Below are positions 1 to 64,000 of a stretch of 64,000 nucleotides of DNA, in pieces. Both the position numbers and the translations under genes were made by a program. The notes beneath the pieces were generated by a model. That model was not told where the DNA came from. It saw only the letters and a program-made list of their open reading frames with translations, and searched no databases. This DNA comes from Euptelea pleiosperma. Lineage: Eukaryota; Streptophyta; Magnoliopsida; Ranunculales; Eupteleaceae. The stretch covers positions 19,098,154-19,162,153 of the forward strand of contig CM068552.1 of assembly GCA_035048495.1 (NCBI GenBank), in the 5' to 3' direction. Position 1 is the first letter of the stretch. Every line of letters begins with the position of its first letter.

Positions 1-1110
1 TGAATTCATGAATAAGGTAACAATGCAGTAACATGCATGCTCTATGCTCTCACCCCCTGTCCACTCAAACCATACGGTCTCTATCTCCTTCCCTCATACG
101 GGGAGTAACCTCACTGATCATCTGCAGAAAAAATAATAAGGGGTTGGGGTCTTGCACTCTAGGGCTCTGGGTCCTTCTTAATTATTTCCCTTACTGGGAG
201 AATAACCTCATTGGTCTTGTAAATAGATAACCACACTGGTTTGTATAATATAAAACCTCACACGGGCTAATAAATAATCTTCATCACAATGCATAGCTCA
301 CCCCCATATGCCCAATTTACATAAGGCCATTAGCCTATCAAAGTACCACAGGGTAATAGTTATTAATTACAATTATATCATATTCACTTAAAAGGTGATG
401 GTTTGACATAATTAATATATATGAGCATTAAATATATATTATAATATATTAATATACAACAATTATTCATTAATTCATAACAATCATATTTTATAATTTA
501 AAAGTTCATAATTAATTAGATGTTGACACTTATCACACATAAAATTTAAATAAAATATTCTAATACACAAAATTTCAACAATTGGTCGAAGTCCTTAAAA
601 AGGGTCAACCTCTCTTCGGATTGACTCGAAACTTATTCTGCGGGTCCCGTACTCATTTCAAATTTATTCAAAAATAAATTTTAATATTGTAAAAGTGAAA
701 AATACTGGGAAAATTCAAAAATTATGAAAATACAATTTTTGCCAAAAATATTTGTTACAATTTTAAAGTCTATTTACAAGGTCTAGAAACCATAAGACAT
801 GGGTCCCACATAAAATTTAGCCTAAAAATAAGAAAAATAAAGTTGGTCATATTATTGGATATTTAGGATCTATATAAGTATACGATCGTACTAGAACTGT
901 CCATTCATCAATCGGAGGTCAAACGAATTTTCTAAAAGAGTTTGTTTACTCTCGTGGGTCCAGTAAAATCTTAATTTTCAAAATTCTCAGAATGCAACTT
1001 AAATTGATACACATGTTCATACACGATATCTAAACATAAATATAACAACAGAAGTCTGAAATTTTTTATTTTATGTGAAATTACCATAATACCCTAGAGC
1101 GAAAGTTCAG
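1..1110. repeat. AT-rich LTR-like repeat block, copy 1
   Basis: No gene is visible. From about 360 to 1110 the order of short motifs matches 14880-15553: an AT-rich run of ATATA blocks, a GACAC(A/T)TGTCACAC-like stretch, a segment about tracking through 'agtcctaaaaa', then a short 'ataccc...gggtatta' inverted pair at the end. This resembles the terminal part of a Ty3/gypsy-type LTR ending in GGGTATTACA. No PBS, polypurine tract or pol reading frame is visible, so the class is inferred. Confidence 0.4.
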
Positions 1111-1507
1111 GGTATTAGAGCCTCTTTAAATCCAAGCATCAAAATATAGTTTTCTGCCGATAGATCTTGTCCATTGATTTAGTTGAACTATACCTTTCAT
1201 GGATCTAGTTCATTCAATCAATGCTTTATGTTGACTACAAGGAGCGTTACAAATAAAGACCATTGATCGAGCACCAATCAACCACAGGATCTTGTCTGTC
1301 TATATCATGAAGGACCCGGGTTATGCCCATTTGGAAGGTGAACACCACGCCCAAAGAGGTTGCTCACGTACAATATCAAGATTTCTCAAAAGCATTTTGG
1401 GAAGCCTCTCTGAAATAGAATTGGAACTATTTATTTATGCAAAATTTTAAAACATTCAGGAATGCCAAGAATCAAGTAAACAGGAATGCCAAGAATCAAG
1501 TAAACGG
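1111..1507. other. Intergenic stretch with a 24-bp tandem duplication
   Basis: No gene is seen. A 24-bp sequence beginning CAGGAATGCC is repeated exactly twice in tandem at 1457-1480 and 1481-1504, immediately before the start of segmental unit 1. The rest is unremarkable AT-rich sequence. Confidence 0.6.
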
Positions 1508-2723
1508 AGAATTCCTCAGTTATCTTTCATAGCATGCTTTGAGACTGATCCCATGTTAGATTGTTAAAGTTTTGACACAGGATTATGATAACAGTGCTAG
1601 GATGGTGACAATACCAGAGTTTGGATTGGGAGGCATGGCTTTGTCACACTGAAATGTGCACCTGAATGATGGTCTACCAATCTCACACTGACAGAGGAGG
1701 TACATGTAGAATGGGACCCATCTTTTGATGGATAGATTCACTCCAGAAACCAATCTGATTAGATGATAATAACCACTAGATTTATTGCATTATTCACTCT
1801 CAATGAATATTATTTCCTAGAGCTGAAGGTTAGAGTTATCTAATTGTATTGGTTTTTTGGCGAAGATTTAGGTGGGATGTATTGAATAATGGGTGTGGGT
1901 GGTGGGAGGTGGGACCGCATGTGAACCATCACCAAACACTCTCTAGATGGGGATTGCCGGTTTTTTTATAGCAAAGGATGTCAGATCTGCACCACACAGT
2001 AAGGGTGTAAATGGGCCAGTCTTGGTCCTAGGCCTGGCTTTTGGTATATTTTAGTAGGCCTAAGCATGGAATCCATGGTCATCAATCCAACATTTCAAAC
2101 GTTTACCAGCCTTTGGACTTGCCATGACCAAATTCTGCACACCATTTAAAAAGAAACTAACCAGCCGATCAAGGACCTTCATGAGACAACCTATGAACGG
2201 TTCAAATTCAATACAAATGTGTATTAGTGGTCATCCAATTAAATGGTCAATATTGCAGTAATCGGCCAGGCATTGCTGTGAATTTTGGGCTGTCCCGGGC
2301 ATGAAATTGGCCGGATCCTATAGATCACGATTTGGTTGTCTTGATCCATATCCAGATCTGATGGCCGCCCACCATCAGGATCTGAACCATACTCTAATCC
2401 ATATATATTGAATGACCCAAATCCAGTATATTGATTAGTTATATAATCACTAACACAATCATTCCAAGTATCCAAATGAAACCAAGACCCAAACCCTGGA
2501 TCTGACCCGCACTAGATCGTCTAATAGCACATTCAGATGTGAAATCGATTGGACTCGGGTCAGGTCAGGTCCCCTAAATCCATATTCGTCCATTTTGTAT
2601 TTGGCGGGATACAATTTGAGGATCCAAATCAGTTATAGAATAGGTGTTGACCGGGTCAGGAGGATTGACCCGGTCCTTTTCTTGCAATCCAAATCTAGTT
2701 TCCTTGGTACGTAACAACACATC

Positions 2724-2732
2724 CATAAAAAC
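2724..2732 (+). promoter_or_regulatory. Degenerate TATA box upstream of hairpin A1
   Basis: At this position units 2 to 5 have CTATAAATA; unit 1 reads CATAAAAAC. It lies about 120 nt before the hairpin stem, as in the other units. The altered box suggests this copy's promoter may be weaker. Promoter activity is inferred. Confidence 0.35.
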
Positions 2733-2850
2733 CCCACTACATTTGTTGTTTAGAGCAAGAATCGTAAACTCTTTCTTTCTATCTGTGCTCTTGGGCGGGT
2801 CCCCCATCTGCCTCTCCGAGTTACAGCAAGCTATTCGCGACCTTATGATC

Positions 2851-2979
2851 TAGGTGGGGGCCCCCACTCTACTTGCGGGTCTTGATCTCTGTAATCCATG
2901 CGGAAAGGCATATGCATGTTGTTCTCTCGCAGTTGGACAATAGAGGCAAGAGCCGCACGTAGAATGGGGACGCCATCTA
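2851..2979 (+). ncRNA. Type A MIR-like fold-back hairpin, copy A1
   Basis: The two arms are imperfectly complementary over roughly 55 bp around a loop of about 20 nt. The 5' arm begins TAGGTGGGGG and runs through CTCTACTTGCGGGTCTTG. The 3' arm, reverse-complemented, reads TAGATGGCG..CATTCTACGTGCGGCTCTTG. The base of the stem is best paired, with scattered mismatches and G:U pairs as in plant miRNA precursors. The block at 2960-2979, TAGAATGGGGACGCCATCTA, is identical in all five type A copies. I do not recognise it as a known miRNA. Expression is not shown by sequence; a decayed inverted duplication is the alternative. Confidence 0.5.
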
Positions 2980-3278
2980 CACTCCTACGTACGTACATGT
3001 TCGATTGCAACTGGAGATAGTCCGTTACCACAAGGTGCGTAGTGTCTAAAGTCAAATAGATCAGATGATCTTTTTTTCTGGAGATCGAAAGATCAGATGG
3101 TCTCAACCACCCAACTGCTTTGGTTCTGACCTCGGGGATCTCCAAGGTGGGACATATCAAAAGGTGGGTCATAAACACCTGTACATGCAATGCACAAGCA
3201 GGGGCCGGGTGTAGATTTTAACCTGCACCTGCATGCATGACAAATCCCATGCAGTTATTTCAGTATTCAGGACAATCA

Positions 3279-3316
3279 TGGTGAAGATGATCACAGTGAG
3301 GTGATCATCTTCACCA
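3279..3316. repeat. Perfect 16-bp palindrome (GATGATCAC stem)
   Basis: TGGTGAAGATGATCAC is followed by a 6-nt spacer and its exact reverse complement. It occurs in every unit about 300-350 nt downstream of hairpin A (8980-9020, 18958-19004, 26164-26204, 59866-59906), although the other copies have 3-9 extra bases in the left arm. It could be a protein-binding palindrome or a short RNA stem; function is unknown. Confidence 0.8.
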
Positions 3317-3660
3317 AAAATTAGCCTTTTGAGTCATCATCTACAAGTGTGCCTCGCCAAAAATTAGCCAAAGTTTCTCACCAACAAGAAAGGAGTCCAC
3401 ACTGGGCGAAGAAGGTAAACTGTTTCTTTCTTTCTCTTTCTTTCTTCATTTGTTAGTACTTCACTTTTTCCTGATAAGTTTCTTGATGATTTTTATTTTG
3501 ATAATGCTCACAAGTTCTTCAAAGAACTGCTTCACCTACAATGCTGGATCCATCTCTGCCCGAATTACTTCCAAATCAACTTTTTAGGTTACATATGAAC
3601 ATAAGCAAAGCATCAAGCCAGCCTTCAACGACTGAATCAGTCCTATCTGCCACGAATTTA

Positions 3661-3784
3661 CATAGGTGGACCCCCATTCTATGTATAGACCTTGGTTCTG
3701 GTGATCCATGCGGAAAGACAAATTGTTCTCCGGCGCTTGGATAAGCGAACCAAGAACCTTACATAGAATGGGGACACCATTTAG
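3661..3784 (+). ncRNA. Type C MIR-like hairpin, copy C1
   Basis: The 5' arm (AGGTGGACCCCCATTCTATG, then ACCTTGGTTCTGGTGATCCATGCGG in pieces) pairs with the 3' arm, whose reverse complement reads TGGTGTCCCCATTCTATG, TTCTTGGTTC and TATCCAAGCG. The stem is roughly 48 bp with bulges. It is clearly related to the type A hairpin, sharing ATCCATGCGG in the 5' arm and AGAATGGGGAC.CCAT in the 3' arm. The 3' block is TAGAATGGGGACACCATTTA. It sits directly upstream of a copia-like LTR fragment that has its own TATA box. Precursor status is inferred. Confidence 0.45.
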
Positions 3785-3789
3785 TCCTA

Positions 3790-4085
3790 CATGTTCGATT
3801 GCAACCTTGATCTTGGTTCAGGGCAATCTGCCACCAATTTCTTGGTTTGGGTATAAAAACCTTTTATAATGTGTAGGTTTTTTTTGGTGAGTGAGAATTT
3901 TGTGAGAGACTTTGGCTTTTGGGCGTGGGAAAAGCTCTTCGTTGAAGAAGCTTGTACGCCTTGTAATTTTGTGATCTCCATAATGAAAAAGAACTCCCTT
4001 GTTGTTGCCCCGTGGACGTAGGCATGCATACTGCCGAACCACGTAAATATTTGTGTCTCCGTATTTCTCTTTTTCTTTCATTATT
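3790..4085 (+). mobile_element. Ty1/copia-type LTR fragment (R/U5 side)
   Basis: It contains a TATA-like GGTATAAAAACC, then GTGAG..GAGAATTTTGTGAGAGACTTTGG, then the characteristic LTR tail 'cgtggacgtaggcat...ctgccgaaccacgtaaatatttgtgtc', which is typical of copia LTR R/U5 regions. No primer-binding site or internal region follows, so this is a solo or truncated LTR. The same fragment follows hairpins B or C in the other units. Confidence 0.6.
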
Positions 4086-4651
4086 TCAAAGACATGGTAA
4101 CAACAATAAACAAGGTAGAGTGGAAAATCTCACCTAAAACTCAAACAACAATGAAGATTTGAATTATTCATTAGTAATATATAATTGCCATCTCTGCTTA
4201 CAATCTATTGACCGTCCAATGAATGATTCACCTCTTTGATGATCCATAACTCGAAAAATTTCAATGACGACCTCATATATCTCATTCTTTTCAAAATGAT
4301 TTGTAGTGTAAGATGTCACCCATTGAATGTTTTCTTTGTTTTGTTTTTGGAAGGCAAACCATTAAATGTTGGGTTCCAGAGACAAGCTCCAAATTGCCCT
4401 AATTAAGAAGTCAATATTGAATCAACATAATGCTTGGGATTTTTTATCTATTAATTCTATGGCCAATCTAAAGACCACTGCCATGGGTCTCACAGGCATG
4501 GAAATGTACTCTGGACTGCAGATCTTATAATTGGACATGGAAATCCCTTATAGATTAGAGCATATGAGACAAGTCCAGATGAAAGACCAAAGGTTAGGCA
4601 TTTCAGCAAATGCATTGGATCCAAAATATACAAAAAACAAAGAATGTAGGA

Positions 4652-4815
4652 CAATGCTCACAAGTTCTTCTTCAAAGAACTGCTTTGCCTACAATGCTGG
4701 CTCCATCTCTGCATAAATTTCTTCCATTGTTATTCTCTTCTCCCTTTATCAGATGGCATGATAGAAAACAGCATCCTGCTTCAAATAGCATTCTTCCTAT
4801 TAATAGTGTCGACCC
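4652..4815 (+). repeat. Conserved 165-bp module M (second half of unit)
   Basis: This block starts ACAATGCTCACAAGTTCTTC and contains AAAGAACTGCTT.CCTACAATGCTGG, TCCATCTCTGCA, ATGATAGAAAACAGCATCCTGC and AATAGTGTCGAC. A diverged copy precedes the B or C hairpin of the same units (for example 9226-9380), so the module occurs twice per unit. The start can fold locally (AGTTCTT / AAGAACT). It has no recognised function. Confidence 0.6.
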
Positions 4816-6257
4816 ATAACAGATTTCCTACAGGGATATATACCCAACATAAACAATACCATTCTTACGATCTCCTTCTAAAATCCTTGATCTAATCCAG
4901 AACATCAACATCACTCTTGAAGATCTTTATGATCATGAGAAGTTATTGCCATGGTGTACAGCAACAGGCTAGGTAATATTTTTTTTTCCAGAACGTGATC
5001 TACATTCCACGAGCTTTTTGGTCCACTGACACTAGTGGAAAAAAGGAGAAAAAGAACACAAGAAAGGTCACTGAAAACAATCATCGAGCATCCTAACAAT
5101 CATCGAGAAATAGCAGTCCCCTTAAGGGAGGCTAGAACTCCAACATATAGCATCTTGAAGGTCATCGAGTAAATTAGACAATGAAAATGGTTGTAGATGT
5201 GGAAAAGACAAGAGTCGATAACTCAAACACTAACCACAGCAATAGTCAGATCGGTAGCTACAAGCTTAATTGACTCATGGCGGCCCATCTGATGAAGAAA
5301 TCAGCAAAATAACAATCAGATGGAATAAGGGCAAATATTTGCCCCATCCTAATAATGAAGTTGAAAAAGACGCTTATGTCCTTAATTACTAGTAAACTAA
5401 TTAACACACAAACGGAAGCCTCTAACACTACCCCTCAAGCTAGAGCACACATTCATGGCTTGGAAGCTGAAAATAATAGAACAAACCCAATCTTTTCCTA
5501 ATCAAAGGGTACAACAATCTCTTATAGTTACCATTTCCCTCACAAAACTGGAATTGGCTTCTTCGTGCTCTTTTCATTAATGGGAAACTAGATCCAAAGC
5601 AATCCAGGTTGCAGCTTAAATGTCTCATAACATCTTCATGGGAAGATGGACCTCAACACCATCTCACTTAAGATATTTTTAAACAAAAACCATAAAACTC
5701 AAAACAGCCGCAATTCCTAGTAATATACAATGAAAAATAGAAAAGCTAAAATCAAACTTCAATTGCAGAAAGTGTAGAAGAACAAGGACTAACATGGAAC
5801 CCACAAACTTTTCATAAAGAGAAGATAAAAAAAGAAAGGACAACATATCTATAATATATTGGGTTTCCAAAAAAAAAAACCCACAAAAGCAATCAGCTTT
5901 CCAAACTAAACGTTTCAAGCTCAAATCTGCAAATACATCCTATTAAACCTTAGCTTAATATTAAATTTTTTTCAAAAAACACCCCTATTTCAACTCCTCC
6001 AGGTGCAAGGATGTGCTTATGCTTCAGACATCTAGAAAGCGCCGTGTCAAACACCGATACACACATCTTGTCATTGTTACGTAGCTTTAAAACAAAAAAT
6101 TTAAGGTCTGTTAAAAATACTGAAAATGGCACAGATTACACATGCACCACCCACCAACTTTGAGAAATTCATCTTTTTTGCTTTACAAAAATGTCTTGGG
6201 TAATAAGTCATAGCTTGAAATTCATGTGTTAGATGAAAAGATGCGTGAGAGACAAGG

Positions 6258-6535
6258 AATCAGAGTATTCGAGGGCAAACAAGCAAATTTGCAGGCCATA
6301 GTTCTTAACATCAAGGGGATGATGTTTCTTATCCTGTTTGCAGGGGCTTATTGTTCGAGGACTTTATTTTTCGGTGGGGTCTTCTTTGAACTTGGGATGG
6401 CAGTTAGTCGGGTTTGTGTTTTATTTGTGTTTTTGTAACCTTTGCTTTCTGTGGGTCAGCTCGACCTCTTTAGCTCAAGCCTGCTATTTCTTGGCAATTG
6501 GCCCCAATAAAATTTATACTCATCAAAAAAAAAAT
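6258..6535 (+). mobile_element. 5'-truncated LINE, 3' end only
   Basis: The sequence encodes a C-terminal scrap of a non-LTR reverse transcriptase protein (RVFEGKQANLQAIVLNIKG, the motif following zf-RVT in plant L1 ORF2), then a 3' UTR and a poly(A) run at about 6526-6534. It is flanked by a 9-bp target duplication, GAGACAAGG, at 6249-6257 and 6536-6544. The unfilled site is preserved in unit 3 near 21114-21124. The same insertion is present in units 4 and 5. Confidence 0.8.
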
Positions 6536-6802
6536 GAGACAAGGTTACTCTAGTTATTATTTGTATCCAAACTGTCTTTCATCACTTCTGAGGCTGTTGT
6601 ACTAGATTTGACCAAGTGATGTAGGACAAACAGAAGTTCAATAAGGCCTAGGTTTAGAAAATCGTAATTAAGGGTGCACAGGGTTGGAGGGGTTAAGAAA
6701 GAGTAATCAGGGCCTGGTTTGATTGAGAATAAAGTGTAAGATTTGGGGTTATAGTTGGGTAAGATAATGTAGAATTATGGGGCTGGATTAAGGGCTGAAC
6801 AT

Positions 6803-7194
6803 TTGTTTTTTGACAAGTGTAAACTATCATTAATAGCAAAAGAAGATTGCAGGAAAAGCCTATGAGGTCGAGGTGACCTTCAAGAGGCTAAGGCACCTAC
6901 ATCATCACTGAACAAGGGAAAAGGCATAAAACAAAGAAACCAAATATCATACTAAATCTCTATGGCATATCATGTCCCACCGGAATAAAAGTTCTCAAAG
7001 AATAATCCCGGCCCCGACATTCTCGAAAGGCTTTAGACCAGAAGAACAAGAGTCCCTTAATGTTCAGAATAATATTCCCCTCTGAGGCCTTCCTACCCTC
7101 AAAGACCCTATGATTACGTTTTTTCCACAAACCCCAACAAATCGCAAACGGGAGCATGCGCCAAAGAATGAGTCCTCTGGTAGAGAAAGATGAT
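6803..7194 (-). mobile_element. Second 5'-truncated LINE, reverse strand
   Basis: The reverse strand encodes ICWGLWKKRNHRVFEGRK and NIILNIKGLLFFWSKAF, the C-terminal end of a plant L1-type ORF2. The element ends at its low-coordinate side in a TTTTTTGACAAG stretch, the reverse of an A-rich 3' end. An 11-bp target duplication, GGGCTGAACAT, flanks it at 6792-6802 and 7195-7205. Unit 3 near 21371-21395 has the corresponding empty site. In unit 4 this same LINE is cut by the CACTA element. Confidence 0.85.
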
Positions 7195-8280
7195 GGGCTG
7201 AACATAAGGATATAAAGGTTGTTGGTTTGATGGTTAAAGTTGTTTTGGGGTTTTATGGGGTAATTAGAACAGACGTGTGGGGATGTTATTAGTTAGTGGG
7301 CCTAGAGAGCAGCTTTGAGTCGAGGGGGGGCACACTACCTATTCCTGGGACCCCCTATTCACGTTAAGGCCCTGCATTGATGCCCTACACTGGATGCCCT
7401 ATGAAGGATATTCAATCTCAACAACACTATATTTTTCAACCAATTGCAATAGGCATGACTAAGTTAACAACCAAAGCCAGTCTCTCGTATGAAAATAGAT
7501 GGGGACTAATGCCGGATTTCTTAATAACAAAGGACGACAGATCTGCACCGCACACTAAGGGTGTAAATGGGCCAGTCTTGATCCTGGGCCTGGCTCTATA
7601 TTTTGAGTGGGCCTGAGTAGGCCTAAGCATGAAATCCTTGGTTATCAATCCAACTTTTCAAATGTTTACCGGCCAGCCTTTGGACATGCCATGACCAAAT
7701 TCCACACCATTTAAAAGAAACTAACCATCCGATCAAGGACCTTTGTGAAACAACCTATGAACGGTTCAAATTCAATACAAATGTGTATTAGTGGTCATCC
7801 AATTAAATGGTCAATATTGCTGTAATCGGCCAGGCATTGCTGTGAATTTTGGGCTGTCCCATTACTAGGGCATGAAATTGGCCGGATCCTATAGATGATC
7901 ATGATCTGGTTCTGTCTTGATCCAGATCCAGATCTGAACCGTACTCTCTAATCCATATTGAATGACCCAAATCCAGTATATTGATTAGTTATATAATCAC
8001 AGATTCACAAACACAATCATCCAAAGGATCCGAATGAATCCAAGACGGCCAAACAGTACTGGATCGTCTTAAGCACATTCAGACCTGAAATCAATTGGAC
8101 TCGGGTCACGTCAGGTCCCCTAGATCCATAGTCGTCCATTTTGTATTTGGGATACATTTTGAGGATCCAAATCAGTTATAGAATAGGCGTTGACTGGGTC
8201 AGGAGGATTGACCCGGTCCTTTTCTTGCAATCCAAATCTAGTTTCCTTATTCGACACAAGTTACTTGGTACGTAACAAAT

Positions 8281-8289
8281 CTATAAATA
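8281..8289 (+). promoter_or_regulatory. CTATAAATA box of hairpin A2
   Basis: CTATAAATAC followed by a C-rich run is a canonical plant TATA box. It lies 125 nt before the A2 stem, with a pyrimidine-rich TTTCTTTC leader between. Transcription would be expected to start near 8312, giving a leader of about 95 nt. The spacing is 125 nt in units 2, 4 and 5 and about 120 nt in unit 3. Confidence 0.6.
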
Positions 8290-8405
8290 CCCCCCCTATC
8301 TTTGTTGTTTAGAGAACCCTAAACTCTTTCTTTCTTTCTTTGCTCTTGGGTGGGTCCCCCATATGCCTCTCCGAGTTACAGCAGGATAGTCGCGACCTTA
8401 CGATC

Positions 8406-8531
8406 TAGGTGTGGCCCCCACTCTACTTGCGGGTCTTGATCTCTGTAATCCATGCGGAAAGGCATGCATGTTGTTTTCTCGCAGTTGGACAATAGAGGCA
8501 AGAGCCGCACGTAGAATGGGGACGCCATCTA
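8406..8531 (+). ncRNA. Type A MIR-like hairpin, copy A2
   Basis: Same fold as A1, with a strongly paired base (5' TAGGTGTGGCCCCCACTCTA against 3' TAGAATGGGGACGCCATCTA), a CGGGTCTTG / CAAGAGCCG helix and a loop around GGCATGCATG. The 3' block is identical to the other A copies although the surrounding unit has diverged. It lies 125 nt downstream of a good TATA box and is one of the copies most likely to be transcribed. Confidence 0.55.
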
Positions 8532-8979
8532 CACTCTCTTACGTACGTGTTCGATTGCAACCGGAGATAGTCCGTTACCACAAGGTACGTGCTTCTACAC
8601 TTGTATGCAAATGGTTGCATACGTAGTTGGTCCCACCTAATAGATCTTGTAGTTGAAAAATCAAGATGGTTGGACAATCTCAACCATCCAATTTTCTCGT
8701 TTTTTGAAGATGGTTTAGAAAACCAGAAGAATGAAAAACTATATAGCAAGAAAGTCAAATAGATCCGATGGTCTTTTTTTCTGGAGGAAGATCAGGTGGT
8801 CTCTATCATCCAACTGCTTTGATATTTACCTAGGGAATCCCCAAGGTGGGACATATCAAAAGGTGGGTCCTAAACCCCTGTCCATGCAGTGCACAAGCCG
8901 GGGTGTACATTTTGACCTGCACCTGCATGCATGCATGACATATCCCATTGTAGATATATTTCAGTATTCAGGACAATCA

Positions 8980-9020
8980 TGGTGAAGATGATGATCACAA
9001 TGAGGTGATCATCTTCACCA
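8980..9020. repeat. GATGATCAC palindrome, unit 2
   Basis: Same palindrome as at 3279, with an extra ATG in the left arm and AATGAG as spacer. The right arm GTGATCATCTTCACCA is unchanged. Confidence 0.75.
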
Positions 9021-9225
9021 AAAATTAGCCTTTGACTCATCTACAGTGGGCTTGCCACACCAAAACTTAGCCAAAGTTTCTCAACAAGAAAGGAGAGTCT
9101 ACATATGACATATCCTATAGTGCGCGAAGAAGGTAAACTCTTTATTTCTTTATTTCTCTCTTTTCTTTCTCCATTTGTTAGTATTTCACTTTTTCCTGAT
9201 AAGCTTCTTGATTTTTCTTTTTGAT

Positions 9226-9380
9226 AATGCTCACAAGTTCTCCAAAGAACTGCTTCACCTACAATGCTGGAATCCATCTCTTCTGCACGAATATTTCTTC
9301 CAAATCAACTCGATCATGGTAGAAAACGGCATGCTGCTTCAATAGAGCATTCTTTCCTATGTCTACCAATAGTGTCAACA
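9226..9380 (+). repeat. Module M, copy upstream of hairpin B2
   Basis: Diverged copy of the 4652-4815 block: AATGCTCACAAGTTCTCC, AAAGAACTGCTTCACC, GGTAGAAAACGGCATGCTGC, AATAGTGTCAAC. It ends about 100 nt before the B2 hairpin. Equivalent partial copies precede the B hairpins at 19146-19260, 26410-26540 and 60107-60250. Confidence 0.55.
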
Positions 9381-9482
9381 TCAGCAAAATTTCAAGCCAG
9401 TCTTGCCCAACATCAAGCCAACTTAACGACTGAATTGATCCTTGCTGCCACCAATTTATAGAAGGGATACACGACCTCTGAT

Positions 9483-9606
9483 CTAGGTGGATTCCCATTC
9501 TATGACCTTGGTTCTGGCAATCCATGCATGCAGAAAGGCATATTGTTCTTCTGCAGTTGGATAACTGAAGCAAGAACCAAGAACATAGAATGGGGACACC
9601 ATCTAG
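9483..9606 (+). ncRNA. Type B MIR-like hairpin, copy B2
   Basis: The 5' arm CTAGGTGGATTCCCATTCTATG, then ACCTTGGTTCTGGC and AATCCATGC, faces a 3' arm whose reverse complement reads CTAGATGGTGTCCCCATTCTATG (both in pieces), TTCTTGGTTCTTGC and TTATCCAACTGC. This is the best-paired type B copy, with an almost continuous CTATG..CTTGGTTCT..GC helix. The 3' block is TAGAATGGGGACACCATCTA, one base different from type A. A copia-like LTR fragment follows immediately. Confidence 0.5.
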
Positions 9607-9612
9607 CCCTAC

Positions 9613-9950
9613 ATGTTCGATTGCAACCTTGATCTTGGTTCTTGCAATCTGCCAACAATTAATTTCTTGGTTTGGGTATAAAAACCTTTTTTTTTTTTGT
9701 GTGAGTGAGAAATTTTGTGAGAGACTTTGGCTTTTGGTGGGTGTGGGAAAAGCTCTTTGTTGAAGAAGCTTGTACGCCTTGTAATTTTGTGATCTCCATA
9801 ATGAAAAAGAAGACTCCCTTGTTGTTCCCCGTGGACGTAGGCATACTGCCGAACCACGTAAATATTTGTGTCTCCCTGTTTCTCTTTTTCTTGCATTATT
9901 TTATTTACTTTCTCATAGATCCGGTAGTGTGCTGCATTACCAGAAGGTAG
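9613..9950 (+). mobile_element. Ty1/copia-type LTR fragment, unit 2
   Basis: Same fragment as 3790-4085: GGTATAAAAACC, a T-run, GTGAGAGACTTTGGC, then the 'gtggacgtaggcatactgccgaaccacgtaaatatttgtgtc' tail read in pieces. It is followed by TAGATCCGGTAGTGTGCTGC, where similarity to unit 3 continues. Confidence 0.6.
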
Positions 9951-10847
9951 TGCCCTACATTGATAATATGGTGTGAAGGGGCAGATTCGGGTACGTTGGG
10001 CAAATTATATCCACACCCACCTGATTATTAGGTCTGAAAGGTGGATCTGACGTGGCTTCTACCGAGTGATTGGGTAAAAAGTTTTCATATCAGGGTACCC
10101 TGACCTGACCCAGAATCAGGTAAAAATGAATGGACCAGAACCAACTAATAATATTCTGGTTCGGGGTTTGTGATCAGGGTGATGAGGTATACCCATTGAC
10201 ACTCCTCTAAATTGATATATTGTTTCTCAATTACAAATCGAGAAGAAATTTAAAATGTGAAAGCTATACATATCTATCAATAATAAATGTTGAGTTTACG
10301 TACTACAGGCCCCATTCGTCGGTCCCACCCACGCAAAAAAGATCTTGTAGTTCAATATTTAACATGGTTGGATGATCTCAACCATCCAAATTACTCAACG
10401 AGTTTCTGCGATGGTTCAGAAAAAGAAAAAAAAAACTATGGACTAGAGCAGGAAAGTCAAAAGATCAGATTGTCTCAATTATCCAACTTATTTGATAATG
10501 ACCTAGGAGATCTCCAAGCTGGGGGACACCGTAGAAAGGCGGGTCCTGAATCTGTCATGTAGTGCACAAGCCGGGCGTGGAACAGAATAGTTAATGTGTC
10601 CACCTGTCAGATATGTAATGGATCGAACTTGATCTGATAGGATGGTCGATATAGAGACAAGCTCTATATTGTCCTAAGACGTCAATATCGAATCGACATA
10701 ATAGTTGGGATTGTTTAGCTGTGGCCAATCCAAAGACCACCGACATGGGTCTCACAGGCAGGAAATGAAGTCCAGATGAAAGAACAAAGGTTAGGCATTT
10801 CAGCGAATGCATTGGATCCAAAATATACAAAAAACAAAGAATGCAGG

Positions 10848-11015
10848 ACAATGCTCACAAGTTCTTCTTCAAACTTCAAAGAACTGTTTCGCCTACAATG
10901 CTGGCTCCATCTTTGGATATATTGCTTCCGTTGTTACTCTCTTCTCCCTTTGTCAGATTTCATGATAGAAAACAGCATCCTGCTTCAAATAGCATTCTTC
11001 CTATTAATAGTGTCG
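10848..11015 (+). repeat. Module M, second copy in unit 2
   Basis: Closely matches 4652-4815 of unit 1, with a small duplication (TTCTTCAAACTTCAAAGAAC). It is followed by the same GATATA/TATACCCAACATAAACAA(G/T)ACC sequence as in units 1, 4 and 5. Confidence 0.6.
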
Positions 11016-11460
11016 ACATAGCAGATTTCCTACAGGAGGGTTATATACCCAACATAAACAAGACCATTCTTATGGCCTTCTTCTAAAATCCTTGATCTAA
11101 TTAATCCAGAGAACATCAACATCAATGAGATCTCCCCAAACCTTTAGCTCTTAAAGATCTTTATCATCATCAGAAGTTATTGCTGTGGTGTACAGCAACA
11201 GGTATGGGTTTTTTTCCAGAACGTGATCTACATTCCACGAGCTTTTTGCTCCACTGACACTGCTGGGAAAAAAAGAAAAAGAACACAAGAAAGGTCGCTG
11301 AAAATAATCATGTAGGTGATTGCTAATTTCCTATAAAGTTGCAGTCCCCTTATGGAGAGAAGAAAAAGGAAAATAGAATAAAAGATAAAAGCATTATCAG
11401 GATCTTGTAGGTTAGAACTATTTATGATCAGAAAAATTAGAACCATATGATCTATCCCAT

Positions 11461-11862
11461 TCTTTTTTGTGGTTCATGAATATCTGGGTTGCTGATTAGA
11501 ATATGATTTAGAATTGGTTGGAGCCCAAAATGTTTGGGGTTGCACCGGGTCAGCCTGTTTTTCTCAAGATCAATATCAATATCAAAATTTAATACCTAGA
11601 GAATATGCTACAAACTTAGGAAATATGGGGGAATGTTAGTTTTCCCTCTCGATTTCGTGCTAAGTCTTAGTAATATGGCGAGGAAGCCATTCTTTCTAGG
11701 ACCTTCCTACAAATTTTGGTTTGATTAAATTTCGTGCTCCTCTAAGCGTTTGCATTAATATCTTATAAAAAAAAAGTGCAAGGAGTAGAATCTCTTTTGC
11801 ATTTTAAGTAAAATAGGGCGACCATATATGATGCACATGCACCTTATGCTTGGCAACACCTT
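11461..11862. other. Intergenic, no feature recognised
   Basis: AT-rich sequence without a recognisable gene, LTR or hairpin. It separates the fading end of unit 2 from the MITE. Confidence 0.5.
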
Positions 11863-12142
11863 ACACGTGGCACACTCTTTAGAGACCACTGACCGTATAG
11901 ATGTTTGGCCCATCCCTACTTGGACCTACATACTAGAATTCATTCTAATTAGTATAATTTTTATTTGTTGGATTAGAGTCTTTTTCATGGTTTATTTTTA
12001 ACCATGGATTTCTAGCAGTATTTCGGGTACTCAGATTCAAAGGTCATAAATCACTAATCAGGCTGATTTTTGTTACATAAGTCCATCTAGGGATGGGCCA
12101 AACATCCATACTATCAATAGCCTCTAATAGTGTGCCATGTGG
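11863..12142. mobile_element. MITE / fold-back element of about 280 bp
   Basis: The left arm (11863-11918: ACACGTGGCACAC...AGATGTTTGGCCCATCCCT) is imperfectly complementary to the right arm (12089-12142: AGGGATGGGCCAAACATCC...GTGTGCCATGTGG). The innermost 18-20 bp are almost perfect. There is no coding capacity. The right-arm motif GGACCAAACATCCATA recurs at about 16150-16200 and suggests a family. I could not define the target duplication. Confidence 0.65.
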
Positions 12143-12311
12143 CTCACACTGTGGGTCTGTCGTTTATTTTTTTTCTTCTCATGGACAGTTTTGGTGCTAT
12201 GTGGGGATACAATAAAGGGTCACTCTACGGGCACCCACGTCTTTCGGCCGGGCACCCACAAGGGACCAAAATGCCCTTCCCTTCAGCTCCCTTCATTTTT
12301 CTCTCTTTACT

Positions 12312-12313
<2 letters not shown>

Positions 12314-12364
<51 letters not shown>
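12314..12364. repeat. (GA)n microsatellite
   Basis: About 50 bp of nearly pure GA dinucleotide repeat with a few AT interruptions. An 11-base G run follows at 12423-12433. Confidence 0.95.
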
Positions 12365-12367
<3 letters not shown>

Positions 12368-13213
12368 AAAAGGGATTGAAATTTCATCGGTCCGTTTTCT
12401 TTAATCCAATATACCTAGAAGAGGGGGGGGGGGTTGATTAGGTATTTAAAATTATTTATACCTACACAGTTTTACTGGTCTATGGTAGGGGAACAAATCG
12501 CATGCCTTAGTTGTTTGATAAAAGATTATCACAACCGACTCAAATCGAATATACCTCCCTAGTATATTTTTTTTCGTCGTTTGATCTAATCAAGATAGAT
12601 TGCGGAATACAAACAAACAATCATACAAGACAAAAGATTTTTACGTGAAAACCTTAGCCAAGGAAAAGCCACGGGACCACGTCTAGACGGAAAGTATCAC
12701 TAACTGAAAAGTTAAACGAAACAAAAGTTACCTACGCATCATCATTGCAAATACAACTTCCAACCTTAGCCAAAGCCTACTGCCGATGCATCAACGTCCT
12801 CTGAATCAACGCTACGAATCCACGCGCACCCTTTTAGCCAATAAGCCTTGTCTGCTTGTTCAGTTTGGTGCACCACAAACCTACCGTCGATCGGCTCATC
12901 CGATCTTAATTCTCAACACTCCCACCTTTGTAGAAGGTGAAGGATTCAGTACACCCTGAACCCCAAGTTGCTTAAAAGGTGTTGAGTCACACTGGTACTC
13001 TCAAGCTTACTAGGTTGAATATAGAAGTGAAAAACCTAAGCTGAGTAAAGATCAAGCTCTTGGCTTTGATCGAGAAGAGAACAAGCTCACAAGATGTGAA
13101 TGAAAATAAGTTTCTTGCTCTTCAAATGGACACTCTAATAAATTTAAAGCCTTTGCTTCTCTCTCTTGAAGAATGAGTCACTCTGTGTGTGTTTAGAGAA
13201 GGCATTGAATGGT

Positions 13214-13223
13214 TTTATTTATA
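13214..13223 (-). promoter_or_regulatory. TATA box of the reverse-strand LTR
   Basis: The minus-strand sequence TCTATAAATA lies between the ATCGAT-repeat U3 and the putative R region. Position and context fit an LTR promoter driving transcription towards lower coordinates. Confidence 0.55.
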
Positions 13224-13307
13224 GAATTTCAAGACCCTAAGTCATGTGGAACGTGGGATAATGGTACCATTAATTTCGGATCTAAAAAAACTGATTCTGG
13301 TCAAGGT

Positions 13308-13593
13308 CCAATCGATTGTACACTTGGTCCGAAAGCACCAATCGATTGCACAGGGTTCTCCAATCGATTTGACATTAAAAACTTTATGTCCCGAAGGCTC
13401 CAATCGATTACACAGAGTCTCCAATCAATTGTACTCAGAAAGATTTCTGTCCCAAAGGCTCCAATCGATTTCATAGAGTCTCCAATCGATTGTGCTCAAA
13501 TATGTTCTGCATCGTATTCTCCAATCGATTACACAGTGTCTCTAATCAATTGGGCTATGTCCAATCGATTGGGGATACATGTCCAATCGATTA
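13308..13593. repeat. Array of 11 CCAATCGATT boxes in LTR U3
   Basis: Eleven copies of CCAATCGATT(G/T/A), two of them with CAATTG instead of CGATTG, start at about 13308, 13339, 13361, 13401, 13422, 13462, 13483, 13522, 13543, 13561 and 13583. Spacing alternates between about 21 and 40 bp, a 61-bp higher-order pair. The core ATCGAT is palindromic. Open frames across this array have low complexity and are not credible proteins. Confidence 0.8.
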
Positions 13594-13893
13594 GACTTTT
13601 CCACTAGTTAATAAAATTGATTATGACTCGAGTCTGTCCAATGACTAAGTCTGACCATTATGTTTTGTTCATTTTAATCAACTCCTATGGCCACTAAGTC
13701 ACTTACCTTCCTAATCGAGTGTACACGATCATTAACTGACAAATTGGCAGTTACTCAGATGACTCCTGTCGTCAACCGTCTGATTCTTGCTGTCTCTGTC
13801 TTTTAGTCTTCACGTAGTTGGCGAAGTATGCATACCACGACATCTTCACGCTACACTTGTGCTCGTCGGAACGGTCACAAGAATATTTTTATG

Positions 13894-15553
13894 TCAAACG
13901 GAATCTTTGCCAAATTGAATATGAAAATATTCTTTACATTTCACCCTAGGGTTTTTTAGCCATTTTTGCTTAACGACAAAAATAATAAACTTTCTCTCAT
14001 ATAAACCCCCAATGAACATGATAAGGGTAGTGTAAATCAATGTCAAAATAACTATAACGAGAGGAGGGTTAAGGCTAAAAACGTTTTCACCTAGAGGTGT
14101 TCTCATGATCGATCCACTAATGAGAACTATTCGTAGTTTCCATTAGTGCATGGTCACGGCACGTTTTCACCCCTAGCATTCCCTCCAAATCAAAGATAAT
14201 ATACAAGAAGGGGGTTGCAAGGAAATAATAATATAATATTCAGATAAAAAGAAATAGAAGCACATGTGAGTAATTGAAAATAATAATTCAACCACTTCCT
14301 ACCCATAATGAACATGCTTAGAGAAAATAAAATATGTAAAAGAAGATACGCACGGTAGGGGTTACCTACCTCTTAAATAGACAGTAGATTCGTATTGTGA
14401 AACTTGAAATAATGGTTGAAGGGGAGTTCCACGTTTTCTTTGAGTTCTCCGATGCCGTTGATTCCCAACTATGTTGAAGAAGTCGATGAGAGGGTTTTTA
14501 TCTCTTTTTTTTATAGTGGGATGAGGGTGTTCTAAGGCTTGAAAATGTTCTTTAATGGAGGTTTAATGAGGTGCTTCAATGGAGGAAGATGGAAGAGAAT
14601 GAGAGATTTTTTATAGAGAAATAAGGGAATGGTGGTTTAGGGTTTGTGAAAGCTCCCAAGCCTTAAGGTTTTCTTAAATAGGTTTAAGAAGTAATCTTTA
14701 GAATTTCTATTCTAGGCGAAATTCGTAACTCTCAAAGGGGTAACTTTCTCAACCCTCAAAAGCTCATATTTTAAGTTACTTATAGGTTTAAAATGGGCCT
14801 AAGACCCATATATATGTATCCATTGGGCCTCATTTAAGGTTATTCTTAAGTCCAAAAGGCCTCTAAATTAGCTTTATGGGCCCATCCCACAATTATAGCT
14901 CAATAATTTATACAATTACTTATATTAATAATTTAAATACTCATTAATTATAATTATGACATTCCATAAAATGGTGGTGATATAATATATATAATACATG
15001 TGGGTCCAATACTATATATTATAATATAATAATATACAACAATCATGTATTAATTCAAATAAACTATATTATAAAATTTGAAAGTTTATACAACAAGGTA
15101 TTGACACATGTCACACACACATAAATCACATGAAATAATTTAAGTACACAAAATTCACAAAAATGCTCAAAGTCCTAAAAAAGTGTCAAGATAACTTCAG
15201 AATGACCCGAAATTCGAGAGATGAGTTTCCAACCCTAAGATAAGGTAAGTAGGTTATTTTTGGAAAGTTTTCGGGGCCCGGGGTCAAAAATATTTTTATT
15301 ATCTTACTAGATCAAGTATATCATTTAGTGTCTAGAAAAATCCCCTGTGAGTTATTGTTCATTATTTTTAGCAGAAAATTAGCCATAAAAGTGAGTTTAA
15401 AAAATAACAAGTTTTTCAAAGTTATCCGAATCCTACCAAACTTGACACGACTTAATATAAGATATCTAAGAATGAAAGTAGTCCAAACTGTCAAAATTAT
15501 TCTATGATGGTCAAATTATCATAATACCCATAACTAAAAGTTTGGGGTATTAC
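13894..15553. repeat. LTR-like repeat block, copy 2
   Basis: The distal part (14880-15553) matches 360-1110, including the ATATA blocks, the GACACATGTCACACAC stretch, and the terminal 'ataccc...ggggtattaca'. The proximal part carries 'gttacctacctcttaaatag' and gene-free AT-rich sequence. It is probably a degraded Ty3/gypsy-type LTR; class and boundaries are uncertain. No protein gene is seen. Confidence 0.4.
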
Positions 15554-17330
15554 ATATATCATCATCAAATTTTTTTCCAAATGATAGTTTTGGTGCTACA
15601 TGGGGATACAATAAATGCTTTCACAATTGAATTGAAATGTTAATTTTCCAAAACACGCTTATAAATTAAAAAAATTTAAGCAATGTTTGTCAATTTGACG
15701 ATCATATTGGGAATACATTTTTTTTTATTTTTTAATAAGAGAAGAGCATTGAATGAGTTGCAGGGCTAACGTGTGCTTTGACACTAAAAAGACCGAAGAG
15801 CCCTTCCCTAGTGAATAAATTAAAGAATCGAAAAGAAGCAAAGTAGGGGTATCGTGGGCATTTGGAGGCATTTTGGAGGAGCGCAAGAAGGGCCTTCTCT
15901 CTTTAATAAGATAGAGTACTCCCCTAAGGAATTCTTGGGCCGTTTGGGTAAGTTTATTACTTTTATTAAGAGCTTTCCCAGTAGCACTTATATGAGAGTG
16001 CCTAAGTAAAGCTATTTTGGCTGTTTGGTAAAACCATATAAAAAAGGCTTCTTTTCTTAAAAAATCATTTTACGGTGTTTGTTAAAAAAATTACTTTTTT
16101 TTTTTTGCTGAAAATGCCTATTTTACCCCTAAATGCATAAAAAATTTGATCAAGCTGATTTTTGGAGTATAAGCAGAGGTGGACCAAACATCCATAAGGT
16201 CACCTGAAAATGACCGAAGTAGAGAAAATTCAAAAAAAAATGTCACATGTTGAATCAACCACATATGCCGAATCCCCACTCCAGCCTCATCCTAGAAAAA
16301 ACAAAAAAGTTCTTTTCATCCTCATCCAAAGATATTCGAATCTTCCATCACCCACAACCAAAAAATACCAACAAAATATTCAAGAAAATAGAGCACAAAA
16401 TATGCAAAAAGAACCCCAACAGAAAAATCACCTTACAATGATATAGAAGATATCGCCGCTCAATGGCAGGGTGAACCCTAGATGAAACAACAAGTTGACC
16501 TTCTAATTTTTCTCACTAAAGGGACATCCAAAACATAGGACTTGAGATTTAACATCAAATAGATGAAATATTGCACAAATCCAAGGCGTAAATGGAAAAT
16601 GGAAAAATTCCCCAAAAAATAAGGCACAAATCCATTTGAACTCACCTAAAAAGAGTGATATGAGATGGGGAGGAAGGATGCAAGTGCGGATATGTTCTCT
16701 CTTGGTTCGATTGCTGCTTTGCATTAAGGTTTCTGAAGCTCAACTCCACTTTTTGTTCATAAGGCAGTTTAGGTATTATGAAATGTCATCGAGGACACGA
16801 TGGGAAATGAATTTTGGAGAAAACTGCTTTTGACGAAATAAAGGCTAGCTTTTTTAGTTCATTTCGACATTGCCAACCATATAAAATATTGACCCAAAAT
16901 ACTGGTTTAATTGGATGGTGTGGATTTTTCAAATTAAAGTCTATTTTCATGAGGTTAGGAATGTTGAATTTTTCAGATTTTTTGCAAGGAGGGTAACCTT
17001 AGAGTTAAAAACTCATTGTGCGGTTGGATTGTCCAACATGATCTCCATGTAGGCCCCACCCCCGGGTGTAAGAACTGGATGTAAGAAATGGGTGTAGATC
17101 TAGACGGACTCTTTTTTAATAGTTTTTTCTATTTTAACCGAACACCCTGTTTTTTTATTTTTTATAAGTACTTAAAAATCACAAAAGCTGGCTTATTGCG
17201 ATTTTTAAGCTTACTTAAAAGCAGCCTTGGTTTAATATTTCAATATTTTTCGATGAAAATGACCAAATTATATCTGTTTCAATAGCTAGTGACAGGAAAT
17301 ATATATAGGGGTAGTGTCGATTGTTACGAA
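15554..17330. other. Intergenic region with MITE-like remnants
   Basis: At 15585-15615 it repeats, with few changes, the sequence GTTTTGGTGCTA..TGGGGATACAATAAA found at 12188-12219. At 16150-16200 it has a right-arm copy of the 11863 MITE family. AT-rich fragments such as GGGCCGTTTGGGTAAG at 15950 and TTAAAAATCAC..GCTGGCTTATT at 17175 look like DNA-transposon debris. Short open frames here are not recognised. Confidence 0.45.
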
Positions 17331-18414
17331 ATTAGGACCCAGTCCATCCAATCAAATGATCAATATTGCAGTAATCCGAACCAAATACAGTAGATCCCAA
17401 TTCGGTTCTAATTTGATTTGGGTCCTGATCTGAACCAAACTCTGATCCATGTTGGATAACTCATATCTAGTATATTGATTAGTTATACAATTCACATATT
17501 TTCACTAACGTACATATCAAACTGGTTTTGCCACTTGGCAAAGCGGGTGTGGGTGGTTGTAAACCATCACCAAAGGACGACAGATCTGCTTCTACAGTAA
17601 GGATGTAAATGGACCAGTCTTGGTCCTGGGCCAGGGTTTTGTTAAATTTTGAATAGGCCTGAGCCTGGCACCTGGCTCAATACAATTCAAATTCAGGTAC
17701 GAAAGCTGGTCGCTTTACACCACAAACTCATAATTGCTAATGGAATCCATGGTCATCAATCCAACTTTTCAAATGTTGACCAGCCCTTGGACTGGCCATG
17801 AACCAAATTCCACACCAATTAAAAGAACCTAACCATCCGTTCAAGGAATTTCATGCATGAAACAAGCTATGAACGGTTCAAATTTAATTCAAATGTGTAT
17901 TAGTGGTCATCCAATTAAATGGTCTTTATTGCAGTAATCGGCCAGGGTTTGTTGTGAATTTTGGGCTGTCCCACTACTAGGGCACGAAATTAGCCGGATC
18001 CTATAGATCACGATCTGGTTCTGTCTGGATCCAGATCCAGATCTGATGGCCCACACCATTAGGATCTGAACCATACTCTCCAATCCATATTTAATGACCC
18101 AAATCCAGTATATTGATTAGTTATATAATCACTAACACAATCATCCTAAGAATCCGAATGAATCCAAGAGCGAAACCCGGATCTGACCCCGCACCAAATC
18201 GTCCAAGCACATTCGGACCTGAAATGGATTGGACTCGGGTCAGGTCAGGTCCCCTAGATCCATATTCGTCCATTTTGTATTTGGGATACATTTTGAGGAT
18301 CCAAATCAGTTATAGAATAGGTGTTGACTGGGTCAGGAGGATTGAACCGGTCCTTTTCTTGCAATCCAAATCTAGTTTCCTTATTCGACACAAGTTACTT
18401 GGTACGTAACAAAT

Positions 18415-18423
18415 CTATAAATA
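18415..18423 (+). promoter_or_regulatory. CTATAAATA box of hairpin A3
   Basis: Canonical TATA box with the same C-rich and TTTCTTTC context as in units 2, 4 and 5. It lies 120 nt before the hairpin. Confidence 0.6.
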
Positions 18424-18534
18424 CCCCCCTATCTTTGTTGTTTAGAGAACCCTAAACTCTTTCTTTCTTTGCACTTGGGTGGGTCCCCCATCTGCCTCTC
18501 CGAGTTACAGCAGGCTATTCGCGACCTTACGATC

Positions 18535-18664
18535 TAGGTGGTGCATGCCCCCACTCTACTTGCGGGTCTTGATCTCTGTAATCCATGCGGAAAGGCATGC
18601 ATGTTGTTTTCTCGCAGTTGGACAGTAGAGGCAAGAGCCGCACGTAGAATGGGGACGCCATCTA
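18535..18664 (+). ncRNA. Type A MIR-like hairpin, copy A3
   Basis: Same stem as the other A copies, but the 5' arm has a small insertion (GTGGTGCATGCCCCCAC rather than GTGGGGCCCCCAC), which adds a bulge near the base. The 3' block TAGAATGGGGACGCCATCTA is unchanged even though unit 3 is one of the most diverged units. Confidence 0.5.
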
Positions 18665-18957
18665 CACTCTTACGTACGTGTTCGATTGCAACCGGAGATA
18701 GTCCGTTACCACAAGGTACGTAGTGTCTAAAGTCGAATAGATCAGATGGTCTTTTTTTTTCTGGAGATCAAAAGATCAGATGGTCTCTATCATCCAACTG
18801 CTTTGACTTTCACCTCGGGGATCTCCAACGTGGGGCATATCAAAAGGTGGGTCATAAACACCTGTACATGCAGTGCACAAGCAAGGGCCGGGTGTACATT
18901 TTAACCTGCACCTGCATGGCACATCCCATGCAGATATTTCAGTATTGAGGACGATCA

Positions 18958-19004
18958 TGGTGAAGATCATGATGATGATCACAGTGAGGTGATCATCTTC
19001 ACCA
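18958..19004. repeat. GATGATCAC palindrome, unit 3
   Basis: Left arm expanded to TGGTGAAGATCATGATGATGATCAC in pieces; right arm GTGATCATCTTCACCA intact. Confidence 0.7.
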
Positions 19005-19355
19005 ACAATTAGCAAAGTTTCTCACCAAGAAAGGAGTCTACAGTGGGCGAAGAAGGTTAACTGTTTCTTTCTTTCTCTTTCTTTCTTCATTTGTTAGTAC
19101 TTCAATTTTTCCTGATAAGCTTCTTGATTTTTACATTTTTCCTGGTAATGCTCACAAGTTCCCCCAAAGAACTGCTTCACCAACAATGCAGCTGGATCCA
19201 TCTCTGCACCAATTTCTTCCAAATCAACTCATGGTAGAAAACAACATCCTATGTCTACCAATAGTCTCAACATAAGCAAAACATCAAGCCAGCCTTCAAC
19301 GACTGAATTGGTCCTTTCTGCCACCAATTTACAGAAGGGATACACGACCTCTGAT

Positions 19356-19480
19356 CTAGGTGGACTCCCATTCTATGTAAGAACCTTGGTTCTGGCAATC
19401 CATGAAGAAAGGCATATTGTTCTTTTGCAGTTGGATAACTGAAGCAAGAACCAAGAACATAGAATGGGGACACCATCTAG
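19356..19480 (+). ncRNA. Type B MIR-like hairpin, copy B3
   Basis: The 5' arm CTAGGTGGACTCCCATTCTA pairs with the 3' block TAGAATGGGGACACCATCTAG. The upper stem uses ACCTTGGTTCTGGC against GCAAGAACCAAGAA. The 5' arm has an extra TAAGA relative to B2, giving an internal bulge. An LTR fragment follows, as with the other B/C copies. Confidence 0.5.
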
Positions 19481-19489
19481 CCCTACACG

Positions 19490-19560
19490 TTCGATTGCAA
19501 CCTTGATCTTGGTTCTGGCAATCTGGCACCAATTAATTTCTTGGTTTGGGTATAAAAACC

Positions 19561-19609
<49 letters not shown>

Positions 19610-19870
19610 TGAGAGTGAGAAATTTTGTGAGAGACTTTGGATTTTGGTGGGTGTGGGAAAAGCTCTTTGTTGAAGAAGCTTGTACACCTTGTAATTTTGT
19701 GATCTCCATAATGAAAAAGAAGATTCCCTTGTTGTTGCCCGTGGACGTAGGCATACTGCCGAACCACGTAAATATTTGTGTCTCCGTGTTTCTCTTTTTC
19801 TTGCATTATTTTATTTACTTTCTCGTAGATCCGGTAGTGTGCTGCATTACCATAAGGTAGTGTGTAGTTA
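19490..19870 (+). mobile_element. Copia-type LTR fragment with 46-base T run, unit 3
   Basis: Same fragment as 9613-9950, but the T-run after GGTATAAAAACCAC has expanded to 46 T (19563-19608). Open frames through it encode poly-Lys or poly-Phe and are artefacts. The LTR tail with GTGGACGTAGGC and CCGAACCACG is intact. Confidence 0.6.
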
Positions 19871-20559
19871 TCACTGTTCCCTGGTGTGAAGGGGCAGATT
19901 CGGGTACGTTGGGCAAATTATATCCACACCCACCTGATTATTATTAGGTCTGAAAGGTGGCTCTGACGTGGCTTCTACCGAGTGATTGGGTAAAATGTTT
20001 TCATACTAGGGTACCCTGACCTGACCCAATTAAGAATCAGGTAGAAATGAATGGACCAGAACCAACTAATAATCTGGTTCGGGGTTTGTGATCAGGGTGA
20101 TGAGGTATACCCATTGACACTCCTCTAAATTGATATATTGTTTCTCAATTACAAGTCGAGAAGAAATTTAAAATGTGAAAGCTATACATATCTATCAATG
20201 ATAAATATTGAGTTTACGTACTATAGGCCCCATTCGTTGGTCCCACCCACGCAAAAAAGATCTTGTAGTTCAATATTATCATGGTTGGATGATCTCAACC
20301 ATCCAATTTACTCAACGTGTTTTTACGATGTGTTCGTCCAAGGTGGGACACGAGTCGAAAGGCGGGTCGTACGTCCTGAATATGTCATGTAGTTCACAAG
20401 CAGGGTGTGGAACAGAATAGTTAATGTGTTCGACTGTCAGAGATATAATGGATTGATGATTTCTATCCATTGGAATTACTACCCAAAAAATATGCTTGAA
20501 TCCAACGGCTAGAGATAATCAATCAGGTTGATTTTTAGTTTGTGTATCCAATAAAGGGT

Positions 20560-20661
20560 TGTTAAAAATTTGTGTGGTTAGTGGGACCTCGGATGGGGGC
20601 CCTCTCTCACCAAGTGGCCTTAGGCGACCGCCTTAATGGCCTTAAGGTAGAGCCAGCCCTG
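20560..20661. mobile_element. hAT-like transposon end
   Basis: Read in reverse, the segment begins CAGGGCTGGCTCTACC and continues TTAAGGCC..TTAAGGCGGTCGCCTAAGGCC, a pattern typical of plant hAT termini (CAGGGCCGGCTC). Only one end is visible. It marks the point where unit 3 sequence jumps to the distal part of the repeat. Confidence 0.5.
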
Positions 20662-21432
20662 AACAAGGAATAACGTGGAACCCACAAAATTTTCATAAAG
20701 AGAAGATCAAAACATAAAGGACAACAAATCTAATATATTGGGTTTCCAAAAAAGAAAAACCACAAAAATAATCAGCTTTCCAAACTAAAAATTTCAAGCT
20801 CAAATCTGCAAATACTTCCTTTTAAACCTTAGCTTAATATTAAAAAAATTTCAAAAAACACCCCTATATATTTCAACTCCTTGATCAGGTCAGAGATGTG
20901 TTTATGCTTCGGACATCTAGAAAGCACCATGTCAAACACCAATACACACATCTTGTCATTGTTACAAAGCTTTAAAACTAAAAATTTAAGGTCTTTTATT
21001 AAAAATACTGAAAATGGCACAGATTACACATGCACCACCCCCCAACTTTAAGAAATTCACTTTTTTTGCTTTACGAAAATGTCTTGGATAACTTAAATGA
21101 AAAGATATGGCATGAAAGACAAGGTTACTCTAGTTATTATTTATATCCAAAACTGTTTTTCGTCAAGGCTGTTTTACTAGATTTGATCAAGTGATGTAGG
21201 ACAAACATAAGTTCAATTAGAAATGGCCTAGGTTTAGGGAATCATAATTAAGGGTGCACAGGGTTGGAGGGGTTAATTAAGAAAGAGTAATTAGGGACTT
21301 GTTTGATTTAGAGTAGAGTTTAAGATTTGGGGTTACAGTTGGGGTAAGATAATGTAGAATTATGGGGCTGGATTAAGGGCTGAACAAGGATAAACAAATT
21401 TAAGGGTTGTTGGTTTGATGGTGAAAGCTGTT

Positions 21433-21633
21433 GATGCAGAACATTTAACCAATACTCCCCAAAAGTCATGATTGTTGATAGCGTGACATTAAATTCCTTT
21501 ATCTCATAGGATCTATTCGGGTTCTCGGTTGACCCCTCGTGGGCCCATATCAGACGGGCCACCCCACCCCGACTGTGCCTCATTTACGCAGGCTACCCCA
21601 CTCGAGCCCGGTGTGAAAATGCCCTTGCATTAG
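21433..21633. other. 200-bp insertion specific to unit 3
   Basis: Unit 1 reads ..GGTTAAAGTTGTTTTGGGG; unit 3 reads GGTGAAAGCTGT, about 200 bp of unrelated GC-richer sequence, then TTAGTTGTTTTGGAG. The short GTTG at both borders could be a target duplication. It has no tRNA-type boxes that I trust, and no gene. Confidence 0.5.
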
Positions 21634-21660
21634 TTGTTTTGGAGTTTCTTGGGATAATTA

Positions 21661-22374
21661 GAGTAGACGTGTGGGGCTGTTATTAGGCAGAATTTAGAGT
21701 AAGGGAAACGATTTGAGGCTTGTAGAGTTGGGTTCTGGTTGGGTCGTATTGGCTGCAACCTGCAAGGTAATGGCTTAGGATTAGATATTTAGAGCTGGAT
21801 GTGTGGGGGCTGACATTAAGGTTTCAAGGTCTTAAAAAAGTTGTTCAAAAATTTGAGAACAAAGGGAGGAATATAGTTAAGATAGATGGTTGAAGTGGAG
21901 TCTCACCACTTTGGAGGACTTCTAGAATGGAATCACACCACCATAAAGAGGAGTTACACCTCAAAGAAAACACTTTCTTAAACTCTCTCCATTATTTAAA
22001 ATAAGAGAGTACACGGGTAGTTATGAATGAGTGGGGTGGCAACCTCTTCCCTGCTCTCAACTCACACATATAAACTCCCCTAATACTCTTGGACCATAAG
22101 TTCCCTAAACATAACATGGCTCCAATTTAAACAAAATAAAAGTACTTCACAGAAACTTGAAGCAAGTTCTAGAAAAAGGACATATAACTCTTATTTAAAA
22201 GCAAACTTCTAAAAGCATGCCTAAATTAACCTAAACACTAAGGCTTCTTAACACTCTTTTCTAATTCACCTCTAAAGTAAATAAAAAACAAAACTAGAAA
22301 TTCTGTCGTAGTACTGCAACTTATACGTATTTTGGCCATAACTCCCTCAAATCCTGTTCGAATTGGGTTATGCC
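21661..22374. other. Intergenic, no gene recognised
   Basis: Sequence beyond the end of unit 3, with no confident repeat, RNA or coding signal. Confidence 0.5.
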
Positions 22375-22738
22375 GCGGGGGTCGGTGCTATGTTGAGAGG
22401 GTGGCCCAAGGTGGATCTCTCAGCTGGGAGCAGGATTTTGTAGAGGACGATGCCTTTTGCAGTCATATGGGGCATTTGGTGGGAGAGGAATACGAGGGTT
22501 TTTAGAGGAGAAGAAGTCTCTCTCCAAGACATCATCATTAGCACTAATTAGGCTTCTCTCCATATTTGGGAAAGCATTTTTACCGAGTTGAGGAACACTT
22601 TTTTTAGTGATATGGTTTTCAGGTTTGATACTTTGTTGATAAGATAGTTTTTAGCCCAAGCAGGGGCTGTCCTCTCTGTATTCCCGAGATCTTCTCGATC
22701 TCCTTTTTATATGTTTATTGACTTTTAAAAAAAAAATG
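22375..22738 (+). mobile_element. LINE 3' fragment
   Basis: The plus strand encodes AVIWGIWWERNTRVFRGEEV..LQDIIIS, the conserved stretch after the zinc-binding reverse-transcriptase domain of plant L1 ORF2. It then reaches stops, a short 3' UTR ending GTTTATTGACTTTT, and a run of A at 22728-22736. It differs in sequence from the LINEs in the units, so it is a separate insertion. The 5' border is uncertain. Confidence 0.65.
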
Positions 22739-24246
22739 CAACATCGAAGCACCTTTAACATAGAAAATATAGCCATACATAAAATGCTGATATTTGACGA
22801 CATCACCACATTTGAGCACAGTTTGACTACTGTTGGCAACACTAGTTTAGCTTCATTTGAATTCTTTGACTATGAATGACATGCCTGAAACTCAATTAGC
22901 ATCACTGAGACACCCAAATTGGCACTACTATCACATCAAGATATCCAAAGTGACAAAGAAAATGTGCTGCCCGAGGGATCTTGTTGTGCCAAGAGAGAGA
23001 TGTGAGCTGAAACAGGGATTGTAAAAGTGCGAGCCCCGATCCTCGGTCCAAGATGAAGAAATCAATACCACCCAAGGACTTATATATGGTGTGGTGTGGA
23101 GATGTTTCTCCCCTTTTTAACAAAATCATATTTTAGTATTTAAAACTACCATTGTTTTTAAAATAAAAACAAGCCAACACATCTTACTATTTTTTTTGAG
23201 TAAAGAATCTTCTTCATGTTGACTTCTTTCCTTATTTTCTAAAAATCACCTAAAACTTTAAAAAATCTTTTTTTAAAATTTTAAAATCCAACTTTACTTA
23301 TTTGGAAAGGATGAGACACGTCCTCATCTTTTAGCAATTTTCAACTCTTGACTTTCCAATTAAAACCATTTTCTCTTTTAGCAAATAAAACTTGAGCTAC
23401 TTTTTTTTATATTAAAAAAATATTTTGAACTTATTTTTTCATTAAAATACTATTTTCTTACTTCATTTCAACATCTAAAGGTATTCAAATATGCCAACCG
23501 ACCATCATTGTTTTGAGAAAATAGATATTTTCTTTTTAAAATATCAAAACTCTTTTTTTAGTATTAAAATCTTTTGCTTGGAAAGAGAAAAAATACACCG
23601 GCTATATTCTTTTGGTAATATCCTACATATTTGCTAAAATGATTATTGTATACTACGCATTTATCCCTTGTGTTGACACGGTTCTTTACCTTGGATCATC
23701 AACTTTGCCCACCAATTCGGCTCACATCTTGGTAGTGTGACCTACTAGCCTTTTTTGAATTTCAATTCTTGTGATTGGGCTTGGGCTTGACCGGCTTTGA
23801 GAGTGAGCTTTGGTACTGGGCTGTAGCACCCGGTTATATCGAGTCCTTGAATTTGTACTTTAGCACACTTCTTTAGGCATTGGGTTAGCTCACCTATACA
23901 AACAACAAGGAAATTAATGTAAGCCCATTATCATGAAAGTTCCGAAATGTTCTTATGCTCATGAAATTCCCTAGATGTGAGAAAAGTCACGAAAATGGAT
24001 AATTCTCTACTTTATAAGTAAAAAATAGAGATTTATGTAGGAAACTCTTGATAACATCTTGGGATAAATGGGAAAAAATATATAAAATGACGAGTTATCA
24101 CCTACCCCTATTGCTTTCCAAATTAGGATTTTGTCTAGCTTTGACAAACATTGTTGTGAGTGCTCTAGTGGACGACAGTCCACGAGGCACAACTGAATGG
24201 TCTCTTTTCTTCCTCTTACTTTTAGTGTTTGGAGTCATACCTGGAC
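22739..24246. other. AT-rich intergenic region
   Basis: No gene is seen. There are many A and T runs, notably 23150-23620, without recognisable terminal repeats. It ends where unit 4 begins with ATTCCTCAGTTATC. Confidence 0.5.
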
Positions 24247-25458
24247 AATTCCTCAGTTATCTTTCATAGCATGCTTTGAGACTGATCCCATGTTAGATTG
24301 TTAAAGTTTTGATAACAGTGCTGGGATGGTGACAATACCAGAGTTTGGATTGGGAGGCATGGCTTTCTCACTAAAATGTGCACCTGAATGATGGTCTACA
24401 AATCTCACACTGACAGAGGAGGTACATACAGAATGGGACCCATCTTTCGATGGATAGATTCACTCCAGAAACCGATCTGATTAGATGATAATAACCACTA
24501 GATTTATTTCATTATCCACTGTCAATGAATATTAGCGAGCTATCTAGAAAAAAGAAATATTTCATAGAGCTGATGGTTACAGTTATCTAATCGTATTGGT
24601 TTTTTGGCGAAGATTTTGGTGGGATGTATTGAATAATGGGTGTGGATGGGAGGTGGGACCGCATGTGAACCATCACCAAACACCCTCTAGATGGGGATTG
24701 CCGGATTTGTTTATAACAAAGGACGCCAGATCTGCACCGCACAGTAACGGTGTAAATGGGCCAGTCTTGGTCCTGGGCCCGACTTTTGGTATATTTTGAG
24801 TAGGCCTAAGCATGGAATCCTTGGTCATCAATCCAACTTTTCAAACGTTTACCAGCATTAGGACTTGCCATGACCAAATTCCACACCATTTAAAAGAAAC
24901 TAACCATCCGATCAAGGACCTTCATGAAACAACCTATGAACGGTTCAAATTCAATACAAATGTGTATTAGTGGTCATCCAATTAAATGGTCAATATTGCG
25001 GTAATCGGCCAGGCATTGCTGTGAATTTTGGGCTGTCCGATTACTAGGGCATGAAATTGGCCGGATCCTATAGATGATCATGATCTGGTTCTGTCTTGAT
25101 CCAAATCCAGATCTGATGGCCCACACCATTAGGATATGAACCATACTCTAATCCGTATTGAATGACCCAAATCCAGTATATTGATTAGTTATATAATCAC
25201 AAACACAATCATCCAAAGGATCCGAATGAATCCAAGACGGCCAAACAGTACTACATTCAGACGTGAAATCAATTGGACACGGGTCAGATCAGGTCCCCTA
25301 GATCCATATTCGTCCATTTTGTATTTGGGATACATTTTGAGGATCCAAATCAGTTATAAAATAGGTGTTGACTGGGTCAGGAGGATTGACCCGGTCCTTT
25401 TCTTGCAATCCAAATCTAGTTTCCTTATTCGACACAAGTTACTTGGTACGTAACAAAT

Positions 25459-25467
25459 CTATAAATA
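25459..25467 (+). promoter_or_regulatory. CTATAAATA box of hairpin A4
   Basis: Canonical TATA box exactly 125 nt before the hairpin, as in units 2 and 5. Confidence 0.6.
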
Positions 25468-25583
25468 CCCCCCCTATCTTTGTTGTTTAGAGAACCCTAA
25501 ACTCTTTCTTTCTTTCTTTGCTCTTGGGTGGGTCCCCCATCTACCTCTCCGAGTTACAGCAGGATAGTCGCGACCTTACGATC

Positions 25584-25709
25584 TAGGTGGGGCCCCCACT
25601 CTACTTGCGGGTCTTGATCTCTGTAATCCATGCGGAAAGGCATGCATGTTGTTTTCTCGCAGTTGGACAATAGAGGCAAGAGCCGCACGTAGAATGGGGA
25701 CGCCATCTA
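25584..25709 (+). ncRNA. Type A MIR-like hairpin, copy A4
   Basis: The 5' arm TAGGTGGGGCCCCCACTCTA aligns without gaps over 21 positions with the reverse complement of the 3' arm; four differences leave one G:U wobble and three mismatches. Above this lie TGCGG and TCTTG helices and a loop containing GCATGCATG. It is essentially identical to A5. Confidence 0.55.
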
Positions 25710-26163
25710 CACTCTCTTACGTACGTGTTCGATTGCAACCGGAGATAGTCCGTTACCACAAGGTACGTGCTTCTACACTTCTATGCAAATGGTGGTTGCA
25801 TAAGTAATTGGTCCCACCTAATAGATCTTGTAGTTGAAAAATCAAGATGGTTGGACAATCTCAACCATCCAATTTTCTCGTTTTTTGAAGATGGTTTAGA
25901 AAACCAGAAGAATGAAAAACTATATAGCAAGAAAGTCAAATAGATCAGATGGTCTTCTTTTTTTCTGGAGGAAGATCAGGTGGTCTCTATCATCCAACTG
26001 CTTTGATATTTACCTAGGGAATCCCCAAGGTGGGACATATCAAAAGGTGGGTCCTAAACCCCTGTCCATGCAGTGCACAAGCCGGGGTGTACATTTTGAC
26101 CTGCACCTGCATGCATGCATGACATATCCCATTGTAGATATATTTCAGTATTCAGGACAATCA

Positions 26164-26204
26164 TGGTGAAGATGATGATCACAATGAGGTGATCATCTTC
26201 ACCA
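26164..26204. repeat. GATGATCAC palindrome, unit 4
   Basis: Same form as unit 2 (extra ATG in the left arm, AATGAG spacer). Confidence 0.75.
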
Positions 26205-26652
26205 AAAATTAGCCTTTGACGCATCTACAGTGGGCCTGCCTGACCAAAACTTAGCCAAAGTTTCTCAACAAGAAAGGAGAGTCTACATATGACATATCCT
26301 ATAGTGGGCGAAGAAGGTAAACTCTTTATTTCTTTATTTCTCTCTTTTCTTTCTCCATTTGTTAGTATTTCACTTTTTCCTGATAACCTTCTTGATTTTT
26401 CTTTTTGATAATGCTCACAAGTTCTCCAAACAATGCTGGATCCATCTCTTCTGCACTAATATTTCTTCCAAATCAACTCGATCATGGTAGAAAACAGCAT
26501 GCTGCTTCAATAGAGCATTCTTTCCTATGTCTACCAATAGTGTCAACATCAGCAAAATTTCAAGCCAGTCTTGCCCAACATCAAGCCAACTTTCAACGAC
26601 TGAATTGGTCCTTGCTGCCACCAATTTATAGAAGGGATACACGACCTCTAAT

Positions 26653-26765
26653 CTAGGTGGACTCCCATTCTATGTAAGGACCTTGGTTCTGGCAATCCAT
26701 GAAGAAAGGCATATTGTTCTCCTGCAGTTGGATAACTAAACCAAGAACCAAGAACATAGATCTAG
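26653..26765 (+). ncRNA. Type B hairpin copy B4 with deleted 3' core
   Basis: The 5' arm is complete (CTAGGTGGACTCCCATTCTA), but the 3' arm reads ACATAGATCTAG where B2 and B3 read ACATAG plus 12 nt plus ATCTAG. The missing 12 nt are the heart of the conserved block (AATGGGGACACC). The stem base can no longer form, so this copy is probably inactive. B5 has the same deletion, which therefore predates the unit 4/5 duplication. Confidence 0.45.
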
Positions 26766-27013
26766 TTCTACATGTTCGATTGCAACCTTGATCTTGATTC
26801 TGGCAATCCGCCACCAATTAATTTCTTGGTTTGGATATAAAAACCTTTTTTTTTTTTTTTTTTTGTGTGAGAGTGAGAAATTTTGTGAGAGACTTTGGTT
26901 TTTGGGCTTTTGAATTCTTTGACATATGAACAAAGCAAACCATCAAGCCAACCTTGCCCAACATCAAGCCAGCCTTCAACGACTGAATCAGTCCTATCTG
27001 CCACAAATTTACA

Positions 27014-27138
27014 CAGGTGGACCCCCATTCTATGTAAAGACCTTGTTTCTGGTGATCCATGCGGAAAGGCAAATTGTTCGATCTCCGGCGCTTGGATAAG
27101 TGAACCAAGAACCTTACATAGAATGTGGACACCCTTTA
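27014..27138 (+). ncRNA. Type C MIR-like hairpin, copy C4
   Basis: A long uninterrupted helix CATTCTATGTAA / TTACATAGAATG, then CTTG(G)TTC / GAACCAAG and ATCCATGCG / CGCTTGGAT, around a loop with AAATTGTTCGATC. The 3' block has changed to TAGAATGTGGACACCCTTTA. It lies about 360 bp downstream of B4 as part of a local tandem duplication (hairpin plus LTR head). Confidence 0.5.
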
Positions 27139-27147
27139 GTTCTACAT

Positions 27148-27540
27148 GTTCGATTGCAGCCTTGATCTTGGTTCTGGCAATCTGCCACCACTTTCTTGGT
27201 TTGGGTATAAAAACTTTTTATAATGTGTAGATTTTTTTTGGTGAGAGTGAGAAATTTTGTGAGAGACTTTCTCTTTTGGGCATTGAAAAAGCTCTTCGTT
27301 GAAGAAGCTTGTACGCCTTGTAATTTTGTGATCTCCATAATGAAAAAGAAGACTCCTTTGTTGTTGCCCGTGTGGACGTAGGCATACTGCCGAACCACGT
27401 AAATATTTGTGTCCACATGTTTCTTTTTTGCATTATTTTATTTACTTTTCTTCTTGTATATCCGGTTGTGTGTGCTTCGTTTTTCTCAACATTACTGACT
27501 CTAGAGAAAATCCATTACCAGAAGGTAGTGTGTAATTATC
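27148..27540 (+). mobile_element. Copia-type LTR fragment, unit 4
   Basis: Contains GGTATAAAAAC, GTGAGAGTGAGAAATTTTGTG, GAAGAAGCTTGTACGCC, and the TGTGGACGTAGGCATACTGCC and GAACCACGTAAATATTTGTG tail. A shorter piece of the same LTR head also follows B4 (26770-26900). Confidence 0.6.
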
Positions 27541-28137
27541 ACTGTTCCCTACATTGATAATATGATCCCATATATACATGGTAACGACAATAAACAAGGT
27601 AGAGTGGAAAATCTCACCTAAAACTCAAACAACAATGAGGATTTGAATTATTCATTAGTAATAATTGACATCTCTGCTTACAATCTATTGACCGTCCAAT
27701 GAATGATTCACCTCTTTGATGATCCATAACTTAATAAATTTCGATGACGATCTCATATATCTCATTCTTTTCAAAATGATTGCTTGGTAGTGTAAGATGT
27801 CACCCATTGAATGTTTTCTTTGTTTTGTTTTTGGAAGGCAAACCATTAAATGTTGGGTTCCACCCATAGAGAAAAGCTCCAAATTGCCCTAATTAAGAAG
27901 TCAATACTGAATCAACATAATGTTTGGGTTTTTTATCTATTTTATGGCCAATCAAAAGACCACTGCCTAGGGTCTCAGGCATGGAAATGTACTCTGGACT
28001 GCAGATCTTATAATTGGACATGGAAATCCCTTATAGATTAGAGCATATGAGACAAGTTCAGATGAAATACCGAAGGTTAGGCAGTTCAGCAAATGCATTG
28101 GATCCAAAATATACAAAAAACGACAAAGAATGTAGGA

Positions 28138-28305
28138 CAATGCTCACAAGTTCTTCTTCAAAGAACTGCTTTGCCTACAATGCTGGCTCCATCTCTGCAT
28201 AAATTTCTTCCATTGTTATTCTCTTCTCCCTTTATCAGATGGCATGATAGAAAACAGCATCCTGCTTCAAATAGCATTCTTCCTATTAATAGTGTCGACC
28301 CATAA
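28138..28305 (+). repeat. Module M, second copy in unit 4
   Basis: Nearly identical to 4652-4815, including the AAGTTCTTCTTCAAAGAAC local inverted repeat and AATAGTGTCGACCCATAAC. Confidence 0.6.
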
Positions 28306-29724
28306 CAGATTTCCTACAGGGATATATACCCAACATAAACAAGACCATTCTTACGATCTCCTTCTAAAATCCTTGATCTAATCCAGAACATCAACATCAC
28401 TCTTGAAGATCTTTATGATCATGAGAAGTTATTGCCATGGTGTACAGCAACAGGCTAGGTAATGTTTTTTTTTCCAGAAGGTGATCTACATTCCACGAGC
28501 TTTTTGCTCCACTGACACTACTGGAAAAAAAGAGAAAAAAACACAAGAAAGGTCACTGAAAACAATCATCGAGAAATAGCAGTCCCCTTAAGGGAGGCTA
28601 GAACTCCAACATATAGCATCTTGAAGGGCATCGAGTAAATTAGACAATGAAAATGGTTGTAGATGTGGAAAAGACAAGAGTTGATAACTCAAACACTAAC
28701 CACAGCAATAGTCAGAGTGGTAGCTACAAGCTTAATTGACTCATGGCGGCCCATCTGATGAAGAAATCAGCAAAATAACAATCAGATGGAATAAGGGCAA
28801 ATATTTGCCCCATCCTAATAATGAAATTGAAAAAGACGCTTATGTCCTTAATTACTAGTAAACTAATTAACACACAAACGGAAGCCTCTAACACTACCCC
28901 TCAAGCTAGAGCACACATTCATGGCTTGGAAGCTGAAAATAATAGAACAAACCCAATCTCTTCCTAATCAAAGGGTACAACAATCTCTTATAGTTACCAT
29001 TTCCCTCACAAAACTGGAATTGGCTTCTTCGTGCTTTTTTCATTAATGGGAAACTAGATCCAAAGCAATCCAGGTTGCGGCTTAAATGTCTCATAACATC
29101 TTCATGGGAAGATGGACCTCAACACCGTCTCACTTAACATATTTTTAAACAAAAACCATAAAACTCAAAACGGCAGCAGTTCCTAGTAATATACAATGAA
29201 AAATAGAAAAGCTAAAACCAAACTTCAATTGCAGAAAGTGTAGAAGAACAAGGACTAACGTGGAACCCCCAAACTTTTCATAAAGAGAAGATAAAAAAAA
29301 GAAAGGACAACAAATCTATAATATATTGGGTTTCCAAAAAAAAACCCACAAAAGCAATCAGCTTTCCAAACTAAACGTTTCAAGCTCAAATCTGCAAATA
29401 CTCCCTATTAAACCTTAGCTTAATATTAAATTTTTTTCAAAAAACACCCCTATTTCAACTCCTTCAGGTGCAGGGATGTGCTTGTGCTTCAGACATCTAG
29501 AAAGCGCCATGTCAAACACCGATACACACATCTTGTCATTGTTACGTAGCTTTAAAACTAAAAATTTAAGGTCTGTTAAAAATACTGAAAATGGCACAGA
29601 TTACACATGCGCACCACCCACCAACTTTGAGAAATTCATCTTTTTTGCTTTACAAAAATGTCTTGGCTAATAAGTCATAGCTTGAAATTCATGTGTTAGA
29701 TGAAAAGATGCGTGAGAGACAAGG

Positions 29725-29984
29725 AATCAGAGTATTCGAGGGCAAACAAGCAAATTTGCAGGCCGTAGTTCTTAACATCAAGGGGATGATGTTTCTTATC
29801 CTGTTTGCAGGGGCTTATTGTTCGGTGGGGTCTTCTTTGAACTTGGGATGGCAGTTAGTCGGGTTTGTGTTTTATTTGTGTTTTTGTAACCTTTGCTTTC
29901 TGTAGGTCAGCTCGACCTCTTTAGCTCAAGCCTGCTATTTCTTGGCGATTGGCCGCAATAAAATTTATACTTATAAAAAAAAAT
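29725..29984 (+). mobile_element. LINE 3' end, orthologous copy in unit 4
   Basis: Same insertion as 6258-6535, with the GAGACAAGG duplication at 29716-29724 and 29985-29993. It is internally shortened by loss of GAGGACTTTATTTTTCG relative to unit 1. It was copied by the segmental duplication rather than inserted independently. Confidence 0.8.
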
Positions 29985-30250
29985 GAGACAAGGTTACTCT
30001 AGTTATTATTTGTATCCAAACTGTCTTTCATCACTTCTGAGGCTGTTTTACTAGATTTGACCAAGTGATGTAGGACAAAAAGAAGTTCAATAAGGCCTAG
30101 GTTTAGAAAATCGTAATTAAGGGTGCACAGGGTTGGAGGGGTTAAGAAAGAGTAATCAGGCCTGGTTTGATTGAGAATAAAGTGTAAGATTTGGGGTTAT
30201 AGTTGGGTAAGATAATGTAGAATTATGGGGCTGGATTAAGGGCTGAACAT

Positions 30251-30493
30251 TCATTTTTTGACAAGTGTAAACTATCATTAATAGCAAAAGAAGATTACAG
30301 GAAAAGCCTATGAGGTCGAGGTGACCTTCAGGAGGCTGAGGCACCTACATCATCACTGAACAAGGGAAAAGGCAAAAAACAAAGAAACCAAACATCATAC
30401 TAAATCTCTATGGCATATCATGTCCCACCGGAATAAAAGTCATCAAAGAATAATCCCGGCCCTGACATTCTCGAAAGGCTTTAGACCAGAAGA
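30251..30493 (-). mobile_element. Second LINE, truncated by the CACTA element
   Basis: Matches 6803-7045. The left target copy GGGCTGAACAT is at 30240-30250, but after GACCAGAAGA the sequence switches to CACTACTACAC. The remaining 149 bp of the LINE, its right target copy and the bases equivalent to 7206-7240 are absent here and do not reappear beyond the right end of the CACTA composite. Confidence 0.8.
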
Positions 30494-30552
30494 CACTACT
30501 ACACAATACTATTTAGACTACACTGTTAAAAATTTAATAGACTATGATTTTA
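30494..30552 (+). repeat. CACTA terminal inverted repeat, left
   Basis: Starts CACTACTACACAATACTATT and continues GACTACACTGTTAAAAATTT. The inverted partner at 56066-56124 differs at one base (CTGTT versus CTCTT) in the first 52. Contains AGACTACACT, similar to short subterminal motifs in CACTA elements. Confidence 0.9.
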
Positions 30553-33500
30553 TTTAAAAATAAAGCCTAAAAGCCAAATTAATAAAAAAAATTATTTAAA
30601 AAAATAAAGAATACGGTTTTAGGAAAATCTGTAGTTTAAAGTGTTGCAAAATGGCCACCGTTTTTTTTAAAACCGTAACCATAACCTATAGGTCACGAAG
30701 TGGGTGAAAACGGAGGTATTTTAAGAGGATAAAAGGCTACAAATAACCCTTATTTGAGGCCACGGCGTTTCTAGAATGCGTGGTTATGAAAACTACTGGG
30801 GTTTAGGGTACGGTTTGGGGGTAAACCGATGCTTTAGAAAATAGAAACTCAACCCGATCTAAACCTCTCCTCTCTTTTATTCTTTCCCATCTCTCTCTGC
30901 CCTTTCCCCATCACTCTCTCTCGTCACTGCTCACTGCTCTCTCGCTCCGCGTCGTTGTTCTTGCCGGCCGTTGCTCTACTACTCCACGCAGCAAACAAGG
31001 CTCTACGTGCGCCTTAACTATTGCTCCGTCGGTGCTCCGCCTGCCTTTTACCGCGAGCATCTTTGCAGCCCTCAAATCTCCACCTTTGTGGATTGTAATT
31101 TGAGTTTCCCCTCAAATCTCCTCCACCATCCACCTACCTCAAGTAAGAGTAAGTTATTTCTTATTTTAATTAAAAATTTCATGATTTTTGGGACTATAAA
31201 TTAGAGATTTCTGATCGTATGGATGTTTGGCCGAACCCTTGATGCAGCGATAGAACCATAGATGTTTTGCTGAACCCTATGAGTCATTTCTAATACTCTC
31301 CTAGACGTTGGAAACTTGTTTGAGACTAGAAGATTTAGCTTCACATTCGACATTCTTTGCTGCATCCACATACGAGGGTTTGCTTCTTCTTTTTTCTATT
31401 GTGAATCTCAGTCCAGATTCTCTTTTGATAAACTTGCATTCTATATTGGTGTGTAACGTGGTATTGAGGGTTCATGCTTGTCTTCTTGCATTGCTATTGC
31501 ATAGTTTCTTGGCATTTGCGTCTTTTAAATCTGCATCCTTCGCATTTCAAATTTGCTTACAAAGAATTATAATTAGATTTTGAAATTATCATAGAGGATC
31601 AACTTTGATTTTAGTCTAATTTATTCAGAAATTTTTTGAATCTGAACATTCTTTCCCAATTTTCAGAAAGAAACAAATGATTTGGGAATTTTGAGAATTT
31701 AAAAAATAGTCTCTTTTACGACCTAGTCAAGAAAATGTGGTGTGTAAATACCTTGAATGGAATTTCGAGAATTTGAAAAAATAGTTTCTTTCGGAGTCCT
31801 TCCGGATTCCCAAAAAGTGTTTGAAGAAATGCCAAAATCATGCACTATCTCCATCAATTCAATGCTTGACGCCCTTGGAAAGAAGACCAGACAGTCCACA
31901 TGTACATGGATGGGTGATTTGTGCAACATCAGGTGAATGGTTTGGCCGAGGGTGATGAAACCCTGCTCCATATATTTTGTCTATTAGTTTGTAAATTTAA
32001 AGATTGAATGCTTTCAGAATATTTCTGACTTGAGTTACCTTAATCTCATAATCTAAGAGCTGTTTTGGTTAGGATTTTTTATAATGAATTTAGAAAACTA
32101 AGGGTTTTAGGACCTTAATCTCTTATTTCACTTGTGATTTTACTAGAAAGATGATGCAATTTTTTTTAATCTCAACTCTTTGATTAGTAGGAAATGAGTA
32201 AATTTCAACTTCCTAGATAGAGAAACTGACAACGCACTTCATTTTTTTGCTTTGAGACGTAGAATGAAGTATTATGTTGCTTATATTTCCAATTTGTCAT
32301 GGATCTGGTTCAAGGTCAAAGAGAATTCTGGGTGAAATTGTTTGCAAGTGATCATCCTGTGGCTTGGGATATAATCTATGGGTGCAATTGTGTTTTCAAA
32401 TTCTGTAGCAAATAATACAACATAACATGTCCAAGTCTACAGCATTACCAGATGGTTTCCAATACATTACACCTTACATAGTTTTTATTGGATAAAAAAT
32501 AATTGAATGCCTCAATTCATAAATGTTTACTAGGCATGGAATTCTGCAAGTCTCTCCCTTGCAGCAATTCCATGCTCTCTAGATAGATTTTTAATTACTT
32601 GGTATTTGCAAAAAAAAACTAAATATTCTATAAGCTAAATGCCCTCAGCACATTCGCTAGTTGAATAAATTGCAGTAGTATAATTACTCTTCATAGCTAT
32701 TTTACATTCGTAAGCTTGCTAGTTTCATCTAAATGATTAGTAGCCACAATATCACTGTTGGTTTCAGCCTTCTAATAGGCCAATTTGGAATATCGCTTGG
32801 TTTCAGCCTTCTAATAGGCCATTCTGCATAATTATTTACATGAAGTGATTACATCCCCCCATCATCAAAATGCTCTCGGGTCGTAAGTTCTCTATTTTTT
32901 TTAAGTTCTTTCAATGGAATGGTACATGCTCTCAAATTCTCGCCCTGTTACATTGTCGATTATGTTCATTTTGTAGACGTACACACAAAGTGTAATTTTC
33001 AGTCTTGTAGATGTAAAGAGTTTTTGTCTTGTAGATGTAAAGAGTGTTTGTCGTGACTACGAGTCTGTAATGGGAGAACATGTGTGCTATAATTGTTCAA
33101 TCTTGTTTTGCTCATTGGTAATGGTCTTTGTGAGTAGCATGGAATGGAGCCGCTGCTGAAAATCCCTTTTGAGAGTAGTTCATCTTCCGGTGGTTTCATT
33201 TTGTTGGGGCTGAAGCTTTTCTCAAATTGGATTCTGCTGGACTGTGTTATCCAAAGAACAACGTTTTGTCATTATTTCTCCTCATCAAGCGCAAAGCTGG
33301 ACTGGCAAGGAAGGTCTTTGATGGAAGTCATGATGGTTGCACAGCTTGGAAGTGTTGCATGGTTCACTTTGATTCATGTTTTTTGCATCATAAAAAACCA
33401 ATTTCTACTCAATCCCTTATTAGAGTTTTATGTTATTAGTCCGGAGTTCTATACAAGTCTGAATTAAGGGCTTATATAGTAATTATTCAATTTTTTTCTT

Positions 33501-35545
33501 CCTGGGCACTGATCTTTGAGCCAGAGGTATATGTTGGAGTCTGGATTCTTTTTTTATTAACACGAAAGATCAAATTTCTGTTTTGTTGGTACACAGCTGG
33601 TTACCTGGGAAGTCATTGATTGTTCACAAGTGCTGCAACTGCTGCTCTCCTTGGTCTTGGAAGTCTTTTGATTATTAACAGAGGAGGTTGATTGTTTAAG
33701 GTTGTATGTATGCTGGCTAATTGTTTGCTCTTCCCTAGTTGTTTAATTTCCTCCTGACAGACATTATATGAGTTTAATGTGTGTACACTTGCATATATGC
33801 ACACCAGCAACAGGAACAAAATTTGTGGAAAGCATAATTGCTATAGTGAAAATCTGAGTCATTTATGTGCTGTTTTCAAACAAAACGGATGTTATATTTG
33901 TGGTCACTGTATTTCAATAGTTGAAATGGCTAGCAGATTCTTCTGTTTTATATTTATTTTATTTTGGGTTGTATAGAACTAACTGGATTCTGTTTTTAGG
34001 AATTCAAGCTTGACCAAGTGCACACTCAACTTCAGGTAATTTTCAACACTTCATGTCATCTGTTTCATATGCGATTTGGCTTCTTGTGATACCAAATAAA
34101 TTATAGTACAAGTGATGCTGGAAGATAACAGGTTTCTTGTCTTGAATTGTACTCTATTTGATGTTCTGCCCTATGTTCATGTATCTCTTTATTGTTTGTT
34201 ACTTGTTCATGCTTTTGAGCATTAAGGAATGATTCGTAGTTTTGGGCATATTACATCTGACACATTGGGATTGATCTTAAAGATCCTCATAATTACTTTC
34301 TTTATAGTATGTCTGATTAACACACATTTTAATATTTGTAGCATCTTTATAGTGAGTATTTTGAGTATCCCATATGCAGGGTGTAGAGAATTGTTATAGT
34401 TCATGGCATTATTGAATTTGGTAGCATTCACAAAATTAATTAGACATTGTTTGCCCGGCAATGAATTAACTGGACATGATTGAATTATGCCACTTTTGTC
34501 AAAATGTTGTACTTATCAGTCAATGACCAATGGGACTTAGGTGAAACCCTACATCATCTGCTCATTTGTTTCTTTACTAGATTATAGATGGCGTTACCAA
34601 GGTATGTTAGTACGAAGTTTAATATTTCTGACAGAACAGAAACATCCACTTTTCAGTTTGGAGTTCAGCAAGGTCCTCTTAAGTAATATAATTGATCAAA
34701 ATTTGTATGTTGTTGACATCTTGTTTTTACTGTAGCTTTGAAGAGTGCCCCATTTGGATGCATAATGTATTATTGAGTTTTCTTCTTATCGTAATTTAAT
34801 CAAAGGTGTATAGATATGAGAATGTTGCTTGTTATGAATTTCTCTAATGCTCTGTTTCAATGTGTGGATCTAATTTTTTTTCGAAAAGTTTAACTTGATA
34901 TGAAATAAACATGACAGACTGTATAAAATATGTTGTCCATTCCTTGTAAGGTTGACATGAATTCAGTTACCTTGGTAACAGATGCATGGTTTCAAATATT
35001 ATCTTGTCCCATAGAGCATTCTTGAATTGAAATTAGGTACTTGAATTCTTGAAATCAACTAGAATAATATTTTTTTAAGGTGAGTGAATCCTTGATGTAA
35101 CGATGCTCATCAAATGCTAGCAATTAAGGCCTAGAGTTAATGTTCATGATAACTTGATAGATCATGATAACTTTTCAGATGTTTGGTAGATGTTAGTTCT
35201 TTATATTTGGTAATTAATGTTATCAGAGACAAACAAGGCAAACACCTAGGCACAAGGCACAATGCCCGCATTGCTTATGGCCTAGTGTGCATTGGGTGCA
35301 TAGAATGATGTCTGTCTGCCCATCGATCAGGGTTATCTAGCTCTTAAGTTTTATTTTTTTAGCATAACATTCTACTGTCCTGTCCCATGTATAATAATTC
35401 AATTGTTTCCCGAATTTTAACAATGAACTAGAATGTCATAGAACACTTAAGTTATGAGATTGAAGTACAAATATTAACAAAGAGTTAGATAAACTAGAAT
35501 GTCATAGAACACTTGATTTTATCCAAGTTATTGATGGTGTTTCAG

Positions 35546-37926
35546 ATGATGATGCAAATGGATAAGTCTTGGATGTCCAAGGATAGAACGTCGCGGGAAT
35601 ATAACGAGGGAGTTCAACAATTTATCGACTTTGCGACAGTACATGTAGATAATCCTAATTCCATCCAATGTCCATGCACTAAGTGTTGGAATCTCCAAAA
35701 ATATACTGTAGGAGATATTAAGGGACATCTATTTTTTAATGGTATCAATCAAAGTTATCGCATATGGTTCCACCATGGAGAAAAAGTTTCGAGTGAGGTT
35801 TCGCAACGTGTTGGGAGAGAAGATCTCGTCCATCAACAATTTGAAAGAGTGGCCCAAGACGAAGTTGATAGCACAGTAGAAATGGTTCAAGATGCGTACG
35901 ATCACTTTACGGGTGATCCTGAAGAGTTTCAAAAATTGCTTGAAGATGCCGAAAAACCTTTATATCCAGGTTGCTCAAAGTACACGAAGTTATCATCATT
36001 GGTCAAATTGTGGAACTTGAAAGCGAAGAATGGGTGGTCCAACAAAAGCTTTTCAGAGCTGCTAAAATTATTGGGAGACATACTTCCAAATAATAATGAA
36101 ATGCCCTCATCCATGCATGAGGCCAACAAGACTTTGAAAGCTTTGGGGATTGAATATGAGAAAATACATGCATGTCCTAACGATTGTATACTCTACAGAA
36201 AAGAGTTCAAAGATGCGACTACATGTCCCACTTGTGGAACATCACGATGGAAGGTAAAGAAAGATGGGACCATGGAAAACAAGGGGGTGCCTGCAAAAGT
36301 ATTGTGGTATTTTCCACCTATCCCAAGGTTTAGAAAGATGTTTAAGTCCGCACAGACAGCAAAAGTCCTCAGGTGGCATGATAGTGAAAGAGTAAAAGAT
36401 GGTCAACTACGTCACCCAGCAGACTCTCCAGCATGGCAACTAGTAGACCACAGGTGGCCAGACTTTGCAGCAGATTGTAGAAATCTTCGGCTAGCCATTT
36501 CAGCAGATGGAATAAATCCACATAGTAGCCTTAGTAGTAGGCATAGTTCTTGGCCTGTTATATTAGTCACCTACAACCTTCCACCATGGTTGTGTATGAA
36601 GAGAAAATTTATGATGTTAACATTGTTGATATCCAGTCCACGTCAACTTGGCAATGACATTGATGTTTACTTGGCACCACTGATTGATGATCTAAAAACT
36701 CTATGGAAGTAGGCGTTAATGTTTATGATGCATACGCAAAGCAATATTTTATATTAAGGGCGGTACTGTTATGAACAACCAATAATTTTTCTGCATATGG
36801 TGTCTTGTGTGGTTGCAGTGTAAAAGGATACTTAGCTTGTCTGATATGCGGTGATGATACTCGTTCTTGTAGATTGCAACATGGTAATAAAATAGTATAC
36901 ACAGGGCATAAAAGATTTCTTCCATTGAATCATCAGTGGAGAAAGAAAAAAAAGGAGTTTGATGGTACACAGGAGCCCGACCCGCATCCAATAGCATTAA
37001 GTGGAGAGGAAACGTTAAGAAATGTCGCAGGGATCAAAAACTCATGGGGAAAGAAGAAAGTATGTATACAAGTCATGAAGAAGAAAAAGAGACGTACACC
37101 CAAGAAAGATAAGGTTGATGCTGATGACAAGAGTCATTGGAAGAAGAAGTCTATATTCTTTAAGCTTGAATACTGGAAACACCTGTACATAAGACACAAT
37201 TTGGATGTTATGCACATCGAGAAGAATGTGTGCGATAGCATCATTGGGACATTGCTTAACATTCTAGGAAAAATAAACGATGGGGTAACATCTCGTATGG
37301 ACCTCGTAGAAATAGGTTTAAGGACTGAGTTGGGACCACGATATGATGGGAATAGAGCATATTTGCCTCCAGCATGTTATACTTTATCTAGAGAAGAAAA
37401 AAGAAAAGTCTGCAAAACATTATTTGAGCTCAAGGTCCCGGATGGTTATTCTTCCAATTTAAAGAATTGTGTCTCAATGGAAGAATTGAAGCTATATGGT
37501 CTTAAGTCCCACGATTGCCATACCCTGATGCAGCAATTACTCCCTGTGGCAATTCGGTCAGTGATGCCAAAGCACGTGAGGTATACTATTAGTAGATTAT
37601 GTTTCTTCTTCAATGCTCTCTGCAACAAAGTGGTGGATGTGGCAGGGTTAGACAAGATACAAAGAGATCTTGTAGTCACATTGTGTTTGTTTGAGAAGTA
37701 CTTTCCTCCTTCATTCTTTGACATAATGGTTCATTTAACGGTGCATCTTGTCAAAGAAGTCAAACTATGTGGACCAGTTCACTTTCGATGGATGTATCCT
37801 TTTGAGAGGTGAGTTTATTAAGCCACCATGTTACAAGATATATATACATTATGTCATATTTAGAGATCTAAGTTTCATTTAATTTTTTATTTTCATGTTT
37901 TAGGTTTATGAAAGTTTTAAAGGGCT
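35546..37926 (+). pseudogene. TNP2-like CACTA transposase, left copy, broken
   Basis: A splice-like TTTCAG at 35540-35545 precedes ATGATGATG; the protein starts MMMQMDKSWM. An N-terminal transposase-associated domain is visible (WMSKDRTSREYNEGV, CPCTKC, GDIKGHLFFNGI). A Transposase_21 core follows with YKHCPNDC-like CPNDCILYRKEF and ADGINPHSS, then NLDVMHIEKNVCDSIIGTLLN and the start of DUF4218 (LPVAIRSVMPKHVR, FERFMK). A canonical intron is at 37809-37903. Lesions relative to the right copy: loss of one G near 36704-36706 (frameshift), a TGG-to-TGA stop at 36772-36774, and truncation at 37926. The role in an intact element would be cutting and joining transposon ends in the nucleus; this copy cannot make the full protein. 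Confidence 0.85.
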
Positions 37927-38180
37927 TGTGCCATATCCAATCTTCTTTTCTTGTGTAAAAGTGAAGAATAAAGACTATAAAAATGAGAAGAACAGAAGGT
38001 AGATATAGTGCTTGCTCATTAGAACAAAATATTAGCAATAATCACAATGAAAGAAATGTTGCCTCAATACATGCATTGCAAATAGGAATAGAATAGGAAT
38101 CAGAAACACTACTAAACCTTTTGTTGGTAGTTTGAACTGACAGTAGCAAGAGGAACCTCAGCATACAGAGTGTATGCATG
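37927..38180. other. Junction between left arm and unique centre
   Basis: Immediately after the left-arm breakpoint comes unrelated AT-rich sequence. CACTACTAAAC at 38107 resembles the element terminus (11 of 12 positions to CACTACTACAC with one substitution) but the match stops there. It could be a decayed 3' terminus of the right element, or chance. Confidence 0.3.
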
Positions 38181-38203
38181 GATCATTTGATAAGTTATTG
38201 CAG

Positions 38204-38533
38204 CTAACACCTATGTAGAGCAAATGAAGAAGAACCATGAACCAAGTTAAAACCAGCTAACACTTCACCAGCTGCGCATTTCCGATCAGTCATGTCCGGA
38301 TGAAACGGGTTGCAAAGAACAGACATCAATGGACCAGATTGATTGTAATAAAGAAGTGCAAAGTTGGGTGGGATGTTCTTGTTGGAGACACTGGTGATGA
38401 CCTGGTTCACCATATTGGCCATTGGAACTCTTTTTCTCACGTACCAACAGGCCCTTAGTAGAATATTAATTATGTACAATGAAACTGCGGATTCTGAAAT
38501 TTGAGAAACAAATAAAACTAGATTCAAGTCCAT
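38204..38533 (-). pseudogene. Captured fragment resembling a plant TTYH-like membrane protein gene
   Basis: The reverse strand reads NMVNQVITSVSNKNIPPNF, then LLYYNQSGPLMSVLCNPF and MTDRKCAAG. I recognise the combination YYNQSGPL..LCNPF...LTDR.C..GEV from a plant family of multi-pass membrane proteins similar to TTYH/PRM1-type proteins, from memory and without a search. A possible splice donor, GCAGCTG|GTGAAG, follows the motif near 38272. Only this exon-sized piece is present, with no start or transmembrane domains of its own. It lies beside the CSLC fragment in the same orientation, pointing to gene-fragment capture by the CACTA element. Confidence 0.5.
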
Positions 38534-38779
38534 GCTCCACAGAATAACAATTTTCTAATTTTTCCTTTGTTTTTTTAATATCATACTATTTTACTTTTCC
38601 TATCTTCACTAATTTGTTTTTCTGGGTAAAAACCCATCAAAGAAATTACCCCCCATTAAAGAACTGGGATGTCCATTATCGATTCCATTTTGTTCAACCA
38701 TCAAAGGACATATGTGTCAGGGTAATGTGGTAGTATACTGAAAGAGTGAGATCTGTGTCAGGGTAATGTGGTAGTATAC

Positions 38780-39070
38780 CTCTACATCATTGAGGAAGAT
38801 GAATTTCCAACCATGGAGATGAGCTCGGACTGCAATGTCCATGTCCTTCACTGTGGTCCTCTCCAACCACCCACCGGCATCCTCCAAAGCATTTATCCTC
38901 CACACACCAGCAGTTCCATTGAACCCAAAGAAATTGATGAAAACCCCATTCACTTGCTGTTCCACCTCAAAATGGAATGACAGGTTTATGTTGTGCAACC
39001 TTGTGAGTAGGTTCTCATCCTTGTTCACAAATGACCACCTTGCTTGAACTAGCCCCAATTCCTCATTATC
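38780..39070 (-). pseudogene. Captured single exon of a CSLC-type glycan synthase
   Basis: A 291-bp in-frame exon (97 codons) with an acceptor TTGCAG|GATAATG at its start and a donor GAG|GTATAC at its end. It encodes [79 protein letters not shown] and FIFLNDVE. These are hallmarks of the glycosyltransferase-2 domain of cellulose synthase-like C proteins (xyloglucan backbone synthesis in the Golgi), around the Q-A-R-W and M-D region; the later QHRW exon is absent. The reading frame is open. It cannot encode a functional enzyme alone, but could produce chimeric transcripts or small RNAs against the parent gene. CSLA is the alternative family. Confidence 0.8.
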
Positions 39071-39159
39071 CTGCAATGCAACAACAGGTTTCAGTATAAT
39101 TATGAAAAGAACAATCCAAGCACATAAACAAGCAACTGATTCCCAGAACACAGAAAAGA

Positions 39160-41064
39160 TCTAGTACCTTGACCTGCTCTTAGTCAAGTTGCTCTTATTT
39201 AATCCCTTCATTTCTGCAAACATACAGTATGAGTTGCACGATATTGAAGATGTCTACATCCCTTTCGGACATAACTTTTTGTAATTCATTCCTGGTGTAA
39301 CTTTAGCTTGTTTCACCAATTATTAGCAGTCAGAAATAGAAACATTCAGCAATTGAGATTACAGTACTCAGTAATAGGGACCATGCAATCTCAAGCTAGG
39401 TCAGTCCAAGTTCTTAAAAATGCTCCTGGAGAAGCACTTTACAATGCCATTCATGTATGTGAGCTCAAAAAGAAAGCTTTGCACAAACATGGAAAAAAAG
39501 GATCTACAACCACTCGTTTTATTCACATATAGGCATTTATGCATCTGTGTCCATCTGCATGCTTTGTTTCAGCACATGTCAGGCCCAGAAGCAAAAATAA
39601 GATGTGCAGCATTTCTTTATATCATTCCAGTCTTTTTATATTTAATGCTAAAAAAGCCCTCTAAACAGGTACACTCTTCTAAGTGGATAGAGCTAGGGAC
39701 ATGAAACAGATTTTTGTAAAAACATTCTACAAATAAGGAGATCTTTAGTATTTTTCTCCCCTCCATTCAAAATTTTAAGATGATTCTTCTTTCGTGTAAG
39801 AGGCATAAATTGGAATGAATCTTTCAATGTATCTAGTGTTAGAAATAGTTTTATGGTAGAAAGACATCTAACCTGACTAGAAAATAAGAGCAACATGCAC
39901 ATAATGCCAGCCTGACTAGCAGGAAGTGTTACATGTGCTATTGTGCCCCCACATATCCTTAGCTGTAATATGAGCTTGTTCAGCCAGACCAAAGGGGAGA
40001 CCCCACTGTAGAGGAAAGAAAAACACGAAAGAAGCTAGAGAGGTAGATAGGCCTCGCTAACCATACAAAAATATACATAAACAAACCTGAGGCCAAGTCT
40101 AACCTCATCCTATCTAAATACAAAATCTACAAATTTAAGCCCTTTGAAATCTTTGAAAATAGACAACCAAGGAAAATACCTTATCTTCAAATTATAGCTT
40201 CTAACTCCTCCCCTGGTCATAAAAAAATATATATGCATATTTTGTACTTTCCAAATAACTCAAACAACAAGCAAAGGGGAATAGTATCTAGAGAGCACAT
40301 CATCGAGAGTCAATAGCTTCACAAGACCAAATGAAGAAAGCTAAATAATGCTACTAGGTACTGTCCAACGTATTCTAAACAGCATAAACATGCAACACCT
40401 ATCAAAATACAAATTCAGAGAGTAAGATTACTAACTAAAAGTTTGTGTTTTCTCCGTCGTAGGGGCTTATTTTGCAATGCACGCATAGCAGTCCGAGCAG
40501 CCCAGATATCATAGTAAGACCCAAGGACTCCATCGTATAAGTACCATGCTCCATGCTCCAGCAATATCTATGCACCTTGCTCTAGAAACCCAACGACTCC
40601 ATCCTATACTCGTTTTAAGCATTGGAAGACATAATCAGAGAATTATTACCAAAAGTCTTTATATAAGTACCAATTTCCTCAATGCATACACCTCACCCTT
40701 GTTGCCCTATGGAAACCCAACAAAACCTAATGTTCCAATCAAATTCCTTCCCCACAAAGTTTCTATTCGATGTCTCGAACAAATGGTTTTACAATTGGTG
40801 CTCCAACACAACAGAGAGTAGATTTGAGGTATTATCAAAATCAGTTCAAGATATCAACTGATGTTTCACGAACGTAAAGAAAAGCTTCGAACCCAAATGT
40901 CCATAAACCTCAAACTAAAACTTTACATATGTACAATTTTCTTTTGCATATAGAAAAGACTGTGATTGCTGCCTACGGATTATGGGATTTAGATCAAAAT
41001 TACTAATTTTGCATTAATATGCTAGCACATGTATAAAGAGATAGAAATACTACATGCCTGAACA
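39160..41064. other. Centre of CACTA composite, no gene recognised
   Basis: Gene-free AT-rich sequence. Short open frames (for example reverse strand 39992-39693) show no family I recognise. It may be non-coding 3' sequence of the right element or intronic sequence captured with the host exons. Confidence 0.5.
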
Positions 41065-41257
41065 TTGATATGAACCTCGATTTTGTAATAGTGCCTACAA
41101 TGTTCTTCAAAAACATTTATCTTGTAACAGTGCCTACAATGTTCAAGGAAAATTCTATCAAAAGTAGACCCGCTAGTTCTTCAAAAACTTCCTAGTAAAA
41201 TCCATCATGATATGAACCTCTGTCTTGTAACAGTGCCTACAATGTTCAAGGAAAATT
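41065..41257. repeat. Three-copy short repeat, possible CACTA subterminal motifs
   Basis: AACAGTGCCTACAATGTTC with flanking CTTGTA and AAGGAAAATTCT occurs at 41082-41104 (one base changed), 41117-41154 and 41207-41257; the first and third also share GATATGAACCTC. Arrays of 10-20-bp motifs bound by the accessory transposase are usual near CACTA ends, so this may mark the 3' subterminal region. Confidence 0.6.
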
Positions 41258-41660
41258 CTCAGTCTGCTAGTTTCGCTTCTCATTTGTCTCTCCTGCAATG
41301 ATGAAAAGGAGAGAGAGAAAGTGAAGAAGAGAGGTGGGACCTTGAAAACTATTTTGTAAGAAACACCACAAATTTATTAAGAAAAGTTCACAAGCAAAGA
41401 GTATAAATGCAAACGAAAATGTCAAAAAACATAATATGCAAATGTGTCTACGATGTTTCACTCTGAAATTTAAAAGATGAATAAAAACGGGAGAAATGAA
41501 TCATATGCCTTCTTTTTTCCCATTAAAGGCAAAAATGGAAGAATTGTAAAGATCCTTAAGCCTTAACTATAAAAAAGTATATAAAACCTTGACCAAATAT
41601 CTTAATTTGCACCTAGTCATTAATTCCCAACTAATTTTATATAAAACGAAAGATTTAAGA

Positions 41661-44600
41661 TCATAAATATGGTTTGATGGTATTAATCCACTCCAATCTA
41701 ACGTCGTCCAATTCATGTTGAGTGTATGCCCTCTTTGATATTATGGCAACCCGTTTGTTTATTGGCAACCCGCCGCTCTTATCCTCGATGAGATCTTTCT
41801 TGTACCTCATCACAAAAAATCCGCATGACTTTGAATCAGGTTGTTTAGGACACTGCAATCAAGTATGTCATGATTAAAAGTCAGTCATCTTAAATCCGTA
41901 GAATTGACTTTTCCCTTCACTGATATCCACAAAAACTACAAATTTACCTTCACGGATATCCACGCCGGTTGTGCCCTTTGTATCCCATCTTCTTTCAGTT
42001 TTTCAAATGCCCTTAAAAATTGAAGTTCTAACATTCAAATTATATGTGTATTAGAATTACGTGAAATAGAGTCATAATAGTAATAAACTTACTTCTTGAC
42101 AATGTTTTTGACCTTCGGACGGATCGATAGGCTCAATGGATTGAGCCAATAAAACTTATTATTTGAGGGATCAATAACAACTAGGATCCAGTGACTCCTA
42201 AAATTGAACAAGAAAGAACAAGTTAATTTAATAATTTAATACAGAATAATTAAGTACATCCAAATATGTTCGAAATTGTAATATAATAAAGATATTTACT
42301 CTGTGATTATAGGAAGAAAATATAATGCCTTGTCATTCATTGTGATCAATAAATCTGCAAACTTTTGTGGGTTGGAATCATTCTTCACATCCCAATGGAT
42401 GGTGGTAGGATTGATAAATTTGTACTTATCCACCAAGTCTTCATCCTCAATCACCTCATAGAGATAGCTAAAACAAGATGAAACTACTTATTATGGCAAT
42501 ACACATCATTAAGTAAAAGATTAAAGGTTCTCTAAAAAACTCAAAACAAATTTTATCTCACCTGTAGTATATCATGATACAGCTAACCGACACTTCTTGC
42601 ATTTTACATACATATTGAATGTCATCTATGTTAAGGTTAAGATCGACAATTTTACCAAATACTGACTGTAGTATCGGAATGCAAACATTCTGGAGGTGTG
42701 ACAACTTTGAATGGACATATTGGAAAAATTCCCGAATGCTTTCGGTCTTACTGAACTTATCTTGAGTTTGTCCTTCCTAATATAAGAAATTGATATAATC
42801 AACATAATTGATGTGATCGGTCCATGACTTACTTTATAACAAAAGATAAGTCTAATTTAAAAATTAAGTACCTCTGTGTCTGCTGGTAGAACAAGATCAC
42901 TAGGCCAAGCCACAATACTCCCGATAGCCTCACCCACTTGGATATACTCCTCGTTAGGCACAGGGAGGAGGGCATCATACTCTTTGGCAACTATGATTGA
43001 GACCCGGAGAAGCCCTTCTGCTAATGGGACACCGTGATACCTTTCGTTGGGTATGCGATGGAAGGCCCAACCAGTGGCAACAATAGAACCTCTCGATTTC
43101 ACGGCCAATTTACATGGAAAGGTCTATAAAAGTGAATACAACAAAATGTTCAATTAGGAATATTTTAGTACATGTACTCTTCTACCCAACCAAGTGAAGA
43201 AAAAATATTAAGGAAGTATGTAAATATGTACCGAAGTATCCCTCGCGCTGGAATTGGATGGTGGTACCAGATCTTTTGTCTTCCCCTTGGCCTTCTGGGA
43301 AAATAATGGTGTAAGATCGATTGGCCTTCTACTGTTGGGCTTATCTATATTAGCACTAGTATTTGAACCAATCTTTTCAGACCTCGGCGTTACTTTATTA
43401 GCACTATTATTTGAAACGATCTTCTCCGACATCGGTGTTTCTGGTCCTTGTTGCATAAAGGCATTGAGTTTAGCTTCTAATGCTTGAATCATTTGCCCTT
43501 GTGAGTGTATTTTTGACTTCAATGTGTCCATCTCTGCCACAACCTTCTTCAGAGGCTGTCTAGGGAGGTGGAAGTACGTGGTTGGTGTGACAAAACTCCC
43601 CACCCCCCTAACCCGGCCAGGATGTTCGGGAGTCTCTAGTGCCATAGTGAGTATGTCATTGCTTCCCTCAGTGGATAAAGTCCCCTCCTGGGTCAATTTC
43701 TCTAACTCATCCTGCAAAAATAATGGATATATAAGAGCATATTCATATAGAGCAAGAAATATCTGATCTATCCTTAAAAAAATAGATACAAACTTACCAT
43801 TTTAAGAGCTTTCTCCCTAGTAACATCGTCTTTGTACGCTCCGCTCTTATCTTGGCGGGCCTTCTTCCACAAAATACTTCTGTCTATACTTTTGGACGAT
43901 GACCCGATATCTTTCTGTTGCCAACAACCAAAAACAATTGATTTCGAAATTATAACCAACAAAATATAAGTAAAAAATAAAAGGTGTAAATCTTACTAAC
44001 ACTTACCAAAATTTCGATTTCCAAACGAGCATAACCCCTTCTGGACATGTGGTGAGGATATTTATTCATTGCCTGCCTCTTTGATTGAGAGGCGCTCAAT
44101 AACTTTATAATTATAATGAAAAATAAGTAAATATTAGTACATTATAAAGAATAACATATTGATTACGAAGTAATAAAAAGCTAGAATAATTACCTCAAAT
44201 TCTTCTGAAAGTCTTGACTTCACAAAAGCATCCCAATGTTCTTGAACAATCCATTTATACTTTTCTGGAGGGTGACGAAGGAGCTCGGGTGTATTTTTGA
44301 ATTTCTTCACATATTTATGGCTCAGCTTTCCCTTGAAATCTCTCCATTTTTGGCCAATGTTTTGGAGAATTTTTTTCTTACACTCCGATGGTACTACAAA
44401 TAAATTCTATAATATAATTTGTAATTAAAGTCAATATTCTAGAATAATTATAATACAAAATTGGATCAAAAATTCAAAATAATATACCTCTACCATCTGC
44501 CACATCTTCGATCTCCTTCTTTTCAAGATCCACCTTGCGCCAATCTTCAATAGTAATTGGAACTATACTGCGTCCCACGGTACCAAGGTAACTTGAAAAT

Positions 44601-44888
44601 ATGATCAAAACATCACCTACTGGCTGAAACTTATCATTGAATTCGACCACCTTTTTTACACTACCAACGCTTTTAACTAAGTCTGGCAGTGTAGTAACAC
44701 CCCGTGTTCTCTTCTTAGTCGTCGTTTCTAAATCGATCGAAAAGTAATTAACTTCTATTTAGAGCAAGAAATGTTAATTAAATCTACAATCTCACAGAAT
44801 AACGACACAAGTAATTCATACTCTGTGTCTGTTGAGGAACCTCGTCCTCATGGTGATCGTGATCTTTGTCCGATCCAGCTGGATCCAT
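41661..44888 (-). pseudogene. CACTA second gene: Transposase_24/DUF8039/Ulp1-like protease protein
   Basis: A multi-exon gene on the reverse strand. Start is MDPAGSDKDHDHHEDE at 44888. Exons encode EDWRKVDLEKKEIEDVADG (near 44540), KWRDFKGKLSHKYVKKFKN (near 44330), REKALKM, a coiled-coil-like DTLKSKIHSQGQMIQALEAK (near 43490), then GVPLAEGLLRV..PVPNEE..GEAIGSIVAWP (43108-42857, DUF8039-like), and finally a C48 protease region with SHWILVVID (near 42190) and CPKQPDSKSCGFFVMRY (41855). His and Cys of the Ulp1 triad are visible. The expected Asp in the following YWLDxL position reads Asn (FYWLNPL). It accompanies TNP2 in CACTA elements. Intron borders are inferred and integrity is uncertain, so I list it as a probable pseudogene. 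Confidence 0.7.
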
Positions 44889-45020
44889 GACTATCCTGAT
44901 ATAAGAACGAAGATTCATAAGAATATAAGTATAACCAATACAATGAAAGATAGATTGATTGATAGTTTGATCCATAACAAACAAAAACTTCAGGAATATT
45001 CATTTTACTACAATTCCTAC

Positions 45021-48000
45021 CTATGAGTCCGATGATGTATGATCAATCCAAGTTCCATCACAGTCCATGCGCATATATTGTGACTGAGACTCGTCGACTA
45101 CATCAAAAGACTCGACATTTGGCAATACCACATCAGAAGTCTGGTGATCATTGCAAACATCAATGAGCTCATCATCGTCGTAAAAAATGTACGCTCTTGT
45201 AGGAGCTGCTAGAACGATTGAAAATTTTGAATTAAGTTGATCTTCTACATAGAAAACTTGCTTGGCTTGGGAAGCCAAAATAAATGGATCGGATTTATGG
45301 CCAACTCTACCAAGCTCAACTATTGTGAAACCAAGGTCGTCTACTATGATGCCTTTATTAGTGTCGACCCAGTCACACTTAAATATTGGAATCTTGAACA
45401 TACGATAATCAAGCAACCATATTTCAGAAATAACACCGTAAAAACAGACATCTCCAAACATAGGATTTTTATTGTATCGGCCACTACGCTCACTCCTCTA
45501 TTTTGGTTGATTCGTGAATTATCGCGTTCTTTCGTGTGATAACGACATCCATTAATGATATAACCATGACATTTTACTACTTGAAAATGTGGTCCTTGTG
45601 CAATCCAACTCAGGTTTTCTGAGATTTTATTATCTGAGTCGCGTAGATCATTTTCAACCGCTTGACGTATCCAAGGAATAATGGTGCGATTGTGCTATGT
45701 GTTTAACCACTTCCTATTTTTTGATTTATGGGGATTATTCTCCTTCAAGAAGGAGATATGCTTCCTATCAAGATATCAAAAAATAAATAATAATTAGTTC
45801 GTACTAGAATTCTTACGCAACTGAAGAAAGTAAAATAACATCGATCGATGGGAAGAAAAGAGTTTACTCAATATAGGGTTCAACATCATCAATGTTTTGC
45901 AACACATAACGATGTGCCTACTCCAAGGACAATGTGTCGACATCGAAGAAACGACCACCCGATAAAGCCTTGCCATACTCTGTATTAATGGTTGGCATGT
46001 TCTTAACAAAGGGAATGCCAATTGCTTCTACACCAGATAAATACTCCGTACAAAATTCGACCGCTTCTTCTGCAATATAAGTTTCAGCAATACAACCTTC
46101 TGGATGATTTCAGTTCCGTACATAGCCCTTTAAAACTTTCATAAACCTAAAACATGAAAATAAAAAATTAAATGAAACTTAGATCTCTAAATGACATAAT
46201 GTATATATATCTTGTAACATGGTGGCTTAATAAACTCACCTCTCAAAAGGATACATCCATCGAAAGTGAACTGGTCCACATAGTTTGACTTCTTTGACAA
46301 GATGCACCGTTAAATGAACCATTATGTCAAAGAATGAAGGAGGAAAGTACTTCTCAAACAAACACAATGTGACTACAAGATCTCTTTATATCTTGTCTAA
46401 CCCTGCCACATCCACCACTTTGTTGCAGAGAGCATTGAAAAAGAAACATAATCTACTAATAGTATACCTCATGTGCTTTGGCATCACTGACCGAATTGCC
46501 ACAGGAAGTAATTGCTGCATCAGGGTATGGCAATCGTGGGACTTAAGACCATATAGCTTCAATTCTTCCATTGAGACACAATTCTTTAAATTGGAAGAAT
46601 AATCATCTGGGACCTTGAGCTCAAATAATGTTTTGCAGACTTTTCTTTTTTCTTCTCTAGATAAAGTATAACATGCTGGAGGCAAGTATGCTCTATTCCC
46701 ATCATATCGTGGTCCCAACTCAGTCCATAAACCCATTTCTACGAGGTCCATATGAGATTTTACCCCATCCTTTGTTTTTCCTGGAATGTTAAGCAATGTC
46801 CCAATGATGCTATCGCACACATTCTTCTCGATGTGCATAACATCCAAATTGTGTCTTATGTACAGGTATTTTCAGTATTCAAGCTCAAAGAATATAGACT
46901 TCTTCTTCCAACGACTCTTGTCATTAGCGTCAACCTTATCTTTCTTGGGTGTACGTCTCTTTTTCTTCTTCATGACTTGTATACATACTTTCTTCTTTCC
47001 CCATGAGTTTTTGATCCCTTCGACCTTTCTTAACGTTTCCTCTCCACTTAACGCTATTGGATGCGGGTCGGGCTCCTGTGTACCATCAAACTCCTTTTTT
47101 TTCTTTCTCCATTGATGATTCAATGGAAGAAATCTTTTATGCCCTGTGTATACTATTTTATTACCATGTTGCAATCTACAAGAACGAGTATCATCACCAC
47201 ATATCAGACAAGCTAAGTATCTTTTTACGCTACAACCACACAAGACACCATATGCAGGAAAATCATTGGTTGTCCATAACAGTACCGCCCTTAATATAAA
47301 GTTCTGCTTTGCGTATGCATCATAAACATTAACGCCTACTTCCCATAGAGTTTTTAGATCATCAATCAGTGGTGCCAAGTAAACATCAATGTCATTGCCA
47401 GGTTGACGTGGACCGGATATCAACAATGTTAACATCATAAATTTTCTCTTCATGCACAACCATGGTGGAAGGTTGTAGGTGACTAATATAACAGGCCAAG
47501 AACTATGCCTACTACTAAGGCTACTATGTGGATTTATTCCATCTGCTGAAATGGCTAGCCGAAGATTTCTACAATCTGCTACAAACTCTGGCCACCTGTG
47601 GTCTACTAGTTGCCATGCTGGAGAGTCTGCTGGGTGTAGTTGACCATCTTTTACTCTTTCACTATCATGCCACCTGAGGTCTTTTGCTATCTGTGCGGAC
47701 TTAAACATCTTTCTAAACCTTGGGATAGGTGGAAAATACCACAATACTTTTGCAGGCACCCCCTTGTTTTCCATAGTCCCATCTTTCTTTACCCTCCATC
47801 ATGATGTTCCACAAGTGGGACATGTAGTCGCATCTTTGAACTCTTTTCTGTAGAGTATACAATCGTTAGGACATGCATGTATTTTCTCATATTCAATCCC
47901 CAAAGCTTTCAAAGTCTTGTTGGCCTCATGCATGGATGAGGGCATTTCATTATTATTTGGAAGTATGTCTCCCAACAATTTTAGCAGCTCTGAAAAGCTT

Positions 48001-48500
48001 TTGTTGGACCACCCATTCTTCGCTTTCAAGTTCCACAATTTGACTAATGATGATAACTTCGTGTACTTTGAGCAACCTGGATATAAAGGTTTTTCGGCAT
48101 CTTCAAGCAATTTTTGAAACTCTTCAGGATCACCCGTAAAGTGATCATACGCATCTTGAACCATTTCTACTGTGCTATCAACTTCGTCTTGGGCCACTCT
48201 TTCAAATTGTTGATGGACGAGATCTTCTCTCCCAACACGTTGCGAAACCTCACTCGAAACTTTTTCTCCATGGTGGAACCATATGCGATAACTTTGATTG
48301 ATACCATTAAAAAATAGATGTCCCTTAATATCTCCTACAGTATATTTTTGGAGATTCCCACACTTAGTGCATGGACATTGCATGGAATTAGGATTATCTA
48401 CATGTACTGTCGCAAAGTCGATAAATTGTTGAACTCCCTCGTTATATTCCCGCGATGTTCTATCCTTGGACATCCAAGACTTATCCATTTGCATCATCAT
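45021..48500 (-). pseudogene. TNP2-like CACTA transposase, right copy, with premature stops
   Basis: Same start (TTTCAG then MMMQMDKSWM) and domain order as the left copy, but it continues to the C-terminus: DUF4218 end (RFMKVLKGYV, CIAETYIAEEAVEFC) and DUF4216 (FKCDWVDTNKGIIVDDLGF, DPFILASQAKQVFYVED; 45461-45200). The frame is interrupted by TGA at 47799-47801 (CGA in the left copy), TGA at 46872-46874 (TGG in the left copy), TAA at 46386-46388 (CAA in the left copy), TGA at 46110-46112 and TAG at 45918-45920. The 37809-37903 intron has its counterpart at about 46147-46241. Without these stops it would be a near-full-length transposase gene, followed 130 bp downstream by the protease-type gene in the same orientation. 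Confidence 0.85.
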
Positions 48501-51500
48501 CTGAAACACCATCAATAACTTGGATAAAATCGAGTGTTCTATGACATTCTAGTTTATCTAACTCTTTGTTAATATTTGAACTTCAATCTCATAACTTAAG
48601 TGTTCTATGACATTCTGGTTCATTGTTAAAATTCGGGAAACAATTGAATTATTATACATGGGACAGGACAGTAGAATGTTATGCTAAAAAAATAAAACTT
48701 AAGAGCTAGATAACCCTGATCGATGGGCAGACAGACATCATTCTATGCACCCAATGCACACTAGGCCATAAGCAAGGCGGGCATTGTGCCTTGTGCCTAG
48801 GTGTTTGCCTTATTTTTCTCTGATAACATTAATTACCAAATATAAAGAACTAACATCTACCAAACATCTGAAAAGTTATCATGATCTATCAAGTTATCAT
48901 GAACATTAACTCTAGGCCTTAATTGCTAGCATTTGATGAGCATCGTTACATCAAGGATTCACTCACCTTAAAAAAATATTATTCTAGTTGATTTCAAGAA
49001 TTCAAGTACCTAATTTCAATTCAAGAATGCTCTATGGGACAAGATAAGATTTGAAACCATGCATCTGTTACCAAGGTAAGTGAATTCATGTCAACCTTAC
49101 AAGGAATGGACAACATATTTTATACAGTCTGTCATGTTTATTTCATATCAAGTTAAACTTTTCGAAAAAAAATTAGATCCACACATTGAAACAGAGCATT
49201 AGAGAAATTCATAACAAGCAACATTCTCATATCTATACACCTTTGATTAAATTACGATAAGAAGAAAACTCAATAATACATTATGCATCCAAATGGGGCA
49301 CTCTTCAAAGCTACAGTAAAAACAAGATGTCAACAACATACAAATTTTGATCAATTATATTACTTAAGAGGACCTTGTGAACTCCAAACTGAAAAGTGGA
49401 TGTTTCTGTTCTATCAGAAATATTAAACTTTGTACTAACATACCTTGGTAACACCATCTATAATCTAGTAAAGAAACAAATGAGCGGATGATGTAGGGTT
49501 TCACCTAAGTCCTATTGCTCATTGACTGATAAGTACAACATTTTGACAAAAGTGGCATAATTCAATCATGTCCAGTTAATTCATTGTCGGGCAAACAATG
49601 TCTAATTAATTTTGTGAATGCTACCAAATTCAATAATGCCATGAACTATAACAATTCTCAACACCCTGCATATGGGATACTCAAAATACTCACTATAAAG
49701 ATGCTACAAATATTAAAATGTGTGTTAATCAGACATACTATAAAGAAAGTAATTATGAGGATCTTTAAGATCAATCCCAATGTCTCAGATGTAATATGCC
49801 CAAAACTATGAATCATTCCTTAATGCTCAAAAGCATGAACAAGTAACAAACAATAAAGAGATACATGAACATAGGGCAGAACATCAAATAGAGTACAATT
49901 CAAGACAAGAAACCTGTTATCTTCCAGCATCACTTGTACTATAATTTATTTGGTATCACAAGAAGCCAAATCGCATATGAAACAGATGACATGAAGTGTT
50001 GAAAATTACCTGAAGTTGAGTGTGCACTTGGTCAAGCTTGAATTCCTGAAAATAGAATCCAGTTAGTTCTATACAACCCAAAATAAAATAAATATAAAAC
50101 AGAAGAATCTGCTAGCCATTTCAACTATTGAAATACAGTGACCACAAATATAACATCCGTTTTGTTTGAAAACAGCACATAAATGACTCAGATTTACACT
50201 ATAGCAATTATGCTTTCCACAAATTTTGTTCCTGTTGCTGGTGTGCATATATGCAAGTGTACACACATTAAACTCATATAATGCCTGTCAGGAGGAAATT
50301 AAACTACTAGGGAAGAGCAAACAATTAGCCAGCATACATACAACCTTAAACAATCAACCTCCTCTGTTAATAATCAAAAGACTTCCAAGACCAAGGAGAG
50401 CAGCAGTTGCAGCACTTGTGAACAATCAATGACTTCCCAGGTAACCAGCTGTGTACCAACAAAACAGAAATTTGATCTTTCGTGTTAATAAAAAAAGAAT
50501 CCAGACTCCAACATATACCTCTAGCTCAAAGATCAGTGCCCAGGAAGAAAAAAATTGAATAATTACTATATAAGCCCTTAATTCAGACTTGTATAGAACT
50601 CCAAACTAATAACATAAAACTCTAATAAGGGATTGAGTGGAAATTGGTTTTTTATGATGCAAAAAACATGAATCAAAGTGAACCATGCAACACTTCCAAG
50701 CTGTGCAACCATCAAGACTTCCATCAAAGACCTTCCTTGCCAGTCCAGCTTTGCGCTTGATGAGGAGAAATAATGACAAAACGTTGTTCTTTGGATAACA
50801 CAGTCCAGCAGAATCCAATTTGAGAAAAGCTTCAGCCCCAACAAAATGAAACCATCGGAAGATGAACTACTCTCAAAAGCGATTTTCAGCAGCGGCTCCA
50901 TTACATGCTACTCACAAAGACCATTACCAATGAGCAAAACAAGATTGAACAATTATAGCACACATGTTCTCCCATTACAGACTCGTAGTGACGACAAACA
51001 CTCTTTACATCTACAAGACAAAAACTCTTTACATCTACAAGACTGAAAATTACACTTTGTGTGTACGTCTACAAAATGAACATAATCGACAATGTAACAG
51101 GGCGAGAATTTGAGAGCATGTACCATTCCATTGAAATAATTTTAAAAAAATAGAGAACTTACGACCCGAGAGCATTTTGATGACGGGGGGATGTAATCAC
51201 TTCATGTAAATAATTATGCAGAATGGCCTATTAGAAGGCTGAAACCAAGTGATATTCCAGATTGGCCTATTAGAAGGCTGAAACCAACAGTGATATTGTG
51301 GCTACTAATCATTCAGATGAAACTAGCAAGCTTACGAATGTAAAATAGCTATGAAGAGTAATTATACTACTGCAATTTATTCAACTAGCGAATGTGCTGA
51401 GGGCATTTAGCTTATAGAATATTTAGTTTTTTTTTGCAAATACCAAGTAATTAAAAATCTATCTAGAGAGCATGGAATTGCTGCAAGGGAGAGACTTGCA

Positions 51501-51925
51501 GAATTCCATGCCTAGTAAACATATATGAATCGAGGCATTCAATTATTTTTTATCCAATAAAAACTATGTAAGGTGCAATGTATTGGAAACCATCTGGTAA
51601 TGCTGTAGACTTGGACATGTTATGTTGTATTATTTGCTACAGAATTTGAAAAGACAATTGCACCCACAGATTATATACCAAGCCACAGGATGATCACTTG
51701 CAAACAGTTTCACCCAGAATTCTCTTTGACCTTGAACCAGATCTATGACAAATTGGAAATATAAGCAACATAATACTTCATTCTATGTCTCAAAGCAAAA
51801 AAATGAAGTGCGTTGTCAGTTTGTCTATCTAGGAAGTTGAAATTTACTCATTTCCTACTAATCAAAGAGTTGAGATTAAAAAAAATTGCATCATCTTTCT
51901 AGTAAAATCACAAGTGAAATAAGAG

Positions 51926-54503
51926 CCTAGCTTCTCTACGTTTACAAAACATCAAGGGTAATGAGTGGGTAACAACAAAAGGAAATGCTTCCCAGACATT
52001 TCACCAAGCGTTTCCCCTAGATTTTCCAACATCTTTCCTAACTTTTGGGAAACCAAACCTCACATGTCTCCGAAAGACATTTTCCACAAAACAAGTTTGG
52101 GATTTGCTTTTACATCACTGTTTTTACTTCTTCCAACCACCACAAAAGGGAAAAATTAAAAAAAGTAACAGTTAAGGTTGTCCTATATGCAGAGCTTCTG
52201 GACTATGGCTCACATCCATTTGAAGTTTGGACTTGCTAAAGACACACACATGCACACAAGCCTTCAAATGAATCCCATTCCATGACATTTTTCAGAATCC
52301 CATCTTTCTGAAAACCTCTCCAATGTTTACTTCCCAAAACATAATCTACTCTAATTTTTCTCATGCACCGGTGATTTCTTGGGTGACACAATCAAATGAA
52401 CATCTGAGATGTATATGGAGAATCGCATGCATTAACTGGATTTTTTGCTTGCATGTGTCCCTTGATTTTTCATCATTTACTCAACTTCACAACCAATCTG
52501 TTATAAATTTCACAACAGTTATGAGTACATATGCTCTTTCACAAGTGTCCCCCTTTCATTAGGCAAAACTATAAGCAAGATACATGCCAGACTATGATAC
52601 AACTTCATTAAAAATCAGCTGTTAGTAAATTGGATATTTTACATTCTTATAAATAACAAATACTGCCACGGGTTCAGACTCTTATCGGCCAATATAAAAC
52701 ATATCACGCGGCAATGTAACTGCACAATTAAGTGAATAGACAAATAGTAAAGCAAATATCATTAATGGATACATGTCAAACATATTAGTTTGAGCATAGT
52801 GAACATCATACTTGCTTTATTCTTCCTCATAACATTTGAGGTTAAAGATAGCATGAATTTGCATCTGGGTTCAATTCTTTTTTCAGTCTTGTTGGTTCTG
52901 GAAATTTTTTAATTTGTGTTTCTGGTTACCTTGTAATCTGTGTTTATCTACTGAGTTTTATTGGAGATCACATAGTTGTTTACTTCTACTGAACATACTG
53001 TTACACTTGTTTTGTCTAAGATTAAAAATACGTTAGATAACTTGTAAATCCAAAGGTAGATAACCCCGATCAATAGGCAGACGGACATCAATCTATCCAC
53101 CCACTGCACACTAGGCCATAGGCAGGGCGGGCATTGTGCCTTGTGCCTAGGTGTTTGTCTTATTTGTCTCTGCTAACAATAATTACCAAATATATAGAGA
53201 ACTAACAACTACCAAACAACTGAAAAGTTATCACGATCTATCAATTATCTATTTAGCATCAAGTTAAAAACAACCAAAAATATAATTTTCTGATACAAAA
53301 GCAATGTGCTCCTCCATAGTGGGTAAGAAAGTCTGGTTTCTCATCCCACTTGTTAGGCTCTTGAAAGTATTTTCTAACGCCTATTTGAGACTATCTAGTA
53401 ATAGAGAACCTCCTCCATCCGTGCATACTACAATGATTATTTCAATGTTCTATTTAAGCCTAAATTAATAGAAGGTTAATGTTACAAGCATGAACGAAAG
53501 TCTCGGCGCAAATCCTGACCAGTCTTCCTAATAAACAAATTATTTATTTTTTTGATGTAGATACTTACCTTAAGAAGTAGGTCTAGTATCTTATAGGGAA
53601 AAAAAAAGAAAAAACCTCAGTGATTCTATGTGCAAGCTAGTGCCTCCAAGTATATGTCTGATGGACATGCCTTGATATTGAGGCTTATTCCATTAGATTA
53701 TTTCTCAAGTTCCAGTAACAAAGGAAAACTGAAAATAAGTATAGGAAACATGAACACATAAACTGTGATTGAGATCAGATCATTGGATCGAGGATTCTTC
53801 CATAACTTCCCAACCAACTTGATTTTACTGTTAAGACAAAAACTACTCTACCATCGAAGAAGCGAGCAAATAAGACACTTAAGCATCAAAATCAAAATAA
53901 GTTTATGATGCATGAGGCACAAAAGTTGATATTTCATTAGCATAACTAAATTATGTTGAAATTTCAACCAAGAAAACCCTTTTATGAATATACTAATAAA
54001 AATCTAGCTTCCACAGTAGATGTCAAGGCAATTTGTACAAAGCTAACAAAAATGTCACAGTATAGTAAGAATCCATAATTTTTGTGAAAATTATAGAGGG
54101 CCATAAATCTTTGCTGGCCTAAAACTCTCCAACAAGGTCTAAAAACTCTCTAACATGATCTTAACTTACATTATTTATCCCAAGATAAGATAATAGCAAG
54201 AGGAAAAAAGAGGAACACCACAGCCAAATTTTTTACATCTAAATAAGAGAATCTTAACATTCACATGGGGAGACCAGTGCCCCATGGGTCGGGGATGCAG
54301 CAGCCAAAGCCCATAAACAAGCTTAACCCAACTCTCACCTGAAAAGGTAATGAACTTATTTTCAGTTGCTGAAAATTCTAGTCCCATAAATACTTGATTT
54401 GTGAATTAGTAGATGAAAACTCTACCTTCACTGTGGTAGGTAACATGCTTAAATTTAAGTACTATTGTTAACATTTAACAGGGTTTAGGAGAGTTAATGA
54501 CAT
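51926..54503. other. 2.58-kb segment present only in the right CACTA arm
   Basis: The left arm has continuous sequence across this point (near 32115). Borders show no target duplication. Inside, 53041-53245 repeats, with about one change in ten, the segment 48711-48900 of the same arm (GGCGGGCATTGTGCCTTGTG and flanks). Either an insertion or, more simply, an internal deletion from the left arm. No protein is recognised. Confidence 0.7.
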
Positions 54504-56065
54504 GGTCCTAAAACCCTTAGTTTTCTAAATTCATTAAAAAAAATCCTAACCAAAACAGCTCTTAGATTATGAGATTAAGGTAACTCAAGTCAGAAATATT
54601 CTGAAAGCATTCACACTTTAAATTTACAAACTAATAGACAAAATATATGGAGCAGGGTTTCATCACCCTCAGCCAAACCATTCACCTGATGTTGCACAAA
54701 TCACCCATCCATGTACATGCGGACTGTCTGGTCTTCTTTCCAAGGGCGTCAAGCATTGAATTGATGGAGATAGTGCATGATTTTGGCATTTCTTCAAACA
54801 CTTTTCGGGAATCCGGAAGGACTCCGAAAGAAACTATTTTTTCAAATTCTCAAAATTCCATTCAAGGTATTTACACACCACATTTTCTTGACTGGGTCGT
54901 AAAAGAGACTATATTTTTAATTCTCAAAATTCCCAAATCATTTGTTTCTTTCTGAAAATTGGGAAAGAATGTTCAGATTCAAAAAATTTCTGAATAAATT
55001 AGACTGAAATCAAAGTTGATCCTCTATGATAATTTTAAAATCTACTTATAATTCTTTGTAAGCAAATTTGAAATGCGAAGGATGCAGATTTAAAAGACGC
55101 AAATGCCAAGAAACTATGCAATAGCAATGCAAGAAGACAAGCATGAACCCTCAATACCACGTTACACACCAATATAGAATGCAAGTATATCAAAAGAGAA
55201 TCTGGACTGAGATTCACAATAGAAAAAAGAAGAAGCAAACCCTCGTATGTGGATGCAGCAAAGAATGTCGAATGTGAAGCTAAATCTTCTAGTCTCAAAC
55301 AAGTTTCCAACGTCTAGGAGAGTATTAGAAATGACTCATAGGGTTCGGCAAAACATCTATGGTTCTACCGCTGCATCAAGGGTTCAGCCAAACATCCATA
55401 CGATCAGAAATCTCTAATTTATAGTCCCAAAAATCATGAAATTTTTAATTAAAATAAGAAATAACTTACTCTTACCTGAGGTAGGTGGATGGTGGAGGAG
55501 ATTTGAGGGGAAACTCGAATTACAATCCACAAAGGTTGAGATTTGAGGGCTGAAAAGGTGCTCGTGGTAAAAGGCAGGCGGAGCACCGACGGAGCAACAG
55601 TTAAGGCGCACGTAGAGCCCTGTTTGCTGCGTGGACTAGTAGAGCAACGGCCAGCGAGAACAACGACACAGAGCGAGAGAGCAGTGAGCAGTGACGAGAG
55701 AGAGTGATGGGGAAAGGGCAGAGAGAGATGGGAAAGAATAAAAGAGAGGAGAGGTTTAGATAGGGTTGAGTTTCTATTTTCTAAAGCATCGGTTTACCCC
55801 CAAACCGTACCCTAAACCCCAGTAGTTTTTATAACCACGCATTCTAGAAACGCCGTGGCCTCAAATAAGGGTTATTTGTAGCCTTTTATCCTCTTAAAAT
55901 ACCTCCGTTTTCACCCACTTTGTGACCTATAGGTTATGGTTACGGTTTTAAAAAAAACGGTGGCCATTTTGCAGCACTTTAAACTACAGATTTTCCTAAA
56001 ACCGTATTCTTTATTTTTTTAAATAATTTTTTTTATTAATTTGGCATTTAGGCTTTATTTTTAAA

Positions 56066-56124
56066 TAAAACCATAGTCTATTAAATTTTTAAGAGTGTAG
56101 TCTAAATAGTATTGTGTAGTAGTG
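56066..56124 (-). repeat. CACTA terminal inverted repeat, right
   Basis: Reverse complement begins CACTACTACACAATACTATT, matching the left terminus. The host sequence resumes TGTTTTGGGG, matching 7241. Confidence 0.9.
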
Positions 56125-56335
56125 TGTTTTGGGGTTTTATGGGGTAATTAGAACAGACGTGTGGGGATGTTATTAGTTAGTGGGCCTAGAGAGCAGCTTT
56201 GAGTCGAGGGGGGGCACACTACCTATTCCTGGGACCCCCTATTCACGTTTAGGCCCTGCATTGATGCCCTGCACTGGATGCCCTATGAAGGATATTCAAT
56301 CTCAACAACACTATATTTTTCAACCAATTGCAAGT
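56125..56335 (+). repeat. Duplicated host flank, first copy
   Basis: TGTTTTGGGGTTTTATGG through CAACCAATTGCAA corresponds to 7241-7447 and recurs at 58148-58338 beyond a second CACTA end. The duplication therefore includes a CACTA/host junction. Confidence 0.8.
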
Positions 56336-57609
56336 TGCCGGACTGGACTGATCCACCTCCATCTTCTCTCTCTCATAGAGAGAATCGGCGAGTTGCCGGA
56401 CTGGACTGATCCACCTCCACCTGCTGCTACCCTCCACTGTTAGACGCCCTTGCTGCTGCTACATTTCCGCCTCCTCCTCCAATCCCTGCACTTAGCCGCC
56501 CCAACTCCAGCAACGTGTGCTCCTCCTTTCAGCAAAACAACCACATGCTCCTCCACGCACCTGCCAACATCTCCTGCAACATCACCAGCAACGTCTCCTC
56601 CTTGCTGGCCGTTCATCAAGCTGCAACTCTAAACTGTTGCATACCCCAGCAACACACCCCGTGTTTCCACCTGCTCCTTTCATAACCGGCCAGCCACCAG
56701 CTGGACAGCAACACAATCAGTCACCATTAACGCCGGCCATCCAAGCACCTGCAAGTGGAAGGTCCAGCAAGCTCGTTGTTCAACATGCAACACCCACAAC
56801 TCCTCACAGTTAGAACGGACCTGCACCTCCGGCATGTCCTTCCTTTAACTCCCTTGCAACTGCTGCACCTACAGCAACCCCTAGCCATCTCCATATTGCC
56901 CGTGCTTCACACCATGGCAGCATCACTTCTCCATGGTTCGGGTTCCATGCATGCTTCTCACCTGGCCAAGCCACTTCTCGGACTCCCCAAATCTCCGACT
57001 GAACTCGTCAAATCATTGGCCGATCAAGGTAAGTCTCTCTAGGTCTTTCTAAAATTTTCTCTCTCTAACTCTCTCTCTAGATCTCCTATTCTCTCTAAAA
57101 CCCTTTAGTTTCTCTCTCTATCTCTAGAATTATTTTCTCTCTCTTTAGTTTCTCTCTCTAGATTTTATCCTTTCTCTAGTTTCTTTTACTTTGCTTTAAT
57201 CCTTGTAGTATTTTTACTTTGAGCATTGTAAAAAAAAAAAAAGGGGGGAAATAATGGTATTATTTATGCAGAAGTTTCGTTTAGCTTTCCTTGATTGAAT
57301 TTGATCCAATGTGTTGTTAATTTTCTCATGAGATTAGTGGATGGCTCTCTTTCTAAAATTAAATCAAGCATGTTTTACTTCGCTTCGCCATTCTCACCCC
57401 CTCCATCAATTATCTCCTCAAATTTCTCGTTAAAATCCGTCATTTTATGTCATTGAATTGTGCAAGCTAACCCCGAGTGCGGATCGACATCCGACATACT
57501 TCCACCATGCAAAGCATAGCTTAATTTTGCAGGAAATCTCGAATAAATTACAAATATGTTGATTCTAGGGATTTCGTAACCGACGACACGGAAAAAAACC
57601 TACTTTCAA
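56336..57609. other. Island of unknown, C-rich then CT-rich sequence
   Basis: Unlike its surroundings. Starts with a tandem pair of about 58 bp (GTTGCCGGACTGGACTGATC at 56334 and 56392), then C-rich sequence with CTCC/CAGC triplets, then CTCTCT-rich sequence after a possible splice donor (GATCAAG|GTAAGT near 57030). An open frame at 56755-57042 upstream of that donor has no family I know. It could be a 5' exon and intron of a transposon or host gene. Confidence 0.4.
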
Positions 57610-58147
57610 GGAGATTTGAGGGGAAACTCGAATTACAATCCACAAAGGTGGAGATTTGAGGGCTGCAAAGGTGCTCGCGGTAAAAGGCAGGCGGAGCACC
57701 GACGGAGCAATAGTTAAGGCGCAAGTAGAGCCCTGTTTGCTGCGTGGACTAGTGGAGCAACAGCCGGCGAGAACAACGACGCAGAGCGAGAGAGCAGTGA
57801 GCAGTGATGAGAGAGAGAGATGGGGAAAGGGCAGAGAGAGATGGGAAAGAATAAAAGAGAGGAGAGGTTTAGATCGGGTTGAGTTTCTATTTTCTAAAGC
57901 ATCGGTTTACCCCCAAACCGTACCCTAAACCCCAATAGTTTTCATAACCACGCATTCTAGAAACGCTGTGGCCTCAAAACGGTGGCCATTTTGCAGCACT
58001 TTAAACTACAAATTTTCCTAAAATCGTATTCTTTATTTTTTTAAATAATTTTTTTTATTAATTTGGCTTTTAGGCTTTATTTTTAAATAAAACCATAGTC
58101 TATTAAATTTTTAACAGTGTAGTCTAAATAGTATTGTGTAGTAGTGT
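57610..58147 (-). mobile_element. Second CACTA 5' end fragment
   Basis: Repeats the outer part of the right arm (about 55497-56124), ending in the same TGTAGTAGTG|TGTTTTGG junction. It lacks about 85 bp between CCTCAAA and ACGGTGGCC, apparently deleted at a short A-rich microhomology. It has no transposase. It is a relic of duplication of the junction rather than a separate insertion. Confidence 0.8.
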
Positions 58148-59163
58148 GTTTTGGGGTTTTATGGGGTAATTAGAACAGACGTGTGGGGATGTTATTAGTT
58201 AGTGAGCCTAGAGAGAAGCTTTGAGTCGAGGGGGGGGCACACTACCTATTCCTGGGACCCCCTATTCACTTTTAGGCCCTGCACTAGATGCCCTATGAAG
58301 GATATTCAATCTCAACAACACTATATTTTTCAACCAATTGCAATAGGCATGACTAAGTTAACAACCAAAGCCAGTCTCTCGTATGAAAATAGATGGGGAC
58401 TAATGCCGGATTTGTTAATAACAAAGGACGACAGATCTGCACCGCACACTAAGGGTGTAAATGGGCCAGTCTTGATCCTGGGCCTGGCTCTATATTTTGA
58501 GTAGGCCTAAGTATGAAATCCTTGGTTATCAATCCAACTTTTCAAACGTTTACCAGCCAGCCTTTGGACATGCCATGACCAAATTCCATACCATTTAAAA
58601 GAAACTAACCATCCGATCAAGGACCTTTGTGAAACAACCTATGAACGGTTCAAATTCAAGACAAATGTGTATTAGTGGTCATCCAATTAAATGGTCAATA
58701 TTGCTGTAATCGGCCAGGCATTGCTGTGAATTTTGGGCTGTCCGATTACTAGGGCATGAAATTGGCCGGATCCTATAGATGATCATGATCTGGTTCTGTC
58801 TTGATCCAGATCCAGATCTGATGGCCCACACCATTAGGATATGAACCATACTCTAATCCGTATTGAATGACCCAAATCCAGTATATTGATTAGTTATATA
58901 ATCACAAACACAATCATCCAAAGGATCCGAATGAATCCAAGACGGCCAAACAGTACTACATTCAGATGTGAAATCAATTGGACACGGGTCAGATCAGGTC
59001 CCCTAGATCCATATTCGTCCATTTTGTATTTGGGATACATTTTGAGGATCCAAATCAGTTATAGAATAGGTGTTGACTGGGTCAGGAGGATTGACCCGGT
59101 CCTTTTCTTGCAATCCAAATCTAGTTTCCTTATTCGACACAAGTTACTTGGTACGTAACAAAT

Positions 59164-59172
59164 CTATAAATA
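59164..59172 (+). promoter_or_regulatory. CTATAAATA box of hairpin A5
   Basis: Canonical TATA box exactly 125 nt before the A5 hairpin, in the same leader context as units 2 and 4. Confidence 0.6.
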
Positions 59173-59288
59173 CCCCCCCTATCTTTGTTGTTTAGAGAAC
59201 CCTAAACTCTTTCTTTCTTTCTTTGCTCTTGGGTGGGTCCCCCATCTGCCTCTCCGAGTTACAGCAGGCTATTCGCGACTTTACGATC

Positions 59289-59414
59289 TAGGTGGGGCCC
59301 CCACTCTACTTGCGGGTCTTGATCTCTGTAATCCATGCGGAAAGGCATGCATGTTGTTTTCTTGCAGTTGGACAATAGAGGCAAGAGCCGCACGTAGAAT
59401 GGGGACGCCATCTA
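59289..59414 (+). ncRNA. Type A MIR-like hairpin, copy A5
   Basis: Same fold and same 3' block (TAGAATGGGGACGCCATCTA) as A4. The only differences seen are in the loop side (TTGCAG for TCGCAG). Confidence 0.55.
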
Positions 59415-59865
59415 CACTCTCTTACGTACGTGTTCGATTGCAACCGGAGATAGTCCGTTACCACAAGGTACGTGCTTCTACACTTGTATGCAAATGGTTG
59501 CATGCGTAATTGGTCCCACCTAATAGATCTTGTAGTTGAAAAATCAAGATGGTTGGACAATCTCAACCATCCAATTTTCTCGTTTTTTGAAGATGGTTTT
59601 GAAAACCAGAAGAATGAAAAACTATATAGCAAGAAAGTCAAATAGATCAGATGGTCTTCTTTATTTCTGGAGGAAGATCAGGTGGTCTCTATCATCCAAC
59701 TGCTTTGATTTTTACCTAGGGAATCCCCAAGGTGGGACATATCAAAAGGTGGGTCCTAAACCCCTGTCCATGCAGTGCACAAGCCGGGGTGTACATTTTG
59801 ACCTGCATCTGCATGCATGCATGACACATCCCATTGTAGATATATTTCAGTATTCAGGACAATCA

Positions 59866-59906
59866 TGGTGAAGATGATGATCACAATGAGGTGATCATCT
59901 TCACCA
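59866..59906. repeat. GATGATCAC palindrome, unit 5
   Basis: Same form as units 2 and 4. Confidence 0.75.
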
Positions 59907-60367
59907 AAAATTAGCCTTTGACTCATCTACAATGGGCCTGCCACACCAAAACTTTGCCAAAGTTTCTCAACAAGAAAGGAGAGTCTACATATGACATATC
60001 CTATAGTGGGCGAAGAAGGTAAACTCTTTATTTCTTTATTTCTCTCTTTTCTTTCTCCAACTTCACTTTTCCTGATAAGCTTCTTGATTTTTTTTTTTTT
60101 TTTGATAATGCTCACAAGTTCTCCAAAGAACTGCTTCACCTACAATGCTGGAATCCATCTCTTCTGCACGAATATTTCTTCCAAATCAACTCGATCATGG
60201 TAGAAAACAGCATGCTGCTTCAATAGAGCATTCTTTCCTATGTCTACCAATATAGTGTCAACATCAGCAAAATTTCAAGCCAGTCTTGCCCAACATCAAG
60301 CCAACTTTCAACGACTGAATTGGTCCTTGCTGCCACCAATTTATAGAAGGGATACACGACCTCTAAT

Positions 60368-60470
60368 CTAGGTGGACTCCCATTCTATGTAAGGACCTTG
60401 CCCATGCAGAAAGGCATATTGTTCTCCTGCAGTTGGATAACTAAACCAAGAACCAAGAACATAGATCTAG
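60368..60470 (+). ncRNA. Type B hairpin copy B5, both arms damaged
   Basis: The 3' arm has the same 12-nt loss as B4. The 5' arm additionally lost GTTCTGGCAATC (ACCTTGCCCATGC). The stem cannot form normally; presumably a dead copy. Confidence 0.4.
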
Positions 60471-60718
60471 TTCTACATGTTCGATTGCAACCTTGATCTT
60501 GGTTCTGGCAATCTGCCACCAATTAATTTCTTGGTTTGGATATAAAAACCTTTTTTTTTTTTTTTTTTTGTGTGAGAGTGAGAAATTTTGTGAGAGACTT
60601 TGGCTTTTGGGCTTTTGAATTCTTTGACATATGAACAAAGCAAACCATCAAGCCAACCTTGGCCAACATCAAGCCAGCCTTCAACGACTGAATCAGTCCT
60701 ATCTGCCACAAATTTACA

Positions 60719-60843
60719 CAGGTGGACCCCCATTCTATGTAAAGACCTTGGTTCTGGTGATCCATGCGGAAAGGCAAATTGTTCGATCTCCGGCGCTTGG
60801 ATAAGTGAACCAAGAACCTTACATAGAATGTGGACACCCTTTA
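60719..60843 (+). ncRNA. Type C MIR-like hairpin, copy C5
   Basis: Matches C4 and keeps CCTTGGTTCTGG in the 5' arm where C4 has CCTTGTTTCTGG, so pairing with CCAAGAACC is better here. The 3' block is TAGAATGTGGACACCCTTTA. Confidence 0.5.
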
Positions 60844-60852
60844 GTTCTACGT

Positions 60853-61124
60853 GTTCGATTGCAACCTTGATCTTGGTTCTGGCAATCTGCCACCAGTTTC
60901 TTGGTTTGGGTATAAAAACTTTTTATAATGTGTAGATTTTTTTTGGTGAGAGTGAGAAATTTTGTGAGAGACTTTGGCTTTTGGGCGTTGGAAAAGCTCT
61001 TCGTTGAAGAAGCTTGTACGCCTTGTAATTTTGTGATCTCCATAATGAAAAAGAAGACTCCTTTATTGTTGCCCGTGGACGTAGGCATACTGCCGCACCA
61101 CGTAAATATTTGTGTCCACATGTT

Positions 61125-61158
<34 letters not shown>

Positions 61159-61270
61159 ATTATTTTATTTACTTTTCTTCTTGTATATCCGGTTGTGTGT
61201 GCTTCGTTTTTCTCAACATTACTGACTCTAGAGAAAATCCATTACCAGAAGGTAGTGTGTAATTATCACT
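60853..61270 (+). mobile_element. Copia-type LTR fragment with 30-base T run, unit 5
   Basis: Same LTR fragment as unit 4; the T run before GCATTATTTTATTTAC is 30 bases (61127-61156) compared with six in unit 4. Confidence 0.6.
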
Positions 61271-61866
61271 GTTCCCTACATTGATAATATGATCCCATAT
61301 ATACATGGTAACGACAATAAACAAGGTAGAGTGGAAAATCTCACCTAAAACTCAAACAACAATGAGGATTTGAATTATTCATTAGTAATAATTGACATCT
61401 CTGCTTACAATCTATTGACCGTCCAATGAATGATTCACCTCTTTGATGATCCATAACTTAATAAATTTCGATGACGATCTCATATATCTCATTCTTTTCA
61501 AAATGATTGCTTGGTAGTGTAAGATGTCACCCATTGAATGTTTTCTTTGTTTTGTTTTTGGAAGGCAAACCATTAAATGTTGGGTTCCACCCATAGAGAC
61601 AAGCTCCAAATTGCCCTAATTAAGAAGTCAATACTGAATCAACATAATGTTTGGGATTTTTTATCTATTTTATGGCCAATCTAAAGACCACTGCCTAGGG
61701 TCTCAGGCATGGAAATGTACTCTGGACTGCAGATCTTATAATTGGACATGGAAATCCCTTATAGATTAGAGCATATGAGACAAGTTCAGATGAAATACCG
61801 AAGGTTAGGCAGTTCAGCAAATGCATTGGATCCAAAATATACAAAAAACGACAAAGAATGTAGGAC

Positions 61867-62030
61867 AATGCTCACAAGTTCTTCTTCAAAGAACTACTTT
61901 GCCTACAATGCTGGCTCCATCTCTGCATAAATTTCTTCCATTGTTATTCTCTTCTCCCTTTATCAGATGGCATGATAGAAAACAGCATCCTGCTACAAAT
62001 AGCATTCTTCCTATTAATAGTGTCGACCCA
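61867..62030 (+). repeat. Module M, second copy in unit 5
   Basis: Nearly identical to 28138-28305, with two or three substitutions. Confidence 0.6.
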
Positions 62031-63471
62031 TAACAGATTTCCTACAGGGATATATACCCAACATAAACAAGACCATTCTTACGATCTCCTTCTAAAATCC
62101 TTGATCTAATCCAGAACATCAACATCACTCTTGAAGATCTTTATGATCATGAGAAGTTATTGCCATGGTGTACAGCAACAGGCTAGGTAATGTTTTTTTC
62201 TCCAGAACGTGATCTACATTCCACGAGCTTTTTGCTCCACTGACACTACTGGAAAAAAAGAGAAAAAGAACACAAGAAAGGTCAATGAAAACAATCATCG
62301 AGCATCCTAACAATCATCGAGAAATAGCAGTCCCCTTAAGGGAGGCTAGAACTCCAACATATAGCATCTTGAAGGGCATCAAGTAAATTAGACAATGAAA
62401 ATGGTTGTAGATGTGGAAAAGACAAGAGTCGATAACTCAAACACTAACCACAGCAATAGTCAGATCGGTAGCTACAAGCTTAATTGACTCATGGCGGCCC
62501 ATCTGATGAAGAAATCAGCAAAATAACAATCAGATGGAATAAGGGCAAATATTTGCCCCATCCTAATAATGAAGTTGAAAAAGACGCTTATGTCCTTAAT
62601 TACTAGTAAACTAATTAACACACAAACGGAAGCCTCTAACACTACCCCTCAAGCTAGAGCACACGTTCATGGCTTGGAAGCTGAAAATAATAGAACAAAC
62701 CCAATCTCTTCCTAATCAAAGGGTACAACAATCTCTTATAGTTACCATTTCCCTCACAAAACTGGAATTGGCTTCTTCGTGCTTTTTTCATTAATGGGAA
62801 ACTAGATCCAAAGCAATCCAGGTTGCAGCTTAAATGTCTCATAACATCTTCATGGGAAGATGGACCTCAACACCGTCTCACTTAACATATTTTTAAACAA
62901 AAACCATAAAACTCAAAACAGCCGCAGTTCCTAGTAATATACAATGAAAATAGAAAAGCTAAAATCAAACTTCAATTGCAGAAAGTGTAGAAGAACAAGG
63001 ACTAACATGGAACCCACAAACTTTTCATAAAGAGAAGATAAAAAAAAGGAAGGACAACAAATCTATAATATATTGGGCTTCCAAAAAAAAAACCCACAAA
63101 AGCAATCAGCTTTCCAAACTAAACGTTTCAAGCTCAAATCTGCCAATACATCCTGTTAAACCTTAGCTTAATATTAAATTTATTTCAAAAAACACCCCTA
63201 TTTCAACTCCTTCAGGTGCAGGGATGTGCTTGTGCCTCAGACATCTAGAAAGCGCCATGTCAAACACCGATACACACATCTTGTCATTGTTACGTAGCTT
63301 TAAAACTAAAAATTTAAGGTCTGTTAAAAATACTGAAAATGGCACAGATTACACATGCGCACCACCCAGCAACTTTGAGAAATTCATCTTTTTTGCTTTA
63401 CAAAAATGTCTTGGCCAATAAGTCATAGCTTGAAATTCATGTGTTAGATGAAAAGATGCGTGAGAGACAAG

Positions 63472-63733
63472 GAATCAGAGTATTCGAGGGCAAACAAGCA
63501 AATTTGCAGGCCATAGTTCTTAACATCAAGGGGATGATGTTTCTTATCCTGTTTGCAGGGGCTTATTGTTCGGTGGGGTCTTCTTTGAACTTGGGACGGC
63601 AGTTAGTCGGGTTTGTGTTTTATTTGTGTTTTTGTAACCTTTGCTTTCTGTAGGTCAGCTCGACCTCTTTAGCTCAATCCTGCTATTTCTTGGCAATTGG
63701 CCCCAATAAAATTTATACTTATAAAAAAAAAAT
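63472..63733 (+). mobile_element. LINE 3' end, orthologous copy in unit 5
   Basis: Same insertion as 6258-6535 and 29725-29984, with GAGACAAGG at 63463-63471 and 63734-63742. Shares with unit 4 the internal loss relative to unit 1, so units 4 and 5 are closest relatives here. Confidence 0.8.
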
Positions 63734-64000
63734 GAGACAAGGTTACTCTAGTTATTATTTGTATCCAAACTGTCTTTCATCACTTCTGAGGCTGTTTTAC
63801 TAGATTTGACCAAGTGATGTAGGACAAACAGAAGTTCAATAAGGCCTAGGTTTAGAAAATCGTAATTAAGGGTGCACAGGGTTGTAGGGGTTAAGAAAGA
63901 GTAATCAGGGCCTGGTTTGATTGAGAATAAGGTGTAAGATTTGGGGTTATAGTTGGGTAAGATAATGTAGAATTATGGGGCTGGATTAAGGGCTGAACAT

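Follow-up and report, generated by a model that had tools for sequence, protein, structure and literature searches.

Transposon-derived MIRNA and hairpin-siRNA loci are a known class. We know of no upstream hairpin as a feature of Ty1/copia-type LTRs. For plant MIRNA precursors, the table in PMC11293646 gives the criteria of Axtell and Meyers (2018) as a precursor of <300 nt with no secondary stem inside the duplex, ≤6 mismatches with ≤3 in asymmetric bulges, and a precisely excised 20-24-nt mature RNA with a 2-nt 3′ overhang partner. A part of PMC7577975 describes C-A, A-C, and U-C mismatches as frequent and G-G mismatches as rare in plant precursors, while a statement in PMC8688358 puts the distance in loop-to-base processing at 15-17 bp; the GC signature of miRNA duplexes is the stated subject of PMC7102948.

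In the 64,000-nt window (the whole stretch of DNA analysed), 12 related hairpins occur across five tandem duplicated units: five copies of hairpin A, four of B, and three of C. The sequence-only reading of this DNA had counted both eleven and twelve copies, which was inconsistent; 12 loci is correct, and 10 are intact, as fold z-scores revealed that B4 and B5 are broken. The sequence it described was present at all 12 starting positions, and self-comparison and alignments revealed that its five segmental units are real. Our main reading, to which we assign a probability of about 0.5, is that a small non-coding Pol II gene has hairpin A as its stem-loop, which segmental duplication has multiplied to five copies and which is probably a MIR-type precursor specific to this lineage. 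The units, delimited by self-comparison and junctions, and the hairpins are as follows.

~1506-7045, strand not given: duplicated unit 1
~7241-11311, strand not given: duplicated unit 2
~17740-21386, strand not given: duplicated unit 3
24243..30493, strand (.): duplicated unit 4
~58147-64000, reaching the window end: duplicated unit 5
2851..2979, +: hairpin A1, unit 1 (MFE -67.1, z -7.5)
8406..8531, +: hairpin A2, unit 2 (MFE -64.7, z -7.2)
18535..18664, +: hairpin A3, unit 3 (MFE -65.4, z -7.0)
25584..25709, +: hairpin A4, unit 4 (MFE -69.9, z -8.2)
59289..59414, +: hairpin A5, unit 5 (MFE -67.9, z -8.1)
9484..9605, +: hairpin B2, intact (MFE -58.5; z -7.8 for 9483-9605)
19357..19479, +: hairpin B3, intact (z -5.5 for 19356-19479)
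26653..26768, +: B4, broken hairpin lacking 12 nt of the 3′ arm (z -1.0; alignment)
60368..60473, +: B5, hairpin broken by deletions in each arm (z -0.05; alignment)
3663..3783, +: hairpin C1 (z -7.1 for 3661-3783)
27016..27138, +: hairpin C4 (z -2.8 for 27014-27138)
60721..60843, +: hairpin C5 (z -4.2 for 60719-60843)

A 20-nt block of the 3′ arm, said earlier to be identical in the A copies, is indeed exact in 5/5 and has one mismatch in B2 and in B3, as had also been described. It has two mismatches in C1 and four each in C4 and C5. B4 and B5 lack it, both aligning without 12 nt of the 3′ arm. The window also holds an insertion at 30.5-58 kb. Of 10 ORFs scanned with Pfam, four had matches, all within this insertion, while the scan detected no family in the three ORFs lying in or across the duplicated units. 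Among 120 listed of 2107 relatives of a tnp2 ORF, the best have 63-66% identity over 94-98% of the ORF, others reach 71% over ~70% of it, and those named to species are flowering plants.

Folding each copy, as the sequence-only reading had proposed, against 200 shuffles per hairpin gave strong z-scores for A, B2, B3, and C1, weaker ones for C4 and C5, and values near zero for B4 and B5. The range in all five A copies, -7.0 to -8.2, favors the MIR reading. Together with B2, these copies are the six most stable loci of the window (scan of 6387 130-nt windows at steps of 10). The + strand folds better than the - strand for A and B2/B3 (7/7); for C the - strand folds better (3/3), which counts against the MIR reading.

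The 10 intact copies are stems of 121-130 nt without side branches, within the precursor limits of the PMC11293646 table. Each contains 21-nt windows with ≤5 unpaired positions per strand and ≤3 asymmetric (the table allows ≤6), ranging from 7/42 windows in B3 to 45/47 in A2, A4, and A5. The basal 21-nt window passes in A1, A2, A4, A5, B2, B3, C4, and C5, and from offset 1 in C1. Against the MIR reading, a 5x1 internal loop in A3 takes the favored basal duplex past the bulge limit, and passing windows begin there only at offset 11. By these tabulated limits, the folds have the structure of a MIR precursor, although the favored basal duplex fails in A3. Four of the six single mismatches in A4 are of the frequent C-A, A-C, or U-C types, in favor of the MIR reading, while its two G-G mismatches, the rare type, count against it. 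In the folds, internal loops start at ~14-16 nt from the top of the basal 21-nt block in 4/5 intact B/C stems, the exception being B3; as this spacing is near the 15-17 bp stated in PMC8688358, we counted it in favor of loop-to-base processing. The ~20 nt of stem that separate the basal block of A from its first larger internal loop, and the 6x1 loop immediately above the basal block in B3, count against it. An alternative B/C hairpin, pairing the 3′ arm with a downstream 5′-arm repeat (13 bp in B2), was rejected, as whole-stretch folds of B2, B3, and C1 favor the main hairpin.

Hairpin A has a promoter-like and splice-like setting of its own:

8282..8289, +: TATA-like TATAAATA box before A2; same at 18416, 25460, and 59165 (pattern scan)
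2724, +: A1 upstream box CATAAAAA, a degraded TATA (pattern scan)
25755..25768, +: donor-like site ACCACAAG/GTACGT after A4; same after A2, A3, and A5
26353..26365, +: pyrimidine-rich acceptor-like site ending TTAG, in every unit except 5, where it is deleted

The pattern scan placed a TATA-like box 119-127 nt upstream of A in 5/5 copies, with the degraded box of A1 counted against. A donor-like site lies 3′ of A in all five units, the A1 variant being GTGCGT.

An LTR-like module, which we take to be of copia type, follows B and C:

27206..27213, +: TATA TATAAAAA box downstream of C4; after other B/C copies at 3852, 9677, 19551, 26836, 60541, and 60911
27372..27401, +: LTR U5-like motif GTGGACGTAGG...CGAACCACGTA; also from 4012, 9831, 19741, and 61075

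The TATA box follows B and C copies in 7/7 cases and differs from that of A. The U5-like motif occurs once per unit, only after B/C copies and not after A, with none directly after B4 or B5. A TATA box followed by a U5-type motif is present in 5/5 units, the motif from 61075 having one base changed in its second half. Parts of the motif are found in 4/14 citrus LTR primer pairs, from a paper that pools copia-like and gypsy-like elements. Since GTGGACGTAGGCA also occurs in two unrelated medical papers, this 13-letter match is not diagnostic alone; the citrus primers are the support. We detected no exact match to the tRNA-Met primer-binding site TGGTATCAGAGC on either strand of the window, and no clear LTR pair or TG..CA ends for the module, whose boundaries were read by eye. 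A frame overlapping B2 and the module had no relative in the protein database at E up to 1. Homology between A and B extends 35-43 nt before and ~31 nt after the stem; between A and C5 it begins at the stem base and continues ~31 nt past the 3′ end. B and C are best read as LTR-associated relatives. With B and C in this LTR-like setting and A behind a promoter-like leader of its own, a difference that the sequence-only reading had missed, the array of twelve is not one uniform MIR cluster.

To what extent is A constrained? Across units 1, 3, and 5 (three unit lineages), we counted 2 substitutions over the 97 columns of the A arms, compared to 241/1633 overall, and none of 1536 contiguous 97-column windows is as low. 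The remainder of the 25281-25768 block, a low-divergence tract that could reflect gene conversion, has 35/369, and the arms are lower (Fisher p 0.008). Between units 1 and 5, the arms differ at 0/99 positions, with one 1-nt gap, compared to 16/133 in the adjoining leader. Among the A copies by themselves, conservation extends over the full length of both arms. Counting against this, the whole A hairpin as a single contiguous stretch (4/126) is not unique, as 22/1507 windows are equally low; these include a proximal-promoter stretch from 25289, and that promoter is nearly as conserved as the arms. B and C revealed no clear hairpin-specific constraint, since the hairpin diverges no more slowly than some adjacent sequence.

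Comparison of A, B, and C supported only in part the earlier statement that the stem base is most conserved. The 3′ basal block has the highest identity (up to 0.96 over 11 columns), but the apical block ATCCATGCGGAAAGGC is nearly equal at 0.91 and exceeds the 5′ basal block (0.85 at best). Mid-stem identity falls to ~0.45-0.6 on the 5′ side and ~0.55-0.8 on the 3′ side. Pairing is kept in 96.0% of 377 cells, compared to 35.5-49.0% in slid controls; the tested structure derives from the same alignment, which biases the comparison with slid versions in its favor. Two-sided changes occur in 17 cells, a count reached by 0/500 shuffles. Counting against this, A, B, and C effectively represent few independent lineages: five pairs with two-sided changes were reached by 145/500 shuffles and 15 further pair types by 477/500.

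Searches for known families agreed with the earlier reading, which had recognised no miRNA family of this sequence. Rfam yielded no match in the whole window at gathering score and none on the unit 4 hairpins (25400-27500) at E up to 5. None of ten arm fragments, spelled as DNA and as RNA where the two differ, occurred in a literature text search of main text. The relaxed Rfam threshold yielded only two hits at chance level, each falling on another short hairpin (26159-26206). We considered a likeness to miR482/2118 through the CCCATTC core but rejected it, as this core is on the other arm. The 20-nt block was not found in viral or prokaryote collections, as expected for a plant. Outside the hairpins, the window holds 52 complementary placements (score ≤3.5); among the 20 listed, no gene target was recognised, and these are near the cut-off, lie in the downstream 5′-arm repeat, or recur in units.

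If A is a MIR-type gene, its transcript would start ~30 nt after the CTATAAATA box and carry the hairpin in a first exon ending at AG/GTACGT. The imperfect stem would be processed by DCL1 to duplexes of 21-22 nt, of which the basal one, as proposed earlier, would be the likeliest mature product; it has a 5p strand starting UAGGUGG and a 3p strand with UAGAAUGGGGACGCCAUCUA, and may be released loop-to-base. B and C would be relatives within the U3-like part of a degenerate LTR and, given this embedding, the hairpin probably either originated in an LTR or was captured by one. An unlikely extension makes each unit one polycistronic spliced hairpin gene (promoter, A in exon 1, intron, B and C, co-opted LTR polyadenylation region), in which A and B/C would share one basal mature duplex, with mid-stems replaced pair by pair, and the array would raise the dosage of a new microRNA whose gene incorporates LTR parts. 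The proposed lineage-specific MIR/siRNA cluster survives as a segmental duplication with MIR-like structure in A, B2, B3, and C1, more weakly in C4 and C5, and with arm constraint in A only; it is not uniform.

It is possible, though doubtful, that all copies are transposable-element inverted repeats, either an LTR U3 hairpin or an inserted foldback, yielding 24-nt heterochromatic siRNA and no discrete miRNA. The TATA box after every B/C copy, the GTGGACGTAGGC..GCCGAACCACGTAA motif shared in part with citrus primers, the lack of a Pfam family in the three scanned unit ORFs, and the unremarkable divergence of the B/C hairpins all fit this explanation. It accommodates less easily a U5 motif that does not follow A, the separate leader of A, and A arms below all 1536 equal-size windows; moreover, no exact tRNA-Met primer site was found in the window, and neither an LTR pair nor TG..CA ends were established.

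An improbable alternative is a long non-coding RNA with A as its structured leader or as a structured exon, acting through that structure, not dicing. In length and imperfection, the stem agrees with plant miRNA precursors as tabulated, though both traits are compatible with such an RNA, which would also explain the TATA-like box and donor-like site in 5/5 units, the pyrimidine-rich TTAG acceptor in 4/5, and an apex nearly as conserved as the base between families. Most improbable is that the hairpins are non-functional relics, with A appearing conserved because gene conversion homogenised a ~0.5 kb tract. Units 3 and 5 do differ little over ~25281-25768 and much more on either side, divergence between the same units is uneven along their length, and B4 and B5 are broken. 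However, the A arms are lower than the rest of that very tract, and units 1 and 5 are identical in the arms, save for the gap, next to a divergent leader. Under the MIR-type reading, A would be a young, multiplying family beside an LTR-associated sister hairpin, a case for transposon hairpins becoming microRNA genes. If A is not processed, an LTR-linked inverted repeat plus segmental duplication can mimic a MIR cluster.

How does this locus compare with known systems? The present hairpins have conserved basal and apical blocks and a freer middle, a block pattern that may resemble that of the loop-to-base precursors miR159/miR319. Like plant MIRNA precursors generally, they have a long imperfect stem of 121-130 nt, with duplex windows within the tabulated structural limits; unlike them, they carry no recognised miRNA sequence or Rfam match. 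With plant Ty1/copia-type LTRs, the B/C module shares a TATA box followed by the U5-type motif, but no second LTR or primer-binding site was found in the window. Transposon-derived MIRNA and hairpin-siRNA loci resemble this array in the coupling of B/C to an LTR-like module and in the repetition of the family in one region. Hairpin A differs from them: it sits outside that module, behind a promoter-like leader of its own, and its arms are constrained.

The hairpin family is real, beyond chance. All twelve hairpins that the sequence-only reading had described as MIR-like were present where it placed them: A1-A5 at 2851, 8406, 18535, 25584 and 59289, B2-B5 at 9483, 19356, 26653 and 60368, and C1, C4 and C5 at 3661, 27014 and 60719, the numbers denoting duplicated units. 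In a shuffle test, 0/200 shuffles matched the long stems of 10 of the 12 copies; the folds of B4 and B5, the broken hairpins, were matched by 33/200 and 97/200, respectively. When 6387 windows of 130 nt each were folded across the sequence, the top-ranked loci were the five A copies and B2. A, B2 and B3 folded better on the + strand (7/7), a result consistent with RNA from the + strand at A and B, and C folded better on the - strand (3/3).

Self-comparison also recovered the five segmental units proposed earlier.

Duplicated units found by self-comparison
~1506-7045, unit 1
~7241-11311, unit 2
~17740-21386, unit 3
~24243-30493, unit 4
~58147-64000, unit 5, running to the end of the window

Units 4 and 5 are parted by an insertion (30494-58146). 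Since its outer ends are CACTACTACACAAT, starting at 30494, and ATTGTGTAGTAGTG, ending at 56124 and again at 58146, and since it contains tnp2, Transpos_assoc, DUF4218 and DUF4216 domains, it is a CACTA-type transposon or a nest of several. Among the matches listed for its tnp2 frame, named relatives were plant proteins, the best of them 63-66% identical over most of the frame. Its two parts that carry tnp2 (within 30486-37926 and 46124-56132) are arranged as a large inverted repeat, ~98% identical over matched pieces. One unit flank, also present at 7241-7449, occurs at 56125-56333 and 58147-58343, each time starting right after a CACTA end, which suggests local duplication of the end plus flank. 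On the - strand, 38720-39160 encodes a Glycosyltransferase-2-like fragment (PF13632), presumably captured from a plant cellulose-synthase-like gene. A 61-nt unit is repeated in tandem (3.7 copies) at 13327-13552, between units 2 and 3.

Homology between A and B spans ~190-205 nt, beginning 35-43 nt ahead of the stem and ending with GTTCGATTGCAAC(C) ~31 nt past it; A-C homology begins closer to the stem base. The 20-nt block TAGAATGGGGACGCCATCTA was exact in 5/5 A copies and had one mismatch in B2 and B3, as previously noted; C1 had two mismatches, C4 and C5 had four, and the block was missing from B4 and B5 in the alignment. The claim that the stem base is the most conserved part held for the 3′ basal block, which is at the peak, but the apex peaks too; between-family conservation was lowest in the 5′ mid-stem. 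Across A, B and C, 96.0% of 377 cells paired (slid controls, 35.5-49.0%), using a structure taken from the same alignment and ten sequences representing few independent lineages. There were 17 two-sided changes, a number reached in 0/500 shuffles. These involved only 5 pairs, a count reached by 145/500 shuffles, and further pair types were at least as numerous in 477/500.

To assess constraint on A, we compared three lineages (units 1, 3 and 5), excluding units 2 and 4 as closest to 5 and discarding columns gapped in any of units 1, 3, 4 or 5. The two arms together carried 2 substitutions in 97 columns (overall, 241/1633), and 0/1536 contiguous 97-column windows were as low. Taken as a single contiguous stretch, the hairpin carried 4/126, equalled by 22/1507 windows, among them proximal promoter stretches from ~25289 and the hairpin itself. 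Some conservation extends over all of 25281-25768, making gene conversion possible; the arms nonetheless fell below the remainder of that tract (35/369; p 0.008). For B, units 2 and 3 differed by 3/122 in the hairpin, 25/213 in the upstream stretch and only 6/191 in the R-U5 stretch, so low divergence is not specific to the hairpin. For C, units 1 and 5 differed by 6/121 in the hairpin, 1/52 in the preceding stretch, 5/78 in the following stretch and 13/202 in R-U5.

The R-U5 stretch belongs to an LTR-like module (TATA box plus U5-like motif), putatively of copia type. TATAAAAA lies downstream of all seven B and C copies, followed once in each unit by GTGGACGTAGGC..GCCGAACCACGTAAAT, the unit 5 copy differing by one base. 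Since the window contained no exact match to a primer-binding site and no LTR pair was found in it, the module would be at best a degenerate LTR. In a citrus study that lumps copia-like and gypsy-like elements, 4 of 14 retrotransposon LTR primer pairs described include parts of GTGGACGTAGGC..GCCGAACCACGTAAAT (PMC7876178). After the B and C hairpins (e.g., at 9605-9665), the 5′ arm recurs in direct orientation as CTTGGTTCTGGCAATC or a near variant, with which the 3′ arm might pair into an alternative hairpin. Between A and B/C, units 1, 2 and 4 at least carry another, short hairpin that is nearly perfect (GGTGAAGATGATCAC..GTGATCATCTTCACC or similar; 26159-26206, with others near 3279 and 8980); for the 26159-26206 copy, Rfam gave only chance-level matches (SNORD123, mir-598).

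Hairpin A makes a good candidate for a MIR-type gene. The B and C hairpins are LTR-associated relatives, and the comparisons gave no sign that they function today. No Rfam family matched the hairpins, and none of ten arm fragments occurred in the main texts of the literature searched. If confirmed, the family would add a MIR-type member that is new relative to Rfam. At 119-127 nt upstream of A there is a TATAAATA box, which reads CATAAAAA in unit 1, and ACCACAAG|GT(A/G)CGT lies downstream in 5/5 units.

DCL1 is described as guided by structure 15-17 bp away from the duplex, either a bulge on its lower side or a loop or bulge on its upper side (PMC8688358). In 4/5 intact B/C stems, internal loops start ~14-16 nt above the basal 21-nt block (positions read by eye), a spacing consistent with loop-to-base release of the basal block that the sequence-only reading singled out. 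In B3 a 6x1 loop lies immediately above this block, the distance from block to loop in A is ~20 nt, and the A3 basal duplex is over the bulge limit. Such distances amount to geometry rather than evidence of dicing. The A4 and A5 stems (helices of 7, 1, 5, 5, 5, 5, 7, 4, 5 and 6 bp) contain a regular series of 5-bp helices, each set off from the next by a single mismatch or a one-base bulge. In plant precursors, A-C, U-U and U-C are reported as the commonest mismatches and C-C and G-G as rare (PMC7577975); A4 has six single mismatches, two of them G-G and the other four C-A, A-C or U-C.
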